DNA from: Pseudomonas alloputida
Lineage (GTDB): Bacteria > Pseudomonadota > Gammaproteobacteria > Pseudomonadales > Pseudomonadaceae
Direction: 5' to 3'
DNA length: 64,000 nucleotides
Assembly (NCBI RefSeq): GCF_021283545.2
Contig: NZ_CP128540.1
Coordinates: forward strand, 6,236,501 to 6,300,500
Program-made: the position numbers and the translations under genes
In this document: positions 1 through 64,000 of the stretch, piece after piece
Layout: each line of letters opens with the position of its first letter
How positions within the stretch are numbered: position 1 is the first letter of the stretch
Notes under the pieces: generated by a model
The model's input: only the letters and a program-made list of their open reading frames with translations
Databases searched by the model: none
Told to the model about the DNA's origin: nothing

Positions 1-2
1 CC

Positions 3-1889
3 AACCCGACTCATAGTGCGCTTGAACTCACATCACGAGAGTTTCAGCAAAGAGAAGAAAATCTATACTCTTCTGACTTGCACAAAGGGATTGCACAAGC
101 CAGGTGGTTGATCAAGCAGAACCCACATTTGGAGCCAACTGCGGGCTTCGATAGAATTCGACTTGAGGCGACCTGCTTTGGAATGGCGCTCGGTTTGAGA
201 GTTGGTGAGATCGCGAATCTTCCAAAGAGTTGCCTTTTCCAAGATCCCAACACTCACACGACGTTCGTACGAGTGCCTGTAGAAAAAAACTGCATCCCCA
301 ACGCCGTACCCGTCGCAGACCTATGGAGCGCACCACTCACCGAAGCGTACGAGTACTTGCTGGCTGTCACTCAGGATGCTAGAGAGCGTGCTCTTGACAT
401 TGAAACCAATGGTTTCTCATTTATAGATAAAGCACTCGCAGCCTATCGCGCTAACCATCCGTTAGATCCCGGCGCGGTGGATCAACTCTCATCGTTGGAT
501 CTGCCCGTAGAACATCACTACTTTGTTGAGGAGATATGTAAGTGCTTCCCCGTATCTCCAAAAGAGCTCTACAGTGGTGGGCGATTTTACAGCAGCAGCG
601 TTGAACTCCCTAGAATAACGGCCGCTCGAATCGCAATTTGGATAGATGAACGAATGCATAATTGGGATTGGTCTAATTTTCTCAATGAGTACAAAAAGAA
701 CTGTTATAGCGTATCCGTCATTGACATTGCAAAACACACAAAATCCTCCGAGGCGTCAGTAAAAAAGAGCAAATGGTTTGTAGATCACCTGCGCACCTTT
801 CTCAAGGGAATGGTTCACGACGGGCTTTTCAAGCCTGGAAACAATCCTTCACATGCGCAACTCTTCGACATCCGGAATGAGTGGGCAAGCATCAGAGAAC
901 TTATGTTATCTCAAAGAGGATTCGGGGCGGGAGTACCATCCCTGGTCATAGATATCAGACTGCTCAAGCGCCTTTTAGAAGATAAATACAGATTTCACCT
1001 GCGACGCCATTTTGAAGAACAATTTTCAATGCCTGGTGATGGAAGTGAAGCACCTTATCATGCGAAGCACACTGCCAAAGGTTATCCTAGCAAGCTGAGT
1101 GACAACTTACTTGTAATCTGGGAAAACCAGTTTGACTCGATATCTGAGCTAGGGATCATCCCCCGCCCCCTATTTAGAGCCGATCTCTACAACTATCTCT
1201 CTTCGAACTCCTCAAAAAAAACAATCTTTCAGCGCCTTGACCTACGAGGGCAAGACGGTGAAATCTTTTCCATCACTCCTCATCAAATCCGTCGTTGGGT
1301 TACCACGGCAATTCTTCGTTCTGGTCCCTCTGAAACAGCTGTGGACCTATGGATGGGGCGAACCCCACGCCAAAGCCGTCAATATGACTACCGTACTGCC
1401 AAAGAGCGAGCAGAATATGTGAGATCTTTATACTTGGCCGTTGACCCTCCCCCAGACTTTTTGGGCAGGCTAGTAATCCGATGGCGGGAGGAGTCAATCG
1501 CTGACGAACAAATCGAAGAGATGATCATCGAGAAACTCAGCATTCTCAACCTAACGCCTTGGGGCGGGTGTACACGTGAGCTCTATATCAGTCCGTGCGA
1601 CAGGGGCCTCATGTGTATCAGAGGCTTCGGTACAGATTCTGGATGTAAATCCTTTCACCTGAACCCTGATGATCTGGAAGCAAAGGCCGCTATCGAGAGC
1701 TTACTCAGCGAGTACGAGAAAATTTTGAGGGCAATTTTTGACAACCAAACTGACATCACGTCTAGTATTGAGGCTGAGCTCGATAATACTCACGCTTTCG
1801 ATCAGCACGTTCTGTTTGTGATGGATATGGTTACGAGCTGCAAAACGGCCTTAGAAGCTTACTCAAAACCTAAGAAGGCTTCATCATGA
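3..1889 (+). CDS. Tyrosine recombinase, GmtZ-like (5' end outside window)
   Basis: The frame is open to the left window edge, so the TTG at 78 is not the real start and the N-terminus is missing. Tyrosine-recombinase signatures are visible: a box I Arg in LRVGEI (about 40 residues after the TTG), an HQIRR motif (the box II H-x-x-R) and a candidate nucleophile Tyr in RQYDYRTA. A long insertion separates box I from box II, unlike phage integrases of about 400 aa. Length and the overlapping small partner downstream resemble the GmtZ protein of gamma-mobile-trio elements or Tn554-type recombinase sets. Expected role: cutting and joining of the island ends. The family name is an inference from memory; recombinase activity is well supported by the motifs. 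Confidence 0.7.
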   Translation, partial: NPTHSALELTSREFQQREENLYSSDLHKGIAQARWLIKQNPHLEPTAGFDRIRLEATCFGMALGLRVGEIANLPKSCLFQDPNTHTTFVRVPVEKNCIPNAVPVADLWSAPLTEAYEYLLAVTQDARERALDIETNGFSFIDKALAAYRANHPLDPGAVDQLSSLDLPVEHHYFVEEICKCFPVSPKELYSGGRFYSSSVELPRITAARIAIWIDERMHNWDWSNFLNEYKKNCYSVSVIDIAKHTKSSEASVKKSKWFVDHLRTFLKGMVHDGLFKPGNNPSHAQLFDIRNEWASIRELMLSQRGFGAGVPSLVIDIRLLKRLLEDKYRFHLRRHFEEQFSMPGDGSEAPYHAKHTAKGYPSKLSDNLLVIWENQFDSISELGIIPRPLFRADLYNYLSSNSSKKTIFQRLDLRGQDGEIFSITPHQIRRWVTTAILRSGPSETAVDLWMGRTPRQSRQYDYRTAKERAEYVRSLYLAVDPPPDFLGRLVIRWREESIADEQIEEMIIEKLSILNLTPWGGCTRELYISPCDRGLMCIRGFGTDSGCKSFHLNPDDLEAKAAIESLLSEYEKILRAIFDNQTDITSSIEAELDNTHAFDQHVLFVMDMVTSCKTALEAYSKPKKASS

Positions 1890-2245
1890 AGCAGGAAAAA
1901 AAATGGAAGGACCACGTGCGGTCCATTCTCGCCGAATATGAGGCCGGACGGGTTCAGGAACCGCTCACCCAAAGTGGCCTTGCCCAGCAGGCGGGTGTTA
2001 GTCGTCAAACGCTCTGGAGAGATGAGGAAATACGATCTTTATATACGGCCACTCAGACCCATCTTAAAGACTTCAAAAAGGTCGGGCGTAAAAATAGTGA
2101 TGCGAGAATTTATGCTCTCGAAGCACAGCTACAAAAAGCACGCATGGAGAACAATCGATTAATTCAGACAATCGTCAAAGCCGCTCAGCTAATGACCGAG
2201 GATGCAATTGACCCAAGACGATACTTCGAAGATACCACGAGCTGA
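1886..2245 (+). CDS. Small HTH/coiled-coil recombinase partner, GmtX/TnpC-like
   Basis: A 119-aa protein whose ATG overlaps the stop of the recombinase by 4 bases (ATGA), indicating translational coupling. Residues about 25-50 form a helix-turn-helix (SGLAQQAGVSRQTLWR) and residues 75-105 a charged coiled coil (ALEAQLQKARMENNRLIQ). This layout matches the small third protein of Tn554-like and gamma-mobile-trio elements, which assists the recombinases. It could instead be a generic DNA-binding accessory factor. No DDE or other nuclease motif is present. Confidence 0.6.
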   Translation: MKQEKKWKDHVRSILAEYEAGRVQEPLTQSGLAQQAGVSRQTLWRDEEIRSLYTATQTHLKDFKKVGRKNSDARIYALEAQLQKARMENNRLIQTIVKAAQLMTEDAIDPRRYFEDTTS

Positions 2246-2253
2246 CTCACCAG

Positions 2254-2647
2254 CTATCCTCGTCTGTAAAGTTCCTTGAAGAAGCCATACTCACGGCACT
2301 CGGAGCTGTTAGGCTGGTAATACCGACGACCGCCTTGAACGGTGTAACACCTGTACAAACGATCCTCGCTTTCATGAATGACCTCCAGATGCTCCATCGC
2401 CCACCCGCTACTACCGTTCATCCACCCGGGAGTAACAATCTGAAGGGATAACTCAACGGCACCATTCAGGGTTAAACGCGTGAACTGCTCCAGCCCACGC
2501 ATGTCCTCCAGAAAGAAGACCTCCACACACGTGTCCTCTCCCCGCTCCCTCGTCACCGTGATGTGAATCCATGGCGATGACAGCCGTTGCTCCACGAAAT
2601 GCCAAGCCTGCTGATCCTCAGCCAGCCAGGCGAAGGAGCGATCCACC
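2254..2647 (-). pseudogene. 3' part of an unknown gene split by IS66
   Basis: The minus-strand frame that ends here shows a coding-like protein (RSFAWLAEDQQAWHFVEQ, ending in ELYRRG), but its apparent N-terminus is read from the end of the adjacent IS66 element. Removing the IS and one copy of the 8-bp duplication GATCCACC joins it in frame to 4689-4725 and gives an intact protein of about 140 aa beginning MMFITNRWAEVDRSFAW. Function is not recognised. It lies divergent to an XRE regulator, with a palindrome between them. Confidence 0.75.
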
Positions 2648-2732
2648 GTAAGGGATCCATCATCCCCACATTCCAACCGTCCACCTGATTCCCGATGCTG
2701 TGCTCCCGATTTCTTTCTGGAGCCAGCCCGCC

Positions 2733-3092
2733 ATGATGCGCCCCGACAGCAAAGTCGAAAAAGTCTACCTCTACCCCAAGCCCGTGGACTTTCGAAAGTC
2801 CATCGACGGCCTCACTGCCCTGGTCGAACTGGACATCAAGGTCGCCGTGTTCGACCCGGTACTTTTCGTCTTCCTCAATAAAGCCCGTAACCGCATCAAG
2901 GTGTTGTATTGGGAGCGCAACGGCTTCTGCCTTTGGCTCAAGCGCCTCGAAGCCGAGCGTTTCAAAACTTCACCCGACGCGACCGACGAAGCTATCGTAC
3001 TGACCGTCCAGGAACTGAATTGGCTACTCGACGGTTTCGATCTCTGGCGCAACCGTCCGCATCAGGTTTTGACTCCTCGTTTCGTCGCCTGA
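2733..3092 (+). CDS. tnpB: IS66 accessory protein TnpB
   Basis: A 119-aa protein starting MMRPDSKVEKVYLYPK, with the typical IS66 Orf2/TnpB core VDFRKSIDGL and LYWERNGFCLWLKRLE. TnpB is needed for transposition of IS66 elements, although its biochemical role is not settled. ATG 2733 is chosen over the upstream in-frame GTG at 2700 because TnpB homologues begin at this Met. tnpC follows after 18 bases. Confidence 0.95.
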   Translation: MMRPDSKVEKVYLYPKPVDFRKSIDGLTALVELDIKVAVFDPVLFVFLNKARNRIKVLYWERNGFCLWLKRLEAERFKTSPDATDEAIVLTVQELNWLLDGFDLWRNRPHQVLTPRFVA

Positions 3093-3110
3093 CCGGGTAT
3101 AATCCGGGCC

Positions 3111-4643
3111 ATGATTTCAGTGCCCGATAACCTTCCTGACGACCCTGCCGCGCTCAAACTACTGCTTGCGCAGTTGTTGGCCGAGCGCACGGTCGACAAA
3201 GGTCAGATCGTCGACCTTAAAGAACAGGTCAAGCTGCTGCGTGACCGATTATTCAATCGCAAGTCCGAGCAAACCGTCGAGTCCAACACGCCCCAACTGG
3301 CGTTGTTCAATGAACCCGAAAGTCAGTGGGTACCTACCGCTGATGATGCCGACGAAGAAGTTGTTGCGCCAAGCAAGCAGCGCGGCAAACGCAAGCCACT
3401 GTCGGCTGACCTGCCACGCATTGAAGTCATTCATGACTTGCCCGAGCACGAACTGACTTGCGCCTGTGGTTGCCGCAAACACGTGGTTGGCGAGCAAACC
3501 AGCGAACAACTCGACATCGTGCCGATGCAGATCCGTGTGCTTAAACACGTACGCAAAATCTATGGCTGCCGTGGCTGCGAAACCGCGCCGGTCACCGCTG
3601 ACAAGCCGGCCCAATTGATTGAAAAGAGCATGGCCAGTCCCAGCGTGCTGGCGATGTTGCTAACCACCAAGTACGTCGATGGCCTGCCGCTGCACCGCTT
3701 CGAAACGGTGCTGAACCGACATGGTATCGAGATCCCCCGGCAAACCCTGGCCCGCTGGGTCATCCAGTGCAGCGAACACTTTCAGCCACTGCTGAACCTG
3801 ATGCGTGACCGCCTGCTGGAAAGCCCGGTGATCCATTGCGATGAAACTCGCGTGCAGGTGCTCAAAGAGCCGGATCGTGATCCGACCAGTCAATCCTGGA
3901 TGTGGGTGCAGGCCAGTGGCCCGCCTGATCGACAAGTCGTGCTGTTCGATTACACCACCAGCCGCGCGCAGGAGGTGCCGCTGCGCCTGCTGGAGGGCTA
4001 TCGCGGTTACGTGATGACCGATGATTACGCCGGTTACAACGCGTTGGCGCTACAGCCGGGCGTTGAACGACTGGCGTGCATGGCGCATGTCCGGCGTAAA
4101 TTCGTCGAAGCGCAGAAGGTGCAGCCTAAGGGCAAGAGCGGTCGCGCCGATGTTGCGCTGACGATGATCAACAAACTGTATGGCATCGAACGCGACCTCA
4201 AGGATGCCAGCGATGAACAGCGATTCATCGGTCGTCAGGAACGAAGCCTGCCGATCCTTGAGCAGTTGAAAAGTTGGCTCGACAAGACGCACTCACAGGT
4301 GACACCGCAAAGCGTACTGGGCAAGGCGGTGCTTTACCTGGCAAACAACTGGAACCGCCTGGAGCGGTATGTCGAGGCGGGCCACCTGCCGATCGACAAC
4401 AACCTGGCAGAGCGGGCCATAAAGCCGTTTGTGATCGGGCGCAAAGCTTGGCTGTTCAGTGACACGCCCAAGGGAGCCACGGCTAGCGCGCAGATCTACA
4501 GCTTGGTCGAAACCGCCAAGGTCAACGGCCAAGAGCCCTATACGTGGCTGCGCCACGTCCTGGAGCGACTGCCGCACGCCTCATCGGTAGCAGACTACGA
4601 AGCGCTGCTGCCATGGAACTGTTCGCCAGAGATGCCACGGTAA
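3111..4643 (+). CDS. tnpC: IS66 transposase TnpC
   Basis: A 510-aa DDE transposase of the IS66 family. An N-terminal leucine-rich coiled coil (residues 10-50) is followed by a zinc-finger-like segment with CACGC and CRGC. The catalytic acidic residues are visible in HCDETRVQ, in TDDYAGYN and in the [10 protein letters not shown] segment. Full length for the family and no internal stop, so the element is probably still active. Confidence 0.95.
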
Positions 4644-4688
4644 CTTTGGCTTCCACCTTGTGGTAGGTGGGGTTCATGGATCGGTTAC

Positions 4689-4725
4689 GATCCACCTCTG
4701 CCCATCGGTTGGTGATAAACATCAT
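4689..4725 (-). pseudogene. 5' fragment of the gene split by IS66
   Basis: The first twelve codons (MMFITNRWAEVD) of the interrupted gene, preceded on the minus strand by a strong ribosome-binding site (GAGAGGGGGTC before ATG ATG). It joins in frame, through one copy of GATCCACC, to 2254-2647. This fixes the original start codon and shows that the gene was intact before insertion. Confidence 0.75.
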
Positions 4726-4739
4726 GACCCCCTCTCAAA

Positions 4740-4772
4740 TGAACAGCATACATTGTAGTCATATACTGTTCA
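4740..4772. promoter_or_regulatory. Candidate operator of the divergent XRE regulator
   Basis: A 33-bp interrupted palindrome with arms TGAACAG and CTGTTCA (outer 7 bases perfect, extending to ATA/TAT). It lies exactly between the start of the IS-split minus-strand gene and the XRE regulator gene, the usual place for an autoregulatory operator controlling both divergent promoters. Confidence 0.55.
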
Positions 4773-4808
4773 CGGGTGCCTCATCTTTCCTTTTGCGGAA
4801 GATGCAAA

Positions 4809-5129
4809 GTGGAATTGAGACAGGCATTCGGTCGGGTTCTGAAGTGGATGCGAGTCCAACAAAAGCTGACCCAAGAAGACTTCGCGACGGTGAGCAGTCG
4901 TACCTACATCAGCACGCTGGAAAGGGGACGATACGTCCCGACCATCGAGAAACTGGACACCATCGCACCAGTGCTGGGAGTTCATCCGATCACATTACTG
5001 GTTGGGAGCTATGCCCTCAAAGAGAACCGAGCAGTGGCAGAGTTACTCGCTCAAATCACTCAAGAAGCTGAACGCATGGACCTTGCAACGGCCTTCCCGG
5101 ACTCAAGCAAAACCTCACACCAGAGCTGA
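4809..5129 (+). CDS. XRE-family HTH transcriptional regulator
   Basis: About 106 aa. Residues 5-60 form a Cro/CI-type helix-turn-helix (LTQEDFATVSSRTYISTLERGRY), followed by a short helical tail. GTG 4809 is preferred because it has a GGAAG Shine-Dalgarno 6-8 bases upstream and gives the family-like N-terminus VELRQAFGRVLKWMR. The upstream in-frame GTG at 4776 abuts the palindrome. It probably represses itself and the divergent gene now broken by IS66, a layout also seen in control regions of small selfish modules. Confidence 0.8.
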   Translation: MELRQAFGRVLKWMRVQQKLTQEDFATVSSRTYISTLERGRYVPTIEKLDTIAPVLGVHPITLLVGSYALKENRAVAELLAQITQEAERMDLATAFPDSSKTSHQS

Positions 5130-5278
5130 TCACCACCTGCTAATGCCGCGAAGCGATTGCCCAAGCGCCAATGGGGGGACTGGATTTTGCTCTATTGCAG
5201 GGCTGTTTAGGCCACAAGATACTTAGCACGCTTTCTGTCTAGCCTGATAAAATCTCAGGCCACTTCTTGGAGAATCTC

Positions 5279-5638
5279 ATGTCCCGTCTCGCTGAATTTC
5301 GCCTTCTCGAACAACAGCTCGCCGCGCAGCTCGCCGAACTGGAAGCACTGAAGAATGATTCCGCCCTGAAGCAGGAAATGGAATTCGAAACGAAGCTCCG
5401 CAACCTGCTCAACGATTACGGCTACAGCCTGCGTCACGTGATCCAGATCATTGATCCGCAGCCCGTAGATTCCGGATCTATTGCACAAAAACCTGCACGG
5501 AAACCACGAGTAGTGAAAACCTACAAGAACCCGCATAGCGGAGAAGTCGTTGAGACGAAGGGGGGCAATCAGCGCACTCTGAAGGCCTGGAAGGCAGAGT
5601 ACGGTGCCGAGGTGGTTGAGTCCTGGTTAGCCAACTGA
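5279..5638 (+). CDS. MvaT/MvaU-family H-NS-like nucleoid protein
   Basis: About 119 aa. The N-terminal oligomerisation coiled coil (MSRLAEFRLLEQQLAAQLAE) and C-terminal AT-hook-like DNA-binding part (KPRVVKTYKNP...GNQRTLKAWKAEYG..VESWL) match Pseudomonas MvaT/TurA proteins closely. These silence AT-rich foreign DNA. The ATG at 5279 has GGAG about 8 bases upstream and is preferred to the GTG-type start at 5267. Being island-borne, it is an accessory copy that may silence island promoters or alter host MvaT multimers. Confidence 0.93.
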   Translation: MSRLAEFRLLEQQLAAQLAELEALKNDSALKQEMEFETKLRNLLNDYGYSLRHVIQIIDPQPVDSGSIAQKPARKPRVVKTYKNPHSGEVVETKGGNQRTLKAWKAEYGAEVVESWLAN

Positions 5639-5793
5639 CTGTGCTGTAGTCGACCTGTGGCAGGAGCATAAACGTGAATCGTCGCCAAATGCGAATTCCC
5701 ATTCTGGGGCGCGACGATTTTTTTGGTAGGTGGTAATGACACACCATTTATGCGCATTAAATAGAGGTCCACTTCAGAAACGGACGCTCCAAA

Positions 5794-5949
5794 ATGCGCA
5801 ATGCTCTCGTCACAATCTCAGTAAACACCCTCGCAAGCATCCTGGCTGGTCTCATGCTCCACTGGATCACCCCCCCTCCTACTGCCGAAGCCATTCGATC
5901 CGGGATCGCGACGCCTGTCTCACCGTCTAAGTCGGTTACCGAGCCTTGA
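5794..5949 (+). CDS. Small single-span membrane protein (51 aa)
   Basis: A short frame beginning MRNALVTISVNTLASILAG with a hydrophobic stretch at residues 4-23, then a proline-rich tail ending PSKSVTEP. The hydrophobic helix followed by a soluble tail is a coherent layout. No clear Shine-Dalgarno precedes the ATG (AAAATG context). Function unknown; coding status is inferred from composition. Confidence 0.5.
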   Translation: MRNALVTISVNTLASILAGLMLHWITPPPTAEAIRSGIATPVSPSKSVTEP

Positions 5950-5989
5950 CATCTGCACCTCCGAATCATGTGGCCGGCTTACCCAGTGG

Positions 5990-6125
5990 ATGCCTCAAAA
6001 AAGCAGAACTTGGGGACCAGTTCGCGCCCCGCCCGAAGCGCATGAAGTGATGTTCCGTTTTTAGACCAAGCGAGAGCACGCCAGGCTTACAAGTCAGTTG
6101 CATGATCAGCTGAACGAATTGCTGG
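5990..6125 (+). pseudogene. Degenerate ORF interrupted by IS66, left part
   Basis: The frame starts MPQKSRTWGPVRAPPEAHEVMFRF, meets a TAG at 6062-6064, and continues in the same frame (TKREHARLTSQLHDQLNELL) up to the IS66 end at 6126. Removing the IS and one ATTGCTGG copy continues it into 8509 onward as EHFVNLNEGLYFGG. The amber codon, the insertion and a later frame change indicate a decayed gene of unknown function. Confidence 0.4.
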
Positions 6126-6156
6126 GTAAGCGTCCGGCGAACTCACCTTGCGTAAG

Positions 6157-7692
6157 TCAGGCCGGCACCCACTGATGCGGCAGCAACTGTCCGATCTCAC
6201 TGGCCCGTTGGGTCGGCATCCGCGTCAGCACATCTTTTAGATAGGCATACGGATCATGCCCATTCATGCGCGCCGACTGGATCAAACTCATGATTGCCGC
6301 AGCCCGCTTACCGCTGCGCAGGGATCCCGCAAATAACCAGTTCGAGCGCCCGAGTGCCCATGGCCGTATCTGGTTTTCGACCTGGTTGTTGTCGATGGGC
6401 ACAGCCCCATCATCCAGGTAGCGCGTCAGCGCTACCCAGCGTTTCAGGCTGTAATCGAGGGCTTTGGCCGTGGCTGATCCATTGGGCACCAGGTCGCGCT
6501 GAGCCAACATCCAGTCATGCAGTTTTTTGAGGATCGGCACCGCCAATTCTTGTCGTACTCGCCAGCGCTCTTCATCACTCATGTCCCGCGCCTGACGTTC
6601 GACCTCGTACAAGCCGCTGATCGAGTGCAGGGCCTGTTCAGCCAGCTGACTTTTGTTCGCCACGTGCAAATCAAAGAACTTGCGCCGGGCGTGGGCCATG
6701 CAGCCGATTTCAGTGATGCCTTGTTCGAAACCGGCTTTGTAGCCAGCGAAGTCGTCGCAGACCAGCTTGCCGTTCCAGTCACCTAGGAAGTTGCGCGCAT
6801 GTTCGCCAGCACGGCTTGGGCTGAAGTCGTAAACCACCGCTTTGAGCGCTGAAAACGGCGTCGTGCTGTAGGCCCAGACATAGGCCCGGTGGGTTTTCTT
6901 CTCGCCTGGCGCAAGCATTTGCACCGGTGTTTCATCAGCGTGGATCACGCCCTGGTTCAGCACGGCTTCACGCAGTGCATCGACCAGTGGCTGAAGCCGC
7001 ACGCCGGTTTGTCCGACCCACTGGGCCAGGGTCGAGCGAGCAATTGCCAGCCCGGCGCGGCCAAAGATTTTCTCCTGCCGGTACAGCGGCAAGTGATCGG
7101 CAAACTTGGCCACCATCACGTGGGCCAACAAACCTGCGGTCGGGATACCTTTGTCGATAACCTGGGCTGGCACCGGTGCCTGGATCAGGGTTTCGCACTG
7201 GCGACAGGCCCATTTGCCCCGCACATGTTGCTCGACGGTAAACACGCCCGGCGTGTAATCCAGCTTCTCGCTGACGTCTTCGCCGATGCGTTGAAGTTGG
7301 CAGCCACAGACGCACTGGGTGTTTTCGGGTTCGTGACGAATCACCGTGCGTGGAAACTGCGGCGGCAAAGGCGCACGTTTCGGGGATTGCCGTGGTTCGG
7401 CCTGTGGCGCATCTGGGAGAAGCTGTTTTAGCTCGGCCTCGATAGCTTCAAGGTCTGTGTCGAGCAGGTCATCCAGCAAGCTGCTTTGCGCCGGGCTGAT
7501 TTGCTCGCTGCGCTTGGCAAACTTGTGCCGTTTGAGCAGGGCGATTTCGAACTTGAACTGTTCGATGAGGATTTCATCGTTCTGAATCTTCCTGCTCATC
7601 GCCTCGACCTGGGATTGCAATTGCAACGCCTGTGCCGCCAAAGCACGAAGCTGTTCCGGGGTCATCTGGTCGAGGTTGGGCGAGAAAGTCAT
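6157..7692 (-). CDS. tnpC: IS66 transposase TnpC
   Basis: About 511 aa, starting MTFSPNLDQMTPEQLRAL. An N-terminal coiled coil (ALQLQSQVEAMSRKIQ) and a zinc-finger-like CVCGC...CRQC region precede the DDE catalytic core: the acidic residues lie in HADETPVQ, CDDFAGYK and NNQVENQIRP. An earlier in-frame start at 7731 would add 13 residues; ATG 7692 fits the family better. It is the last gene of the tnpA-tnpB-tnpC operon. Confidence 0.95.
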   Translation of the reverse strand: MTFSPNLDQMTPEQLRALAAQALQLQSQVEAMSRKIQNDEILIEQFKFEIALLKRHKFAKRSEQISPAQSSLLDDLLDTDLEAIEAELKQLLPDAPQAEPRQSPKRAPLPPQFPRTVIRHEPENTQCVCGCQLQRIGEDVSEKLDYTPGVFTVEQHVRGKWACRQCETLIQAPVPAQVIDKGIPTAGLLAHVMVAKFADHLPLYRQEKIFGRAGLAIARSTLAQWVGQTGVRLQPLVDALREAVLNQGVIHADETPVQMLAPGEKKTHRAYVWAYSTTPFSALKAVVYDFSPSRAGEHARNFLGDWNGKLVCDDFAGYKAGFEQGITEIGCMAHARRKFFDLHVANKSQLAEQALHSISGLYEVERQARDMSDEERWRVRQELAVPILKKLHDWMLAQRDLVPNGSATAKALDYSLKRWVALTRYLDDGAVPIDNNQVENQIRPWALGRSNWLFAGSLRSGKRAAAIMSLIQSARMNGHDPYAYLKDVLTRMPTQRASEIGQLLPHQWVPA

Positions 7693-7755
7693 GCCACCGA
7701 TTGTGCCAGAGCAGGCGCGGGGCGACGACAAGTAGACCGGCCAAATGGCCGGCGG

Positions 7756-8091
7756 TTACAGCATGCTGATCACGCCGCCTGAGCCGACGCGCTGCCACGG
7801 CAGGCCCAGCACCAACGCCTGGAGTTGTTCGCTGTCGAGTTCGACCTCGCACCCGTGGCGAATGCCGGGCCAGTGGAACTTGCCTTGGTTCAGGCGCCGC
7901 GCGGCAAGCCAGACACCGACGCCATCGTGCACCAGCACTTTCATCCGGGTAGCCCGGCGATTGGCGAACAGATAAGCGCAGTGCGGCTTCGCCGCACCGA
8001 ACACCGCAATCACCCGGGCTAATGCCGTCTCGGTGCCGGCGCGCATATCCATCGGCTCGGTGGCCAGCCAGATGGCATCGATGCGGATCAT
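7756..8091 (-). CDS. tnpB: IS66 accessory protein TnpB
   Basis: 111 aa, starting MIRIDAIWLATEPMDMRAGT, with the TnpB core (CAYLFANRRATRMKVLVHDGVGVWLAARRLN). The start codon overlaps the tnpA stop by 4 bases, the usual coupling in IS66 elements. It serves transposition together with TnpA and TnpC. Confidence 0.95.
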   Translation of the reverse strand: MIRIDAIWLATEPMDMRAGTETALARVIAVFGAAKPHCAYLFANRRATRMKVLVHDGVGVWLAARRLNQGKFHWPGIRHGCEVELDSEQLQALVLGLPWQRVGSGGVISML

Positions 8092-8408
8092 TGAGCCACA
8101 GCCCGAATAAATTGCGCACAACCCTCGGGATCCGAGGCTGGCCATTTCACCGTGATCACTTGCCCGGCCACGGGCAACTCGATGATCACTGACGCTTCGA
8201 CTGGCCGTTTAGGTGCGGCTTTTAGCGGGACGAAAGCTGGTAGTGAAGCCGCTGCGGGCTGATCTCGATAGAGCGGCAGCCATTTGCGGATGACGTTGGC
8301 ATTGATGCCGTGGTTGATGGCGACACTGGACACGGTTGCGCCAGGTTGCAGGCATTCCTGAACGACCTGGGCTTTGAACGGTTTCGGATAAGAGCTTCGT
8401 TGGCGCAT
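8088..8408 (-). CDS. tnpA: IS66 accessory protein TnpA
   Basis: 106 aa with an N-terminal HTH of the IS3/IS66 OrfA type (RSSYPKPFKAQVVQECLQPGATVSSVAINHGI in outline, then NVIRKWLPLY). First gene of the IS66 operon; it overlaps tnpB by 4 bases. It probably binds the element ends. Confidence 0.93.
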   Translation of the reverse strand: MRQRSSYPKPFKAQVVQECLQPGATVSSVAINHGINANVIRKWLPLYRDQPAAASLPAFVPLKAAPKRPVEASVIIELPVAGQVITVKWPASDPEGCAQFIRAVAQ

Positions 8409-8508
8409 GGAAATCCTGGCGATGAGGGTGATCGCGTCCGCTTAAAAATACGCGGACACCATCGCCCTTAATGCTGGAGTTCGGAAGGTGAGTTCGCCGG
8501 ACGCTTAC

Positions 8509-8690
8509 ATTGCTGGAGCATTTCGTAAACCTCAACGAGGGGCTGTACTTCGGGGGCGGATGTCACGGTATTGCAGAATTTCACTATGCTCGATGCGGAG
8601 GATGAAGACTTCGTGCATTACAGCCTGCACGACTGGTTCAGTTTTGGAGACGCCATAGAAGACGACGATTTGCTGATTGAGCGGCCTTGA
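8509..8690 (+). pseudogene. Degenerate ORF interrupted by IS66, right part
   Basis: Continuation of the frame split at 6125: EHFVNLNEGLYFGGG then a stop. A neighbouring frame then reads coherently as TMLDAEDEDFVHYSLHDWF and ends IEDDDLLIERP at 8690, so a frameshift probably lies near 8560. The acidic C-terminus looks like real former coding sequence; product unknown. Confidence 0.35.
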
Positions 8691-8985
8691 TCGACGGTGC
8701 TGGGCCATAGCTGACGGCTGGTCTGCCTACCAACTGATCCGTTCCGTGGCAGGTGTTATTTTCTCTACAAGAATAGCCTCCACGCCTCGGGCGGGTCCCA
8801 GACCTGCACTGCGCACCAGGGGGTTAGTTGTTTCTGGGGCTCACAGACTCCTTACGGGGTAATCCCATGCTTCTGGCAAGGCCTGCCACCGGAGGGTGAC
8901 CACCTAAGGGGCAGATAGGCCTTCCTGCTACCGAACTTCGCTGGGTACGATCAATAAACCCTCTATTGATACGGTTTTGGCAAAG
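8691..8985. other. Intergenic stretch, nothing recognised
   Basis: About 295 bases without a convincing frame on either strand. No terminator or repeat seen. It must hold the promoter of the following gene. Confidence 0.5.
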
Positions 8986-9906
8986 ATGGATGTGTACAAG
9001 CTCCGCATTGAAGACACTGAAAGCAAAACCATAGACAAGGATCGGTTCGAGTCTGAGACCTTCCGCAGGGAGCCGTGGTATCAGCCCGGAAGCGCGGGCA
9101 AGCTGGCTCAGTTCGCGGTGTGCCCGGCATGCGACAACCCTGTCCAGCTGGTAGGGCTGTATGAGTTACCCCCAAACGTAAAAAATCCCTTCGGAAAGCA
9201 CGCGACGAAGAGCATTCGCGGTATCGCTCCATTTGATGGAGAGGCCCGTAACGATTGCCCATACTTCCAGCCCCGTCAGCACAAGAAGACCGACCGAAAA
9301 ACCGGTTTTGACGGCGTACCGCGGAAGATTCTCAGGCTTTTGATAGAACAGTTTGACCGCGTGGTTTACATCCTGGAGAAGGAAACCCAGGTGGTGCTCT
9401 CGGAGAAAGCCTTGCGAGGCATGCTGCAGCGTTACAAAGGGGAGCGCGGCTACCTCTATACCGGTGCGACGCTACGCAACGTGCCATGGATCTTCGCCTA
9501 TATGTCGGACGCCACTCGGCTCTTTGGCCAGAAGATAGGTGGGAATGCTGAGCTTGTGAAAGCGATAGAGTCTCAAGTGCCAGGGGCGGAAATCAGCACC
9601 AAAGGCCGGCTGGAGGCGAAGAGCCTTCCTGGGATGAAAGGCCCCTACTTCGATCTCAAGATGAGTTTCATCCGCCACCGGATCTCTAAGGATAACGAGG
9701 AATCCGGCCTGGTTGAGAGCATGGAGTTTGTAGTGTCCCAGCTTCGCAAAGGTGAGCTTGAGCACATTCACAAGCAGGTGCTCAAATTCGATCCGGCTTG
9801 GTTCGAGAGCCTCATCCGAATGCCTGTTGATCATCCCTATCGCAGGATGGACCGAGTGGATATGGCCCGTGAAGAGCTAGGCGATTTGCTGGTGTCGAAC
9901 GGGTAG
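8986..9906 (+). CDS. Island protein of unknown function, Cys-rich N-terminal region
   Basis: About 306 aa from ATG 8986 (MDVYKLRIEDTESK); the upstream TTG at 8977 is less likely. An N-terminal segment has CPACDNPVQLVGLY and later ARNDCPYF, with His residues between, suggesting a zinc-binding site. The central part is helical and basic. No transmembrane segment or known catalytic motif. Standing alone between an IS and a long inverted repeat, it has the look of island cargo. I do not recognise the family. Confidence 0.7.
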   Translation: MDVYKLRIEDTESKTIDKDRFESETFRREPWYQPGSAGKLAQFAVCPACDNPVQLVGLYELPPNVKNPFGKHATKSIRGIAPFDGEARNDCPYFQPRQHKKTDRKTGFDGVPRKILRLLIEQFDRVVYILEKETQVVLSEKALRGMLQRYKGERGYLYTGATLRNVPWIFAYMSDATRLFGQKIGGNAELVKAIESQVPGAEISTKGRLEAKSLPGMKGPYFDLKMSFIRHRISKDNEESGLVESMEFVVSQLRKGELEHIHKQVLKFDPAWFESLIRMPVDHPYRRMDRVDMAREELGDLLVSNG

Positions 9907-9919
9907 AGGTGAGCATCGT

Positions 9920-9978
9920 GTAAACCTATTTTTTTACCTGTTAACTACAGTGGTTAACAGGTAAAAAAACTGGTTTAC
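9920..9978. repeat. Long inverted repeat with a 7-base loop
   Basis: Two 26-base arms differing only at two inner positions: the core arms are TTTTTTTACCTGTTAAC (9929-9945) and GTTAACAGGTAAAAAAA (9953-9969), with outer arms GTAAACC and GGTTTAC. The loop is TACAGTG. It starts 14 bases after the preceding stop. It could be a bidirectional terminator for the two convergent genes (its A/T runs sit inside the stem) or a former mobile-element end. Confidence 0.8.
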
Positions 9979-10036
9979 AGGGACAGCGCTCGGCAGCTGT
10001 CCAGAACTGCTGCCAAGCGATAGCTCTATACCGCTA

Positions 10037-11866
10037 TCAGCTACCAGCTGGTGCTTGGACGACCGTTAGCTGAATCCTGGAGGGCCGCTTAGCCCCCATA
10101 TGTACGGTATTTCGAGCAGTCCTTTTTTTGTTCGCGCAGCCTTCCGGCTCACCGCTGTTGGGGTTTACGTCGAACCGTGGGAAATTGCTGCCGGCAATCT
10201 CAAGGCGCAAGCTGTGACCGCGCTTGAACAGGTTGCAGGTTGCAAACGGTTCGATCTGCACCTTGAAACATTCCCCAGGTACCGTCGGCTTCGGATCGTT
10301 CCAGCTGTCCCGGTATCGGCAACGAATGATGCCGTCTGTAATGTTCATGGCATACCCCTCTGGGAAGTCATCGCTTGGCGGATAGACGTCGACCACCTTA
10401 GCGGTAAAGTCAGTGTCTAAGCCGTCGGTCTCGACCCACAGCTGGATCGTTACCGGACCGGCGACAGCAAGGTCAGCTTCAAGCGGCTCAGTTTCGAAAC
10501 ACAGCACATCGCTGCGCTGGCAGATGGCACTGCCATCTCCGCGCGCGCCGAAGAAGCGTGGTGTTTCTCGCTGATCAAACGCTCCGCCTTCGAAGACAGG
10601 AGCGCCGGAAGTCAGCGCGCCGCCGATGGTCGGTACTGGATTAGATGGATCGGCGAGGAAGTGGCAAGCAGCATCGGTTGCCGCTGGCCCCCCTTTGCTC
10701 AACTGACCGTCAGGATGAAGATAAAGATCCAACCGCTGGCTGCCAGGTAATGGCCACTGCTGTGCATCAAGCCACTGACCACCATGATCTATTCGCGTGT
10801 CCTGAAGCTTGCGACCACTACCACCGCCCATCATGAATACCTGCACCTGTTGGGCTGGTGCAGTGATCTGTAGCTGCAGATGGTTTACAAACCACTCAAT
10901 ACGACAGGACAGCCAATCCTGCGCCACTTGCCCATCGAAAGCGGCGGCTGGGCCAAACTCGGCATCGCCGCTGTGGCTAATGTTGCGGTCGCCATGCAGC
11001 CAAGGGCCCATCACGAGTCGTTGTGGTGCCTTACCGTTCGCGACGAAGGCAGCAAAGTTATCCAGGGTTGAGCTGACATAGGCGTCATACCAGCTCGACA
11101 TGTGCAGCACCGGAATATCGGGAATGTTGCTGCGATAGTGATCGGCGCAAATGCCCAACTGTTGCCAATAGGCATCGAAACAGCCGCGGCCCCATTGGTC
11201 GAACAGGTAGTCCTCATACGCTGGCGCATGACGCAGCGGTGAAAATCCTGGACGCCACGGCATATGGGCGAACCAATGCCGGATGTCTTCCTGCTCCAAT
11301 GCTTCGCGCAATAGTGGATCGGCTTTGGCTGCCGGACTTTCCTTGGCCTGCTTGTATGCCCATGTGGCCTGTTTGAGCTCGAATGCGCCTCCTTGGCGGA
11401 TGCCACATTGATAAGCGTTGGCGAAGCCTCCAGAGTCCAGCACCATCGTCTTCAGCCCTGGAGGATTTAAGCAGGCCATAGCGAGCTGAGTATGGGCTGC
11501 ATAAGAAAGACCCATGCTTCCGACCTTCCCATTGCACCAAGGCTGCTCGACCAACCAGGCCAAAGTGTCGTAGCCGTCTTCTGCTTCGTTGACGTACTTG
11601 ATGAATTCGCCTTCGGAGGCGTAGCGACCGCGGCAGTCCTGAAACACAGTGACGAAGCCATGTTCGGCAAAGGCTTGGGCCATCTCTTCACGCCCTAAGT
11701 GATGACCATTCAGGCATTTCTCCGAGCGTGAGGGCTTGCTCTTGTCGTATGGAGTGCGTTCGATCACCACTGGCCACACGCCGGTACTTTCATCAGGCAG
11801 GTAGACATCGGTGGCCAACCGAACGCCATCGCGCATCGGGACCATCAGGTTTCTGAGGATTTGCAT
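10037..11866 (-). CDS. CocE/NonD-family alpha/beta hydrolase (X-Pro dipeptidyl-peptidase type)
   Basis: About 609 aa. The N-terminal alpha/beta-hydrolase domain has the strand RDGVRLATDVYLP, the oxyanion/strand region RTPYDKSK and FQDCRGRYASEGEF, and the nucleophile Ser in GLSYAAHTQ; the catalytic His is in GPWLHGDR. A jelly-roll C-terminal domain (X-Pro dipeptidyl-peptidase C-terminal type) follows from about residue 350. These enzymes hydrolyse amides or esters (cocaine esterase, alpha-amino-ester hydrolases, glutaryl acylases). No signal peptide, so cytoplasmic. The transporter gene lies 35 bases upstream on the same strand, so substrate uptake and hydrolysis are likely linked. Start is ATG 11866 or GTG 11875. 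Confidence 0.88.
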   Translation of the reverse strand: MQILRNLMVPMRDGVRLATDVYLPDESTGVWPVVIERTPYDKSKPSRSEKCLNGHHLGREEMAQAFAEHGFVTVFQDCRGRYASEGEFIKYVNEAEDGYDTLAWLVEQPWCNGKVGSMGLSYAAHTQLAMACLNPPGLKTMVLDSGGFANAYQCGIRQGGAFELKQATWAYKQAKESPAAKADPLLREALEQEDIRHWFAHMPWRPGFSPLRHAPAYEDYLFDQWGRGCFDAYWQQLGICADHYRSNIPDIPVLHMSSWYDAYVSSTLDNFAAFVANGKAPQRLVMGPWLHGDRNISHSGDAEFGPAAAFDGQVAQDWLSCRIEWFVNHLQLQITAPAQQVQVFMMGGGSGRKLQDTRIDHGGQWLDAQQWPLPGSQRLDLYLHPDGQLSKGGPAATDAACHFLADPSNPVPTIGGALTSGAPVFEGGAFDQRETPRFFGARGDGSAICQRSDVLCFETEPLEADLAVAGPVTIQLWVETDGLDTDFTAKVVDVYPPSDDFPEGYAMNITDGIIRCRYRDSWNDPKPTVPGECFKVQIEPFATCNLFKRGHSLRLEIAGSNFPRFDVNPNSGEPEGCANKKRTARNTVHMGAKRPSRIQLTVVQAPAGS

Positions 11867-11910
11867 GTTTGACACTCAAAGCAGTAGGGCCGCATACGCG
11901 GCCCGAGATT

Positions 11911-13350
11911 TCAGTAGCCGGTCAGAACGGCAATGGAGAGGAGGCACATGGCGATGGCCGCGAATACCAGGCACAACGGCCAGATGAATCGCGCCCATTG
12001 ACCCCATCCGACTTGAGCGGTCGCAAGCAGCACTAGTAGGCCACTTGAGGTAGGAGTGATCAGGTTTGTTAGACCATTGCCCAGCAAAAAGGCATACACA
12101 GTGGTCTGAGCGCTCACACCTGACAATTGCCCCAACGGTCCGAAGATTGGCATGGTCACTGCTGCTTGCCCCGACGTGGACGGGATCAGGACATCCAGCC
12201 CGAGTTGTGCGAAGAACATGCCGTACGCCGAAACTAGAGGGCCGTGATCGCTGACCAGGTTGGAAAGGTTGTTGACGATAGTGTCGAGCACCTGGCCAGT
12301 GCTGAGGATGATCTCCACCGCAGTGGCGAGACCGATCAGCACGCCGGCCATTAGCACCTTCTTCATTCCGTCGACGAATGCGCCGGCAGCCTCGCTGGCA
12401 CCGATGCCAGCCACCACACTGAACACCATGCTCATCGCCAAGTAGTACGCAGACAACTCTGGGTACTTCCAGTGCCAGCGATTGGAGGCATAAACCAGGA
12501 AGGCGACGCCCGCTCCCAGCAGTAGAAGGTTGAGACTGTGGCGTGGCGCTAGCGGTGTGCGCTTAAAAGTAAACTCAGCACTGGCGTCGTAACCCAGTCG
12601 GCGTACAGTCATTAACACGAAGCCAATGCCGACCAGCAGAAACACCAAGTAGGCTGCCACACGCATATTCAGCCCGCTGAACATTGGAACGCCCACTAGC
12701 GGCTGGGCAACCGCCAATGCCACGGGGTTGGTAATCGAACCCAGATAGCCGATTTTCACCGAGATCACCACGATCGCCAGACCAACAATGTTGGGCAGCC
12801 CCAGGCGATTGGCCATCGCTACCATTAGCGGGACGATCAGGATGAACTCTTTGGCCAGTCCCATGAACGTGCTACCGGCCGAGAACACCAGCATCAAGCA
12901 GGGTACCAGCACGTAGATGTTGCCCCGGGTAAGGCCAAGTATCCGCTCAAGACCAGCATCGATTGCCCCGGCCTTGTTCAGCACGCCAAACATTCCGCCG
13001 ATGAACAAAACCATGAAGATCAGGCCGGCTCGCTTCTCGATGCCCTGTGGAATGGCCATGAAAGCCTCAACCAAGGAGACCGGACGTGCAGCAGAATCGG
13101 TTGTGGCACGCGGCTCTGTGGAAAATAGCTGGCTTAGAGAGGCGTCCTTTTCCAAGGTCTGGTACGAACCGGGGACAACAGCGATGTCTTTGCGCTGGAA
13201 CTGGCCTGAATCGACGAAGTAGGTGAAGGCCAGAGCCATGAAAACAATGCTCAACAGGATCAACGCAGGATTGAGCTGCTTGGCCGGGCGAGGGATGTCT
13301 GCTTTTCCAGCAGGCGCGGCTTGCGCCGCCGGTGCATGAGGTAGGTTCAT
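11911..13350 (-). CDS. YfcC/DcuC-superfamily membrane transporter
   Basis: 479 aa with about 12 hydrophobic segments. After a proline/alanine-rich cytoplasmic N-terminus comes a first span (ALILLSIVFMALAFTYFV), a periplasmic loop, then pairs of spans with the conserved GSTFMGLAKEF and the C-terminal hairpin motifs STSGQAAVTMPI and NLITPTSSG. This fits the C4-dicarboxylate/basic amino-acid carrier group (YfcC, ArcD-like). It is co-directional with the hydrolase gene and probably imports the same substrate or its product. The substrate cannot be told from sequence. Confidence 0.85.
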   Translation of the reverse strand: MNLPHAPAAQAAPAGKADIPRPAKQLNPALILLSIVFMALAFTYFVDSGQFQRKDIAVVPGSYQTLEKDASLSQLFSTEPRATTDSAARPVSLVEAFMAIPQGIEKRAGLIFMVLFIGGMFGVLNKAGAIDAGLERILGLTRGNIYVLVPCLMLVFSAGSTFMGLAKEFILIVPLMVAMANRLGLPNIVGLAIVVISVKIGYLGSITNPVALAVAQPLVGVPMFSGLNMRVAAYLVFLLVGIGFVLMTVRRLGYDASAEFTFKRTPLAPRHSLNLLLLGAGVAFLVYASNRWHWKYPELSAYYLAMSMVFSVVAGIGASEAAGAFVDGMKKVLMAGVLIGLATAVEIILSTGQVLDTIVNNLSNLVSDHGPLVSAYGMFFAQLGLDVLIPSTSGQAAVTMPIFGPLGQLSGVSAQTTVYAFLLGNGLTNLITPTSSGLLVLLATAQVGWGQWARFIWPLCLVFAAIAMCLLSIAVLTGY

Positions 13351-13427
13351 GGTGCGCGATCTCGATTATTGTTTTGTAGGGGCCCAGGGCTACAGGGCGC
13401 ACACTAGTTCAATCGGATGCAGTCACT

Positions 13428-13442
13428 CAACGTTATGAGTAA
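13428..13442 (+). promoter_or_regulatory. Shared LysR-operator candidate, copy 1
   Basis: CAACGTTATGAGTAA, about 80 bases upstream of the transporter start, embedded in the perfect dyad ACTCA-N6-TGAGT (13425-13440). The same 15 bases occur inverted at 14423-14437 between the divergent LysR and oprD genes, which suggests one regulator controls both. Confidence 0.55.
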
Positions 13443-13462
13443 ATCGGGTTGGGCTATGCAAT

Positions 13463-14374
13463 TTATTGCGTTGGCGTAGAACCATTCACCTCTGTGAGCC
13501 TGTTACGCATGTGCTCCGCGAAACTCTCAACCAGCAAAGAGCGTGGCTGGTCTTTGCGGAAAATCAGGCCAAAACGATAGCAAAGCGCAGGTCTCAGCGG
13601 CTTGGCGATCAAAGGAAGGCCACCAAACTCTTTGGCCAAAAGACCATTGATAATTGAGACCCCCATACCCTCTGCAACGAATGCGCAAGCAGCACTGACC
13701 GAGTGGACCTCTACGCGAACTTGAGGGGTAATTTCAGCCTCTCGGAAACGCAGGTCGAGTTCAGATCGAAGGCTCCTTTGCCGCCCCAGAAGCACGAGGG
13801 GTTCATACCGCAATGCTTCGAGACTGACCTCCGATAGCTCCGCCAGTGGATGGCTTTGGTGCATGACGCACATCCCTTCGGTCTCCAGTACCGGTAGCAC
13901 TTCAAAATGCTGAAGTTCCGTAGGCAAACGCACGAAAGCGAAGTCAGCGCTTTTGTCGAGTACGGCCCTTTCCAGCGCATCGTATCCGCCGGTGATGACC
14001 TCTACGACGACGTCCTCACGGCCCTGCATGAATTCGGCAACGATCCTCGGTAGCAAGTGTTGAGACATGCTGGTCGGTACTGCAACCTTGAGCAGACTCC
14101 GGCGCGAATGACCCAGTCTCAGCTCATCTGCCATGCGTTGTACGCGCTGGAGGTTGTCTACGAGCTCCGCCACCTGTCCAAGGAGTTCTTCCGCCTCAGG
14201 AGTCGCCATCAATCTGCCCTTACGTCGAAGGAAGAGCGCGAGGCCTAAGTGATCTTCGAGCTGAGTTAACAAGCGGCTGACGGCCGATTGGGACAAGCCC
14301 ATACGGGTAGCAGCTCCGATGGTAGAGCCCGTTGTCATGATGGCTTGAAAAGCTTCGAGTTGTTTGAGGTTCAC
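13463..14374 (-). CDS. LysR-family transcriptional regulator
   Basis: 303 aa with a GTG start. Residues 1-60 form the LysR winged helix-turn-helix (LKQLEAFQAIMTTGSTIGAATRMGLSQSAVSRLLTQLE in outline) and the rest the periplasmic-binding-like effector domain. Divergent from an OprD porin and upstream of the transporter-hydrolase genes, so it is probably their local activator; repeated operator-like boxes support this. Confidence 0.92.
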   Translation of the reverse strand: MNLKQLEAFQAIMTTGSTIGAATRMGLSQSAVSRLLTQLEDHLGLALFLRRKGRLMATPEAEELLGQVAELVDNLQRVQRMADELRLGHSRRSLLKVAVPTSMSQHLLPRIVAEFMQGREDVVVEVITGGYDALERAVLDKSADFAFVRLPTELQHFEVLPVLETEGMCVMHQSHPLAELSEVSLEALRYEPLVLLGRQRSLRSELDLRFREAEITPQVRVEVHSVSAACAFVAEGMGVSIINGLLAKEFGGLPLIAKPLRPALCYRFGLIFRKDQPRSLLVESFAEHMRNRLTEVNGSTPTQ

Positions 14375-14422
14375 AAGATACTCCGAGGTTTCTTACCAAC
14401 TAAACGCATAGCCTCATGCGTA

Positions 14423-14437
14423 TTACTCATAACGTTG
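14423..14437 (-). promoter_or_regulatory. Shared LysR-operator candidate, copy 2
   Basis: On the minus strand this reads CAACGTTATGAGTAA, identical to 13428-13442. It lies about 50 bases upstream of the lysR start and 140 upstream of the oprD start, a normal place for a LysR autoregulatory site. Confidence 0.55.
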
Positions 14438-14576
14438 TTGCCGATTCCACGACGGGTTAGTGTCCGCCGCATGAGTGAATCCCGTCCAGCATGACGCTGC
14501 GTAATCTGCGATGGATAGTACTGGGTCGCTCCATTTTGATGCTGCCAAAAATCACAATACACAGCAGAGATTTCCG

Positions 14577-15803
14577 ATGAACACCCTCACAACATCGCGC
14601 ACACTCGCGTGTGCAAGCGTCATTGCTAGCTTGTTCCCCAATTTTGCTGAAGCAGACTTCTTCAAAGACTCCGAGGGCCGGCTGGCTCTGCGAAATTACT
14701 ATTTCAATGATGGATTTCGTGATGGGGGCGAAGATCGCAAAGAGTGGGCGCAGGGTTTTCTGCTCAAGCTACAGTCAGGTTACACCGAAGGACCTGTAGG
14801 CTTTGGTTTGGAGGCACTGGGACTTTCAGGAATCCGGCTCGACTCAAGCGCTAAGCATGCGGGGACAGGCCTTCTGCCGGTCCACGACGATGGTCGGGCA
14901 GCTAGCGAATATTCGAGTCTTGGCATTACCGCTAAGGCCAAATGGAATGACCTTTTGGTCAGTGGTGGCACTCTCCTCCCCAAAATCCCCGTCCTGGTTT
15001 ACAACGATGGTCGACTACTACCTCAAACGTTCCGAGGTACCCAAGCGGAGTACACCGGTGTTGATCGGTTGTACCTTCAAGCTGGGCATCTAGACAAATT
15101 CAAAGCCCGAAACTCTACCGATAGCGTCGATATATTTCCTCAGGGATATTCCGGAGGTGGCGGTACGGACTTTGATTTTGCGGGGATGCGCTACGACCTC
15201 ACCAAACAGCTCAGTTTTAGCAGCTACTACGGGGAACTTCGGGATTTCTACCGCCAACAATTTTTCGGGTTGGTTTACACACTGCCGCTTGGCCCAGGCA
15301 AGCTAACTAGCGATCTACGTTACTTTATCAGTGATGATGCTGGCGCAGCCCGTAATGGTGTAGTTGATAGCGATATGTTTAGCGGTTTACTCAGTTATCG
15401 TCTGGGTGGCCACACGTTCAGTGCTGGATATCAAAAGGTTGATGGCAGCACCGCACTTCCGTACGTGAGCGTAAGCACGGTCTACTCGTTCAGCAATGCT
15501 AGCGTTGGCAAATTCATTCAGCCCGGAGAGCGGACCTGGATGGCGAGGTACGACTACGATTTTACTAGCATGGGAATTCCTGGACTGAGCTTCATGACCC
15601 GCTACTACAAGGGCGAGGATGGGGTCTATCGTGGTCAGGAAGCCCGGGAGCACGAGTCCAATACGAACCTGAAATATGTGATCCAGGACGGGCTCTTCAA
15701 AGGTGTGGGGGCTGAGTTTCGATATGCAGTGGCCAGGAGCACGTACAGCAGCGACCGGGATAACTACCGCTTGTATCTGACGTACGACATTGCATTGTGG
15801 TGA
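14577..15803 (+). CDS. OprD-family outer-membrane porin
   Basis: 408 aa from ATG 14577 (MNTLTTSRTLACASVIASLF). A signal peptide with a probable cleavage after NFAEA is followed by an OprD barrel: FFKDSEGRLALRNYYFN, EWAQGFLLKLQSGYTEGPVGFGLE, YSGGGTDFDFAG and the C-terminal strand ending LYLTYDIALW. These porins admit small carboxylates or amino acids. Its partner genes (LysR, transporter, hydrolase) suggest uptake of an organic acid, ester or amide. A strong terminator follows. Confidence 0.92.
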   Translation: MNTLTTSRTLACASVIASLFPNFAEADFFKDSEGRLALRNYYFNDGFRDGGEDRKEWAQGFLLKLQSGYTEGPVGFGLEALGLSGIRLDSSAKHAGTGLLPVHDDGRAASEYSSLGITAKAKWNDLLVSGGTLLPKIPVLVYNDGRLLPQTFRGTQAEYTGVDRLYLQAGHLDKFKARNSTDSVDIFPQGYSGGGGTDFDFAGMRYDLTKQLSFSSYYGELRDFYRQQFFGLVYTLPLGPGKLTSDLRYFISDDAGAARNGVVDSDMFSGLLSYRLGGHTFSAGYQKVDGSTALPYVSVSTVYSFSNASVGKFIQPGERTWMARYDYDFTSMGIPGLSFMTRYYKGEDGVYRGQEAREHESNTNLKYVIQDGLFKGVGAEFRYAVARSTYSSDRDNYRLYLTYDIALW

Positions 15804-15833
15804 TAGCTTCAAGTTCCCCTTGAAGCCGTCATC

Positions 15834-15863
15834 TAAAGGCAGCTCCCGCAGTCGGGAGCTGCC
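15834..15863 (+). terminator. Hairpin terminator after oprD
   Basis: Perfect 13-bp stem AAGGCAGCTCCCG / CGGGAGCTGCCTT with loop CAGT and a short T-rich tail, 30 bases after the porin stop. Confidence 0.8.
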
Positions 15864-15871
15864 TTGTTAAC

Positions 15872-16000
15872 CTACTCCCCCTTTTTGTGCTTGTGGGGTT
15901 TCAGGTCCGGATGGTCCTTCTGCTTCTCAGGCGTGACTCGCTGCCTTTTATCCGGAGTGCCATCTTCGTTAGTTCGTTTAGGGCCTGGCTTGATGCTCAT
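15872..16000 (-). CDS. Small basic hydrophilic protein (42 aa)
   Basis: A minus-strand frame starting MSIKPGPKRTNEDGTPDKRQ and ending HKHKKGE, rich in Lys, Pro and charged residues, with an AAGGAAA ribosome-binding site 8 bases before the ATG. The start signal and coherent composition support a real gene. It has no hydrophobic segment; function unknown. Confidence 0.6.
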   Translation of the reverse strand: MSIKPGPKRTNEDGTPDKRQRVTPEKQKDHPDLKPHKHKKGE

Positions 16001-16126
16001 GCGAGATTTCCTTTATCGCTTGGGTTGGTGGGTGCTGCTATGTAGTTAGTCCAGCTTCTTATAGCTGTCAAAGCGGACGGGAGCAGAAGCACTTGGCATC
16101 CCAGAGGGGCCATCCTACTTCGTGTC

Positions 16127-17824
16127 TTAGAGGCCTGAGTAAGAGCCTCCTGGCAAGGGCTTGCACGGGGCAGTGAAATCCAAGGCTGAGCGGTACGAGG
16201 ACGTCTGGACATTCATCATCCCGAGCACTGTGTGAAACAGGTTGTCGTGGCTAAGAGGTGAGCTTGCTTGAGCTTTCAAACAGCCGACGTTGAGCCTTTC
16301 ACTCTTCGCAAGAGAATCGGACATCCAAAGCACCAATGGCACCTTGGTTTGCTCTTCAGGAGCCATCGCATAAGGCAGCCCATGCAGGTAGAGCCCACCC
16401 TCACCCAGTGATTCTCCGTGGTCAGAAACGTACAGGAGCCCAGTGTCGAATTTGGTGTTCGCTGCCAGGATGTCGATCAGCCCGGCTGTAACGTAGTCGG
16501 TGTAAAGGATCGAGTTATCGTAGGCATTGAGCACTTCCTGCTGCTTACATTTGTCGAGCTCGTTGGTCTCGCACACCGGCGCGAATTTCTTGAATTGCGC
16601 GGGGTAGCGCTTGTAGTAGGCCGGGCCATGGCTACCTTTGTAGTGGAGCACCAGGACAGCATCGCCTTCTTGACGCTTGATGAAGTCTTGCATCTCCGAG
16701 AGCAGCACCCCGTCCTTACACTCCTCGCTGGTGCAAAGTTGGGGATCCGCGTGAGAGGCAGCCTTGTGGTTGGGAACCCTGTCGCAGGCCCCTTTGCACC
16801 CCGAGTTGTTGTCAGTCCACATGACACTAATGCCTGCGCGTTGAAGCACGTCGAGCAGCCCTTCTCGGCTCTTGGCCAAGCCATCTTTGTACTCGGCCTT
16901 ACCCACATCCAGGAACATGCATGGCAACGAAACTGCGGTGGCGGTGCCGCAGGAGCTGACGTTGGAGAAGCTGATGACGTTGCGTTTTTCCAGCTCCGGG
17001 TTCGTTTCACGGGTGTAGCCATTGAGGGAGAAGTTGGCGGAGCGGGCGGTCTCTCCTACAGCCAGTACCAGCAGCCTAGGTTTACGGGCCGCCCCCTGTC
17101 GATTAACTACCGCATCAGTTCCAATGGCCGTCAGCGTTTTAGGTGTGGCCAGCTGGCGCTTCAGGTAACCATGGCCAGCCGCAAACAAGTTGGTGGGTAC
17201 CAGGATCAGTCGGATCTCCCGATTGTTGCGCAGCAAGGAGGCATATGACTGGTATTGACTCAGCACGATGCCAGACAAGGTCAACAGAGCGAGCGACAGA
17301 GCAATGACCCTGCTGACCAAAGCTCTGGCCCAAGGCTTGCGCCGGAGGGGAACCCGGGAGATCAGGTAGACGGGCAACACCCCAACCATTGCGACCCACA
17401 GACCGAGCTTCCAATTCAGCAGCTCGGTTGCCTCAGCGACGTCTGTCTCCACAACGTTGGTGAACATTGTGTAATCGATCACGATGCCATAGGCATTCAT
17501 GAAGTAACTCGCAAAAGCCGCGCTGATCAGTACGAGACATAGAAAAGGTTTGGTCAGCCGCGCCCATGACAGCAAGCTCAGAACCGTAAACACCCATGCG
17601 AATACTATGACTGGGAGGCTAGCTGCTAGCAGCCAGTTCACTTCATCGGTTTTGAATACCAGCTTCCAGAGCACGCTCCAGAGCTCAGCATTCGCGAATA
17701 GCAGCAACCAAAGAGTTACCAGCCCAATGAGCAGATTAGTGCTGATGCCTTCCTGTCGGGCAGTGCGAATAGCAAAGATCCATTTACTTAACAGGGTGTG
17801 AACAATGGATTTTGAAGGTGTCAT
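16127..17824 (-). CDS. eptA: Lipid A phosphoethanolamine transferase EptA/PmrC-like
   Basis: 565 aa. Five N-terminal transmembrane helices (residues about 30-190) precede a periplasmic alkaline-phosphatase-fold domain. Visible active-site elements: GETAR (Glu 258), the nucleophile Thr 294 in SSCGTATAVSLPCMF, SHGPAYYKRYP and SDHGESLGE; paired cysteines typical of the family are present. It moves phosphoethanolamine onto lipid A, lowering surface negative charge and raising polymyxin tolerance. The promoter at 18031-18064 shares the metal-cluster architecture, linking it to Zn/Cd stress. Confidence 0.95.
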   Translation of the reverse strand: MTPSKSIVHTLLSKWIFAIRTARQEGISTNLLIGLVTLWLLLFANAELWSVLWKLVFKTDEVNWLLAASLPVIVFAWVFTVLSLLSWARLTKPFLCLVLISAAFASYFMNAYGIVIDYTMFTNVVETDVAEATELLNWKLGLWVAMVGVLPVYLISRVPLRRKPWARALVSRVIALSLALLTLSGIVLSQYQSYASLLRNNREIRLILVPTNLFAAGHGYLKRQLATPKTLTAIGTDAVVNRQGAARKPRLLVLAVGETARSANFSLNGYTRETNPELEKRNVISFSNVSSCGTATAVSLPCMFLDVGKAEYKDGLAKSREGLLDVLQRAGISVMWTDNNSGCKGACDRVPNHKAASHADPQLCTSEECKDGVLLSEMQDFIKRQEGDAVLVLHYKGSHGPAYYKRYPAQFKKFAPVCETNELDKCKQQEVLNAYDNSILYTDYVTAGLIDILAANTKFDTGLLYVSDHGESLGEGGLYLHGLPYAMAPEEQTKVPLVLWMSDSLAKSERLNVGCLKAQASSPLSHDNLFHTVLGMMNVQTSSYRSALDFTAPCKPLPGGSYSGL

Positions 17825-18030
17825 TATCAAACTCTGAGAGGCTGCTTATCCATGCGTTAGCTGTGGAGTTAGCGGGAGCTGCTTGGCAAACCATCGACAG
17901 ATGCTGAGCGATTGCGCAATGTGCGGAGCGCCAGAGGCCTTAGGGCCTAGGCGTTGGAGACGCTTAGAATGTGTGAGGCATAGGGACAAAAGAGAAATAA
18001 ATCTCGCTGAGCGCATTATTTCCGGCGCCT

Positions 18031-18064
18031 GATAACGACACGATGACCTCGTGATTACAATGCT
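18031..18064 (-). promoter_or_regulatory. CzcR-type promoter of eptA
   Basis: On the minus strand: box AGCATTGTAATC, 16 bases, then -10 element GTTATC. The same box and spacing recur at seven other promoters in this window, most closely in front of gtrA (27453-27486). It predicts a leader of about 195 nt before eptA. Confidence 0.7.
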
Positions 18065-18312
18065 GACAGAAATGCAATAACTGCTGTTTTAATTGCCATC
18101 GACCAGGCTATGATAAAAATTAGGGCGACACCATCTATTAAACGCAGAGCACCGCTCAGCTAGATAAATTTAATTTCACAAACAAAACGGCTTCGTTTTG
18201 ACGTAGGCTAATTTTGAACTTTCACTTTAACTTACAAGTCTTTCTCGCGAGCAGAACATTCTTTTCAACTTTTGCTCGTTAATATGTCACCCATCAATGA
18301 GGGGCGAATACC

Positions 18313-18651
18313 ATGAGCTTTTTCAAAAATATCCTGGGCGGGCACCATGGCCGTGGAAACCACGGTGGAGGCAAGCACCACAGCGGGGGACATGGGGCCG
18401 AGCAATACGATCGCCATGGCCGGCAGCAGGGCTGCGACGGCGGCAACCAGGTGTATGACGGCGGGCGCCATGCCACTCCAGCCCCCATTAAAGATCTGCA
18501 GGGCTGCAGGCAGTGCCGGACGGCCAACGATCCGTCAGCACGCTTTTGTCTAAACTGCGGAACACCACTATCGAGTGGTTGCACCGCCTGTGGCTCGTTG
18601 CTGAGCGCAGGAGCAAAATTCTGCAGTCAGTGTGGCCAAGCGACGCTCTAA
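18313..18651 (+). CDS. Zinc-ribbon protein with His/Gly-rich N-terminus
   Basis: 112 aa. A His/Gly-rich N-terminus (GGHHGRGNHGGGKHH) is followed by two zinc ribbons: CRQCRTANDPSARFCLNCG and CTACGSLLSAGAKFCSQCG. Cytoplasmic. Many potential metal ligands and a position 54 bases ahead of a CDF exporter gene suggest zinc sensing, storage or delivery. This is an inference from composition and neighbourhood. Confidence 0.85.
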   Translation: MSFFKNILGGHHGRGNHGGGKHHSGGHGAEQYDRHGRQQGCDGGNQVYDGGRHATPAPIKDLQGCRQCRTANDPSARFCLNCGTPLSSGCTACGSLLSAGAKFCSQCGQATL

Positions 18652-18705
18652 CGATAGGCAGACAGGAAGGCCAACGAGACCACAACCCTGCGCAAGGAGA
18701 AATAC

Positions 18706-19611
18706 GTGGGTTCAAATCATGACCATGGCAGCGCTGCAGTACGCGAGGGGCATCAGAAGAAGCTAATCATGGCGCTCGCCTTGACTGGCAGCTTCATGAT
18801 TGCAGAAGTGATCGGTGCGTGGATTACCGGCAGCCTGGCGCTGCTGTCTGACGCATCCCACATGTTCACAGATACTGCCGCCTTGGCGATCTCACTGATT
18901 GCACTTCAGATAGCCAAGCGCCCGGCGGATCAGAAAAGAACCTTCGGCTATGCGCGCCTGGAGATTCTGGCTTCGACGTTCAACGCCGTGCTGCTCTTCC
19001 TGGTGGCGATGTACATCTTGTACGAGGCCTACCAGCGCTTTTTCATGCCGGCGGAGATCGCTACCGGGGCGATGATGTGGATCGCAATCGCCGGCCTGAT
19101 CATCAACCTAATCTCGATGCGCCTTCTGGCATCTGCGAGCAACGAGAGCCTTAACGTCAAAGGCGCCTACCTCGAAGTTTGGAGCGACATGCTCGGCTCG
19201 CTAGGCGTAATCATTGCAGCACTCATCATCCGCTTCACGGGCTGGACCTGGGTCGACACGATTGTCGCTGTGGCAATCGGACTTTGGGTACTGCCGCGGA
19301 CGTGGCAGTTGCTTCGCGAAAGCCTGGGGATTCTCATGGAGGGTGTGCCGAGGGGGCTCGACGTTACGGCAATCGAGGCCACCATCCGCGGCGTAGATGG
19401 GGTCACGGACGTTCATGACTTGCACGTCTGGGCCGTCAGCAGTGGCAGCAACGTGATGACGTCGCACGTAGTGGTACGGGATTCTGCAGATGGGGATGCT
19501 GTGTTGGCGGCCGTCGTGGATGCTGTCAGCGATGGATTTGAAATCCATCACTGCACCATCCAGATCGAGCGGGCAGCTTTCCACGAGAGCGTTCCCTCGC
19601 CCTCGCACTGA
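18706..19611 (+). CDS. czcD: Cation diffusion facilitator (CzcD-like Zn/Cd/Co exporter)
   Basis: 301 aa from a GTG start with AAGGAG upstream. Six transmembrane helices; the metal-site motif SDASHMFTDTAALAISL in TM2 and WVDTIVAVAIGLWVL in TM5 are characteristic, followed by a cytoplasmic C-terminal domain (VHDLHVWAVSSG) that binds metal. It exports Zn2+/Cd2+/Co2+ from cytoplasm to periplasm by proton antiport, feeding the CzcCBA pump. Same strand as the zinc-ribbon gene, probably one operon. Confidence 0.95.
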   Translation: MGSNHDHGSAAVREGHQKKLIMALALTGSFMIAEVIGAWITGSLALLSDASHMFTDTAALAISLIALQIAKRPADQKRTFGYARLEILASTFNAVLLFLVAMYILYEAYQRFFMPAEIATGAMMWIAIAGLIINLISMRLLASASNESLNVKGAYLEVWSDMLGSLGVIIAALIIRFTGWTWVDTIVAVAIGLWVLPRTWQLLRESLGILMEGVPRGLDVTAIEATIRGVDGVTDVHDLHVWAVSSGSNVMTSHVVVRDSADGDAVLAAVVDAVSDGFEIHHCTIQIERAAFHESVPSPSH

Positions 19612-19635
19612 TCGATCGGTAAACACCATGCAGAC

Positions 19636-19663
19636 ACATCCCCTTCCTGGCTGAGGGGGATGT
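19636..19663 (+). terminator. Hairpin after czcD
   Basis: Stem ACATCCCC / GGGGATGT with an 12-base loop, 25 bases after the czcD stop. The T-run is poor, so it may be only a weak terminator. Confidence 0.45.
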
Positions 19664-19768
19664 TGTAGAAGAAATGCGATGAGGGATGGCGTAAACGGCA
19701 GGAGCACTTCGAGAGGGGTTGGAGAATGGCTTCACCTCCCCCGTCCACAATCCCCAGAAGGTTCAGCG

Positions 19769-20119
19769 ATGGCTTGGATCATCACGAAGTACCTACTCAC
19801 TGCCGGAATAGTGATTCTCGTATCAGAGCTGGCGAAACGCAGTGACAAGCTGGGCGGCCTGGTCGCCGCCCTACCCCTGGTCACTGTCTTGACGCTGGTC
19901 TGGCTCTATTTGGAGAACCAGAGCATGGAGAAGATCTCCAATCATGCTTGGTACACGTTCTGGTACGTGCTTCCTACACTGCCGATGTTTATCGCGTTCC
20001 CGTTGCTGCTACCTAAGCTCGGCTTCTGGCCGACCCTTATCAGCAGCATCCTCATCACAATGGCCAGTTTCGGATGTTTCGCCGTACTGCTGCGCCGGTT
20101 CGGCATTGAGCTTCTATGA
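19769..20119 (+). CDS. DUF3147 family small membrane protein
   Basis: 116 aa, almost wholly hydrophobic with four transmembrane helices and the conserved N-terminal SELAKRSDKLGGLVAALPLVTVL of DUF3147. Function not established for the family. AGAAGG ribosome-binding site before the ATG. It lies behind czcD on the same strand and may be co-expressed. Confidence 0.8.
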   Translation: MAWIITKYLLTAGIVILVSELAKRSDKLGGLVAALPLVTVLTLVWLYLENQSMEKISNHAWYTFWYVLPTLPMFIAFPLLLPKLGFWPTLISSILITMASFGCFAVLLRRFGIELL

Positions 20120-20151
20120 TCCGGCGACCGCAGACATCATCTTGATGAGCC

Positions 20152-20478
20152 TTAACGGCTGTTAATACACTCGCCCTTCACCAGGTAGCGAACCATGTGC
20201 AGCTCGCCTTTCGAGTCTTCGTAGGTCATCATACTTCTTACATTACCGCAGTACCGCACGCTGGGTGATACATACACCAACTTACCAACGTCAAGGTCCA
20301 TACCGTAGGCATAGTCTTCAAGTTGAGGCATGGGCTTTTTTACGCGCTGAGCATAATCCGCAGTAGCCTCTCTAGCAGAACGCTCAATGCGTTGGTTTAT
20401 TTCCATACCGCTTTGTGCATTGGCTGTTAGTGATGTGAAGAGCATAAACACGGCGATCGCTGATACAGTAGTGTTCAT
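20152..20478 (-). CDS. DUF2790 family secreted protein, copy 1
   Basis: 108 aa with a signal peptide (MNTTVSAIAVFMLFTSLTANA) and the DUF2790 core: YAQRVKKPMPQLEDYAYGMDLDVGKLV, a conserved cysteine pair (YCGNVRSMMTYED and GECIN) and KGELHMVRYLV. Periplasmic; function unknown, with members repeatedly found beside metal genes in Pseudomonas. Its start is preceded by a structured RNA with its own terminator, so expression may need read-through. A second copy lies at 33999-34322. Confidence 0.9.
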   Translation of the reverse strand: MNTTVSAIAVFMLFTSLTANAQSGMEINQRIERSAREATADYAQRVKKPMPQLEDYAYGMDLDVGKLVYVSPSVRYCGNVRSMMTYEDSKGELHMVRYLVKGECINSR

Positions 20479-20489
20479 AAGAAGTCCCT

Positions 20490-20660
20490 TAATAAAAAAG
20501 CGCCCGTAGGGGGGCGCTAAAATTCACCTACCAAAGGAGCGTATGGTTTACAGGTGAATGCATTGACGAGAACAACTGCCCGCTGCTCTTGCCAAGCTGC
20601 TTTGAAATGAGACAATTTCCAAAGCAGCGATGCCTCTTCCGCTGCCCTTAAACTAGCAAA
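20490..20660 (-). ncRNA. Structured leader or small RNA, copy A
   Basis: From the predicted start near 20660 to a terminator ending near 20494, the minus-strand transcript holds three hairpins: GCTGCTTTG/CAAAGCAGC (20620-20628 with 20596-20604), ATTCACCT/AGGTGAAT (20552-20559 with 20522-20529) enclosing the loop sequence GCTCCTTTGGTA (20540-20529), and the terminator AGCGCCC/GGGCGCT plus T6. The last two recur in copy B behind oprD (43988-44060). The terminator ends only about 15 nt before the DUF2790 start codon. Confidence 0.6.
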
Positions 20661-20664
20661 GGAG

Positions 20665-20698
20665 GCTAACACCAAGATGATCGCGCAATTACAATTTG
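20665..20698 (-). promoter_or_regulatory. CzcR-type promoter of the DUF2790/RNA A transcript
   Basis: Minus strand: box CAAATTGTAATT, 16 bases containing ATCATCTTG, then GTTAGC. Nearly the same downstream bases follow the box at 24065-24098 (TCACCTTG, GTTAGC). Confidence 0.65.
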
Positions 20699-21167
20699 GA
20701 CATGTAATAGATTGTAAGGTAATTATTCGGGAGACTACTGAGCCACCAAGTGAACTAATTCGCAGAAAGGCGTAGCAGTTCGCGGCCGTGCATGGGGACT
20801 GCCTGCGTGGCGCACTCGATGCAAGGCCAGCGCCAGTCTCTGCAAGCTGGCGACCGAAATACTGCCTGTCATGGCCGATTCCGCCTGTCAGGCGAAGCTG
20901 TCATACACCGTCGCAGACCCCAGAATCCGCTAAGCTCAGAGCTGGAGCCTGCATGACTGTCAGAAATCTTGCGGCTACATTACAAATTTGTAGGATTTCG
21001 CCGCGGCCAGCTTCTTCGCGTTAAGATTCAAGCGTCCTCAGGTGACCCGGCGTATGGACAGAGGTAGCGACTACCACATGCCATACCCTCAGCCTATCTT
21101 TCGAACAGCCTGCAACCATAATCTTGGCGGATTAGGCCAACTCCTTCCTCACACCTTGAGATAAGTT
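20699..21167 (+). promoter_or_regulatory. Upstream region of czcRS with a palindromic box
   Basis: About 470 bases with no convincing gene. The perfect palindrome TACAAATTTGTA at 20981-20992 lies about 180 bases before czcR and resembles the box of the metal promoters; it is a plausible CzcR autoregulatory site, although the following bases do not give the strict -10 seen elsewhere. A second TTGTAAGGTAATTA stretch is at 20712. Confidence 0.45.
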
Positions 21168-21842
21168 ATGCGCGTTCTAGTTGTGGAAGACGAAATTAAA
21201 ACTGCCGAATATCTTCAGCAGGGCCTATCCGAAAGCGGGTATGTCGTAGATATCGTGCACAACGGTGTAGATGCCCTGCACTTGTTCAACACTAATGTCT
21301 ATTCGTTGGTCCTTCTGGACGTGAACCTCCCCGGTATCGACGGCTGGGACCTGCTGGAAACCATCCGTAAGACCAGCCGGGTCCGCATCATCATGCTGAC
21401 CGCCCGCGGACGCATCAATGACAAGCTCAAGGGCTTGGACGGCGGCGCGGATGACTACCTTGTGAAGCCATTCGAATTCCCTGAACTGCTTGCTCGCATC
21501 CGTTCGCTGCAACGCCGTGGTGATGAGTTGGTCGAGAAGAGCTCGCTGAAAATTGCGGATCTGGAACTCGACTCCGTCCGCCATCGCGTCTTCCGCGGTG
21601 GCACACGCATCGATCTCACCACCAAGGAATTTGCGCTTCTGCACCTGCTCATGAGCCGAACGGGCGAAGCGCTGACTCGTTCCCAGATCATCTCGTTGGT
21701 CTGGGATATGAATTTCGATTGCGACACCAATGTCATCGATGTAGCCATCCGGCGCTTGCGCTCGAAGATCGATGACCCGTTTGAAACCAAGCTCATTCAC
21801 ACGCTTCGTGGCGTTGGGTACGTTTTTGAGGAACGCGCATGA
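21168..21842 (+). CDS. czcR: Heavy-metal two-component response regulator CzcR
   Basis: 224 aa, OmpR/PhoB type. Receiver domain with the acidic pair VVEDE, phospho-acceptor Asp in [16 protein letters not shown] and [12 protein letters not shown]; winged-helix DNA-binding domain from about residue 125 with [20 protein letters not shown]. It overlaps czcS by 4 bases. Expected to act on Zn/Cd/Co signals and to bind the ATTGTAAT-type boxes found in this cluster. Confidence 0.95.
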
Positions 21843-23257
21843 GGCCATTCAGCCTGGCTGCAAAGCTGGGGTTAAAAGTTGGGTTGATGAGCGCAGCGTT
21901 GCTGCTTCTGTTCGCCACCTTTGGCTATCTGATGGTAGGTAAGGCTCTGGAAAGAAATGCCCGAGCGGACCTGGAAGTAAAGATGGCGGGGATGGCTCAC
22001 AACCTGTCCACCATCCCGGATACCTCCGGCGTCAACGCAGATGCACATCAGCTTGTCGATTTGGTCATGGGCCACAACAACCTGTATGTGAGCATATTCG
22101 ATACCTCACAGAATCAGACTCCTCTGCTCTCGATTGGCTCGAAACAGGTCAATCTGGAGGTGCACAAGTTTCAGCCGGCGGCCCAGCCTAAAGAGCATGA
22201 ATGGCGTGATACGCAGGACCGTCCTCTGCTGAGTGCTTCTCGGATCATGCGCTTGGGCGATGGAACAGAGGTCAGCGTCTATATGACCATGGACCAGTCA
22301 TCCAGTGAGGCACTGCTTGATGCGTTGCTGACTTGGGCCTTGATGATGTCCCCCGTCATCCTCGCACTGATCTTGGCCATTGGCTGGTGGACCGTGCGCA
22401 GAGGCCTGCTGCCGCTGACCAAATTCCTCAAGGTGGCGTCAAAGATCTCAACGGAGAGCCTCGACCATCGTCTTCCGACTGATGGGATGCCGGCAGAACT
22501 CAAGAAGCTCGCCGACGGCATCAACATCATGCTGGCTCGCCTGGATGATGGCGTTCAGCAGCTCTCGCAGTTCTCTGACGACCTTGCCCACGAACTTCGA
22601 GCACCGCTTTCCAACCTGATGGGCAAGGCCCAGGTTGCCTTGACCAGAGAAAGATCGCTTTCCGAGTACCGGGAGGTTCTAGAGTCGTGCACAGAAGAGT
22701 TGGACCGCATGAGCCGCATGGTTTCCGACATGCTGTTCTTGGCCCAGGTCAGTCACCCTGCGTCCATGGTGGAGTTCGAACCGGTGTCCCTGGTCGACGA
22801 GGTTCAGCGCGTATGCGACCTCTTCAGCATTTCGGCAGAGGAAGGCGAGATCCAGCTGCAGATTTCTGGGAGTGATGATGTGGTACGCGGGAACCGCCTG
22901 ATGGTTCAACGGGCCGTCTCAAACCTCGTGTCGAACGCGATCCGCTACTGCCCTCGCGGCCGCACGGTCTACGTGAAGGTGCAGCATAGTGCGAGCGGTA
23001 CGACCTTGAGTGTCGGCAACCCCGGCCGCGGTATTGCCAAGGAACACCATGCGCACTTATTTGAGCGGTTCTACCGTGTGGACAAGAGCCGAGCACGGAG
23101 CGAAGGCGGTACCGGTCTTGGCTTGGCCATTGTGCAGTCGATCATGAGCCTGCACCAAGGGTCGGCGAGCGTGGAGGTGACCGAAGAAAACTTCACCTGG
23201 TTCCACCTTCACTTTCCCGCAGCCCAGCAACTGCAGCCAGCAATGACCGCCGCTTAA
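21839..23257 (+). CDS. czcS: Heavy-metal sensor histidine kinase CzcS
   Basis: 472 aa. TM1 (residues 10-35), a periplasmic sensor region to about residue 160, TM2 ([18 protein letters not shown]), HAMP, the phospho-acceptor His in [17 protein letters not shown], and an ATPase domain with N-box [13 protein letters not shown] and G-boxes NPGRGI and [10 protein letters not shown]. It senses periplasmic metal and phosphorylates CzcR. Confidence 0.95.
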
Positions 23258-23275
23258 ACCGCGCAGACATGATTA

Positions 23276-23300
23276 GGCCCGTCCATCGACGGGCCTTTTT
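23276..23300 (+). terminator. Terminator of czcRS
   Basis: Stem GGCCCGTC/GACGGGCC with loop CATC followed by TTTTTG, about 20 bases after the czcS stop. Confidence 0.9.
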
Positions 23301-23314
23301 GTTTGCTCAATGCA

Positions 23315-23902
23315 TCAGTGCCGGAGGACCACAGGGTCCATAGGCGACCGCAGAATCACCGACTTGATGATCTTCTGCTCGTCAGGATTGGCGTTCTTCC
23401 ACAGGTGTGAGAAGTACTGAGCATTCACTTTCTCTTGAGCACTTACGCTGCCGGCGGCATCGATCAGGCGCATGGTCGAGTAGACACAGATCAGCGCCAG
23501 AATGAAGAACGACGTGGCGACCACCATCACATAACGCTTGGCCAGCACCGGTGCCCGCTTGAGCTCCTGGATAGAGGCGTCCGCCGCCTTTGTCGCTGCT
23601 GTAAGCTCCGAGATCAGTGGCTGGATGGCGGTGTCGACTCCGCGGCATGCAGCTGAATACGCTGATGCAGCGGCGCGCAAGGCAACCTCCTCCGCGTTCG
23701 ACCAAGCCTTCTCCGCCTTTCGCACCTCCTCCTGAATCTGCCGGCCGACAGCGTCCACCTGCTCCACCAGTTCGTTCGACCTCTCCAGAACAGCGCTGGA
23801 GGTCCGCGTCTGCGAGGTCAGCTCATCGAGCTGGACAGTGAGTTTTTCAGTGCAGCGGCGAAAGTCACCGATAGCAACTGCCCAGGGCTCTATGTCATTC
23901 AT
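23315..23902 (-). CDS. Coiled-coil protein with one membrane span, unknown function
   Basis: 195 aa. A long helical, alanine- and glutamate-rich coiled coil (residues 15-120, e.g. LDELTSQTRTSSAVLERSNE) is followed by one transmembrane segment (YVMVVATSFFILALICVYS) and a short C-terminus. The layout recalls plasmid mobilisation or conjugation accessory proteins, but no family is recognised. Convergent with czcS; a further ATTGTAAT-type box (23957-23968) lies upstream but faces away from this gene. Confidence 0.7.
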   Translation of the reverse strand: MNDIEPWAVAIGDFRRCTEKLTVQLDELTSQTRTSSAVLERSNELVEQVDAVGRQIQEEVRKAEKAWSNAEEVALRAAASAYSAACRGVDTAIQPLISELTAATKAADASIQELKRAPVLAKRYVMVVATSFFILALICVYSTMRLIDAAGSVSAQEKVNAQYFSHLWKNANPDEQKIIKSVILRSPMDPVVLRH

Positions 23903-24064
23903 GGCTATCTCCTAGGGCGGCCAACAACGCCGCGCTGAATTAACGCGCTAGATATCAAAATTGTAATTTAAGAGAAAATTCTTAGTCGCCCTCGACAGTG
24001 CCGAGATAGACATGATCCTTCCAGATTTGAGGATTTAACGCATCCTGCCTGCCGCCAAAATTAC

Positions 24065-24098
24065 GGAATTGTAATTATTGACTCACCTTGTCGTTAGC
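24065..24098 (+). promoter_or_regulatory. CzcR-type promoter of the small secreted protein
   Basis: Box GGAATTGTAATT, 16 bases (containing TCACCTTG), then GTTAGC. Same spacing as the eptA, gtrA, DUF2790, czcC and oprD promoters. An additional box AAAATTGTAATT at 23957-23968 lies 100 bases upstream without a matching -10. Confidence 0.65.
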
Positions 24099-24168
24099 TT
24101 CGCGTTCCTAAACTACAAACCAACAAAGGCCGCTAATCAGGCAGGCCTAGTATGAACCGAGGTTCACA

Positions 24169-24390
24169 ATGAAATTTGTCAAATCTATCGCTATTGGCAG
24201 CCTGCTGCTGGGTCTCATGGGTACCGCTTACGCTGAAGGTGGCTTCGAGCGAGCGAAACAGTTCAATGAAAACTTCCGAACCGAACAGGCTCGCCTATGG
24301 AGCGATGACTCTTCGGACCAGAACAAACAACAAGTCGCTCAAGAGCAAAAGAAAGAAAGCAAGGATGGTAAGGAACAAGCCGACAATTAA
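24169..24390 (+). CDS. Small secreted protein, possibly PtrA-N-terminal-like
   Basis: 73 aa: signal peptide (MKFVKSIAIGSLLLGLMGTAYA) followed by a hydrophilic, Gln/Lys/Asp-rich mature part of about 50 residues starting EGGFERAKQFNENFRTEQ. The composition resembles the short periplasmic, metal-induced proteins labelled PtrA N-terminal in Pseudomonas; this is a tentative match. The CzcR-type promoter upstream and terminator downstream make it a single-gene unit. Confidence 0.8.
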   Translation: MKFVKSIAIGSLLLGLMGTAYAEGGFERAKQFNENFRTEQARLWSDDSSDQNKQQVAQEQKKESKDGKEQADN

Positions 24391-24432
24391 TCGGCGGTTA
24401 AATAGGACTTCAAATGACGAAAGAAATCGACA

Positions 24433-24462
24433 AAAAAGCCAGGATAAAACCTGGCTTTTTTG
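24433..24462. terminator. Bidirectional terminator
   Basis: AAAAAAGCCAGG / CCTGGCTTTTTT with loop ATAAAA, between the convergent small secreted protein gene and the ArnT-like gene; it works for both strands. Confidence 0.92.
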
Positions 24463-24472
24463 TGCTTGGAAT

Positions 24473-25927
24473 TTAGCCTTCGTTCTTGCGAGGCGTTTCC
24501 GCATTGCTTTCTCCAGCCAGACCCTCGGCACCTTGTACGGTACGTTTCCAATGGCACAGCATGAGCTGGCTGGCGTTCGCTTCGGTGATCGCTGTACATG
24601 CTAGATCAGCGGGCAGACCATCCTTGCTGTCTCGCAAGCGCCTGGACAGATAGAACGAGCCATCCTGCGGCCACTTGGCAGGATCCTTGATGTTCTCGGA
24701 CTTTCCGCTGCTGTAAAACTCCGACGAGTATGAGCGGCGGCCAGGATAGATCAGGGGAGCGGAATGAGCAGACTGCACATTGAGCCAGGCTTGAACCACA
24801 TCTCGCTGATTCTGAGGTCGCTCCTCAAGTACCCCGGCGTAGATGATGCCCGCACCGATGATTGGTAACACCAATGCACTCGCCGCGGCAGCCCATGTAG
24901 TCTTCGGGCCAACATCGCTGATCCGTCCGGATAGCAGCAATGCCCAGGCTGGCAGCGCAGGTAGCAGGTAGGTCCACAGAATGTTGCCTGCAAATGTGAA
25001 GAAGACCGGTGTCGCCAAGGCCCACAGCCAGAGGTAAGCCTCGAAGCGCTGCATTGATTCACGCTTGCGGATCAGTAATGGTAAGAAAAAGGCCCACGGC
25101 AGTAGCGACAGTCCGAGCTGGATCCAGATGGTGCCATATGGCTTGGCATGAGCACTGCCGTATAGGTCGCCCGCCCAGTTACTGACGACGTAGCGGCTCC
25201 AGTGCTCACCAACGAAGAAGTACTCCATGAAGCCGGGCGTTTTCATCTCGGCCGCGACATACCAAGGCACGGATATACCGAACATGAGTACAAGGCCGCT
25301 GATCCAGGGAAGCCTCAGTACCCGTCCCCATTCCTTGTAGATAACGAACCAGGCGAATGCCGGCGCCCCCATAAGCACTAGGGTCAGAGGGCCTTTGGCA
25401 AGCAAGCCCAGCCCGAGACCTGCGAACATCAGGTAGGCATCCGCCTTGCTGGCGCACTTCATCCAACGCCAGAAACCGTAGCTGGCCAGCAGAATCGAGA
25501 ACGACAAAACAGGGTCGGTCAGCACGACACCGCTGGAGACTAGGCCAAGGGTGGTGCTGGAAAAGATAATGGCGGCCCAGATGCCGGCGTTACGGGAAAT
25601 CTGCTGCGTGCCGAGTTTGATGATGATGAAACAGCTTGCCAGGTGCAGCAGCCACGCCGGGAAACGCGCAGCGAACTCGTTAACGCCGAAGACCGTCATG
25701 CTTGCGGCCTGGGTCCAGAAGGACAACGGTGGCTTGCCCCAGAACGGTACCCCGTAGTCGAACATGGGCGTGATCCAGTCATTCAACTCGACCATCTTGC
25801 GAGCCATTTCAGCGTAGCGAGCCTCCGATGTGTCCATCAGTGGATAGATGCCCAGCCCCACCAAACGCAAGAGCAAAATCGAACCCAGGATCCACCACAG
25901 CGTCCGCTCGTTTTTCAGGCTCAGCAT
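24473..25927 (-). CDS. ArnT/PMT-family membrane glycosyltransferase
   Basis: 484 aa with about 10-12 transmembrane helices. The first periplasmic loop has the GT-C catalytic signature LMDTSEARYAEMARKM, with WITPMFDYGVPFWGKPPLSFW following, as in ArnT. It uses a polyprenyl-phosphate sugar to modify lipid A or other envelope glycans in the periplasm. Third gene of gtrA-GT2-arnT; its ATG overlaps the GT2 stop. No arnA/arnB neighbours, so the sugar may not be aminoarabinose. Confidence 0.88.
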   Translation of the reverse strand: MLSLKNERTLWWILGSILLLRLVGLGIYPLMDTSEARYAEMARKMVELNDWITPMFDYGVPFWGKPPLSFWTQAASMTVFGVNEFAARFPAWLLHLASCFIIIKLGTQQISRNAGIWAAIIFSSTTLGLVSSGVVLTDPVLSFSILLASYGFWRWMKCASKADAYLMFAGLGLGLLAKGPLTLVLMGAPAFAWFVIYKEWGRVLRLPWISGLVLMFGISVPWYVAAEMKTPGFMEYFFVGEHWSRYVVSNWAGDLYGSAHAKPYGTIWIQLGLSLLPWAFFLPLLIRKRESMQRFEAYLWLWALATPVFFTFAGNILWTYLLPALPAWALLLSGRISDVGPKTTWAAAASALVLPIIGAGIIYAGVLEERPQNQRDVVQAWLNVQSAHSAPLIYPGRRSYSSEFYSSGKSENIKDPAKWPQDGSFYLSRRLRDSKDGLPADLACTAITEANASQLMLCHWKRTVQGAEGLAGESNAETPRKNEG

Positions 25928-26904
25928 TTCTTACCCTCGATCGAGGCCATCGAAGGGTGGAGTGACACGGGATCCGCCTTGCTGCTGTGCTTCAGGAAAT
26001 AGAGAGGCCGGCGCTTCACTTCCGCGAGTGTCACGCCCAGGTACTCCCCCACCATGGCGACACCGACGCACATGAATGAAGCCATTCCGACGATCAGGTG
26101 ATGGATGTCGAAACTTCCTGCCACAAGCGACGCAAGCATGTAGCAGATGCTGGAGACGAAAAGACCGAAACTGATGAGGCTGAAAATGCGCAGCGGTTTG
26201 CGAGAGAAGCTGACGATGCTTTCGATGGCCAGATTGAACAGGCCAGCTGCATTCCACTTGGTGCTGCCGGCATGGCGAACGGTGCGATTGTAGGGCAGCT
26301 CGATGGTACGGAAGCCTACCCAGCCGATCATGCCTTTGAGAATCCTGGAGCGTTCGTCCAGCGCCCGCAGTGCTGCCAGCGGCGCAGGCCCAATCAATCG
26401 GAAATCGCTGACATCGGCCGGCATGTCCACCTTCTCCACCAGGCGCTGCATGACCCAGTAGTAAGCCCGGGCACTCATGCGCTTAAACCACGAATCACCG
26501 ACTCTCAGGTTGCGTTGCATGTTCACCACGTCGTAACCGCGTTGCCAGTGGTCCACCATGGCCGAGATGAGCTCTGGTGGGTCCTGCAGGTCGACATCGA
26601 TGAAGATCAGCGCACTGCCACGGGCATGGTCTATCCCGGCGCTGAGTGCAGCCTCTTTGCCGAAGTTGCGACTCAGGGACAGACAACGTACAGATGACCC
26701 ATCCTGATAGTGGCGAAGAATGTCGGCCGTTCGGTCGTTACTGCCATCGTCGATATAGAGGATTTCGCAGGAGACGGGTAAGCGCTTCACGACGCGGGTG
26801 ATCCGCTGGTGGAACTCGGGGATGGTTTCCTCTTCCTGGAAGCAAGGGACGACGATGGTTAACAAGGGATCAGGGCGCTCGGGAAAGCGATGTAATGTCT
26901 GCAT
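25921..26904 (-). CDS. GT2 polyprenyl-phosphate glycosyltransferase (GtrB/ArnC-like)
   Basis: 327 aa from ATG 26904. GT-A domain: LTIVVPCFQEEETIPEF, YIDDGSNDRT and the metal-binding IDVDLQDPPE; then two C-terminal transmembrane helices (IFSLISFGLFVSSICYM; MASFMCVGVAMVGEYLG) typical of GtrB/DPM1-like enzymes. It charges undecaprenyl phosphate with a sugar at the inner face. Overlaps gtrA by 35 bases, indicating tight coupling. Confidence 0.9.
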   Translation of the reverse strand: MQTLHRFPERPDPLLTIVVPCFQEEETIPEFHQRITRVVKRLPVSCEILYIDDGSNDRTADILRHYQDGSSVRCLSLSRNFGKEAALSAGIDHARGSALIFIDVDLQDPPELISAMVDHWQRGYDVVNMQRNLRVGDSWFKRMSARAYYWVMQRLVEKVDMPADVSDFRLIGPAPLAALRALDERSRILKGMIGWVGFRTIELPYNRTVRHAGSTKWNAAGLFNLAIESIVSFSRKPLRIFSLISFGLFVSSICYMLASLVAGSFDIHHLIVGMASFMCVGVAMVGEYLGVTLAEVKRRPLYFLKHSSKADPVSLHPSMASIEGKKC

Positions 26905-27289
26905 GATTGAATGTCCAAAAACGATGTGCAATGAATCCAAGTGCAGTGAGGCTTAAGGTCACTACAAGTTGGGAGATGAGCGGTGACAGATTCGACTTGA
27001 TGAGGAACCACATACCCACGCCATTGCCGAAGTTTGTGGCTAACGCGACCAGTGCAAACCTGACAGGCTGAAACTTACGAGAGCCATCTGACACAAAGCA
27101 GAGCGCCCTATTTCCAATAAAGCTTGCGATAGCGCCAACCATGCCTCCACAGATACTGGCTAGCAATGGAGTAGATAATTCTGTCGTAACCAGCACTAGG
27201 AACACCGCATAATGGATTCCCGTTGCTATGAAGCCGATCCCCAGATAACGAATCAGTAAGGTAGTAAGAGGTAGGGTTTGATTTTCCAT
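26870..27289 (-). CDS. gtrA: GtrA-family membrane protein (candidate lipid-linked sugar flippase)
   Basis: About 139 aa, four transmembrane helices, GtrA/DPMS1 family (LIRYLGIGFIATGIHYAVF, FIGNRALCF, HRFWTF). It probably flips the undecaprenyl-phosphate sugar made by the GT2 enzyme to the periplasmic side for the ArnT-like enzyme: a complete make-flip-transfer set. ATG 27289 is preferred over the upstream TTG at 27295. Confidence 0.88.
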   Translation of the reverse strand: MENQTLPLTTLLIRYLGIGFIATGIHYAVFLVLVTTELSTPLLASICGGMVGAIASFIGNRALCFVSDGSRKFQPVRFALVALATNFGNGVGMWFLIKSNLSPLISQLVVTLSLTALGFIAHRFWTFNHADITSLSRAP

Positions 27290-27452
27290 GCCCAAAGCCT
27301 ATGGAGGCAAAGGTGAAAAAAAAGTGAACCAAATGTAAATGCGTAATTGGCTAAATTTAGATCTGCCAAGTAATGAAATTGGCGCGCTAGGCTAGCACGC
27401 TACAATATCAGCAAGATTGCTCGAAAATTACGCTTTCGAAATAAAACCTTCC

Positions 27453-27486
27453 GATAACGCATGCATGACCTGCGGATTACAATGCT
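27453..27486 (-). promoter_or_regulatory. CzcR-type promoter of the gtrA-GT2-arnT operon
   Basis: Minus strand: box AGCATTGTAATC, 16 bases containing AGGTCAT, then GTTATC. Box and -10 are identical to those of the eptA promoter. The predicted leader is about 155 nt and contains a polypurine motif (27314-27329) close to the start codon. Confidence 0.7.
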
Positions 27487-27546
27487 GACAAGATAAGGAA
27501 ATGCTGGGTGGCATTGAGATAGATTCCCCGAATTAAGGGGGACCCA

Positions 27547-28515
27547 ATGGTTACACAAAATGAAACATTTACAAGCAGCGTTGTTCCTTACAGTCCTGAC
27601 ATATTGGATGATCTGCCAATTGATGATCAGCTGGCCGTAGAGTTTTTCGCAACAGCACGTTGTGCCAGTTTCAAACAGGCTGCCCGGGGGCTCAATGTGC
27701 CAGTGGTAGGCCTTCGGAAACGCTTGGAGAAACTGGAAGAGCACATTGGTGCTCCCGTGTTTGTATACAAACACAACAAGCTTGCCCTGACCCGCACTGG
27801 CGAGAGGGTCAGCCATTACCTGTGCCAGCTCTTCGGCCCAGACGGCCTTGGCAAGTCCGGTGAAAAGGAAGTCCCCAGGCTTACCATCGCGATCACGGAG
27901 CCAGTGTTGAGCGACATCGTAAACCGCGATCTAGTCGCCTACGTGCGCGATCATGCCGAAATGCAGCTTGAAATCCATTCAGAGTGCACAACGCAGATGC
28001 TCTCTGAGTGTGAAGTCGATGTGGGTATCGCTTTCGTGAGCCCAGATGATGAGGGCGCGTTTGATCGCCATCCTACGTATAGGTTTGAACGGCTTGGCCG
28101 GATTGGGCACTCGCTGTTCATTTCCAGCCGCTACTCAAGAAGCGTCACCCTTCCAGTGCAGAGCCTGGATTTGCACAACTTCATGCTCGTTATCCCTTGG
28201 GATGAAGAGATTTTGGCGGGCTCACGAAAGTGGGCATCGATAATGGCTGAGCATCAGGGCGGTACCACTCGGGTAAAGAACTATAACTTATCCCGTGGCC
28301 TTGTCGTAGGAGGCGCGTGTATCGGTGTGCTGCCCGACTATAGTCGAAAGATGGAGAGGAATATTCTGCCGATGCCGGGTTTTTTGGACGATCTGGAGGA
28401 GAAAGATGTCTATCTTGTTATCAAAACCAAGCTTGCCCGCAACCCGCACGTTCTGGAAATCCGTAGATTGATCAAGAAGAGCTTCTTTGATAAGAAGGAC
28501 TGGCTTGTTCGGTAA
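27547..28515 (+). CDS. LysR-family transcriptional regulator
   Basis: 322 aa with an extended N-terminus before the HTH (FFATARCASFKQAARGLNVPVVGLRKRLEKLEEH in outline) and a LysR effector domain. AAGGGGG ribosome-binding site before the ATG. Divergent from the gtrA operon and upstream of an OprP-like porin; target genes not evident. The DNA between it and gtrA carries the gtrA promoter. Confidence 0.9.
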   Translation: MVTQNETFTSSVVPYSPDILDDLPIDDQLAVEFFATARCASFKQAARGLNVPVVGLRKRLEKLEEHIGAPVFVYKHNKLALTRTGERVSHYLCQLFGPDGLGKSGEKEVPRLTIAITEPVLSDIVNRDLVAYVRDHAEMQLEIHSECTTQMLSECEVDVGIAFVSPDDEGAFDRHPTYRFERLGRIGHSLFISSRYSRSVTLPVQSLDLHNFMLVIPWDEEILAGSRKWASIMAEHQGGTTRVKNYNLSRGLVVGGACIGVLPDYSRKMERNILPMPGFLDDLEEKDVYLVIKTKLARNPHVLEIRRLIKKSFFDKKDWLVR

Positions 28516-28725
28516 CAGTTTTGTTAGGTTTCAAACTCTCCTGTTAACACTACAGAAACACAACTGTCATATTCGCTTGCAATCTAGTCAGAGTGCTTAG
28601 AACAAAGGCATCTTGTTACAGCAGGTGACAACCGTGGCCTGCTCCCATCTGCAAGATAAATTTAGGCCGACGAAGGGCGAAATACAACGTCGGTAGCTAA
28701 GCACTTAACATACGAGAGGCAAGCA

Positions 28726-30033
28726 ATGATCCGTTCTTCGAACATGCGGGAAAAGCTGTTGGCTGCCGCAATAATAGGCACATTTTCCTCGCAAGCATTC
28801 TCCGGAACAGTAACCACTGACGGAGCTGACATCGTTCTGAAGACCAAGGGCGGTCTTGAAGTATCGACTTCTGACAAGGAATTCAGTTTCAAACTGGGCG
28901 GTCGCGTTCAGGCCGACTACGGCCGTTTCGATGGTGTCTTCACCAAGAATGGCGATACCGCTGACGCCGGCTACTTCCGTCGCGCCTACCTTGAGCTCGG
29001 CGGCGTTCTGTACCGCGACTGGAAGTATCAGCTCAACTACGACCTTTCCCGCAACACGGGCAACGACTCCGACGGTTACTTCGACGAGGCCAGCCTGACC
29101 TACACCGGTTTCAAGCCCGTCCAACTGCGATTCGGTCGTTTCTACACCGACTTCGGTCTTGAGAAAGCCACCAGTTCGAAGTGGACCACTGCCATGGAGC
29201 GGAACCTCTCGTACGACCTGGCGGACTGGATCAACGACAACGCCGGCATGGGTGTTCAAGCCACCAGCACCATCGCTGACATGGCTTATGTCTCCGGTAG
29301 CGTTTTCAGCGAAACCAACAACAACTCGGATGGCGACAGCACCAAGCGCTACAACGCACGTGCCGTGTTCGCACCGCTGCACAGTGATGGCAACGTCCTG
29401 CACGTCGGTGCTCAGTACGCTTACCGCGACCTCAAAAACAGTGCGGTCGATACCCGGATTCGTTCGCGTCTTGGCGTTCGCGGTGTAGATACCAATGGCG
29501 GCGGCGATGCCGGCACCAACGGCAACCGCATGCTGTTTGGCGGTGCCGCCGCACAAGATGGCCTGTGGAAGGACGATTCGGTCTGGGGTCTCGAAGGTGC
29601 CTGGGCCACCGGCCCGTTCTCGGTGCAAGCGGAATACCTTCGCCGCAAGCTGAAAGCTGACCAGGCCAACAGCGACATGAAGGCCTCTGGTTACTACGCC
29701 CAGATGGCTTACACCCTGACCGGCGAGCCGCGTATCTACAAGCTCGACGGTGCCAAGTTCGACACTATCAAACCAGAGAACAAGGAACTGGGGGCCTGGG
29801 AAGTTTTCTACCGCTTTGACGATATCAAGGTCGAAGACGGCAACCTGGTCACCGCAGCGGATCAATCGAACGAGCGCAAGGCCAAGAGCCACACTGTGGG
29901 TGTGAACTGGTATGTCAACGAGGCAGTGAAACTCAGTGCCAACTACATCAACGTGCGTACTGACAATAACGAGAACACCGTGGGCGACGACAGCGGCAAT
30001 GCAATCGTGACCCGCCTGCAATACGTCTTCTGA
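28726..30033 (+). CDS. OprP/OprO-type outer-membrane porin
   Basis: 435 aa. Signal peptide (cleavage probably after SSQAFS) and a phosphate-selective-porin barrel: [54 protein letters not shown], and terminal strand IVTRLQYVF. Homologues take up phosphate or polyphosphate; inside a metal cluster it could supply phosphate for metal precipitation, which is speculative. GAGAGGC ribosome-binding site. Confidence 0.93.
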
Positions 30034-30060
30034 TCCCTCTCATCAGTCTGACGTGAGAAA

Positions 30061-30088
30061 GCCGGAAGCGCTCAATGTGCTTCCGGCT
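30061..30088 (+). terminator. Hairpin terminator after the OprP-like gene
   Basis: Stem GCCGGAAGC / GCTTCCGGC with a 9-base loop and a weak T tail, about 27 bases after the stop. Confidence 0.7.
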
Positions 30089-30331
30089 TCCCTGTTTCTG
30101 ACGTGATCGAGCTTGGAGCGTCCTCCTCCTACCTGCTCTCGCTCACCTGATGACCTCTCTTGCCAAAACTCGGCGAATCTGGTGTGATTGCCGCGTCGGG
30201 TTTTGCATGGTGGCCGTGCAAGCAAACCAAACCTGACTCCTACTCATGATTGAACCTGATTCGACGTCCAGCTTCGCGTCTAACGGCCCTACAAGCGCAG
30301 CTACCCCAACGTCGCTCATTAGGGGATAGTC

Positions 30332-31357
30332 ATGTCTGCCAAAAAGCTGCTTCAACCTCTCGCTGCTCAGCTGCACGCCTCATTCTCGGCTTCCGGTCGC
30401 CCGTACGCTCACCAGCACATTCACCAGTTGCTCCACGCTGCCATTGGCTCCGTCTCCCCAGAAGTTGACTCCCAAGACAATCTGCCAATCCAGGTATGCC
30501 GTGACAGCGACAGGCAGTACAACCTCTACGAGACGATTGAGCGGGCGAAAAAGTGCTTGGGATTGACCGATCTTCAAGCAGTCGGCGTGGCTGAAGAAGT
30601 CATCGAAGTACTACGAGCTGCAGGGATAGGCGTGAACCAGGTTCGCCTGCTCCTCGACCCCTCCTTCACCTCGAAGACTCGTAAAAAGGCATTCAAAGCC
30701 CTTTGCAAGAATCTGGATCTGAACGAGCTCGGCGATCGATTCGTCCCGAAAACGGCGACGCTGGCCATTGCGGCGGGTATGGCACCGCCTCCGAAAATCA
30801 CGTGGAAAGATCGCTTCGCACTGGCTGCAGATTTCCCTATACGGGGACAGAGCCAGCTCGTCGAAATGGTGACTCGAAGCGAGTGCTATCTGTGGGTATT
30901 TCCGCCGACTGATCATCAAGCTACGGCTTCGGCGAGTCACGACCGCTATTTCGGTGAACAGACCCATCCGAGCGCTGAGATGGGCATGGGGTTCACTATC
31001 ATCGATTCCGGATCGACCCGCCCTAAATTTCCGATGCTCTCCAAACAGCCGGAAGAGACCTTCATCCAGTATTCACTTTCGGCGCCGATGTGGTTCTGGC
31101 GCGCACAAAGTAACACCTGGCGGCTGGGAAACATCCTGCGCTCCAAGATCCTTGACGGGGCTCCTTGGCATAACGAGCCCTTGAGCGATGTGCTGCCAGG
31201 TGGTCTGAAGTCTCTGCCGCGGATTTATGGGTGCACCACCTGCCAAACGCTGTTCGTCGAGAAACACAGCGGCTATCCGGATGTACCCACTCAGTGCCAA
31301 TGCGGTGAGGCGAGCAGCACGCGTGACCAAAACGAGTCACCTGCTCTCAATAGCTGA
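30332..31357 (+). CDS. Unknown protein with C-terminal zinc-ribbon-like cysteines
   Basis: 341 aa, soluble. N-terminal helical part (residues 1-150) and a C-terminal region with CTTCQTLFVEKHSG..TQCQCG, a possible zinc ribbon. AGGGGA ribosome-binding site. The layout resembles proteins carried on plasmids and integrative elements. No known catalytic motif. Probably unrelated to metal export; island cargo or mobility-linked. Confidence 0.7.
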   Translation: MSAKKLLQPLAAQLHASFSASGRPYAHQHIHQLLHAAIGSVSPEVDSQDNLPIQVCRDSDRQYNLYETIERAKKCLGLTDLQAVGVAEEVIEVLRAAGIGVNQVRLLLDPSFTSKTRKKAFKALCKNLDLNELGDRFVPKTATLAIAAGMAPPPKITWKDRFALAADFPIRGQSQLVEMVTRSECYLWVFPPTDHQATASASHDRYFGEQTHPSAEMGMGFTIIDSGSTRPKFPMLSKQPEETFIQYSLSAPMWFWRAQSNTWRLGNILRSKILDGAPWHNEPLSDVLPGGLKSLPRIYGCTTCQTLFVEKHSGYPDVPTQCQCGEASSTRDQNESPALNS

Positions 31358-31484
31358 TTTTCCTTACGGTGGCGGGCTATGCCCCCCGTTAGGGATTGGC
31401 TATGGGAGCGGGATTCGCTCACCCCAAACCTGAAGGCGCCGCCATCTAACCGAGCGATATGAGCTGAATGCTCGCGGAGTAGAT

Positions 31485-31709
31485 ATGCAGAACAGTACCA
31501 ACAAACAAGACACCCTGGCGGCGATCAATGCACTTGTGGAGATTGCGTATGATCAGGGATTTGCGAACGGACAAGGGGTCGGCAATCAAGTCGGTTTCGT
31601 AGCCGGTGTCATGAGTCTCAAAGCTGCGTTGGCCTGCGGCTTAAGGCACGGCTCACCTGAGTGTGGGAAGGCCCTTGAAAGCCTCAAGCGCATCGGGATC
31701 GACGAGTGA
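31485..31709 (+). CDS. Small protein of unknown function (74 aa)
   Basis: A compact alpha-helical protein (MQNSTNKQDTLAAINALVEI; Gly-rich middle FANGQGVGNQVGFVAGVMSL). Followed at once by a perfect 17-bp terminator stem, which supports a real transcription unit. Same strand as the preceding unknown gene, 127 bases away. Confidence 0.65.
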   Translation: MQNSTNKQDTLAAINALVEIAYDQGFANGQGVGNQVGFVAGVMSLKAALACGLRHGSPECGKALESLKRIGIDE

Positions 31710-31712
31710 GAA

Positions 31713-31751
31713 AAGTACGGGTCGTGCGCTGATCGCGCACGACCCGTACTT
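31713..31751 (+). terminator. Perfect 17-bp terminator stem
   Basis: AAGTACGGGTCGTGCGC / GCGCACGACCCGTACTT with loop TGATC, directly after the small gene. It lacks a long T-run but could also stop transcription from the opposing ATPase gene. Confidence 0.75.
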
Positions 31752-31799
31752 CTACTTCAAGTCATTTCCCTGCTTAGCTTCATGATTGAAGCTCAGGGA

Positions 31800-33797
31800 T
31801 CAGGAGCTTCTGCGGTAGGCCAACAACCGCAAGGCGTTGAAGACGACCAGCAGTGTGGAGCCCTCATGGATCGCAACGGCGGCACCAATGCTCAAGCCCA
31901 TGATGGTAGACGGAACCAAGATGGCCACAATCCCCAAGCTGACGAACAGGTTCTGGCGGATGATCGATCGCGTGTGACGGCTCAGCCCCACCGCAAATGG
32001 GAGTTGCCTGATGTCGTCAGCCATAAGCGCGATATCAGCCGTTTCCAGGGCGACATCAGATCCGGCAGCCCCCATTGCGATGCCAACGCTCGAATTGGCC
32101 ATGGCAGGGGCATCATTCACGCCGTCACCCACCATGGCCACCCTGGCGCTGAGGCGCAGGTTCTTGATGGCCTTGACCTTGTCTTCCGGCATTAGGTCTC
32201 CCCACGCCTCATCTAAGCCAACTTGTTTGGCTACCGCCTCTGCAACGCGGTTGTGGTCCCCAGAAATCATGACCATGCGGTCGATGCCCATCTCTCTGAG
32301 TTTCTGGAGTGCCTCTTTGGCACCCTCTCGGGGTGTGTCCAATAGCCCGATAGCGCCCAGATCCTTGTCAGCGCGACGTACCACCATGGTTGTGCGGCCC
32401 GACTGACGCAGACGCTCCGCAGCCTCCAAGGCTGCCTTGCTCAGTGCGGGAATACCATTGGTACCGAACATCTCGACCTTGCCAATCCAGACGAACTGCC
32501 CATCAAGCTCGGCACGTACGCCGCGGCCAATCATGTTGCTCATGTTCTTGGCTTGCAATCGGCGCCGTGTGCCAATCATCTCTTCACCGTCACGCACAAT
32601 TGCCGCAGCCAGCGGATGGTCGCTCATCGACTCCACAGCGATGGCGACGTTTAGTAGATCCTCGATCTGCGTGCCGCCTACCGGTATTACATCGGTGATG
32701 CGTGGGCGCCCTTCGGTCAGGGTACCGGTCTTGTCGAATGCCATGGCATTCAAGGAGCCGAGCTCTTCAAGCGGTGCACCGCCCTTGATCAGCACGCCAC
32801 CTCGGGCTGCCCTGGCGATGCCAGATAGAATGGCGCTTGGTGTTGCGATCGCCAGCGCGCAGGGGCTGGCTGCAACCAGTACGGCCATCGCCCGGTAGAA
32901 CGAGTCACGGAACGGCTCATCAAGGAAAATGCCGGCAAATAGCAGCCCGACTACCAGCAGCAAAACCAACGGGACGAATATGCGTTGGAAGCGGTCCGTG
33001 AATCGCTGGGTCGGTGACTTCCTGACTTCGGCTTCACTGACCATCTTGATGACCCGCGCCAGGGTACTTTCCGTAGAGCGCCGTGTTACCTCAACCTCGA
33101 TGAGCGTTTCGCCATTGATGGTACCGGCGAAGACTTTCGAGGCTGCATCCACTGCATCTGGCTTGCTGCGTGCGAGTTCGGCATCAGGGACAGGTTGCTT
33201 GTCCACGGGGACGCTCTCACCGGTTACTGGCGCCTGGTTGATACTTGAGGAGCCCACTACAACAAAACCATCGGCCGGTAGGCGGTCATTGGGGCGCACG
33301 ATGACAACGTCACCGGGAACCAGCAGCTCCACAGGCATTTCCAACGTGCCATTTGCTCTGCGTACGATCGCGGTGGCTGGTGCGAGCTTGGACAGTGCCT
33401 CAATCGCTTTCTTGGCCCGCCCCATCGCGTAGCTTTCAAGGGAATGCCCCAGACTGAACAGGAACAGCAGCAGAGCCCCCTCCGCCCAGGCGCCAATGCT
33501 CGCGGCACCGGCTGCGGCGAGAAGCATCAGCGAATCGATCTCGAAGCGTTTCTGGCGGATGTTGCTGATCGCTTCCTTGGTGGTGAACCATCCACCGAAC
33601 ACATAGGCCGACACGTACAGAATCAGGGGCAGTCGATCAATCAGGTCAAGTTGTCCTGCGAGAGCTCCGGCACCCAGGAGGGCACCACAGATCAGCGCGA
33701 AAATCAGCTCCGTGTTCATGCCAAAAATGCCGCCATGCTCATGGCTATGACCTTCATGCCCAGCTTGGTCATCAGGGCGTTCAAGCAAACTCTTCAT
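31800..33797 (-). CDS. P1B-4-type heavy-metal ATPase (Zn/Cd/Co export, CzcP/CadA-like)
   Basis: 665 aa. A short His-rich N-terminus (HEGHSHEHGG) replaces the usual heavy-metal-binding domain. Motifs: TGES (192-195), SPC (311-313) in TM4 where most Zn/Cd pumps have CPC, phospho-acceptor DKTGT (Asp 355), SDHPLA, GDGVNDAPA, and HEGST (644) in the last helix. SPC plus HEG(S/G)T defines the P1B-4 group (CzcP, CoaT). It pumps metal from cytoplasm to periplasm, complementing CzcCBA. KT2440 carries an ATPase annotated cadA3 at the equivalent place. Confidence 0.93.
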   Translation of the reverse strand: MKSLLERPDDQAGHEGHSHEHGGIFGMNTELIFALICGALLGAGALAGQLDLIDRLPLILYVSAYVFGGWFTTKEAISNIRQKRFEIDSLMLLAAAGAASIGAWAEGALLLFLFSLGHSLESYAMGRAKKAIEALSKLAPATAIVRRANGTLEMPVELLVPGDVVIVRPNDRLPADGFVVVGSSSINQAPVTGESVPVDKQPVPDAELARSKPDAVDAASKVFAGTINGETLIEVEVTRRSTESTLARVIKMVSEAEVRKSPTQRFTDRFQRIFVPLVLLLVVGLLFAGIFLDEPFRDSFYRAMAVLVAASPCALAIATPSAILSGIARAARGGVLIKGGAPLEELGSLNAMAFDKTGTLTEGRPRITDVIPVGGTQIEDLLNVAIAVESMSDHPLAAAIVRDGEEMIGTRRRLQAKNMSNMIGRGVRAELDGQFVWIGKVEMFGTNGIPALSKAALEAAERLRQSGRTTMVVRRADKDLGAIGLLDTPREGAKEALQKLREMGIDRMVMISGDHNRVAEAVAKQVGLDEAWGDLMPEDKVKAIKNLRLSARVAMVGDGVNDAPAMANSSVGIAMGAAGSDVALETADIALMADDIRQLPFAVGLSRHTRSIIRQNLFVSLGIVAILVPSTIMGLSIGAAVAIHEGSTLLVVFNALRLLAYRRSS

Positions 33798-33940
33798 AAC
33801 TCGTCCCTTCTGGGGTCAAGGCTTCCAATTGCCCTCTGCAGTTGGGAGCCGTCGCGGTTGGTTAGCTAAGACCTATTGCACGGTTTGCCCCGGCCCAGGC
33901 GTTAACATGTCAAAACCATGGGGCATCGGGCGTAATAAAA

Positions 33941-33963
33941 AATGCCAGGCACTGCCTGGCATT
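33941..33963 (-). terminator. Terminator of DUF2790 copy 2
   Basis: AATGCCAGGCA / TGCCTGGCATT with a one-base centre, followed on the minus strand by T6; 36 bases after the stop. Confidence 0.9.
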
Positions 33964-33998
33964 TATGAATTCTCTAATTGTTCTGTTCAAATCGTTTA

Positions 33999-34322
33999 CT
34001 ACTTGTTGTTGATGCATTGCGAATACATCGAGTAACGAACAGTCTTGAGCGTGCCCTGGGAGTCCTCGAAGGTCATCAACCGTGGGTAGACCTGGCAGGT
34101 ACGTGGGTCCTGCGACTGACGTACGAACTTAGCAACGTCTATCTTCATGCCATATTTGTAATCCTGAATCTCTGGCATTGGCTTGCCATTTTTCTCCGCG
34201 TACTTGGCCACTGCGGTCTGGTGCTCCTTGGTGTATTGCAGCTGCTTGCTCTCGGAAAAAGTGTTGGCCTGCGAAGCCACCGAGAAAACAACAAGTGCAG
34301 CAGCGATAATTAGCTTTTTCAT
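33999..34322 (-). CDS. DUF2790 family secreted protein, copy 2
   Basis: 107 aa: signal peptide MKKLIIAAALVVFSVASQA and the DUF2790 core (KNGKPMPEIQDYKYGMKIDVAKFV, RTCQVYPRLMTFEDSQG, YSQCINNK). The two cysteines align with those of copy 1. Single-gene unit with its own CzcR-type promoter (34373-34406) and terminator. Periplasmic, function unknown. Confidence 0.9.
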   Translation of the reverse strand: MKKLIIAAALVVFSVASQANTFSESKQLQYTKEHQTAVAKYAEKNGKPMPEIQDYKYGMKIDVAKFVRQSQDPRTCQVYPRLMTFEDSQGTLKTVRYSMYSQCINNK

Positions 34323-34372
34323 AAAACCCTCTCAATTTCAAAACTTCTCGGGCGTAACCTTAGCAATGCATA

Positions 34373-34406
34373 GGCATCACCGGCATGACGAGAAACTTAC
34401 AATTTT
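34373..34406 (-). promoter_or_regulatory. CzcR-type promoter of DUF2790 copy 2
   Basis: Minus strand: box AAAATTGTAAGT, 16 bases (containing TCATGCC), then GATGCC. The -10 is the weakest of the set but box and spacing hold. It lies just downstream of the intron's 3' end. Confidence 0.55.
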
Positions 34407-34435
34407 GAAAGGTAAGTGCATCTACTTCACTTTAA

Positions 34436-36357
34436 ATCGAGTAGGAGGCGGATTCACACCCGCCGTCCTCTCACACCACCGTGCGTACGGTTCCGTACAC
34501 GGCGGTTCAGGTTACGCGGCTAAGCCGGTTAATCGTATCCAGTATCGAGACCAGCCCGAGCCGGTCCCACAGTTTCTTTGGCAGCGCGTAGTTCATATGT
34601 TGCGCTCCCGAATTCCACCATGGACCTCGGCCATTGAAGGCTGACTTGTTGGCACGCTCCTCGCTCAACCCCAGGCGCATCAAGTTTCTCAGCCTCGTGG
34701 GAGGCTGCTTCCATTGACGCCAGATGACGCAGCGGAGTTTGTGCCTGACCCAACCATCCAGTTCCTCAAGCGGCCGCTTGCTCTGGCTGAGCTTGAAGTA
34801 GCTAGCCCAGCCTCTCAGGACGGGGTTGATCCGCTCGATGACAGTCGCCATTTTGCGAGCCCGTACGCTGCGCAGCAGCATTCTGAGCCGGTCGCGTAAG
34901 CGGTCTAGGCTCATCCTTGCCACGCGCAGCCTTGGCTGCTGGTGCCAGCTCATCCCATAGCCTAGGTAGTCGCACTTCCACGCCCTTGCCACTTGGCTTT
35001 TCTTCCTGTTCACCGTCAGCTTCAGACGTTCTCTCAGGAAGCGCTCGACGCTGACCAACACCCGTTCGCCGGCCCGGGGACTGCGTACATAGATGTTCGC
35101 ATCATCGGCATAACGTACGAAGCGATGGCCCCGCCGCTCCAGCTCGCGGTCGAGTTCGTCGAGCAGGATATTCGACAGCAACGGCGAAAGCGGGCCGCCT
35201 TGCGGCGTCCCCTCCTGCCGTGGGCTGACGACACCGCCCGACATGATCCCGGCTTCAAGGTAGCGGCGAATAAGCCTGAGTACGCACTTGTCTTTGATCC
35301 GACGTTCGATGCAGGCCATGAGGATGTCGTGATTGACCCGATCGAAAAACTTCTCCAGATCGAGTTCCACGCACCAGCGGTGTCCCGCTGTCACATGAGC
35401 ACGGGCCATCTCGATGGCTTGATGCGTACTTCTGCCCGGACGAAAACCATAGCTGTAGTCCGAGAACAGTGGGTCGAAGATAGGTGTGAGCTGCTGCTGC
35501 AGTGCTTGCTGGATCAGGCGATCCACGACGCTGGGGATACCCAGTTGCCGTGTGCCGCCCTGCGGCTTGGGAATTTCAACCGCTCGCACTGCTTGGGGAT
35601 GGTATTCACCGGCCAGCAACCTGGCCTTGAGGGTTGGCCAATACTGTTTCACGTAGCCCGCCAAGTCAGCGACCGTCATGCCATCGGCACCCGGAGCCCC
35701 CTTGTTGCTAACCACGCGTTGATACGCACGCCTGAGGTTGGCCGGTGCAAGCACCCGCTCCATCAGCGTGTCCGGCTCCGCGTTCGTCCACGTCGCTGAC
35801 GCCGCCGGCACCTTTGCACTGTCAGGCATCACCCTCGGCTTCTGGCCGGGATTCGGGATGACAGTTTCCGCTGTGGGAAATTTCTGCATTACGGTTACCA
35901 ACGAGACGGCGACGCCTACTGGCGGCATAACCTGTTCGGCCCTTGGTGGCGCGGTTAACCGCCACTTACTACGGCTTCGGCTGACTTCTGCACGCTCGTC
36001 CCGTCGCCTTTCGACGCGCGGTAGCACAGTGGCAAGCGTACAGATCTCCCAGGGTAATTCGCGCGACCTTCCTGCTTATGCCTGTCGGATCTACGTCACA
36101 GCGTTCCGTGCAAGTATTGGGCTTTGGCGATTTGTGCCACCTCACCCCGCTGTGCCGCCTCTATCCGCTTCCTGTTCGTCAGGCCAGCATTTTGCCTCGG
36201 GCTTCCTTCAGATTCGCGGTCACCCGCGACACCCTTGCCTCCGGCTAACACTTCCCCTTGCCGGGTGTGTAGAGGACTTTCACCTCCAAGTCACCCACTT
36301 GGCCACCACAACCAAGCGGGTTGCGCTTACGCGCAACGCGCCATGCCTGGCGCACAC
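34436..36357 (-). mobile_element. Group II intron (class C-like) behind the czcCBA terminator
   Basis: On the minus strand the element begins GTGTGCGCCAGGC (5' end at 36357) and ends CCTACTCGAT (3' end at 34436). A domain V-like hairpin lies near 34455-34505 (GTGTACGGAACCGTACGCAC) and domain VI just beyond. The first base follows directly on the T-run of the terminator at 36358-36387, the hallmark insertion site of class C introns. About 1.92 kb including the maturase. No target duplication, as expected for retrohoming. Confidence 0.88.
34507..36027 (-). CDS. ltrA: Group II intron reverse transcriptase/maturase
   Basis: Up to 506 aa; the true start may be an internal Met, as the first 90 residues are not family-like. 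RT domain: GAPGADGMTV, IPKPQGGTRQLGIPSVVDRLIQQAL, DYSYGFRPGRSTHQAI, EGTPQGGPLSPLLSNILLDELD and catalytic RYADDANIYV; then an X/maturase domain (GIIM-like, INPVLRGWASYF). It ends without an HNH endonuclease, as in class C. It splices and mobilises the intron. Confidence 0.93.
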   Translation of the reverse strand: MLPRVERRRDERAEVSRSRSKWRLTAPPRAEQVMPPVGVAVSLVTVMQKFPTAETVIPNPGQKPRVMPDSAKVPAASATWTNAEPDTLMERVLAPANLRRAYQRVVSNKGAPGADGMTVADLAGYVKQYWPTLKARLLAGEYHPQAVRAVEIPKPQGGTRQLGIPSVVDRLIQQALQQQLTPIFDPLFSDYSYGFRPGRSTHQAIEMARAHVTAGHRWCVELDLEKFFDRVNHDILMACIERRIKDKCVLRLIRRYLEAGIMSGGVVSPRQEGTPQGGPLSPLLSNILLDELDRELERRGHRFVRYADDANIYVRSPRAGERVLVSVERFLRERLKLTVNRKKSQVARAWKCDYLGYGMSWHQQPRLRVARMSLDRLRDRLRMLLRSVRARKMATVIERINPVLRGWASYFKLSQSKRPLEELDGWVRHKLRCVIWRQWKQPPTRLRNLMRLGLSEERANKSAFNGRGPWWNSGAQHMNYALPKKLWDRLGLVSILDTINRLSRVT

Positions 36358-36387
36358 AAAAAAGCCCACAACACGTGTTGTGGGCTT
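36358..36387 (-). terminator. Terminator of czcCBA, target of the intron
   Basis: Perfect palindrome AAGCCCACAACAC/GTGTTGTGGGCTT (36362-36387) followed on the minus strand by T6, 18 bases after the czcA stop. The intron starts right after the T-run. Confidence 0.92.
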
Positions 36388-36404
36388 CTCTTTAGCGGAG
36401 CCTG

Positions 36405-39572
<3,168 letters not shown>

Positions 39573-39590
39573 TCATCCTGTCAGTTCGCA

Positions 39591-40841
39591 TCAGTGACCG
39601 TGTTCGGCAGAAGCTTTGCCGAGCTCGGACTTGAGTGTGAAGCTGCCACTGGTTGCTACCTGGGCGCCGGCTTCAATACCGTCGATGACTTCCACGTACC
39701 CATTGTCGCGACGACCCAGTTTTACCGGGCGGGTGTCAAACCCATCTGGGGTGCGTACGAATACCGAGGGTTTGTCTTCAACGGTCTGGACTGCGTGCTC
39801 AGGGACCGCTACGGCAACTCGATCAGTCTGGGAAGTGACCGCAATGTTCACGAACAGGCCTGGACGCCAGGCACCGTTGGGGTTGGTCAAGGTGACGCGG
39901 ACAGTGGCTGCGCGGTTTTGCTCGCCCAGCAGGCTCCCGACATAACCCACCTTCCCTTCGACCTCGACATTCATGTCAGGCGAAGAGACTTTCACCGCAC
40001 GACCAGTCGTGACCTTGCCCAGATCTGTAGGCGGGACGGCGAAGGTTGCCCAGACCTGATTCAGGTCAGAAAGGATGAAGGCGTTGGTCGCCTCGCTGAC
40101 GACTTCGCCAACGGTCAGGTGTTTCTCCACCACCACGGCGTCGAAAGGAGCTCGGAGTTCGTAACGATTACCGCCAACGGAGTTAACCGAAGCACCGATC
40201 GCACCGACCTTCTGCTTGGCGTTGGCCAAGGAGATCTCCGCTTCTTGCAGCGCTTGGCGTGCTTGGAGGTAGTCTTGCTCCGCGGAAATCTTGTCCTGCC
40301 ACAGCTGCTTCTCACGCTCGAAGGTCACTCGCGCCAGTTCGACGCGACGCTGTGCGGCCTGTTGTTCGCTGCGCAGGTCAGAGATCTGCTGGCTCGCGAT
40401 TACAGCGAGGACCTGACCCTTTTTGACCGTCTCACCCAGGTCGGCTTGGACAGTCTCTACAACGCCAGGAACACGAGGAACCACGTGGGCGGTCCGGTCT
40501 TCATCGAAGCGAATTTCGCCCGGGAAGCTCACGACTGTACCCAAGTCACGCGGCGCTGCAGCTTCCAGGGCAACGCCGGCAGCCTTGATCTGCTCAGCGC
40601 TAAGCGTCAGCTTGCCCTCTTCTTCACCGCCCTCTTCGCTGTGGCCTTCTTCACCATGGCCCTCATCACCCTCCTCTTTGGCGGCAGATGCGGCTTTCTT
40701 TTCGTCGCCATGGCCATCGTTAGCGCCATGCTCGGCGGTACTAGCGGCCTGCTGTCCAGAACTGTTGTTCCAGGCAAGGCTGCCAAATCCGAGGGCTGCC
40801 ACAGCGGCTACCGCGAGGGCGATCTTGCGTTTGTTATCCAT
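39591..40841 (-). CDS. czcB: Membrane-fusion protein CzcB
   Basis: 416 aa. An N-terminal signal anchor (ALAVAAVAALGFGSLAWNN) is followed by a His/Glu-rich metal-binding segment (EHGANDGHGDEKK, EGHGEEGHSEEGGEEEG), then lipoyl, alpha-hairpin and beta-barrel domains (LGETVKKGQVLAVI; ELRAPFDAVVVEK), and a C-terminal AEHGH. Periplasmic adaptor linking CzcA to CzcC; it may hand metal to the pump. Confidence 0.95.
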   Translation of the reverse strand: MDNKRKIALAVAAVAALGFGSLAWNNSSGQQAASTAEHGANDGHGDEKKAASAAKEEGDEGHGEEGHSEEGGEEEGKLTLSAEQIKAAGVALEAAAPRDLGTVVSFPGEIRFDEDRTAHVVPRVPGVVETVQADLGETVKKGQVLAVIASQQISDLRSEQQAAQRRVELARVTFEREKQLWQDKISAEQDYLQARQALQEAEISLANAKQKVGAIGASVNSVGGNRYELRAPFDAVVVEKHLTVGEVVSEATNAFILSDLNQVWATFAVPPTDLGKVTTGRAVKVSSPDMNVEVEGKVGYVGSLLGEQNRAATVRVTLTNPNGAWRPGLFVNIAVTSQTDRVAVAVPEHAVQTVEDKPSVFVRTPDGFDTRPVKLGRRDNGYVEVIDGIEAGAQVATSGSFTLKSELGKASAEHGH

Positions 40842-40909
40842 TGCTACTCCTGCTGATCGTAGGCACCGGCTTGTTCAAGGCTGTGTGCCGAAGAAAATGT
40901 TTGGCCCGT

Positions 40910-42181
40910 TCAGCGAGCGCCGGCAGTTGAGCCGACTTCGCCATAAACCCTTTCCACCTGCGCACGCGCATTGGTCGCCGCTGCCAACGATTCGAGATAT
41001 TGGCCACGAGCGACGATCAAGGTGCGCTGGGCATCCAGCACTTCGATGAAGCCGAATTTGCCCATCTCGAAGCCGCGGGTTGCGGTATCTACGGCTTGTT
41101 GGGCTGACGGCAGAATGGTCTTGTCGTAGGACTCGACCTCCTGCATGGCGGTGGACCACTGGTTCAACGCGGTTTGGGTTTCGGTGCGCAGCCGCAGCTC
41201 CACAGCATTGCGCTGGTCTCGGGCCTGATCTGCACGACGAGAAGCGGAAAGAATGTTGCCCTGGTTGCGATCAAACAGCGGCAAAGGCATAGAGACGCCC
41301 ACAGTGTTGACACGCTCGCGCACAGAGCGGTCGTACTGGCTACCTACGCTGACGGTAAGGTTCGGGATACGCTGAGCTTTCTCTGAACCGAGCGAGGCAT
41401 CGCTCTTGTCGATCTGTACCACGGCCTGGCGCATTTCTGCGGTCTGATCGAGCTTCGCCAGCAGCTCTTCAGTCCGCGGTGGCAGTCCCGGGGAGAGGGT
41501 TGGCGATTCGAGTCGATCAAAGACGGTGACCGAGCTCCCGGTAATTTGAGCGAGTTGCTGGTAAGCGGTCGTCTTTTCGGTTTCGGCACGTCGAACTTGC
41601 AGCTTTGCTTCGGCCAGTTGTACTTGGGCGCGGGTGGCCTCTACTGGAGACGATTTACCTGCGCGAACACGACCATCGACGATGCGGAGACCGCGCTCAG
41701 TCAGTTCGAGAGATTGCTTGGCCAGGTCAAGGCCTGTCTGGGCCCGCAATGCGGCGTAGAAGGCCTGTACGACGTCTGCCCGCAGACCGTTCACGCGACG
41801 GTCCAACTCCAGCTGTGCGGCGGTCTGCCCGTAAGTGGCGACGTCAACACGAGCTCCCCGCTTACCACCCAGCTCCAGGGTTTGGCTAAGCGACACGGTC
41901 GTCGTGCTGGTGTTACGACGGGTGTCTTCCACGTCGTACGAAATAGTGGGGTTGGGGATAAGCCCGGCCTGCTTGCGAGCACCATCAGCGATGCCAATCT
42001 CTTGCCGGGCCGCGGCCAGGTCAGGGTTGGCATCCATGGCCGTCGAAAGCGCCTGGGGCAAGCTGATGCTTTGAGCAAGAGCTGCAGGTGCCATCAATCC
42101 AGAGATGACTGCACAGAGTGCAGCGATCTTCCAGGGCGAGACGGAGGTCTTGGATAAGACATTGCGGTTATACCGGGGCAC
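40910..42181 (-). CDS. czcC: Outer-membrane efflux channel CzcC
   Basis: About 423 aa of the TolC/OEP family: signal peptide (WKIAALCAVISGLMAPAALA) and two OEP repeats (LPQALSTAMDANPDLAAARQEI; VSLSQTLELGGKRGARVDVA; VSMPLPLFDRNQGN). GTG 42181 is chosen because GAGGA lies 8 bases upstream and because the ATG at 42268 would fall only about 15 bases after the predicted -10. First gene of the operon. Confidence 0.92.
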   Translation of the reverse strand: MPRYNRNVLSKTSVSPWKIAALCAVISGLMAPAALAQSISLPQALSTAMDANPDLAAARQEIGIADGARKQAGLIPNPTISYDVEDTRRNTSTTTVSLSQTLELGGKRGARVDVATYGQTAAQLELDRRVNGLRADVVQAFYAALRAQTGLDLAKQSLELTERGLRIVDGRVRAGKSSPVEATRAQVQLAEAKLQVRRAETEKTTAYQQLAQITGSSVTVFDRLESPTLSPGLPPRTEELLAKLDQTAEMRQAVVQIDKSDASLGSEKAQRIPNLTVSVGSQYDRSVRERVNTVGVSMPLPLFDRNQGNILSASRRADQARDQRNAVELRLRTETQTALNQWSTAMQEVESYDKTILPSAQQAVDTATRGFEMGKFGFIEVLDAQRTLIVARGQYLESLAAATNARAQVERVYGEVGSTAGAR

Positions 42182-42282
42182 TTTGATGGTCCTCGTGCAC
42201 AAACTTCGATAAAGCTTGGCGAGAACGCCGAAACAGCTGCCAAGCCCCACTTGATTAGGTGATGGCACTCTAATGAGCGGTA

Positions 42283-42316
42283 GCTATCAGAGGGGTGGCT
42301 AGAAAATTACAATTTC
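42283..42316 (-). promoter_or_regulatory. CzcR-type promoter of czcCBA
   Basis: Minus strand: box GAAATTGTAATT, 16 bases (containing CCACCCC), then GATAGC. The inverted twin driving oprD is at 42437-42470. Confidence 0.75.
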
Positions 42317-42436
42317 GTAAGAAAGTCCTGTAATGCCCGAAAATACTGGGAAACCAAACCCGGCACTAGGATTTCGTTACAAGCAACGGAGATGGCAAAC
42401 ACGCGGTGCGAAGGCGCCGAATAACAGGCAGATGAC

Positions 42437-42470
42437 GAAATTGTAATTGTCCTATCACCCTCCCGTTATC
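42437..42470 (+). promoter_or_regulatory. CzcR-type promoter of oprD
   Basis: Box GAAATTGTAATT (identical to the czcC box), 16 bases (containing TCACCCTC), then GTTATC. Predicted leader about 110 nt before the porin ATG. Confidence 0.75.
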
Positions 42471-42585
42471 TTCGGCCTGCAAATATGAGCTCGCGCTACG
42501 CTAGGCGCGCCGCCGGGTCAGAACAATTAACGACACCCGCGCCGGTAAACATAATAAAAACTGCCGTGAATCAAAGGAGCATCGG

Positions 42586-43929
42586 ATGAAAATCAAAGTA
42601 CCACTGTATTTGGCGGCAGTTTCTGCGCTGTCTGGAAGCTACGCTATTTCGGCACAAGCTGAAGACAAGCCAGAAGGCTTCATTGAAGGCAGCAGCCTTA
42701 CAGTGTTGAACCGTAACTTCTACTTCAACCGTGATAATCGCGACAGCACCGCCCCCACTTACAACAGTGGCAAGGGCAATACCAACGGCTACTCCGAAGC
42801 CTGGGCGCACGCGATCATCAGTAAATTCAACTCTGGGTTTACCCAGGGTACCGTTGGCTTCGGCGTTGATGCCTTCGCCATGATCGGCCTCAAGCTCGAC
42901 ACCGGTGATGGGCGCAACGGCGGCCGTAGCTCCTTCGACGTGCTACCCGTTGATAACAAGGGCGAAGCTCGCGACGAATACACCAAGGTCGGCGGTGCAG
43001 CCAAAGTCCGCTTGTTCGATACCATCGTGAAAGTAGGTGATGTTTTCCCATCGACTCCGGTCGTTGCATCCGGTGACTCTCGCCTGCTGCCAGAAAGCTT
43101 CCGCGGCGTGACCGTTGAGAACACCAGCATCCAAGGCCTCACCCTTCAGGGTGGTCGACTGCACGCCATGAGCCAGCCAGTCTCCAGCAACCTGAACGAC
43201 AACTTCGTGACCTTCTACGGCGGCCCGGTCAACTCGCCATGGATCGGTTACGGTGGTGGTGACTACTCGATCAACGACAACTGGACTGTGAGCGTCTACG
43301 CCAGCCAGCTGAAAGACGTCTGGAATCAGTACTACGCCGGCACCAGCGTTGTTTACCCGCTGAGCGACGATCTGGCGCTGATCGGTGGCTTCAACTACTA
43401 CAAAGCCGTAGATGAAGGTAAGAAGCGCCTGGGTGAATTCGACAACAACATCTGGAGTGCCAAGGTCGGCGTGCGTTACGGCGCCCACACCCTGGCCCTG
43501 TCGCACCAGCGCAACAACGGCGACGACGATTTCGACTATCTGCGTCAGTCGGACTCGATTTTCGTCGACAACTCCATCCAGTACAGCGACTTCAACTCGC
43601 CGAAAGAGCGTTCCTGGATGCTGCGCTATGACCTGAACTTCACCAGCTACGGCATCCCAGGCCTGACGTTCATGACCCGCTACGCCAGAGGCTCGGGCGC
43701 GGATTACTCGAACGCTAACCAGTTCTACATGCGCACCGACGACAACGGCAACCCGCTCGACAATCAGAAGCGTTGGGAGCGTGACGTCGAAGTCAAATAC
43801 GTTGTGCAAACCGGTCCGGCAAAAGACTTGTCCTTCCGGTTGCGCCAGGCAACCACGCGTGCCACTGCTTTCGAATCGGATCTGGATGAAACTCGTGTAA
43901 TCATCGAGTACCCGCTTTCGATTCTGTAA
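42586..43929 (+). CDS. OprD-family porin linked to czcCBA
   Basis: 447 aa: signal peptide (ending AISAQA) and OprD barrel (GFIEGSSLTVLNRNFYFNRDN, EAWAHAIISKFNSGFTQGTVGFGVDA, GYGGGDYSINDNWTVSVYASQL), ending VIIEYPLSIL. It is divergent from czcCBA under a matching promoter. CAAAGGAGC (42572-42580) is its ribosome-binding site and is complementary to the loop of the RNA element lying behind this very gene. KT2440 has an OprD paralogue (opdT-like) at the equivalent place. Confidence 0.93.
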   Translation: MKIKVPLYLAAVSALSGSYAISAQAEDKPEGFIEGSSLTVLNRNFYFNRDNRDSTAPTYNSGKGNTNGYSEAWAHAIISKFNSGFTQGTVGFGVDAFAMIGLKLDTGDGRNGGRSSFDVLPVDNKGEARDEYTKVGGAAKVRLFDTIVKVGDVFPSTPVVASGDSRLLPESFRGVTVENTSIQGLTLQGGRLHAMSQPVSSNLNDNFVTFYGGPVNSPWIGYGGGDYSINDNWTVSVYASQLKDVWNQYYAGTSVVYPLSDDLALIGGFNYYKAVDEGKKRLGEFDNNIWSAKVGVRYGAHTLALSHQRNNGDDDFDYLRQSDSIFVDNSIQYSDFNSPKERSWMLRYDLNFTSYGIPGLTFMTRYARGSGADYSNANQFYMRTDDNGNPLDNQKRWERDVEVKYVVQTGPAKDLSFRLRQATTRATAFESDLDETRVIIEYPLSIL

Positions 43930-43987
43930 TTCGCTGAGCGGGCCAGTCTTTCGACGGCTGGTCCGATTAGTAAAACGAGCATTACGA

Positions 43988-44060
43988 ATTCACCTTGAGT
44001 GGCTTAATTGCTCCTTTGGTAAAAGGTGGATATTTGGCGCCCATTGGGCGCCTTTTTTTT
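43988..44060 (+). ncRNA. Structured RNA element, copy B (3' end of the oprD transcript)
   Basis: A 9-bp stem ATTCACCTT/AAGGTGGAT (one G-U pair; 43988-43996 with 44023-44031) encloses GCTCCTTTGGTA (44010-44021), followed by the terminator GGCGCCC-ATT-GGGCGCC plus T8 (44036-44060). Loop, stem design and terminator repeat copy A at 20490-20559. It starts 58 bases after the porin stop, so it may be released from the oprD mRNA. Confidence 0.6.
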
Positions 44061-44062
44061 GC

Positions 44063-44212
44063 CTAAAATTCAAGTAAGCGTTCGATTGTACGCATTGCAT
44101 GCCGGTGAAGTTCATGACTACACCAATGACCAGTCTCCTCAACATGAGCGACCTCGCCGTCATCCGAACGGAACGAAGCTAGCACAAAGAAGAAAATAAC
44201 CCAGTATTTCAT
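44063..44212 (-). CDS. Small secreted His/Cys-containing peptide (49 aa)
   Basis: Minus-strand frame beginning MKYWVIFFFVLASFRSDDGE and ending RTIERLLEF, with a hydrophobic signal-like N-terminus and a mature part bearing four His, one Cys and several Glu (HVEETGHWCSHELHRH). A promoter with the shared box, 16-nt spacer and GATAGT lies 72 bases upstream. The ribosome-binding site is weak. Metal binding is an inference from composition. Confidence 0.5.
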   Translation of the reverse strand: MKYWVIFFFVLASFRSDDGEVAHVEETGHWCSHELHRHAMRTIERLLEF

Positions 44213-44283
44213 ATGGTCAAATCATCCGCTGGAGAGAGGGCCCGCAACTGTCAAACCCAAGCCGCGACAAGATATACCTCCAG

Positions 44284-44317
44284 ACTATCAACTGTATTAC
44301 CTAGAAATTACAAATCC
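44284..44317 (-). promoter_or_regulatory. CzcR-type promoter facing the 49-aa gene
   Basis: Minus strand: box GGATTTGTAATT, 16 bases, then GATAGT. It points away from the divergent czcR-like gene at 44419, although it could also serve that gene's autoregulation. Confidence 0.55.
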
Positions 44318-44418
44318 GTCATTTGAACCCCAACACGCTCATTTTGATTTACCATCCATTTCAATAATGCCGGCGCGCGTGCGCGGTTAATTGCTCAGTG
44401 ATATCGAGACATAATCCC

Positions 44419-45093
44419 ATGCGAATTCTGGTAATTGAGGATGAAGTAAAAACTGCGGAGTATGTGCGTCAAGGCCTTACAGAGTGTGGCTATGTCGTAG
44501 ATTGCGTCCACACCGGATCAGATGGATTATTCTTGGCCAAGCAGCATGAGTACGAGCTGATTATCCTCGATATAAACCTACCAGAGATGGACGGTTGGCA
44601 GGTCCTTGAGTTGTTGCGCCGTAAAAACTGCCCGTCCCGCATCATGATGCTGACGGCGAGAAGCCGATTGGCGGATAAGGTCCGGGGGCTGGAGAACGGC
44701 GCAGATGACTATCTGATCAAACCATTTGAGTTCCCAGAGCTGCTAGCCCGGGTTCGCGCCTTGATGCGCAGGTCAGATCACCCCGCATCTGTGGAGGTCA
44801 TTCGCGTGGCCGATCTGGAACTTGATCAAAGCCGGCACAGGGCATTCAGGGACGGTCAGCGTATTGATTTGACCACCAAAGAATTCGCGTTGCTGCACTA
44901 CTTGATGCGTAACACCGGGGTGGTACTGAGCCGTACGCAGATTATCTCTCAGGTTTGGGATATGAATTTTGATTGCGACACGAACGTTGTAGAGGTGTCG
45001 ATTCGAAGACTCAGAGCCAAGATAGATGACCCCTTCGAAACCAAGCTGATACACACACTTAGAGGCGTAGGGTATGTACTTGAAAAGCGTTAA
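44419..45093 (+). CDS. Orphan CzcR-like response regulator
   Basis: 224 aa from ATG 44419, OmpR type: receiver with LVIEDE, Asp in IILDINLPEMDG, MLTARSR and [12 protein letters not shown]; winged helix with FDCDTNVVEVSIRRLRAKID. The DNA-recognition helix region is nearly the same as in the CzcR at 21168-21842, so both should read the same boxes. No sensor kinase gene follows, so it must use CzcS or another kinase. Confidence 0.93.
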   Translation: MRILVIEDEVKTAEYVRQGLTECGYVVDCVHTGSDGLFLAKQHEYELIILDINLPEMDGWQVLELLRRKNCPSRIMMLTARSRLADKVRGLENGADDYLIKPFEFPELLARVRALMRRSDHPASVEVIRVADLELDQSRHRAFRDGQRIDLTTKEFALLHYLMRNTGVVLSRTQIISQVWDMNFDCDTNVVEVSIRRLRAKIDDPFETKLIHTLRGVGYVLEKR

Positions 45094-45218
45094 TTGCCAA
45101 ACTATATAGTATCGAGATCGGCTAACTAATTCCGTCGCAAACGTGCCTACTGAACTGGATTTTACTATTTACGACCCGCGGCGCTGATTCCTTACCCCGC
45201 AAATGAGGTAGGCTGTGC

Positions 45219-45542
45219 ATGAGGTATAGCATTGATTATCAGCAGGTCTCGGAGGATCAAGAGTTTGTCAGGCCTGATGACCGCTCAGCTGATATTGTCT
45301 TTAACAGTGAGCATGGCTTAGCTCTTATCCCATGTGTTGGCGATGTAGTCAACCTACCCTCTACGGCCGTCAAAGCGGGGGTTTGTGGCGTCGTCAGATC
45401 AAGAATTTTCAATTATCTCAGGGGTCCTGAAGAGTTTTACTGCCACGTCAATATTTTTGTTGAAGAGGCCGACATCAATTTCGGCAATCTAATATCCGAA
45501 TATATGCGTAACCAGGCACGCTCACGATCACCCTCCTCATAG
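45219..45542 (+). CDS. Unknown protein (107 aa)
   Basis: Starts MRYSIDYQQVSEDQEFVRPD; mixed alpha/beta composition with a hydrophobic middle (GLALIPCVGDVVNL) and VVRSRIFNYLRG. No known motif. AGGTA-type ribosome-binding region. Lies between the metal cluster and the right cargo; probably cytoplasmic. Confidence 0.6.
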   Translation: MRYSIDYQQVSEDQEFVRPDDRSADIVFNSEHGLALIPCVGDVVNLPSTAVKAGVCGVVRSRIFNYLRGPEEFYCHVNIFVEEADINFGNLISEYMRNQARSRSPSS

Positions 45543-45628
45543 TGGTTTGAATAGTCAATACGGATTCCGTCCTTTTATTGAGTGCTCAGTAGAACCCACG
45601 TTGCAGAGCTCTACTGAGCCCAAAAACC

Positions 45629-45865
45629 TTATTTCCGCTGCTGTGCAAAAACCACTAACTGCCACTCAATCTTGCCCGCGCCAGGTGCATGCTGGTGATG
45701 GTTCTGTGGAGGAAGAACATGCCCTTTGGCAATACCGATCTCATCCCCGCAGGAGACGCATCGGTAAATGCCTGGATTTGGCGCTTCGGTACCAGGCGAA
45801 TACTTTTTATCGTACTCCGAATGATCACTTTTGTGCAGAAAATTGCCGTGCTTATACTGAGCCAT
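45629..45865 (-). CDS. Small zinc-ribbon-like protein (78 aa)
   Basis: Hydrophilic N-terminus MAQYKHGNFLHKSDHSEYDK, then YRCVSCGDEIGIAKGHVLPPQNH with a CxxC knuckle and several His that could complete a zinc site. Resembles short rubredoxin/zinc-ribbon proteins of Pseudomonas with no assigned role. Confidence 0.65.
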   Translation of the reverse strand: MAQYKHGNFLHKSDHSEYDKKYSPGTEAPNPGIYRCVSCGDEIGIAKGHVLPPQNHHQHAPGAGKIEWQLVVFAQQRK

Positions 45866-46140
45866 ATCTATTCCCTTGAACTGTTGCTCTATATTTTTGT
45901 GCCACTTTACCGGGGCACAGAATAATTTTTATCACGTAATGACGAATAGATTCCAGCGAAGTTTTCCATAATCGCTCAGTACGCAGCCTACTTTCGTAGC
46001 ATTTATTATTCTGATTGTGTCAGGCAGGAGATTTTTATGCCGGCGGAATTTTGGCGCCATGCTATGGCACCAGGATAGAGATCAAATCACGCCATCAAGT
46101 GACTCTTGCTATTCGAACCTGCCCCTACAAGAACAGGTAG
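45866..46140. other. Intergenic stretch, nothing recognised
   Basis: 275 AT-rich bases with no convincing frame. A short inverted repeat TGGCGCCATGC/TATGGCACCA lies near 46050. It separates two minus-strand genes. Confidence 0.4.
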
Positions 46141-46680
46141 TCACGGCACCCTGCTAGAGCGCGGGAGAGGCGGAGCACACAGAGCAGGCGTCATTGTTTT
46201 TTGAATAGCGCACTGAAAAATATAGAAGTACAAGAAGCCCGCAAAGAGAACAGTAGGCGCCATCAGAGCCAATTGAGGATCCATAAACCCTGAAATTACA
46301 TACTGCTTAAGTGTAAGAGAAGCCAGGATAAAGGCCGAACAATACAAAGCACCTGTAAATTGATTCCCTAGAAAGCTTAGCACCCCACTAAAGGCATTAT
46401 TGGCGCTCAATAACACTGCCTTCAATATGGTCCAACCGAAAAGCGGAAGGAAAATCTTCACCATAAAGGCAAATAAAGTTGTTGAGGCGAACAGTTTCAG
46501 TGGTATCTCTGCCCATGGCTTGATGGTACCGTCGTTTTCTACACCAAAGAATAGGATGGCATTCAGGATAATTGCTATAGAGCAGCATATGATGAGGCGT
46601 ATCACCTCCCGTTTAAGCGGGGCCATCATTATAACTGAGTTAATGCTTTTCGCGATATATTGCTTTAGAGCCTGGGTCAT
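46141..46680 (-). CDS. Integral membrane protein of unknown function
   Basis: 179 aa with four to five transmembrane helices (LIICCSIAIILNAILFFGV; LFASTTLFAFMVKIFLPLFGW; LYCSAFILASLTL; LMAPTVLFAGFLYFYIFQC). No family recognised. Low GC compared with core genes, in keeping with transferred cargo. Confidence 0.6.
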   Translation of the reverse strand: MTQALKQYIAKSINSVIMMAPLKREVIRLIICCSIAIILNAILFFGVENDGTIKPWAEIPLKLFASTTLFAFMVKIFLPLFGWTILKAVLLSANNAFSGVLSFLGNQFTGALYCSAFILASLTLKQYVISGFMDPQLALMAPTVLFAGFLYFYIFQCAIQKTMTPALCAPPLPRSSRVP

Positions 46681-46779
46681 TGACCTATTGCGTCCTATGC
46701 TAGCCGAGGTGATAATATTGTATTGATGCAGCAGTAATAGACTGACGCTTTATTTATTTCTCAGTCAAGGAGAATCCTG

Positions 46780-47313
46780 ATGATTTACGAGTCTGATGAT
46801 TGGAGGAAGTCACTTCTTCGTTCAGCTCGTTGGCTTGAGAAGGCTCGTGTAAAAGAGCGTTCTGAAGGGCGCATTTATGCGAAAGCAGAACGTGAAATTT
46901 TTGTCAGTTTTTATACGGTACGCAAGCTAATCGAGACCTACAAAATCTCTGAATCAACGAAGAAAATTAAGCTCCATCTACCGTACTACCCGATCACCAG
47001 TGGCAAGACAGTAGACTACTTCAATCGGCACAACATAATGGAAAACTACGAAACTACTAAAGTTTACAAAGAACTGCGGGATATGACTTTTGTCGCGAAC
47101 CAGGTAATCCACTCGTACGTATTCGAATTCGCGACTAGTGAGGATGGACGGATTGACGGGGTGTTTGTGGCCTCAGACAAGGGACGACACCAGCGACTCT
47201 ATTACTATTCTATGACGCTAATGCTCAGTATTTTTAGGTCCGTAGGCTTGGATGTCGTCTCAGAGCAGCATTTGGTAAGGGACCCTGAAACAGAGCAGTG
47301 GAAGATCAGGTGA
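46780..47313 (+). CDS. Unknown soluble protein, convergent with the three-gene operon
   Basis: 177 aa starting MIYESDDWRKSLLRSARWLE, with AAGGAGAA 8 bases before the ATG. Charged, helical N-terminus and a beta-rich C-terminal half (VIHSYVFEFATSEDGRIDGVFVAS). No known motif. Its 3' end overlaps the hydrolase gene on the other strand by 8 bases, a compact arrangement suggesting the genes travel together. Confidence 0.7.
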   Translation: MIYESDDWRKSLLRSARWLEKARVKERSEGRIYAKAEREIFVSFYTVRKLIETYKISESTKKIKLHLPYYPITSGKTVDYFNRHNIMENYETTKVYKELRDMTFVANQVIHSYVFEFATSEDGRIDGVFVASDKGRHQRLYYYSMTLMLSIFRSVGLDVVSEQHLVRDPETEQWKIR

Positions 47314-48202
47314 GTAGCCACCAAGCCAAACCCGCTACGGCAGCTGTAATTAACCCAACGGTTGCATAGAAGGCAGGTCTGCCGATCCAAGGGTGACAAG
47401 CCAGCATGATTCCCAGATGGGTCTTCGGCTTTATGCTATCCCACTCAGACTCGACGATGGTCCCATCTAGAATATAAGGCTTCCAATATTTGACGATATG
47501 GTCCTTGTCGGGCTCAAAAAAATCGCTATAGCCGTAATCAAAGTAACGGTCAGCTACACGTGTATTTTTAAATCCGTTTCGACCAGTCCCGCCGTAGCCT
47601 ATAGTCGAAAAGGTAGCTAGGACGGGGTAAAAATCTCGCGTCCCGACATCGTTGACGATGTTGCCTGCAGCCATGTGCCGAGCATGCTTCTCCCAGGCAT
47701 AATTGCCTTTTATTATGGAGCCGCAGAGAACAATTCTCTCAATGTTGATGTCAGTGTATTTGGCGAGGATCCGACTAATGATATAGGTGCCGAAGCTGTG
47801 GGCAATGACCATAATGCGAGCAGTCGGTTCCATAAGCCGTGCGTCTCGGAAGTCATTTGCGATCTTATTGATTGGCGTAGATCGAAACGGACACGCAAGC
47901 TGCAGCGCGGTCACACAATGGTAGCCAAGACCTTTGACTCTGACATGAGCAACATCTCGGAAGGCTGCTTTTACCAGCTCGTGCCAGGAACCATCAGTTT
48001 GAATACCATGGACAAGCATGAGCGTGATGGCCTGAGCATCATCTTTGACATTAGAAATCTGCATATCGACTAACGAGTCAAACAGCTCCAGATGCTCGGC
48101 ATCCAGAGTTGCCCTAATTGCCTGCAGCTGGGCCAGTCGTTTGGTCTCAATCGTATTTTCCCAAGTCGATCGAACAAGGGTAACAATATCAACAGGCTTC
48201 AA
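47306..48202 (-). CDS. Alpha/beta hydrolase with C-terminal membrane anchor
   Basis: 298 aa. Strand and oxyanion motif MLVHGIQTDGSW, nucleophile elbow IAHSFGTYI (Ser), and candidate His/Asp downstream (FFEPDKDHIVKYW). A single transmembrane helix closes the protein (FYATVGLITAAVAGLAWWLL). TTG start overlapping the upstream stop. Lipase, esterase or similar at a membrane; third gene of the operon. A membrane-bound hydrolase with two unknown partners fits an effector role but is unproven. Confidence 0.75.
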   Translation of the reverse strand: MKPVDIVTLVRSTWENTIETKRLAQLQAIRATLDAEHLELFDSLVDMQISNVKDDAQAITLMLVHGIQTDGSWHELVKAAFRDVAHVRVKGLGYHCVTALQLACPFRSTPINKIANDFRDARLMEPTARIMVIAHSFGTYIISRILAKYTDINIERIVLCGSIIKGNYAWEKHARHMAAGNIVNDVGTRDFYPVLATFSTIGYGGTGRNGFKNTRVADRYFDYGYSDFFEPDKDHIVKYWKPYILDGTIVESEWDSIKPKTHLGIMLACHPWIGRPAFYATVGLITAAVAGLAWWLLT

Positions 48203-48573
48203 TCGAGCACCAATCTATAGGTTGGTTCCACGTTGGCGGCAAGTACTTCAAATTCGGTATCCATCCCAGGATCACGAACAATCTCTGGGATATCGCCGTA
48301 AGATTGGAATGAGAGACCTTCGCCGCTGGGGCACCTAACAATAAGGAATCTCTTGATAATCCGGCCCGTTACCAAGATATTAATCAAGATTGCAAGGTGC
48401 GCGGAAGTACCGGCTTGCATAATATCGAACATGCGATTCGGGTTTAGCCGAATTCTAGGCAAAGCTTCGCCACCCTGGGATTCATAGCCCTGGATAAAAC
48501 TAGCCAATCTTCGGAGGCCTTCAGCCTCGTCTGGATGGTTAAGTATTAAAGGCGATAACTTTTCCGCGAACAT
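48199..48573 (-). CDS. Unknown protein, middle gene of the three-gene operon
   Basis: 124 aa (MFAEKLSPLILNHPDEAEGL; RIRLNPNRMFDIMQAGTSAH; a hydrophobic LAILINILVTGRII stretch). No recognised fold. It overlaps the upstream gene by 35 bases and the hydrolase by 4, so the three are surely co-translated. Confidence 0.65.
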   Translation of the reverse strand: MFAEKLSPLILNHPDEAEGLRRLASFIQGYESQGGEALPRIRLNPNRMFDIMQAGTSAHLAILINILVTGRIIKRFLIVRCPSGEGLSFQSYGDIPEIVRDPGMDTEFEVLAANVEPTYRLVLD

Positions 48574-49366
48574 ATTCGTATTCTCCGGCGGAGCACGCTA
48601 CGGTCACCGCAAACTCGTTTCTCTCACCCGAAATCAAAAGCCTCAGTTCACGGGGAGGATCACTGTCTGGTAGTTTAACGTAAATATTGGCTCCCGTCAC
48701 TTCGCCATCACGCTCCAAGAAGCGATCCAACGCAGACATCGAACCCTCATCCGATGAAAGGTTTTCATCAACCGATGCGGAGGTAATCTGCATTTGGGCC
48801 CCGAATTCATTTCGAGCCGTTGAATTGCTATATCTGATTTCTTGGGAGAGGTTATCGCGCTCGCGCAGAATCTTATTCTTAGCGGGGCTAAGCGAAACTT
48901 CAGCGAACCCATCGTCCGGTAGAAATTTCCTTACTTTGTTTTTCAACACCCACAAGAGCTCGGAATATTTCTTTGCCTGATTATCTTGAGAGGCAATACG
49001 AAACTCCAATAAACCAGTGTGGTCCAGGTGAACAATATTCACCGCACGTTTTTTTGTGGTCGCATAGCGTCGAATCAGTTCGCCAGTTGCTGGATCCGTC
49101 TCCACAGCGCTGAGACGATTGATGTCACGGCTTTCGACGACTTTGATCGTAAGCGAAACCGGTGTCTTCTGCGGGTCCGGACGGTACAGGCGGATGTCGA
49201 CGATTGTGGCCTCGTCGGGCATCTCAAGATCCAGCGGGTGAGTAAACAGCCCCGAAAGGCCCTCAGCTGCTGCGATTGAAGCGATGCGCGTAGGAGACAG
49301 CAGGCCGATTGCCCGCTCTTCAGTGCACTGGAAAAGGAACGAGTGCTGCTTGCCAAACTCCTCCAC
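48539..49366 (-). CDS. Unknown protein, first gene of the three-gene operon
   Basis: 275 aa from GTG 49366, but the coding-like frame stays open to 49435 (KDKKLALKDLRDLLQQVEEF), where it meets a TAG; there is no ATG, GTG or TTG in that extension and no clear ribosome-binding site at the GTG. The 5' end may be damaged or use an unusual start. The protein is alpha/beta with HLDHTGLLEFRIAS and a Ser/Asp-rich linker (SVDENLSSDEGSMS). Family not recognised. Confidence 0.6.
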   Translation of the reverse strand: MEEFGKQHSFLFQCTEERAIGLLSPTRIASIAAAEGLSGLFTHPLDLEMPDEATIVDIRLYRPDPQKTPVSLTIKVVESRDINRLSAVETDPATGELIRRYATTKKRAVNIVHLDHTGLLEFRIASQDNQAKKYSELLWVLKNKVRKFLPDDGFAEVSLSPAKNKILRERDNLSQEIRYSNSTARNEFGAQMQITSASVDENLSSDEGSMSALDRFLERDGEVTGANIYVKLPDSDPPRELRLLISGERNEFAVTVACSAGEYEYVRGKVIAFNT

Positions 49367-49437
49367 CTGCTGCAGTAGATCACGGAGGTCTTTCAGGGCA
49401 AGTTTTTTATCCTTGAGGGCAGGCTCGATCCGCTTCT

Positions 49438-49710
49438 ATCAAACAAAAGATAACCCACTGTTCTTTCTAGCGAAAAAAACAGGCGCGCGGGGTCAATGGC
49501 GGCGAAGTGTTCACTCTTCTATACGTGGTCACAGCAAGCTGTGCCGACAGGGATTAACGCCGATGCCATTTGGGCCACTCTCTCATTCGGGAGCAAAGCA
49601 GCACACCAGTGCGGTCTACGGCCTCTTTCCCGCGCATTGGGAACCATAGCAAAGTATTCGGCGGCTGACCTACCCGGATCAGTCGGCGAATGCTTTTCTA
49701 GATCTCGATG
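49438..49710. other. Junction-like stretch upstream of the operon
   Basis: 273 bases with no coherent gene; frames on both strands are short and of mixed composition. It would have to hold the operon promoter, or it is the scar of a deletion. Confidence 0.4.
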
Positions 49711-49935
49711 TCAGTGCAGATCTGACGTCATGCGCATCCTGTTTGCTGTGCGACAGCGCAGCCCGGAAGGGCTGGGTGATCTCTCATAGAGATCGTCCCA
49801 GTTTTGCGCAGAAACGGGGATGCCCTTCGTCCGGAGGAATTCCTTGACGACGGCTTGGCTAGTCGCATTTTTCAGAAGGCCAAAAAGGATCTTGGCTAGC
49901 TTTTGGTCGTCGTCACTCAGCACATCACTCTCCAC
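49711..49935 (-). CDS. Possible 5' gene fragment
   Basis: 74-codon minus-strand frame. The first 50 residues look like a real protein (DDDQKLAKILFGLLKNATSQ, then GIPVSAQNWDDLYE); the tail (SPSPSGLRCRTANRMRM) looks like random read-through. It may be the N-terminus of a truncated gene lying on the same strand as the three-gene operon. Confidence 0.35.
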   Translation of the reverse strand: MESDVLSDDDQKLAKILFGLLKNATSQAVVKEFLRTKGIPVSAQNWDDLYERSPSPSGLRCRTANRMRMTSDLH

Positions 49936-50093
49936 AAATTGGCATTAAGCTTAAAGGCTCGTGCGAGCCTTGGCTGTGGAGGCATGAAGCCGGTGACATC
50001 CTGCCACGAGAGCGCCGACCTGCGCGCATCATGCCTTCCATTGCGCGCGCATTCTCGCCTTTTTATCCAGCGGTACACAATGAGTGGAGAAGG

Positions 50094-50414
50094 TCAAAAT
50101 GCCATCAGCGATGTAGGATCCCTTGGCCACGTGGAGTAGGTTCCATCAGATTTTGCCGTAATGTTCAGCTTTTTCGGGAAGATGGGTAGGAATTCCCAGC
50201 TTTTCTGTGAACCGCAAGCAACAGCCTGAGCCCCAGTCATCCGGGACCTAGCATCACAATTGTTGGTGAAGCTGACTGCTGTGGTGGCCCGCCTGGGCCT
50301 AAAATCAAATTTGCTCTGCAACACTGAATATGGAACATCAAAATCTGAATAAGCATCAAGGAATGCTTCTATCTCGGGCACTTCAGCCGAGTGAAACACT
50401 AGAGTTGACACCAT
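50094..50414 (-). CDS. Doubtful ORF at the island edge
   Basis: 106 codons starting [20 protein letters not shown] just inside the radC junction. The first 45 residues are plausible; the rest is not. It could be a small gene of the element end or chance. No ribosome-binding site can be named. Confidence 0.25.
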
Positions 50415-50422
50415 AACCGCGA

Positions 50423-50934
50423 AGGATCAATGCCGCAGCGTTGTGCACCAGCGCCCGCCGCACCACCTCTCGCGGATAGACACTCGCCCGATCTATCGTG
50501 CCCCTGAACAGGATCTCGAATGCCAGTGGCCGGTGCTTGGTATCGAGAAACAGACACCCGAACACCTCGCTGGCCTCATGCCTGAGCATGGCTTTCAAGT
50601 AGCGTCGCACCGCTGCCGGGCTGTCCATGGCAGACTCCCGCTCAATCGACGTTGCAAGGTGCCTGCGGCCTATCTCAAGCAGTGCCTGCAGCTGGCTGTA
50701 CCTCACCGGGCCCAACCCAAGCTCGCCGACGAAGGCCTCGCGGTCGGCCTCCAGCAACCGGCGCAAGCTGCCGAACTTCACCAACAAGCCTCGAGAAAGC
50801 TCCACGACATTACACCCACGTACGCCTGAGCCGAGAAAAACGGCCAGCAGCTCCGTATCTGTCAGGCTCCCTGCCCCTCGCTGCAACAACTTCTCCCTAG
50901 GCCGTTCTTCCGCCGGCCACTCCCTGATGTTCAT
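50423..50934 (-). pseudogene. radC: radC truncated by the genomic island
   Basis: Start [20 protein letters not shown]; the UPF0758/RadC N-terminal helix-hairpin region and the start of the JAB/MPN domain are intact up to [13 protein letters not shown]. Family members continue THNHPSG (metal-binding His residues) for about 55 more residues; here the frame reads [12 protein letters not shown] and stops at 50383. The break after the ATCCT of the Ile-Leu codons marks the island's right end. Confidence 0.9.
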
Positions 50935-51059
50935 TCCACCCCTGCCTTTGCTGCGGCCCATTTCGGCCCTGTGTTAATCTATTTCGCCTCGTACATGCGA
51001 CGTTCCGCCGCAGGCATTTCAAACGTCGTCGCCCGCTCTCACTGGAAAAAGGCAAGCCT

Positions 51060-52271
51060 ATGCAGCGGCTGTATCGCAAGCGCATCGTTCTCGGCGTGGG
51101 TGGCGGCATTGCCGCCTACAAAAGCGCCGAGCTGATTCGCCGTCTCCTGGAGCACGGCGCGCAGGTGCGCGTCGTCATGACCCGGGGTGGTGCAGAATTC
51201 ATCACCCCGCTGACCCTGCAGGCGCTGTCGGGCCACCCCGTACACATGGACCTGCTCGACCCGGCCGCCGAAGCTGCCATGGGCCATATCGAGCTGGCCA
51301 AGTGGGCGGACCTGGTGCTGATCGCCCCAGCCACCGCCGACCTCATGGCACGCATGGCCCAGGGCATGGCAGACGACCTGCTGACCACGCTGGTGCTGGC
51401 CACTGACGCCACCGTCGCCGTGGCGCCGGCGATGAACCAGGCCATGTGGCGTGACCCGGCCACCCAAGCCAACCTCGAGCTGCTCAAGAGCCGTGGCATT
51501 CAGGTGTTCGGCCCGGCATCCGGCAGCCAGGCCTGTGGCGACGTCGGCCTGGGGCGCATGCTCGAAGCCACCGACCTGGCCTGGTGCGCCGCGGAAAGCT
51601 TCAAGCGCCAGGCACTGACCGGCAAGCACGTGCTGATCACCGCCGGGCCGACCCAGGAAAACATCGACCCGGTGCGCTACATCACCAATCATAGCTCCGG
51701 CAAGATGGGCTTCGCCCTGGCCGAAGCGGCCGCCGAAGCAGGGGCTCGGGTGACCCTCGTCACTGGCCCTGTGCACTTGCCAACCCCTGACCGGGTCAGC
51801 CGCATCGACGTCGTCAGCGCGCGGGACATGCTCGCGGCCTGTGAAGCGGCCAAGCCGTGCGACCTGTTCATCGCCTCGGCAGCGGTTGCGGACTACCGTC
51901 CCGAAGTGGTTGCCACACAAAAACTGAAGAAAGATCCTACGACCGGCGACGGCATGCTGCTGCAGATGGTGCGTAATCCCGATATCCTTGCCACCATTGC
52001 TGGCCGCGCCGACCGCCCGTTCAGCGTCGGCTTTGCCGCCGAAACCGAGCACCTGCTCGATTACGCCACGCGCAAGCTCAAGGACAAGAACCTCGACCTG
52101 ATCGTCGCCAATGATGTGGCCAACCCCAGCATCGGCTTCAACAGCGAAGAAAACGCCTTGACCGTGATCGACCGCCAGCAGCACCAGACCCTCTTCGCGC
52201 AGACCAGCAAGGGCAAGATCGCCCGGCAACTGGTCGCCTTCATCGCCGAACGGCTCAACCAGGTTCAATAA
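51060..52271 (+). CDS. coaBC: Bifunctional CoaBC (Dfp), coenzyme A synthesis
   Basis: 403 aa. N-terminal flavoprotein phosphopantothenoylcysteine decarboxylase domain ([41 protein letters not shown]) and C-terminal phosphopantothenate-cysteine ligase domain ([20 protein letters not shown]). Joins cysteine to 4'-phosphopantothenate, then decarboxylates. Divergent from radC; dut follows after 5 bases, a common bacterial order. Confidence 0.97.
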
Positions 52272-52276
52272 GTTAC

Positions 52277-52732
52277 ATGCACGCTCTTCAAGCCAAGATC
52301 CTCGACCCACGCCTGGGCAGCGAATTTCCGCTACCCGCATACGCCACCCCCGGCTCCGCCGGCCTCGACCTGCGCGCCCTGCTCAAGGAAGACACCATCC
52401 TCGAACCGGGCCAGACCGTTCTGATTCCTACCGGCCTGTCGATCTACATCGGCGACCCGGGCCTGGCGGCAGTCATCCTGCCGCGCTCGGGCCTGGGCCA
52501 TAAACACGGCATCGTGCTGGGCAACCTGGTCGGCCTGATCGATTCGGACTACCAGGGCGAGCTGATGGTGTCGTGCTGGAACCGCGGCAACACGCCGTTC
52601 ACCATCGCGGTTGGCGAGCGCATCGCCCAGCTGGTGCTGGTGCCGGTGGTGCAGGCTCACTTCGAAATCGTCGAAGCGTTCGACGAAAGCCAGCGTGGCG
52701 CTGGCGGCTTCGGTCACTCCGGCAGCCATTGA
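52277..52732 (+). CDS. dut: dUTP diphosphatase
   Basis: 151 aa, full length. Trimeric dUTPase motifs: [31 protein letters not shown] and the C-terminal [10 protein letters not shown] arm. Hydrolyses dUTP to dUMP, keeping uracil out of DNA and feeding dTMP synthesis. In operon with coaBC. Confidence 0.97.
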
Positions 52733-52843
52733 GCCGGCAAATGACCGTTCAGGCCAAGGATGGCGAACTCTCTGGCGAAACCACCGTCCAAGCGTTCAGT
52801 TTGCGCCTGCCCAGAAAGCCTTTGACTAATGGAGCTTCCAGAG

Positions 52844-54244
52844 ATGAACGACATGGCCCACCTGGTCCCCGCCGCATTGCCCGACAGCATTTTCCGCGCA
52901 TATGACATCCGCGGCGTGGTCGGCAAGACCCTTCACGCCGAAACCGCCTACTGGATCGGCCGCGCCATCGGCGCGCAAAGCCTGGCCCAGGGCGAACCGC
53001 AGGTTTCGGTAGGGCGCGATGGCCGCCTGTCGGGCCCGATGCTGGTGGAACAGCTGATCAAAGGCCTGGTCGATGCGGGCTGCAACGTCAGCGACGTCGG
53101 CCTGGTGCCTACCCCGGCGCTGTACTACGCAGCCAACGTGCTGGCCGGCAAGTCCGGTGTGATGCTGACCGGCAGCCACAACCCGTCGGACTACAACGGT
53201 TTCAAGATCGTCATCGCCGGTGACACCCTGGCCAACGAACAGATCCAGGCCCTGCTGACCCGCCTGAAAACCAACGACCTGACCCTGGCCCAAGGCCGCG
53301 TGGAAAAGGTCGAGATCCTCGACCGCTACTTCAAGCAGATCGTCGGCGACGTGAAGCTGGCGAAAAAGCTCAAAGTGGTGGTGGACTGCGGCAACGGCGC
53401 CGCTGGCGTGGTTGCACCGCAACTGATCGAAGCCCTGGGCTGCGAAGTGATCCCGCTGTTCTGCGAGGTCGACGGCAACTTCCCCAACCACCACCCGGAC
53501 CCGGGCAAGCCGGAAAACCTCGAGGACCTGATCGCCAAGGTCAAGGAAACCGGTGCCGATATCGGTCTGGCCTTCGACGGTGACGGCGACCGCGTCGGCG
53601 TGGTGACCAACACCGGCAGCATCGTCTACCCCGACCGCCTGCTGATGCTGTTTGCCCAGGACGTGCTGTCGCGCAACCCGGGCGCCGAGATCATCTTCGA
53701 CGTCAAATGCACCCGCCGCCTGACCCCGTTGATCGAACAGCACGGTGGCCGCGCCTTGATGTGGAAAACCGGCCATTCGCTGATCAAGAAGAAGATGAAG
53801 CAGACCGGTTCGCTGCTGGCAGGCGAGATGAGCGGTCACATCTTCATCAAGGAACGCTGGTACGGTTTTGACGACGGCATCTATAGCGCCGCGCGCCTGC
53901 TGGAGATCCTCAGCAAGACCGAGCAGAGCGCCGAAAACCTGTTTGCCGCCTTCCCGAACGACATTTCCACGCCGGAAATCAATATTGATGTGACCGACGA
54001 GGGTAAATTCAGCATCATTGATGCACTGCAACGCGACGCCGACTGGGGCGAAGCCAACCTGACCACCATCGACGGTGTGCGGGTCGACTACGCCAACGGC
54101 TGGGGCCTGGTTCGCGCCTCCAACACCACCCCGGTGCTGGTACTGCGTTTCGAGGCCGACAGCGACGCCGAATTGCAACGTATCAAGGATGTTTTCCGCA
54201 CCCAGTTGCTGCGGGTAGAGCCTGAGCTGCAACTGCCGTTCTGA
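52844..54244 (+). CDS. algC: Phosphomannomutase/phosphoglucomutase AlgC
   Basis: 466 aa from ATG 52844, with GGAG 9 bases upstream (the ATT-ATG region at 52829 lacks one). Motifs: active-site Ser in TGSHNPSDYNGFK, metal-binding DGDGDR, substrate-binding GEMSGH and C-terminal RASNTTPVLVLRFEAD. Converts mannose-6-P and glucose-6-P to their 1-phosphates for alginate, LPS core and rhamnolipid sugars. Confidence 0.97.
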   Translation: MNDMAHLVPAALPDSIFRAYDIRGVVGKTLHAETAYWIGRAIGAQSLAQGEPQVSVGRDGRLSGPMLVEQLIKGLVDAGCNVSDVGLVPTPALYYAANVLAGKSGVMLTGSHNPSDYNGFKIVIAGDTLANEQIQALLTRLKTNDLTLAQGRVEKVEILDRYFKQIVGDVKLAKKLKVVVDCGNGAAGVVAPQLIEALGCEVIPLFCEVDGNFPNHHPDPGKPENLEDLIAKVKETGADIGLAFDGDGDRVGVVTNTGSIVYPDRLLMLFAQDVLSRNPGAEIIFDVKCTRRLTPLIEQHGGRALMWKTGHSLIKKKMKQTGSLLAGEMSGHIFIKERWYGFDDGIYSAARLLEILSKTEQSAENLFAAFPNDISTPEINIDVTDEGKFSIIDALQRDADWGEANLTTIDGVRVDYANGWGLVRASNTTPVLVLRFEADSDAELQRIKDVFRTQLLRVEPELQLPF

Positions 54245-55180
<936 letters not shown>

Positions 55181-55200
55181 TTGATCGGTTAGCCTGCACT

Positions 55201-55272
55201 GGCCTCTTCGCGGGTAAACCCGCTCCCACAAAGGAAATCCCCATGTAGGAGCGGGTTTACCCGCGAAAGGGC
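55201..55272. repeat. Inverted pair of P. putida-type REP sequences
   Basis: GCGGGTAAACCCGCTCC (left) faces its complement GGAGCGGGTTTACCCGC (right), with GGCC at the outer edges. Typical intergenic REP/BIME of P. putida, between argB and pyrE. None were noticed in the island. Confidence 0.85.
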
Positions 55273-55292
55273 CAGATCAGGCGGCACAAAAA

Positions 55293-55323
55293 AAGGCGAC
55301 CCTCTGAAGAAGGTCGCCTTTTT
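55293..55323. terminator. Bidirectional terminator argB/pyrE
   Basis: AAGGCGACC / GGTCGCCTT flanked by an A-run on the left and T-run on the right, between the convergent argB and pyrE genes. Confidence 0.93.
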
Positions 55324-55339
55324 CATTCCTGGGCCAGGA

Positions 55340-55981
55340 TCAGATCCCGTACTGCGCCCGGTAGGCCTCGACAGCCGGCAGATGCTGTTTCAGCTGTGGA
55401 TCGTCAGCCAGGAACTCCAGCACCTGGGTCAGCGAAACAATGCTGACCACCGGGATACCGAAGTCGCGTTCCACTTCCTGGATCGCCGACAGTTCGCCAT
55501 TGCCGCGCTCTTCACGGTTCAGCGCGATCAGTACACCAGCGGCCTTGGCCTGCTGGGCGTTGATGATCTGCATGACCTCACGAATGGCGGTACCGGCAGT
55601 AATCACGTCGTCGATGATCAGCACGTCACCGGCCAGCGGCGCGCCGACCAGGCTGCCACCTTCGCCATGGTCCTTGGCTTCCTTGCGGTTGAAGCACCAT
55701 GGCACGTCCAGCTGATGCTGGTCGGCAAGGGCCACGGCGGTAGTCGCCGCCAAAGGGATACCCTTGTAGGCCGGGCCGAACAGCACATCGAACGGGATCT
55801 TGCTATCGACGATGGCGGCGGCGTAGCAACGCCCCAGCTCAGCCAGTGCGGAGCCGGTGTTGAACAAGCCGGCATTGAAGAAATACGGGCTGGTACGCCC
55901 CGATTTCAGGGTGAATTCACCGAAACGCAGTACCCCGCGATCGATGGCAAAACGGATAAAGTCGCGCTGATACGGCTGCAT
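55340..55981 (-). CDS. pyrE: Orotate phosphoribosyltransferase
   Basis: 213 aa, full length. [18 protein letters not shown] near the N-terminus and the PRPP loop [17 protein letters not shown]. Makes orotidine-5'-phosphate in pyrimidine synthesis. Divergent from crc with an 80-base shared promoter region. Confidence 0.97.
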
Positions 55982-56061
55982 GAATAGTCCCGGACACCAC
56001 GGATTTAGCTAAATGGGTTGAGCTCGGGTATCATACACGCACGAGATTTATGGGGCCATTT

Positions 56062-56841
56062 ATGCGGATCATCAGTGTGAACGTAAATGGCATTCAGGCT
56101 GCGGCCGAGCGTGGTTTGCTCAGCTGGCTGCAAGCCCAGAATGCCGACGTCATCTGCCTTCAGGATACCCGCGCCTCGGCCTTTGAACTCGACGACCCAG
56201 CTTTCCAGCTCGATGGCTATTTCCTTTATGCCTGCGACGCGGAGGTGCCTGCCCAAGGTGGTGTGGCCCTTTACTCGCGCATGCAGCCCAAGGCAGTCAT
56301 CACCGGCCTGGGCTTCGAGACAGCCGACCGCTACGGGCGTTACCTGCAAGCAGATTTCGACAAAGTCAGTATTGCCAGCCTGCTGCTGCCTTCGGGCATG
56401 AACGGCGACGAAGACTTGAATCAGAAATTCAAGTTGATGGACGACTTCGCCAAGTACCTGGACAAGCAGCGTCGCAAGCGTCGCGAATACATCTATTGCG
56501 GCTCGTTCTACGTGGCGCAGCAGAAGCTCGACATCAAGAATTGGCGTGACAGCCAGCAGTCGCCGGGCTTCCTGGCGCCAGAACGCGCCTGGATGGATGC
56601 GATCACTGGCGAGATGGGGTATGTCGATGCCTTGCGCGAAGTCAGCCGTGAAGGCGACCAGTACAGCTGGTGGCCGGACAACGAGCAGGCCGAGATGCTC
56701 AACCTGGGGTATCGGTTCGACTACCAGATCCTCACCCCGGGCCTGCGCCGCTTCGTGCGCAACGCTCGCCTGCCGCGTCAGCCACGCTTCTCCCAGCATG
56801 CACCGCTGATCGTCGACTATGACTGGACGCTGACCATCTAA
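56062..56841 (+). CDS. crc: Catabolite repression control protein Crc
   Basis: 259 aa, starting MRIISVNVNGIQAAAERGLL. Exonuclease III-like endonuclease/exonuclease/phosphatase fold, but a global regulator in pseudomonads acting with Hfq to block translation of catabolic mRNAs. ATG 56062 chosen by family; an in-frame start at 56050 exists. Confidence 0.96.
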   Translation: MRIISVNVNGIQAAAERGLLSWLQAQNADVICLQDTRASAFELDDPAFQLDGYFLYACDAEVPAQGGVALYSRMQPKAVITGLGFETADRYGRYLQADFDKVSIASLLLPSGMNGDEDLNQKFKLMDDFAKYLDKQRRKRREYIYCGSFYVAQQKLDIKNWRDSQQSPGFLAPERAWMDAITGEMGYVDALREVSREGDQYSWWPDNEQAEMLNLGYRFDYQILTPGLRRFVRNARLPRQPRFSQHAPLIVDYDWTLTI

Positions 56842-56845
56842 AAGG

Positions 56846-56874
56846 CCATTGGGGCTGCATTGCAGCCCCAATGG
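56846..56874. terminator. Terminator after crc
   Basis: Palindrome around TTGGGGCTGCA/TGCAGCCCCAA, between convergent crc and the DUF4870 gene. The same hairpin core and ATGGTT flank recur after gmk (59721-59745). Confidence 0.88.
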
Positions 56875-57243
56875 TTATTTGATCGGCCGCCAGATCATCG
56901 GGTAGCGATAAGGCTTGCCCTCATTCGCCCGCACCGCCGCGATGATGATCAATATCATCACTGCCACCGTGAGCATGGCAAACAGCACCAGCCCGATAAA
57001 CACGAACATCAGCAGGAAGCAGATGAACCCGGCAATGGTCACGCTGATCTGAAAGTTCAGCGCCTCTTTGCCCTGGGCGTCGATAAAAGGGTCTTGCTCG
57101 CGCTTGAGGTGCCATAGCACCAGCGGGCCCAGCAGGTGCCCAAGCGGCACTACCAGGCCCAACAGCGCGGAGAGGTGGCAGAACATCGCCCATTGCCGGA
57201 TTTCGGCATTGGGCGGGGTGATCGACAGGTTCGAATCGCTCAT
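56875..57243 (-). CDS. DUF4870 small membrane protein
   Basis: 122 aa from MSDSNLSITPPNAEIRQWAM, with hydrophobic segments LSALLGLVVPLGHLLGPLVLW, ITIAGFICFLLMFVFIGLVLF and VAVMILIIIAAVRANEG. DUF4870/Tic20-like family, function unknown. Follows rph on the same strand after 23 bases. Confidence 0.88.
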   Translation of the reverse strand: MSDSNLSITPPNAEIRQWAMFCHLSALLGLVVPLGHLLGPLVLWHLKREQDPFIDAQGKEALNFQISVTIAGFICFLLMFVFIGLVLFAMLTVAVMILIIIAAVRANEGKPYRYPMIWRPIK

Positions 57244-57266
57244 GCCCCGCACCTCCTTGGCCGGTT

Positions 57267-57989
57267 TCAGTCAGCCAGTGCTGCCTGCTGCAGCTCGAAA
57301 ATCTCGTTCATGCCCTTCTGCGCCAAAGCGAGCATGGCGTTGAAATCTTCCGGCTGGAACGGTGCGCCTTCGGCAGTACCCTGCACTTCGATGAAACCAC
57401 CAGCGCTGGTCATGACCACATTCAGGTCGGTTTCGGCTGCGGAGTCTTCCAGGTAGTCCAGGTCGAGCACCGCTTCGCCCTGATACATGCCTACCGACAC
57501 GGCAGCGATCATGTGCTTGAGCGGGTTGCCGCCCTTGAGGCCGCCGCGCTTCTTGATCACTGCCAAAGCGTCGCACAAGGCAACCATGGCGCCGGTGATG
57601 GACGCGGTACGGGTACCGCCATCGGCCTGGATCACGTCGCAATCGACGTACAGGGTGATGTCACCGAGCTTGCTCATGTCCAGCGCGGCGCGCAGCGAAC
57701 GGCCGATCAGGCGCTGGATTTCCAGGGTGCGGCCACCCTGCTTGCCACGGCTGGCTTCGCGCTGGTTACGTTCGCCGGTGGAGCGCGGCAGCATGCCATA
57801 CTCGGCGGTCAGCCAGCCTTGGCCCTGGCCTTTGAGGAAGCGCGGTACACCGTTTTCAACGCTGACCGTGCAGATGACTTTGGTGTCACCGAACTCGACC
57901 AGTACCGACCCTTCGGCGTGCTTGGTGTAGTTGCGGGTGATGCGGATCGAGCGGAGCTGATCGGCAACGCGACCACTTGGACGTTTCAT
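57267..57989 (-). CDS. rph: Ribonuclease PH
   Basis: 240 aa from [20 protein letters not shown]. RNase PH fold: [31 protein letters not shown] segment, [10 protein letters not shown] and [18 protein letters not shown]. Trims tRNA 3' ends using phosphate. An upstream frame to 58028 is not supported by the family. Confidence 0.96.
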
Positions 57990-58216
57990 CTGGGATACCT
58001 GTACTGGGACTTTGAATCTGCCGAGCATTATAGAGCCCGCAGCCCGGGGAAGACATGCCTATTGTCGCGCCCGGCACAGCCCGTCGCCTTTTCCTACCGC
58101 AGTAGCCACCCGTCAGTAACATAGGCGGATTGGGCGCCACGGCGACACTGCGCTACAATCCTGCGCCTTGCAGCCGAGAGGCTCCCACCGTTCATTCATT
58201 ACGCGAGGTACTCCCC

Positions 58217-59714
<1,498 letters not shown>

Positions 59715-59720
59715 AGATCG

Positions 59721-59745
59721 ATGGGGCTGCATTGCAGCCCCAATG
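59721..59745. terminator. Terminator after gmk
   Basis: ATTGGGGCTGCA-type hairpin (GGGGCTGCA/TGCAGCCCC), nearly the same as the one after crc; lies between convergent gmk and the permease gene. Confidence 0.85.
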
Positions 59746-59747
59746 GT

Positions 59748-61289
59748 TTAGTCCTGCAGCGGCAAGGTAGCCTGCTGACGCAGGGTAGCCCCGAGGAAGT
59801 ACGCCGGCGCACGCATGCGCGACAGCATCATCAGGCCGATGCCAAGCACCGAGATGATCGCGGCAATCACGAACACCAGCCCCAGCCCGCCCACATGCGA
59901 GCCGCTGCCAAAGTCCGGCGAAGCACTGTCGATGGCGGTGCGCACGAAGATCACCGACAAGATAACACCCCCCAGCAGCGGGCACAGGCCGCGCATGATG
60001 AAGTGGCGCAGGCTGTCGAACAGGCTGCCGCGGAAATACCAGACGCAGGCAAACGCGGTCAGCGAATAGTAGAAGCAGATCATCATGCCCAATGCCGTGA
60101 TGGTATCTGCCAGCACGTTCTCGCTCAGCGTACGCATGGTCACGTAGAACAGGCCTGCGGCCAGGCCGGCGCAGATGGTGGCATAGCGCGGCGTTTGCGA
60201 GCGCGGGCAGACACTGGCGAACTTCTGCGGTACCGCACCGTAATAACCCATGGCCAACAGGGTGCGCGCCGGCGCCACGAAGGTGGACTGCAGCGACGCC
60301 GCCGTACTGGCCAGCACGGCGATGGACATCAGGATCGCCAGCGGCCCCATGACCGGGCCGGCCAGGTGGGCAAAGACGTTCTCCTGGATGCGCGGGTTGT
60401 TCAGGCCCAGACCCGTTTCACTGATACCGGCAAACTGCAGGGTGGCGATGGCGGTGAACAGGTACAGGCCCAGGATCAACATCACGGTCCAGGTAGCGGC
60501 CTTGCCCGGCACCTCTTCGCTGCCCACCGACTCTTCACTGACGGTCAGACAAGTGTCCCAGCCCCAGAAGATGAAGATCGACAATGACAGGCCAGCGGCA
60601 AAGGCCGAGAACGACTCGACACCGAACGGGTTGAACCAGGCGAAATCGAACGCCAGCGGTGGCGGCGCGGTAGTGCCGCCGAAAGCGGCGAAAGCAAAGC
60701 CGATCAACACCAACAGCTGCAGGGCCACCAAGCCGTACTGCACGGTCATTGTGGTGGCGATACCCCGACAGCAGATCCACACTGCCAGGCCAATGAACAC
60801 GCAACAGGTAACGATGTTGATCAACAGGTTGTCGGCCAACGCTGCCAGCTCATGCTTGCCGGTGATCTGGCCAAGGAACAGGTAGAAGAAATCCACCGCC
60901 ACACCTGCCAGGTTCGACAGCACGATCGTGGTGGCAACCACCAGTCCCCAGCCGCCGATCCAGCCGATCATCGGGCCGAATGCACGCGCCGACCAGGTAA
61001 ACGAAGTACCGCTGTCAGGCTCCGCCGAGTTCAGCTCGCGATAGCCCAGGGCCACCAGCAGCATCGGCAAGAAGCCCACGATGAACACGGCCGGCAGGTG
61101 GGCGCCCACCTCACGCACGGTAGGGCCAAGGGCGCCGGTCAGGGTATAGACCGGGGCGATGGTGGAAATGCCCAGCACCACGCTGGCCAGCAGCCCCAAG
61201 CGGCCCTTGGCCAGGCCTTTGCTGCGCTGAGTGTTGCCCGCGTCGGCCGCCACATCGGGTGGGCGGCCGGCTTCTGTGTAATTGCTCAT
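59748..61289 (-). CDS. APC-superfamily amino acid/polyamine permease (PuuP-like)
   Basis: 513 aa from MSNYTEAGRPPDVAADAGNT, 12-13 transmembrane helices; APC N-terminal GRLGLLASVVLGISTIAPVY and SGTSFTWSARAFGPMIGW. The neighbouring gamma-glutamyl-polyamine genes suggest putrescine or a related amine as substrate. An upstream start at 61355 is less likely. Confidence 0.9.
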   Translation of the reverse strand: MSNYTEAGRPPDVAADAGNTQRSKGLAKGRLGLLASVVLGISTIAPVYTLTGALGPTVREVGAHLPAVFIVGFLPMLLVALGYRELNSAEPDSGTSFTWSARAFGPMIGWIGGWGLVVATTIVLSNLAGVAVDFFYLFLGQITGKHELAALADNLLINIVTCCVFIGLAVWICCRGIATTMTVQYGLVALQLLVLIGFAFAAFGGTTAPPPLAFDFAWFNPFGVESFSAFAAGLSLSIFIFWGWDTCLTVSEESVGSEEVPGKAATWTVMLILGLYLFTAIATLQFAGISETGLGLNNPRIQENVFAHLAGPVMGPLAILMSIAVLASTAASLQSTFVAPARTLLAMGYYGAVPQKFASVCPRSQTPRYATICAGLAAGLFYVTMRTLSENVLADTITALGMMICFYYSLTAFACVWYFRGSLFDSLRHFIMRGLCPLLGGVILSVIFVRTAIDSASPDFGSGSHVGGLGLVFVIAAIISVLGIGLMMLSRMRAPAYFLGATLRQQATLPLQD

Positions 61290-61408
61290 GAGTATTTGCC
61301 GTAAATTTTGGAATTGTTTTAACAAGCCTTGGGTACAAGGCTCGCTTTCACTCATTGAAAGCTTGCTATCGGGAACGAGTCATCCGAGACCTTCGGCTGA
61401 CGTCAGAA

Positions 61409-62176
61409 TCATTCCTGCCGTAAGCCCTCCCGTGCTGCGTAGGCATTGCAGGCCTCGCGAAACGCCTGAAACAGACGCAGCGAGACCGGGTTTTCGTTGA
61501 AGCGCCACTCCGGGTGCCACTGCACCCCAAGCACAAAGCCCGGTGCCGCAGGCATGGACACCGCCTCGATCAGGCCATCCGGGGCCCGTGCCTCGACGCG
61601 CAGGCCTGGGGCCAGACGGTCGATGCCCTGGCTGTGCAGCGAATTGACCTCGAACTGCGCCACCAACCCCAGGCGCTCGAACAACCCGCCAGGCTCGATG
61701 CTGACCGAGTGGCGAGGGCCGTATTGCACCTCCAGGGGGGCGTCCTCAGGTTCGCGGTGGTCAAGGTAGCCAGGCAGTTCCTGCACACGCTGGTGCAGGC
61801 TGCCGCCAAGGGCCACGTTCAGCTCCTGGTAGCCTCGGCAGATGCAGAATACGGGCACACCGACGGCAATGGCTGCCTGCAACAGCGGCAGGGTCAGGCG
61901 ATCACGCGCCAGATCATGCCGGGTACCCGCCACACTGGGGGCGCCATTGTAATGATGCGGCTCGATATTTGAAGGCGAGCCGGTAAAAACAATGCCGTGC
62001 AGGCGAGCCAGCAGCGCTTGCGTGTCGCTGCCGCCATCACGGGCCGGCAAGATCAGTGGCAAGCCGGCAAAGCCGGCCGCCTCGACATACTTGTCGCCGA
62101 CCGTGTGCGAGGAGTTCTTCCCTACCTGCTGACGGCAGGCGCTGACACCGATCAAAGGGACCGCATTTGCGCTCAT
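61409..62176 (-). CDS. puuD: Class I glutamine amidotransferase-like hydrolase (PuuD-like)
   Basis: 255 aa from MSANAVPLIGVSACRQQVGK. Catalytic Cys in VPVFCICRGYQELN and His in VQWHPEW; FTGSPSNIEPHHY upstream. Hydrolyses gamma-glutamyl-GABA to GABA in the glutamylated putrescine route. 4 bases after the puuA-like stop. Confidence 0.92.
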   Translation of the reverse strand: MSANAVPLIGVSACRQQVGKNSSHTVGDKYVEAAGFAGLPLILPARDGGSDTQALLARLHGIVFTGSPSNIEPHHYNGAPSVAGTRHDLARDRLTLPLLQAAIAVGVPVFCICRGYQELNVALGGSLHQRVQELPGYLDHREPEDAPLEVQYGPRHSVSIEPGGLFERLGLVAQFEVNSLHSQGIDRLAPGLRVEARAPDGLIEAVSMPAAPGFVLGVQWHPEWRFNENPVSLRLFQAFREACNAYAAREGLRQE

Positions 62177-62180
62177 GGGC

Positions 62181-63563
62181 TTACACCGTGTGCAGGTACC
62201 AGTTGTACTCAAGATCGGAAATCGACACTTCGAACTCGGCCAGTTCGCTTTCCTTGCAGGCCACGAAGATATCGATGTAGTCCGGGCTGATGTATTGGTT
62301 GAGGACTTCGCTGTCATCCAGCGCGCGCAGGGCATCGCGCAGGTTGTTCGGCAGGCTTTGCTCCAGCTGCTCGTAGGAGTTGCCTTCGATCGGCGCCTCG
62401 GGCTCGACCTTGTTGGTCAGGCCATGGTGAACGCCGGCAAGGATCGCCGCGAGCATCAGGTACGGGTTGGCATCGGCGCCGGCTACACGGTGCTCAAGGC
62501 GCACGTTTTCGCTGCTGTCGGTGGGCACGCGTACGGCCACGGTGCGGTTGTCCAGGCCCCAGCTCGGCGCATTGGGAACGTAGAACTGCGCACCGAAGCG
62601 GCGGTAGGAGTTGATGTTGGGGCACAGGAAGGCCATCGACGCCGGCATGGTTTCCAGCACGCCACCAATGGCGTGGCGCAGCGTATCGCTTTGCAGCGGA
62701 TCGTCACTGGCGAAGATGTTCTTGCCGGTTTTCTTGTCCAGCAATGAAATGTGCACATGCAGACCGTTGCCTGCCTGGCCCGGGTAGGGCTTGGCCATGA
62801 AGGTGGTGTCCATTTCATGGTCGTAGGCGACGTTCTTGATCAGGCGCTTGAGCAGGATCGCATAGTCGCAGGCCTTCAGCGGATCCGCCACGTGGTGCAA
62901 GTTGACCTCGAACTGCGCCGGGGCGCTTTCCTTGACGATGGCGTCGGCAGGCAGGCCCTGTTCCTTGGCTGCTTCGAGCATGTCCTGCAAGCAGTCGGCG
63001 TACTCGTCGAGGTCGTCGATCAGGTACACCTGGGTCGACTGCGGGCGCTTGCCGGAGATCGGCGAGCGCGGCGGCTGCGGGCGGCCGTTGAGGTTGTCCT
63101 GGTCGATCAGGTAGAACTCCAGCTCGAACGCGGCGCAGATAGTCAGGCCCAGGTCGTCGAACTTGCTCACCACCTGGCGCAGCACTTCACGCGGGTCGGC
63201 GAAGAACGGCTGGCCATCCAGCTCGTGCATGGTCATCAGCAGCTGGGCGGTGGGGCGCTTTTGCCACGGCTCGTCCGACAGCGTGCCGGGGATCGGGAAA
63301 CAGATGCGGTCGGCGTCGCCGATGTCCAGGCCAAGGCCGGTGCTTTCGACAGTGGAACCGTTGATATCAAGGGCGAACAGCGATGCGGGCAGGTTGATGC
63401 CCTTCTCGTACACCTTGTGCAGGCTGGCCCGCTCGATGCGCTTGCCACGTACCACGCCATTCATGTCGGAGATCAGCAGGTCTACGTACTGCGTGTCCGG
63501 ATGGGCCTGGAGGAAGTCATTCATCTCGCTGGAAGAACTGGCGCACGGGGTTACCGACGTCAT
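62181..63563 (-). CDS. puuA: Gamma-glutamylpolyamine synthetase (PuuA/SpuB-like, glutamine synthetase family)
   Basis: 460 aa. Glutamine-synthetase fold: AAFELEFYLID, PAQFEVNLHH, NGLHVHISLLDKKTGKN, PNINSYRRFG and VRLEHRVAGADANPYL. Together with the puuD-like gene and permease it glutamylates putrescine or related amines. ATG 63563 is preferred; MYT at 63572 is possible. Confidence 0.93.
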   Translation of the reverse strand: MTSVTPCASSSSEMNDFLQAHPDTQYVDLLISDMNGVVRGKRIERASLHKVYEKGINLPASLFALDINGSTVESTGLGLDIGDADRICFPIPGTLSDEPWQKRPTAQLLMTMHELDGQPFFADPREVLRQVVSKFDDLGLTICAAFELEFYLIDQDNLNGRPQPPRSPISGKRPQSTQVYLIDDLDEYADCLQDMLEAAKEQGLPADAIVKESAPAQFEVNLHHVADPLKACDYAILLKRLIKNVAYDHEMDTTFMAKPYPGQAGNGLHVHISLLDKKTGKNIFASDDPLQSDTLRHAIGGVLETMPASMAFLCPNINSYRRFGAQFYVPNAPSWGLDNRTVAVRVPTDSSENVRLEHRVAGADANPYLMLAAILAGVHHGLTNKVEPEAPIEGNSYEQLEQSLPNNLRDALRALDDSEVLNQYISPDYIDIFVACKESELAEFEVSISDLEYNWYLHTV

Positions 63564-63768
63564 GGTGTACATCCTTTGATGTGCTGCGGCGATGTGGGGA
63601 TACGGCTGGCGCCTCACGGGCGACGATGGTTGCAGCTGTTGTTGTTTTCACTTTCCCATCGTGGGGACTGGTTACCCGACCGGGCGCATTGATTCCGGGG
63701 GGCCGTTTCACTATAAAATGGCCCAGACGCAACAGACATTGGCAATTTGGCAAGCAGAGCGTGCATCA

Positions 63769-64000
63769 ATGCAATATCAGATAACCCACGCAGACCTCTC
63801 TCTGGTCCTGGCACTGGAACGTGGCCGCTCGCTGGCCAAAGCCGCCGAACTGCTCAAAGTCGACGTTTCGACCGTGTTCCGCTCGATCCGCCGATTGGAG
63901 TCGGCGCTGGGCACCGCCTTGTTCGTCAAGAGCCGAAAGGGCTATCTGCCGACTGACACCGCCCAGGCCTTGGCCGAGCAGGCCGAACGTGCCGAGCAGG
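63769..64000 (+). CDS. LysR-family regulator, 3' end outside window
   Basis: The first 77 residues (MQYQITHADLSLVLALERGR) contain a LysR-type HTH (LAKAAELLKVDVSTVFRSIR then LESALGTALFVKSRKG). Divergent from the puuA-like gene with a 205-base shared region, so it is probably its regulator. Cut by the window edge. Confidence 0.9.
   Translation, partial: MQYQITHADLSLVLALERGRSLAKAAELLKVDVSTVFRSIRRLESALGTALFVKSRKGYLPTDTAQALAEQAERAEQ

Follow-up and report, generated by a model that had tools for sequence, protein, structure and literature searches.

Nine sites in the window, the 64,000-nt stretch of Pseudomonas alloputida DNA analysed here, very probably serve heavy-metal response regulators of the CzcR/CopR group as operators and would drive joint metal induction of the genes that they precede. 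Metal pumps, a porin and two outer-membrane lipid modifications are probably induced together by zinc-type stress, and one of the genes, eptA, seems to have changed its regulator on joining the region. Environmental metal exposure would thereby be linked directly to lipid A modification genes of the EptA/ArnT type, a group relevant to polymyxin tolerance and to co-selection.

Operators and boxes:
18031..18068, minus strand: operator before eptA; dyad 18054-18068, in-phase element 18043-18047, hexamer 18031-18036; inferred -10 AATAAT 18015-18020
20665..20702, minus strand: operator before DUF2790a; profile match; inferred -10 TAGTTT 20650-20655
24061..24098, plus strand: operator before the 73-aa secreted-type protein; profile match; inferred -10 TAAACT 24109-24114
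27313..27328, minus strand: ColR box before gtrA; exact match
27404..27441, minus strand: proximal operator before gtrA, overlooked earlier; profile score 31.0; inferred -10 TAGCCT 27389-27394
27453..27490, minus strand: distal operator before the gtrA-GT2-arnT-like operon; profile match; no TAnnnT at the usual place
34373..34410, minus strand: operator before DUF2790b; profile match; inferred -10 TAAGGT 34357-34362
42283..42320, minus strand: operator before czcCBA; dyad centre 132.5 nt before GTG 42181; inferred -10 TAGAGT 42267-42272
42433..42470, plus strand: operator before the OprD-family porin (OpdT-like); profile match; inferred -10 AAATAT 42481-42486
44284..44321, minus strand: operator before the 49-aa peptide; the response regulator at 44419 lies in divergent orientation; inferred -10 TATCTT 44269-44274

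Genes:
16127..17830, minus strand: EptA-type lipid A phosphoethanolamine transferase (NF028537 639 bits, cut-off 500; PF08019, PF00884)
20152..20478, minus strand: DUF2790a protein (PF10976)
21168..21842, plus strand: czcR1, heavy-metal response regulator (TIGR01387 342 bits, cut-off 279)
21839..23257, plus strand: czcS1, heavy-metal sensor kinase (TIGR01386 449 bits, cut-off 293)
24169..24390, plus strand: 73-aa secreted-type protein (signal-like start judged by eye; no family match)
24473..25927, minus strand: ArnT-like PMT-fold transferase (PF02366; ArnT model NF009784 132 bits, below the cut-off of 567)
25921..26940, minus strand: GT2 glycosyltransferase, ArnC-like (PF00535; NF007986 137 bits, below the cut-off of 529)
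26870..27295, minus strand: GtrA-type membrane protein (PF04138)
33999..34322, minus strand: DUF2790b protein (PF10976)
36405..42268, minus strand: czcA, czcB and czcC efflux genes (TIGR00914 1723 bits; PF02321, PF16576); czcC probably starts at GTG 42181
42586..43929, plus strand: OprD-family porin (PF03573)
44063..44212, minus strand: 49-aa peptide; its core, HWCSHE(L/F)HR, is conserved
44419..45093, plus strand: second response regulator of the heavy-metal type, sharing 67% identity with czcR1 (C1:6280925-6281581, above the TIGR01387 cut-off)

Recurrence and conservation of the operator

The preliminary description claimed eight sites with a box and a hexamer at fixed spacing on both strands, and direct reading of the sequence located all eight 34-nt stretches, with exactly 16 nt between the 12-nt box and the hexamer in 8/8. 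ATTGTAAT is exact in six boxes, the exceptions being DUF2790b (ATTGTAAG) and the 49-aa peptide (TTTGTAAT). An exact G(T/A)TA(T/G)C hexamer stands at six sites, with GATGCC and GATAGT at the other two. The box turned out to be the right arm of an inverted repeat of imperfect symmetry, TKWC-N6-GTAAK, whose left half-site had been overlooked. The pattern TKWCNNNHTTGTAAK, which was fitted to the dyads, is present in 8/8, with a strict TKAC left half in four and TGTC or TTTC in the other four, and the T(K)AC-N6-GTAAT inverted repeat of a CzcR/CopR-type operator is thus found. The dyad opens an 11-bp series, GTAAT / RTCAY / GWTA, of which the hexamer is the last member, near -25. RTCAY at +11 is an AgrR-type in-phase repeat of the half-site on the promoter side, where regulator contact is putative; its A25 is present in 61/61 sites of the genus, in a column that lies within the selecting profile.

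TTGTAA with a G[AT]T[AG][TGC][CT] hexamer after a spacer of 18 nt occurs eight times in the window, against three occurrences summed over 40 other spacers. In 200 first-order Markov sequences the count at spacer 18 averaged 0.07 and never exceeded 2 (3 at any spacer). A sequence-only profile built from the eight sites and scanned against the whole 6.44-Mb genome placed these on top, as they match by construction (E 9e-6 to 9e-5), followed by two further matches at E 0.0035 and 0.0044 and then none below 0.29, these E-values being rough by the tool's own statement. One of these two out-of-sample matches precedes a second OprD-family porin gene, whose product is a paralogue with 76% identity, and the other a second czcC, encoding a CzcC paralogue (70%). 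When the profile was run with each site left out, three sites were outscored by one place, which is the ninth, gtrA-proximal site at 27404-27441 (31.0 versus 15.0 for the next non-site in the window; E 0.4 genome-wide). Dyad-like places at 20956 and 23953 (scores 14.2 and 11.5, without downstream elements) and at 34147, within DUF2790b coding DNA and without a hexamer, were rejected.

Profile matches at E<=0.01 were found in 33 of 59 genomes of the genus, its own included. The single best match from each of 29 other genomes (loci L087-L115, six of them from genomes carrying this same locus) precedes a gene homologous to one of the eight in the window in 26 cases (15 oprD, 6 czcC, 2 DUF2790, 2 eptA and 1 small secreted protein), with three not assigned; the operator hence precedes metal-efflux genes in other genomes, czcC being among the best matches. 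Per-gene counts were made in 25 loci of named Pseudomonas (L019-L043) for homologues at 60% identity, with one gene per place, which keeps the DUF2790 paralogues apart, and only where the gene start and upstream DNA were present. The operator lies before eptA in 19/19, DUF2790a in 20/20, the 73-aa protein in 24/24, the gtrA operon in 21/22 and DUF2790b in 16/16 of these loci, and is absent there before cadA (0/14), oprP (0/17), lysR (0/19), czcD (0/22), czcR1 (0/22), hyp195 (0/23) and hyp341 (0/13), so that czcD, cadA, oprP, lysR and czcR1 were rejected as regulon members. Recurrence by chance or composition, for which the shortness and AT-richness of the motifs might speak, is hardly credible, being contradicted by the spacing statistics, the genome-wide search, the genus-wide matches and the per-gene counts.

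Position of the -10

The hexamer had been described as the -10, with the dyad over the -35 and transcription starting 6-8 nt after the hexamer. This was also the initial reading here, and it was dropped because columns 50 and 54 of the alignment proved conserved outside the profile. In the alignment of 61 non-redundant genus sites, TAnnnT lies 10 nt past the hexamer; the sites were picked by the profile, which biases columns 1-38 of the conservation and of the 61-site table and leaves columns 39 onwards unbiased. The best -10-like hexamer over columns 16-79 falls at column 49 in 32/61 sites and at column 48 in 3/61, and when the search is limited to columns 39-79, columns 48/49 take 42/61, against a maximum of 12 in 500 rotated controls.

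Judged from this alignment, the -10 is probably a different element from the hexamer and would lie 10 nt further on, and the dyad centre would sit near -53 from the inferred start site instead of overlapping the -35. The original geometry draws on the spacing fixed in 8/8, on the resemblance of TTGTAA, 18 nt before the hexamer, to a -35, and on column 35 (the reading shifted by two), which holds the best -10-like hexamer instead of column 49 in 7/61 sites; of the nine sites in the window, five have (T/A)AnnnT beginning at column 35 and as many have it at 49, and the gtrA-distal site has neither TAnnnT nor (T/A)AnnnT at column 48 or 49. It is nonetheless unlikely, given the genus-wide preference for columns 48/49 and the AgrR footprints at -65 to -35 and -63 to -32 (PMC7380067), which fit a dyad near -53. 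The proposed arrangement of operator and -10 provides a concrete promoter architecture for testing activation by CopR/CzcR-class regulators.

The cognate regulator

Five response regulators of the genome score above the TIGR01387 cut-off, and two of them, czcR1 and the product of 44419-45093, are encoded in the window as previously claimed, so a regulator of the cognate class is at hand. The proposed CzcR/CopR-type control likewise holds at the level of the class, the shared element being the operator of this class before the efflux, porin and DUF2790 genes and two LPS-modification units. In P. putida KT2440, the accessible text of PMC8469834 reports CzcR footprints on czcC1 and czcC2, that on czcC1 lying at aTTAC-N6-GTAAT from -120 to -144, about 25 bp, and this P. 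putida form is the CzcR form that fits the window dyads. Mapped to the window, the czcC1 footprint falls on the dyad of the czcCBA operator, and its distance from the czcC start is the same; it covers the dyad only, about columns -4 to 20, and RTCAY and GWTAKC lie outside, which counts against a regulator contact there. The same text gives this operator for czcC1, czcC2 and czcRS3 only, and in-phase downstream elements and a fixed -10 are undescribed in it.

Different from the P. putida form, the P. aeruginosa CzcR consensus GAAAC-n6-GTAAT is matched by none of the eight dyads within 2 mismatches in register. The P. aeruginosa ChIP motif GAAABCTWHGVGYAAY was rejected, as no dyad fits it within 3 mismatches in register; its single 2-mismatch match, at 27416-27431, shares bases with the ninth site but in a different register. 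In PAO1, opdT is a CzcR ChIP target (PMC13209446). Compared with the AgrR box of Cupriavidus metallidurans, consensus ATKACANNNNTGTMAT (PMC7380067), the window sites fit the right half and more loosely the left, and here the element in phase at +22 is an additional, strongly conserved one.

The CopR/CusR boxes of Pseudomonas (PMC11195947) share the GTAAT half-site and targets with the window operators, whereas their regulators respond to copper and their left half is TGACA or ATTCAT, unlike here. All eight dyads are within 3 mismatches of the CopR consensus CTGACA-n5-GTAAT, and that of eptA is within 1. That the operators belong mainly to CopR-type regulators instead of CzcR is accordingly possible, if doubtful: the distance from the P. 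aeruginosa CzcR consensus and the five regulators above the cut-off are compatible with it, while the P. putida CzcR footprints and the strong zinc induction of the KT2440 orthologues (PMC6066579) are not readily so. CzcR alone cannot be named, because there are five such regulators and the CopR consensus is nearer than that of P. aeruginosa CzcR, and both may act, since P. stutzeri is reported, in the accessible part of PMC10393844, to have targets common to the two regulators. The CzcR/CopR-class reading of the operators does not by itself give the sign of control, because CzcR represses oprD in P. aeruginosa (same part of PMC10393844).

Metal induction, ColR and the history of eptA

The KT2440 genes stand in the same order as here, and zinc at 1.5 mM induced PP_0035 127-fold, PP_0034 182-fold, PP_0033 54-fold, opdT1 97-fold, czcCBA1 35- to 49-fold and PP_0047 27-fold by RNA-seq (PMC6066579). 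The co-induction by Zn, Cd and Co proposed earlier is thus backed in part, for zinc and for the orthologues of the gtrA operon, opdT1 and czcCBA. The czcD, cadA and oprP genes are likewise zinc-induced in KT2440 (PMC6066579) and have no operator in the related loci, which counts against the shared-operator account.

Under excess zinc, cadmium or a related metal, a phosphorylated CzcR-type protein would bind the dyad and activate transcription, and the protein, perhaps with RNA polymerase, might also occupy the downstream elements RTCAY and GWTAKC, 11 and 22 bp on from the dyad in the -39 to -23 region, with a sigma-70-type -10 (TAnnnT) ten nt after the last one. czcCBA, the OpdT-like porin and the two DUF2790 proteins would be switched on, together with two small proteins, EptA and the gtrA-GT2-arnT-like operon, the last additionally under ColR. 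What we infer is which regulator acts, where transcription starts, what the downstream elements do and that eptA is induced. Among the papers listed, with subscription journals thinly covered, neither eptA nor the gtrA operon appears as a CzcR/CopR target, and a look for published eptA expression came back empty.

The gtrA operon carries its second operator 49 bp downstream of the first and, near the gtrA start, the ColR box YYNASNNYTTTTTSAC (27313-27328, 0 mismatches), found within 1 mismatch in 21/22 related loci; the stretch 27297-27346 is 48/50 identical to that of KT2440 PP0035 (PMC2689224). The gtrA-GT2-arnT-like operon is a zinc-responsive member of the P. putida ColR regulon, whose box differs from the window operator, and PP0035 depends on ColR (PMC2689224, PMC4074579), although its promoter keeps a partial zinc response without ColR (PMC4074579), a published loose end for which the operators are a candidate explanation. 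It is quite improbable that ColR is the sole route by which zinc acts on the LPS genes, with the boxes before them as inert relics of island assembly. The exact ColR box and the ColR dependence of PP0035 would agree with this, but the residual zinc response would not, nor would the eptA operator conserved in 19/19 loci or the eptA of this locus (L155), which like its clade has no ColR box within 1 mismatch, in 500 nt.

Among 56 EptA copies, eight have the operator, 24 the ColR box, none both and 24 neither. The copies with the operator form one clade beside ColR-box lineages, and this pattern, new here, therefore suggests one regulator switch. At roughly even chances, eptA switched once from ColR, an envelope/metal sensor, to the CzcR/CopR class on joining a metal-efflux locus that spreads horizontally. 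A single type of operator would then let metal drive efflux, the porin and two systems of lipid A/LPS modification, with four-part, 11-bp-phased operators whose -25 element would be a true regulator contact.

An operator family in wider use than described

The eight box-hexamer sites, which precede eptA, two DUF2790 genes (DUF2790a and DUF2790b), the gene of a 73-aa secreted-type protein (sec73), the gtrA operon, czcCBA, oprD and a 49-aa peptide gene, form a genuine operator family. Its kind is known, the CzcR/CopR-type site composed of a dyad, RTCAY and a GWTAKC hexamer, and it is in wider use than described in the literature found. Position and spacing, read directly, were exact for all eight. 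The pattern TTGTAA-Nn-G[AT]T[AG][TGC][CT] occurred eight times in the window at n = 18 and three times in total over the other 40 values of n. The proposed enrichment over random DNA was borne out, as 200 random sequences matched in first-order composition averaged 0.07 hits at n = 18, with a maximum of 2, versus the eight observed. For the complete dyad TKWCNNNHTTGTAAK, whose pattern was fitted to the eight sites themselves, the genome had 17 matches, including the eight, against two for the backward-read pattern.

The proposed genome scan with the eight-site matrix, run as a sequence-only profile, ranked two places next (E 0.0035 and 0.0044), with nothing else below 0.29. The out-of-sample matches lay upstream of an OprD paralogue (76% identical; C1:2576125) and of a CzcC paralogue (70% identical; C1:4083505), and another two places, at E 0.3, lay immediately upstream of the heavy-metal response regulator gene at C1:5107733. 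Two additional sequences in the window were noted:

20956-20993, reverse strand: dyad CTACAAATTTGTAAT upstream of czcR1, without downstream elements, score 14.2
23953-23990, forward strand: TATCAAAATTGTAAT, lacking the hexamer and lying about 108 bp before the sec73 operator, score 11.5

The former may be an autoregulatory site of another kind.

Under stricter filters, the profile search gave a match at E<=0.01 in 33/59 genus genomes, this one included. The best match of each of 29 other genomes, 6 of which hold this same locus, preceded oprD/opdT homologues (15), czcC (6), DUF2790 (2), eptA (2) or a sec73-like gene (1), the three with no assigned gene being L107, whose match precedes an 85-aa secreted-type ORF, L108 and L110. 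In total, 82 sites scoring at least 19 were found in 38 further stretches covering part of the remaining matches, namely before oprD (21), czcC (18, one a remnant), DUF2790 (15), sec73 (4), the gtrA operon (4), eptA (3) and the 49-aa peptide gene (2), with single cases before czcD, a weak czcB-like match and a czcS-like match; four were too near the stretch end and eight had no assigned gene, among them a weaker match before a cupredoxin-like ORF (L142, G027:C1). Among 25 named Pseudomonas loci, the operator was kept before eptA (19/19), DUF2790a (20/20), sec73 (24/24), the gtrA operon (21/22), DUF2790b (16/16), czcC, oprD and the 49-aa peptide gene (2/2 each), although near-identical copies are common among these loci and the counts are therefore not independent events. 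No operator preceded seven neighbour genes in the same loci (0/13 to 0/23). The idea of a metal-LPS-porin regulon largely stands; the promoter geometry proposed with it probably does not.

Locus layout, metal response and the gtrA operators

The window represents bases 6236501-6300500 of a single-contig Pseudomonas genome of 6,438,596 bases. Its 16-45 kb part reads eptA, czcD, a DUF3147-like gene, DUF2790a, czcR1-czcS1, sec73, arnT-like/GT2/gtrA, lysR, an OprO/P porin gene, cadA, DUF2790b, a group II intron reverse transcriptase gene, czcA-czcB-czcC, an OprD-family porin gene, the 49-aa peptide gene and a second heavy-metal response regulator gene, where czcD and DUF3147 are names that we presume. 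The KT2440 gene order, known here from locus tags named in papers, is the same: PP_0026 czcD, PP_0029 czcR1, PP_0033-0035, PP_0037 oprP, PP_0041 cadA1, PP_0043-0045 czcABC1, PP_0046 opdT1 and PP_0047 (response regulator). Window positions 27297-27346 are identical at 48/50 nt to the KT2440 stretch before PP0035 printed in PMC2689224.

34507-36027, reverse strand: group II intron reverse transcriptase gene, flanked by czcA and DUF2790b

The same reverse transcriptase is present in the related loci L022 and L041 and absent where DUF2790b directly adjoins czcA, as in L020. Several Pseudomonas with different names, P. lundensis and P. saxonica among them, share a 100% identical GT2 (window 25921-26940; L019-L022, L041), an indication that the locus has spread horizontally in recent times.

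In RNA-seq of KT2440 under 1.5 mM zinc, the response was 127-fold for PP_0035, 182-fold for PP_0034, 54-fold for PP_0033, 97-fold for PP_0046, 35-49-fold for czcCBA1, 27-fold for PP_0047, 9-fold for czcD, 10-fold for cadA1 and 13-fold for oprP (PMC6066579). The window's czcD, cadA and oprP carry no operator, though these counterparts are zinc-induced. The main text of that study does not mention eptA, and phosphoethanolamine appears there only within a reference. Direct activation of czcCBA1 and czcCBA2 by a CzcR is described for KT2440 in PMC8469834, and opdT as a CzcR ChIP target in PAO1 in PMC13209446. According to a review (PMC10393844), an OprD porin is activated by CzcR in P. stutzeri and oprD is repressed in P. 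aeruginosa, so the sign of regulation is not readable from the box alone.

A second operator before gtrA, at 27404-27441 and 49 bp from the first, makes a ninth site in the window; its matrix score was 31.0 (the eight sites, 38.4-44.3; next place, 15.0), with only E 0.4 in the genome-wide profile search. Two operators precede the gtrA operon in 19/22 related loci tested and one in 2/22 (L035, L036), while in L042 GT2 has none because gtrA, along with its operators, sits at another place on the contig. A ColR box (at most one mismatch), the binding box of a different regulator, follows the gtrA operators in 21/22 loci. Zinc activation of PP0035 is described as partly retained without ColR in PMC4074579, which the two operators would explain.

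Promoter geometry

The preliminary description took the hexamer as the -10, which is probably wrong, as a 61-site alignment favours columns 48/49 (columns number positions along the site). From 244 sites scoring at least 24 in related loci and genus genomes, 61 were left once any site sharing at least 60% identity over 128 nt with one already retained was dropped, and again 61 when compared over 143 nt. With E. coli -10 weights, the best -10-like hexamer within columns 16-79 started at column 49 in 32/61, 35 in 7/61 and 48 in 3/61; limited to columns 39-79, the 48/49 pair took 42/61, versus a maximum of 12 in a rotated-tail control (each tail 500 times). Conserved columns beyond the profile were 50 (A in 50/61) and 54 (T in 49/61), and identity in 37 diverged orthologous sites was 83% over columns 48-54, 71% over 39-47 and 58% over 55-77. 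(T/A)AnnnT starts at column 48 or 49 in 8/9 window sites, the gtrA-distal site being the exception, and also at column 35 in 5/9, so the -10 would not be settled by the window sites alone. A -10 at columns 48/49 would place the hexamer (columns 33-38) around -28 to -23 and centre the dyad near -53.

GTAAT (column 11), RTCAY (22) and GWTA (33) follow at 11-bp spacing, and all three might be regulator contacts. The AgrR site of Cupriavidus likewise has an in-phase promoter-side repeat beside an inverted repeat; per PMC7380067, mutation of this in-phase repeat largely hit activation and the footprints cover -65 to -35 and -63 to -32. Against three contacts stands the CzcR footprint on KT2440 czcC1, given in PMC8469834 as -120 to -144 relative to the start codon, which by our reckoning maps to columns -4 to 20 only. 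The dyad before czcC, 132.5 nt from the GTG at 42181, coincides with this footprint.

A putative regulator switch at eptA and the small ORFs

The most interesting new point is the putative EptA regulator switch. An EptA homologue (E<=1e-60) was found in 43/59 genomes (61 rows). Upstream stretches of 56 copies, with starts extrapolated from alignment, were tested (30 first-search loci and 26/27 further stretches, L206 having no alignment), leaving out a copy split in two (two rows, with the operator; L150, G030:C26:56854-58292), G030:C9, L206 and a partial G034 row. The operator preceded 8 copies, a ColR box (at most one mismatch; chance expectation 0.033 per stretch) 24, both none and neither 24. 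The eight operator-bearing proteins coincide with the tested copies that share about 57% identity or more with the window protein; L210, this genome's second EptA, has neither element. In a tree of the 30 first-search proteins, leaving out the 26 further copies, a branch supported at 100/99 sets the eight apart, inside a larger group including three ColR-box proteins whose placement is unsure because the root is the midpoint and all three are long branches. The simplest reading would be that the metal operator replaced ColR control once.

The operator lies about 1 kb upstream of eptA in L160, L161 and G030:C9 (L127), and the interval in L160 and L161 holds either a remnant of czcC with a small ORF or a transposase-like ORF (names assigned in part by eye). 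In L161, L118 and L127 a transposase-like ORF separates the operator from an eptA of 57% identity.

For the 49-aa peptide (window 44063-44212, reverse strand), 11 homologues were found, none with a Pfam domain, and the eight compared share FRSDDGEV and HWCSHE(L/F)HR; in L160 an ORF resembling the peptide gene, with GHWCIHELHR, lies ahead of the 57% EptA. The peptide may be a metal-binding membrane peptide. Small ORFs of the secreted type (73-85 aa), with scarcely any evident identity between their sequences, also recur behind the operator (window 24169-24390, L107, L129, L130, L141).
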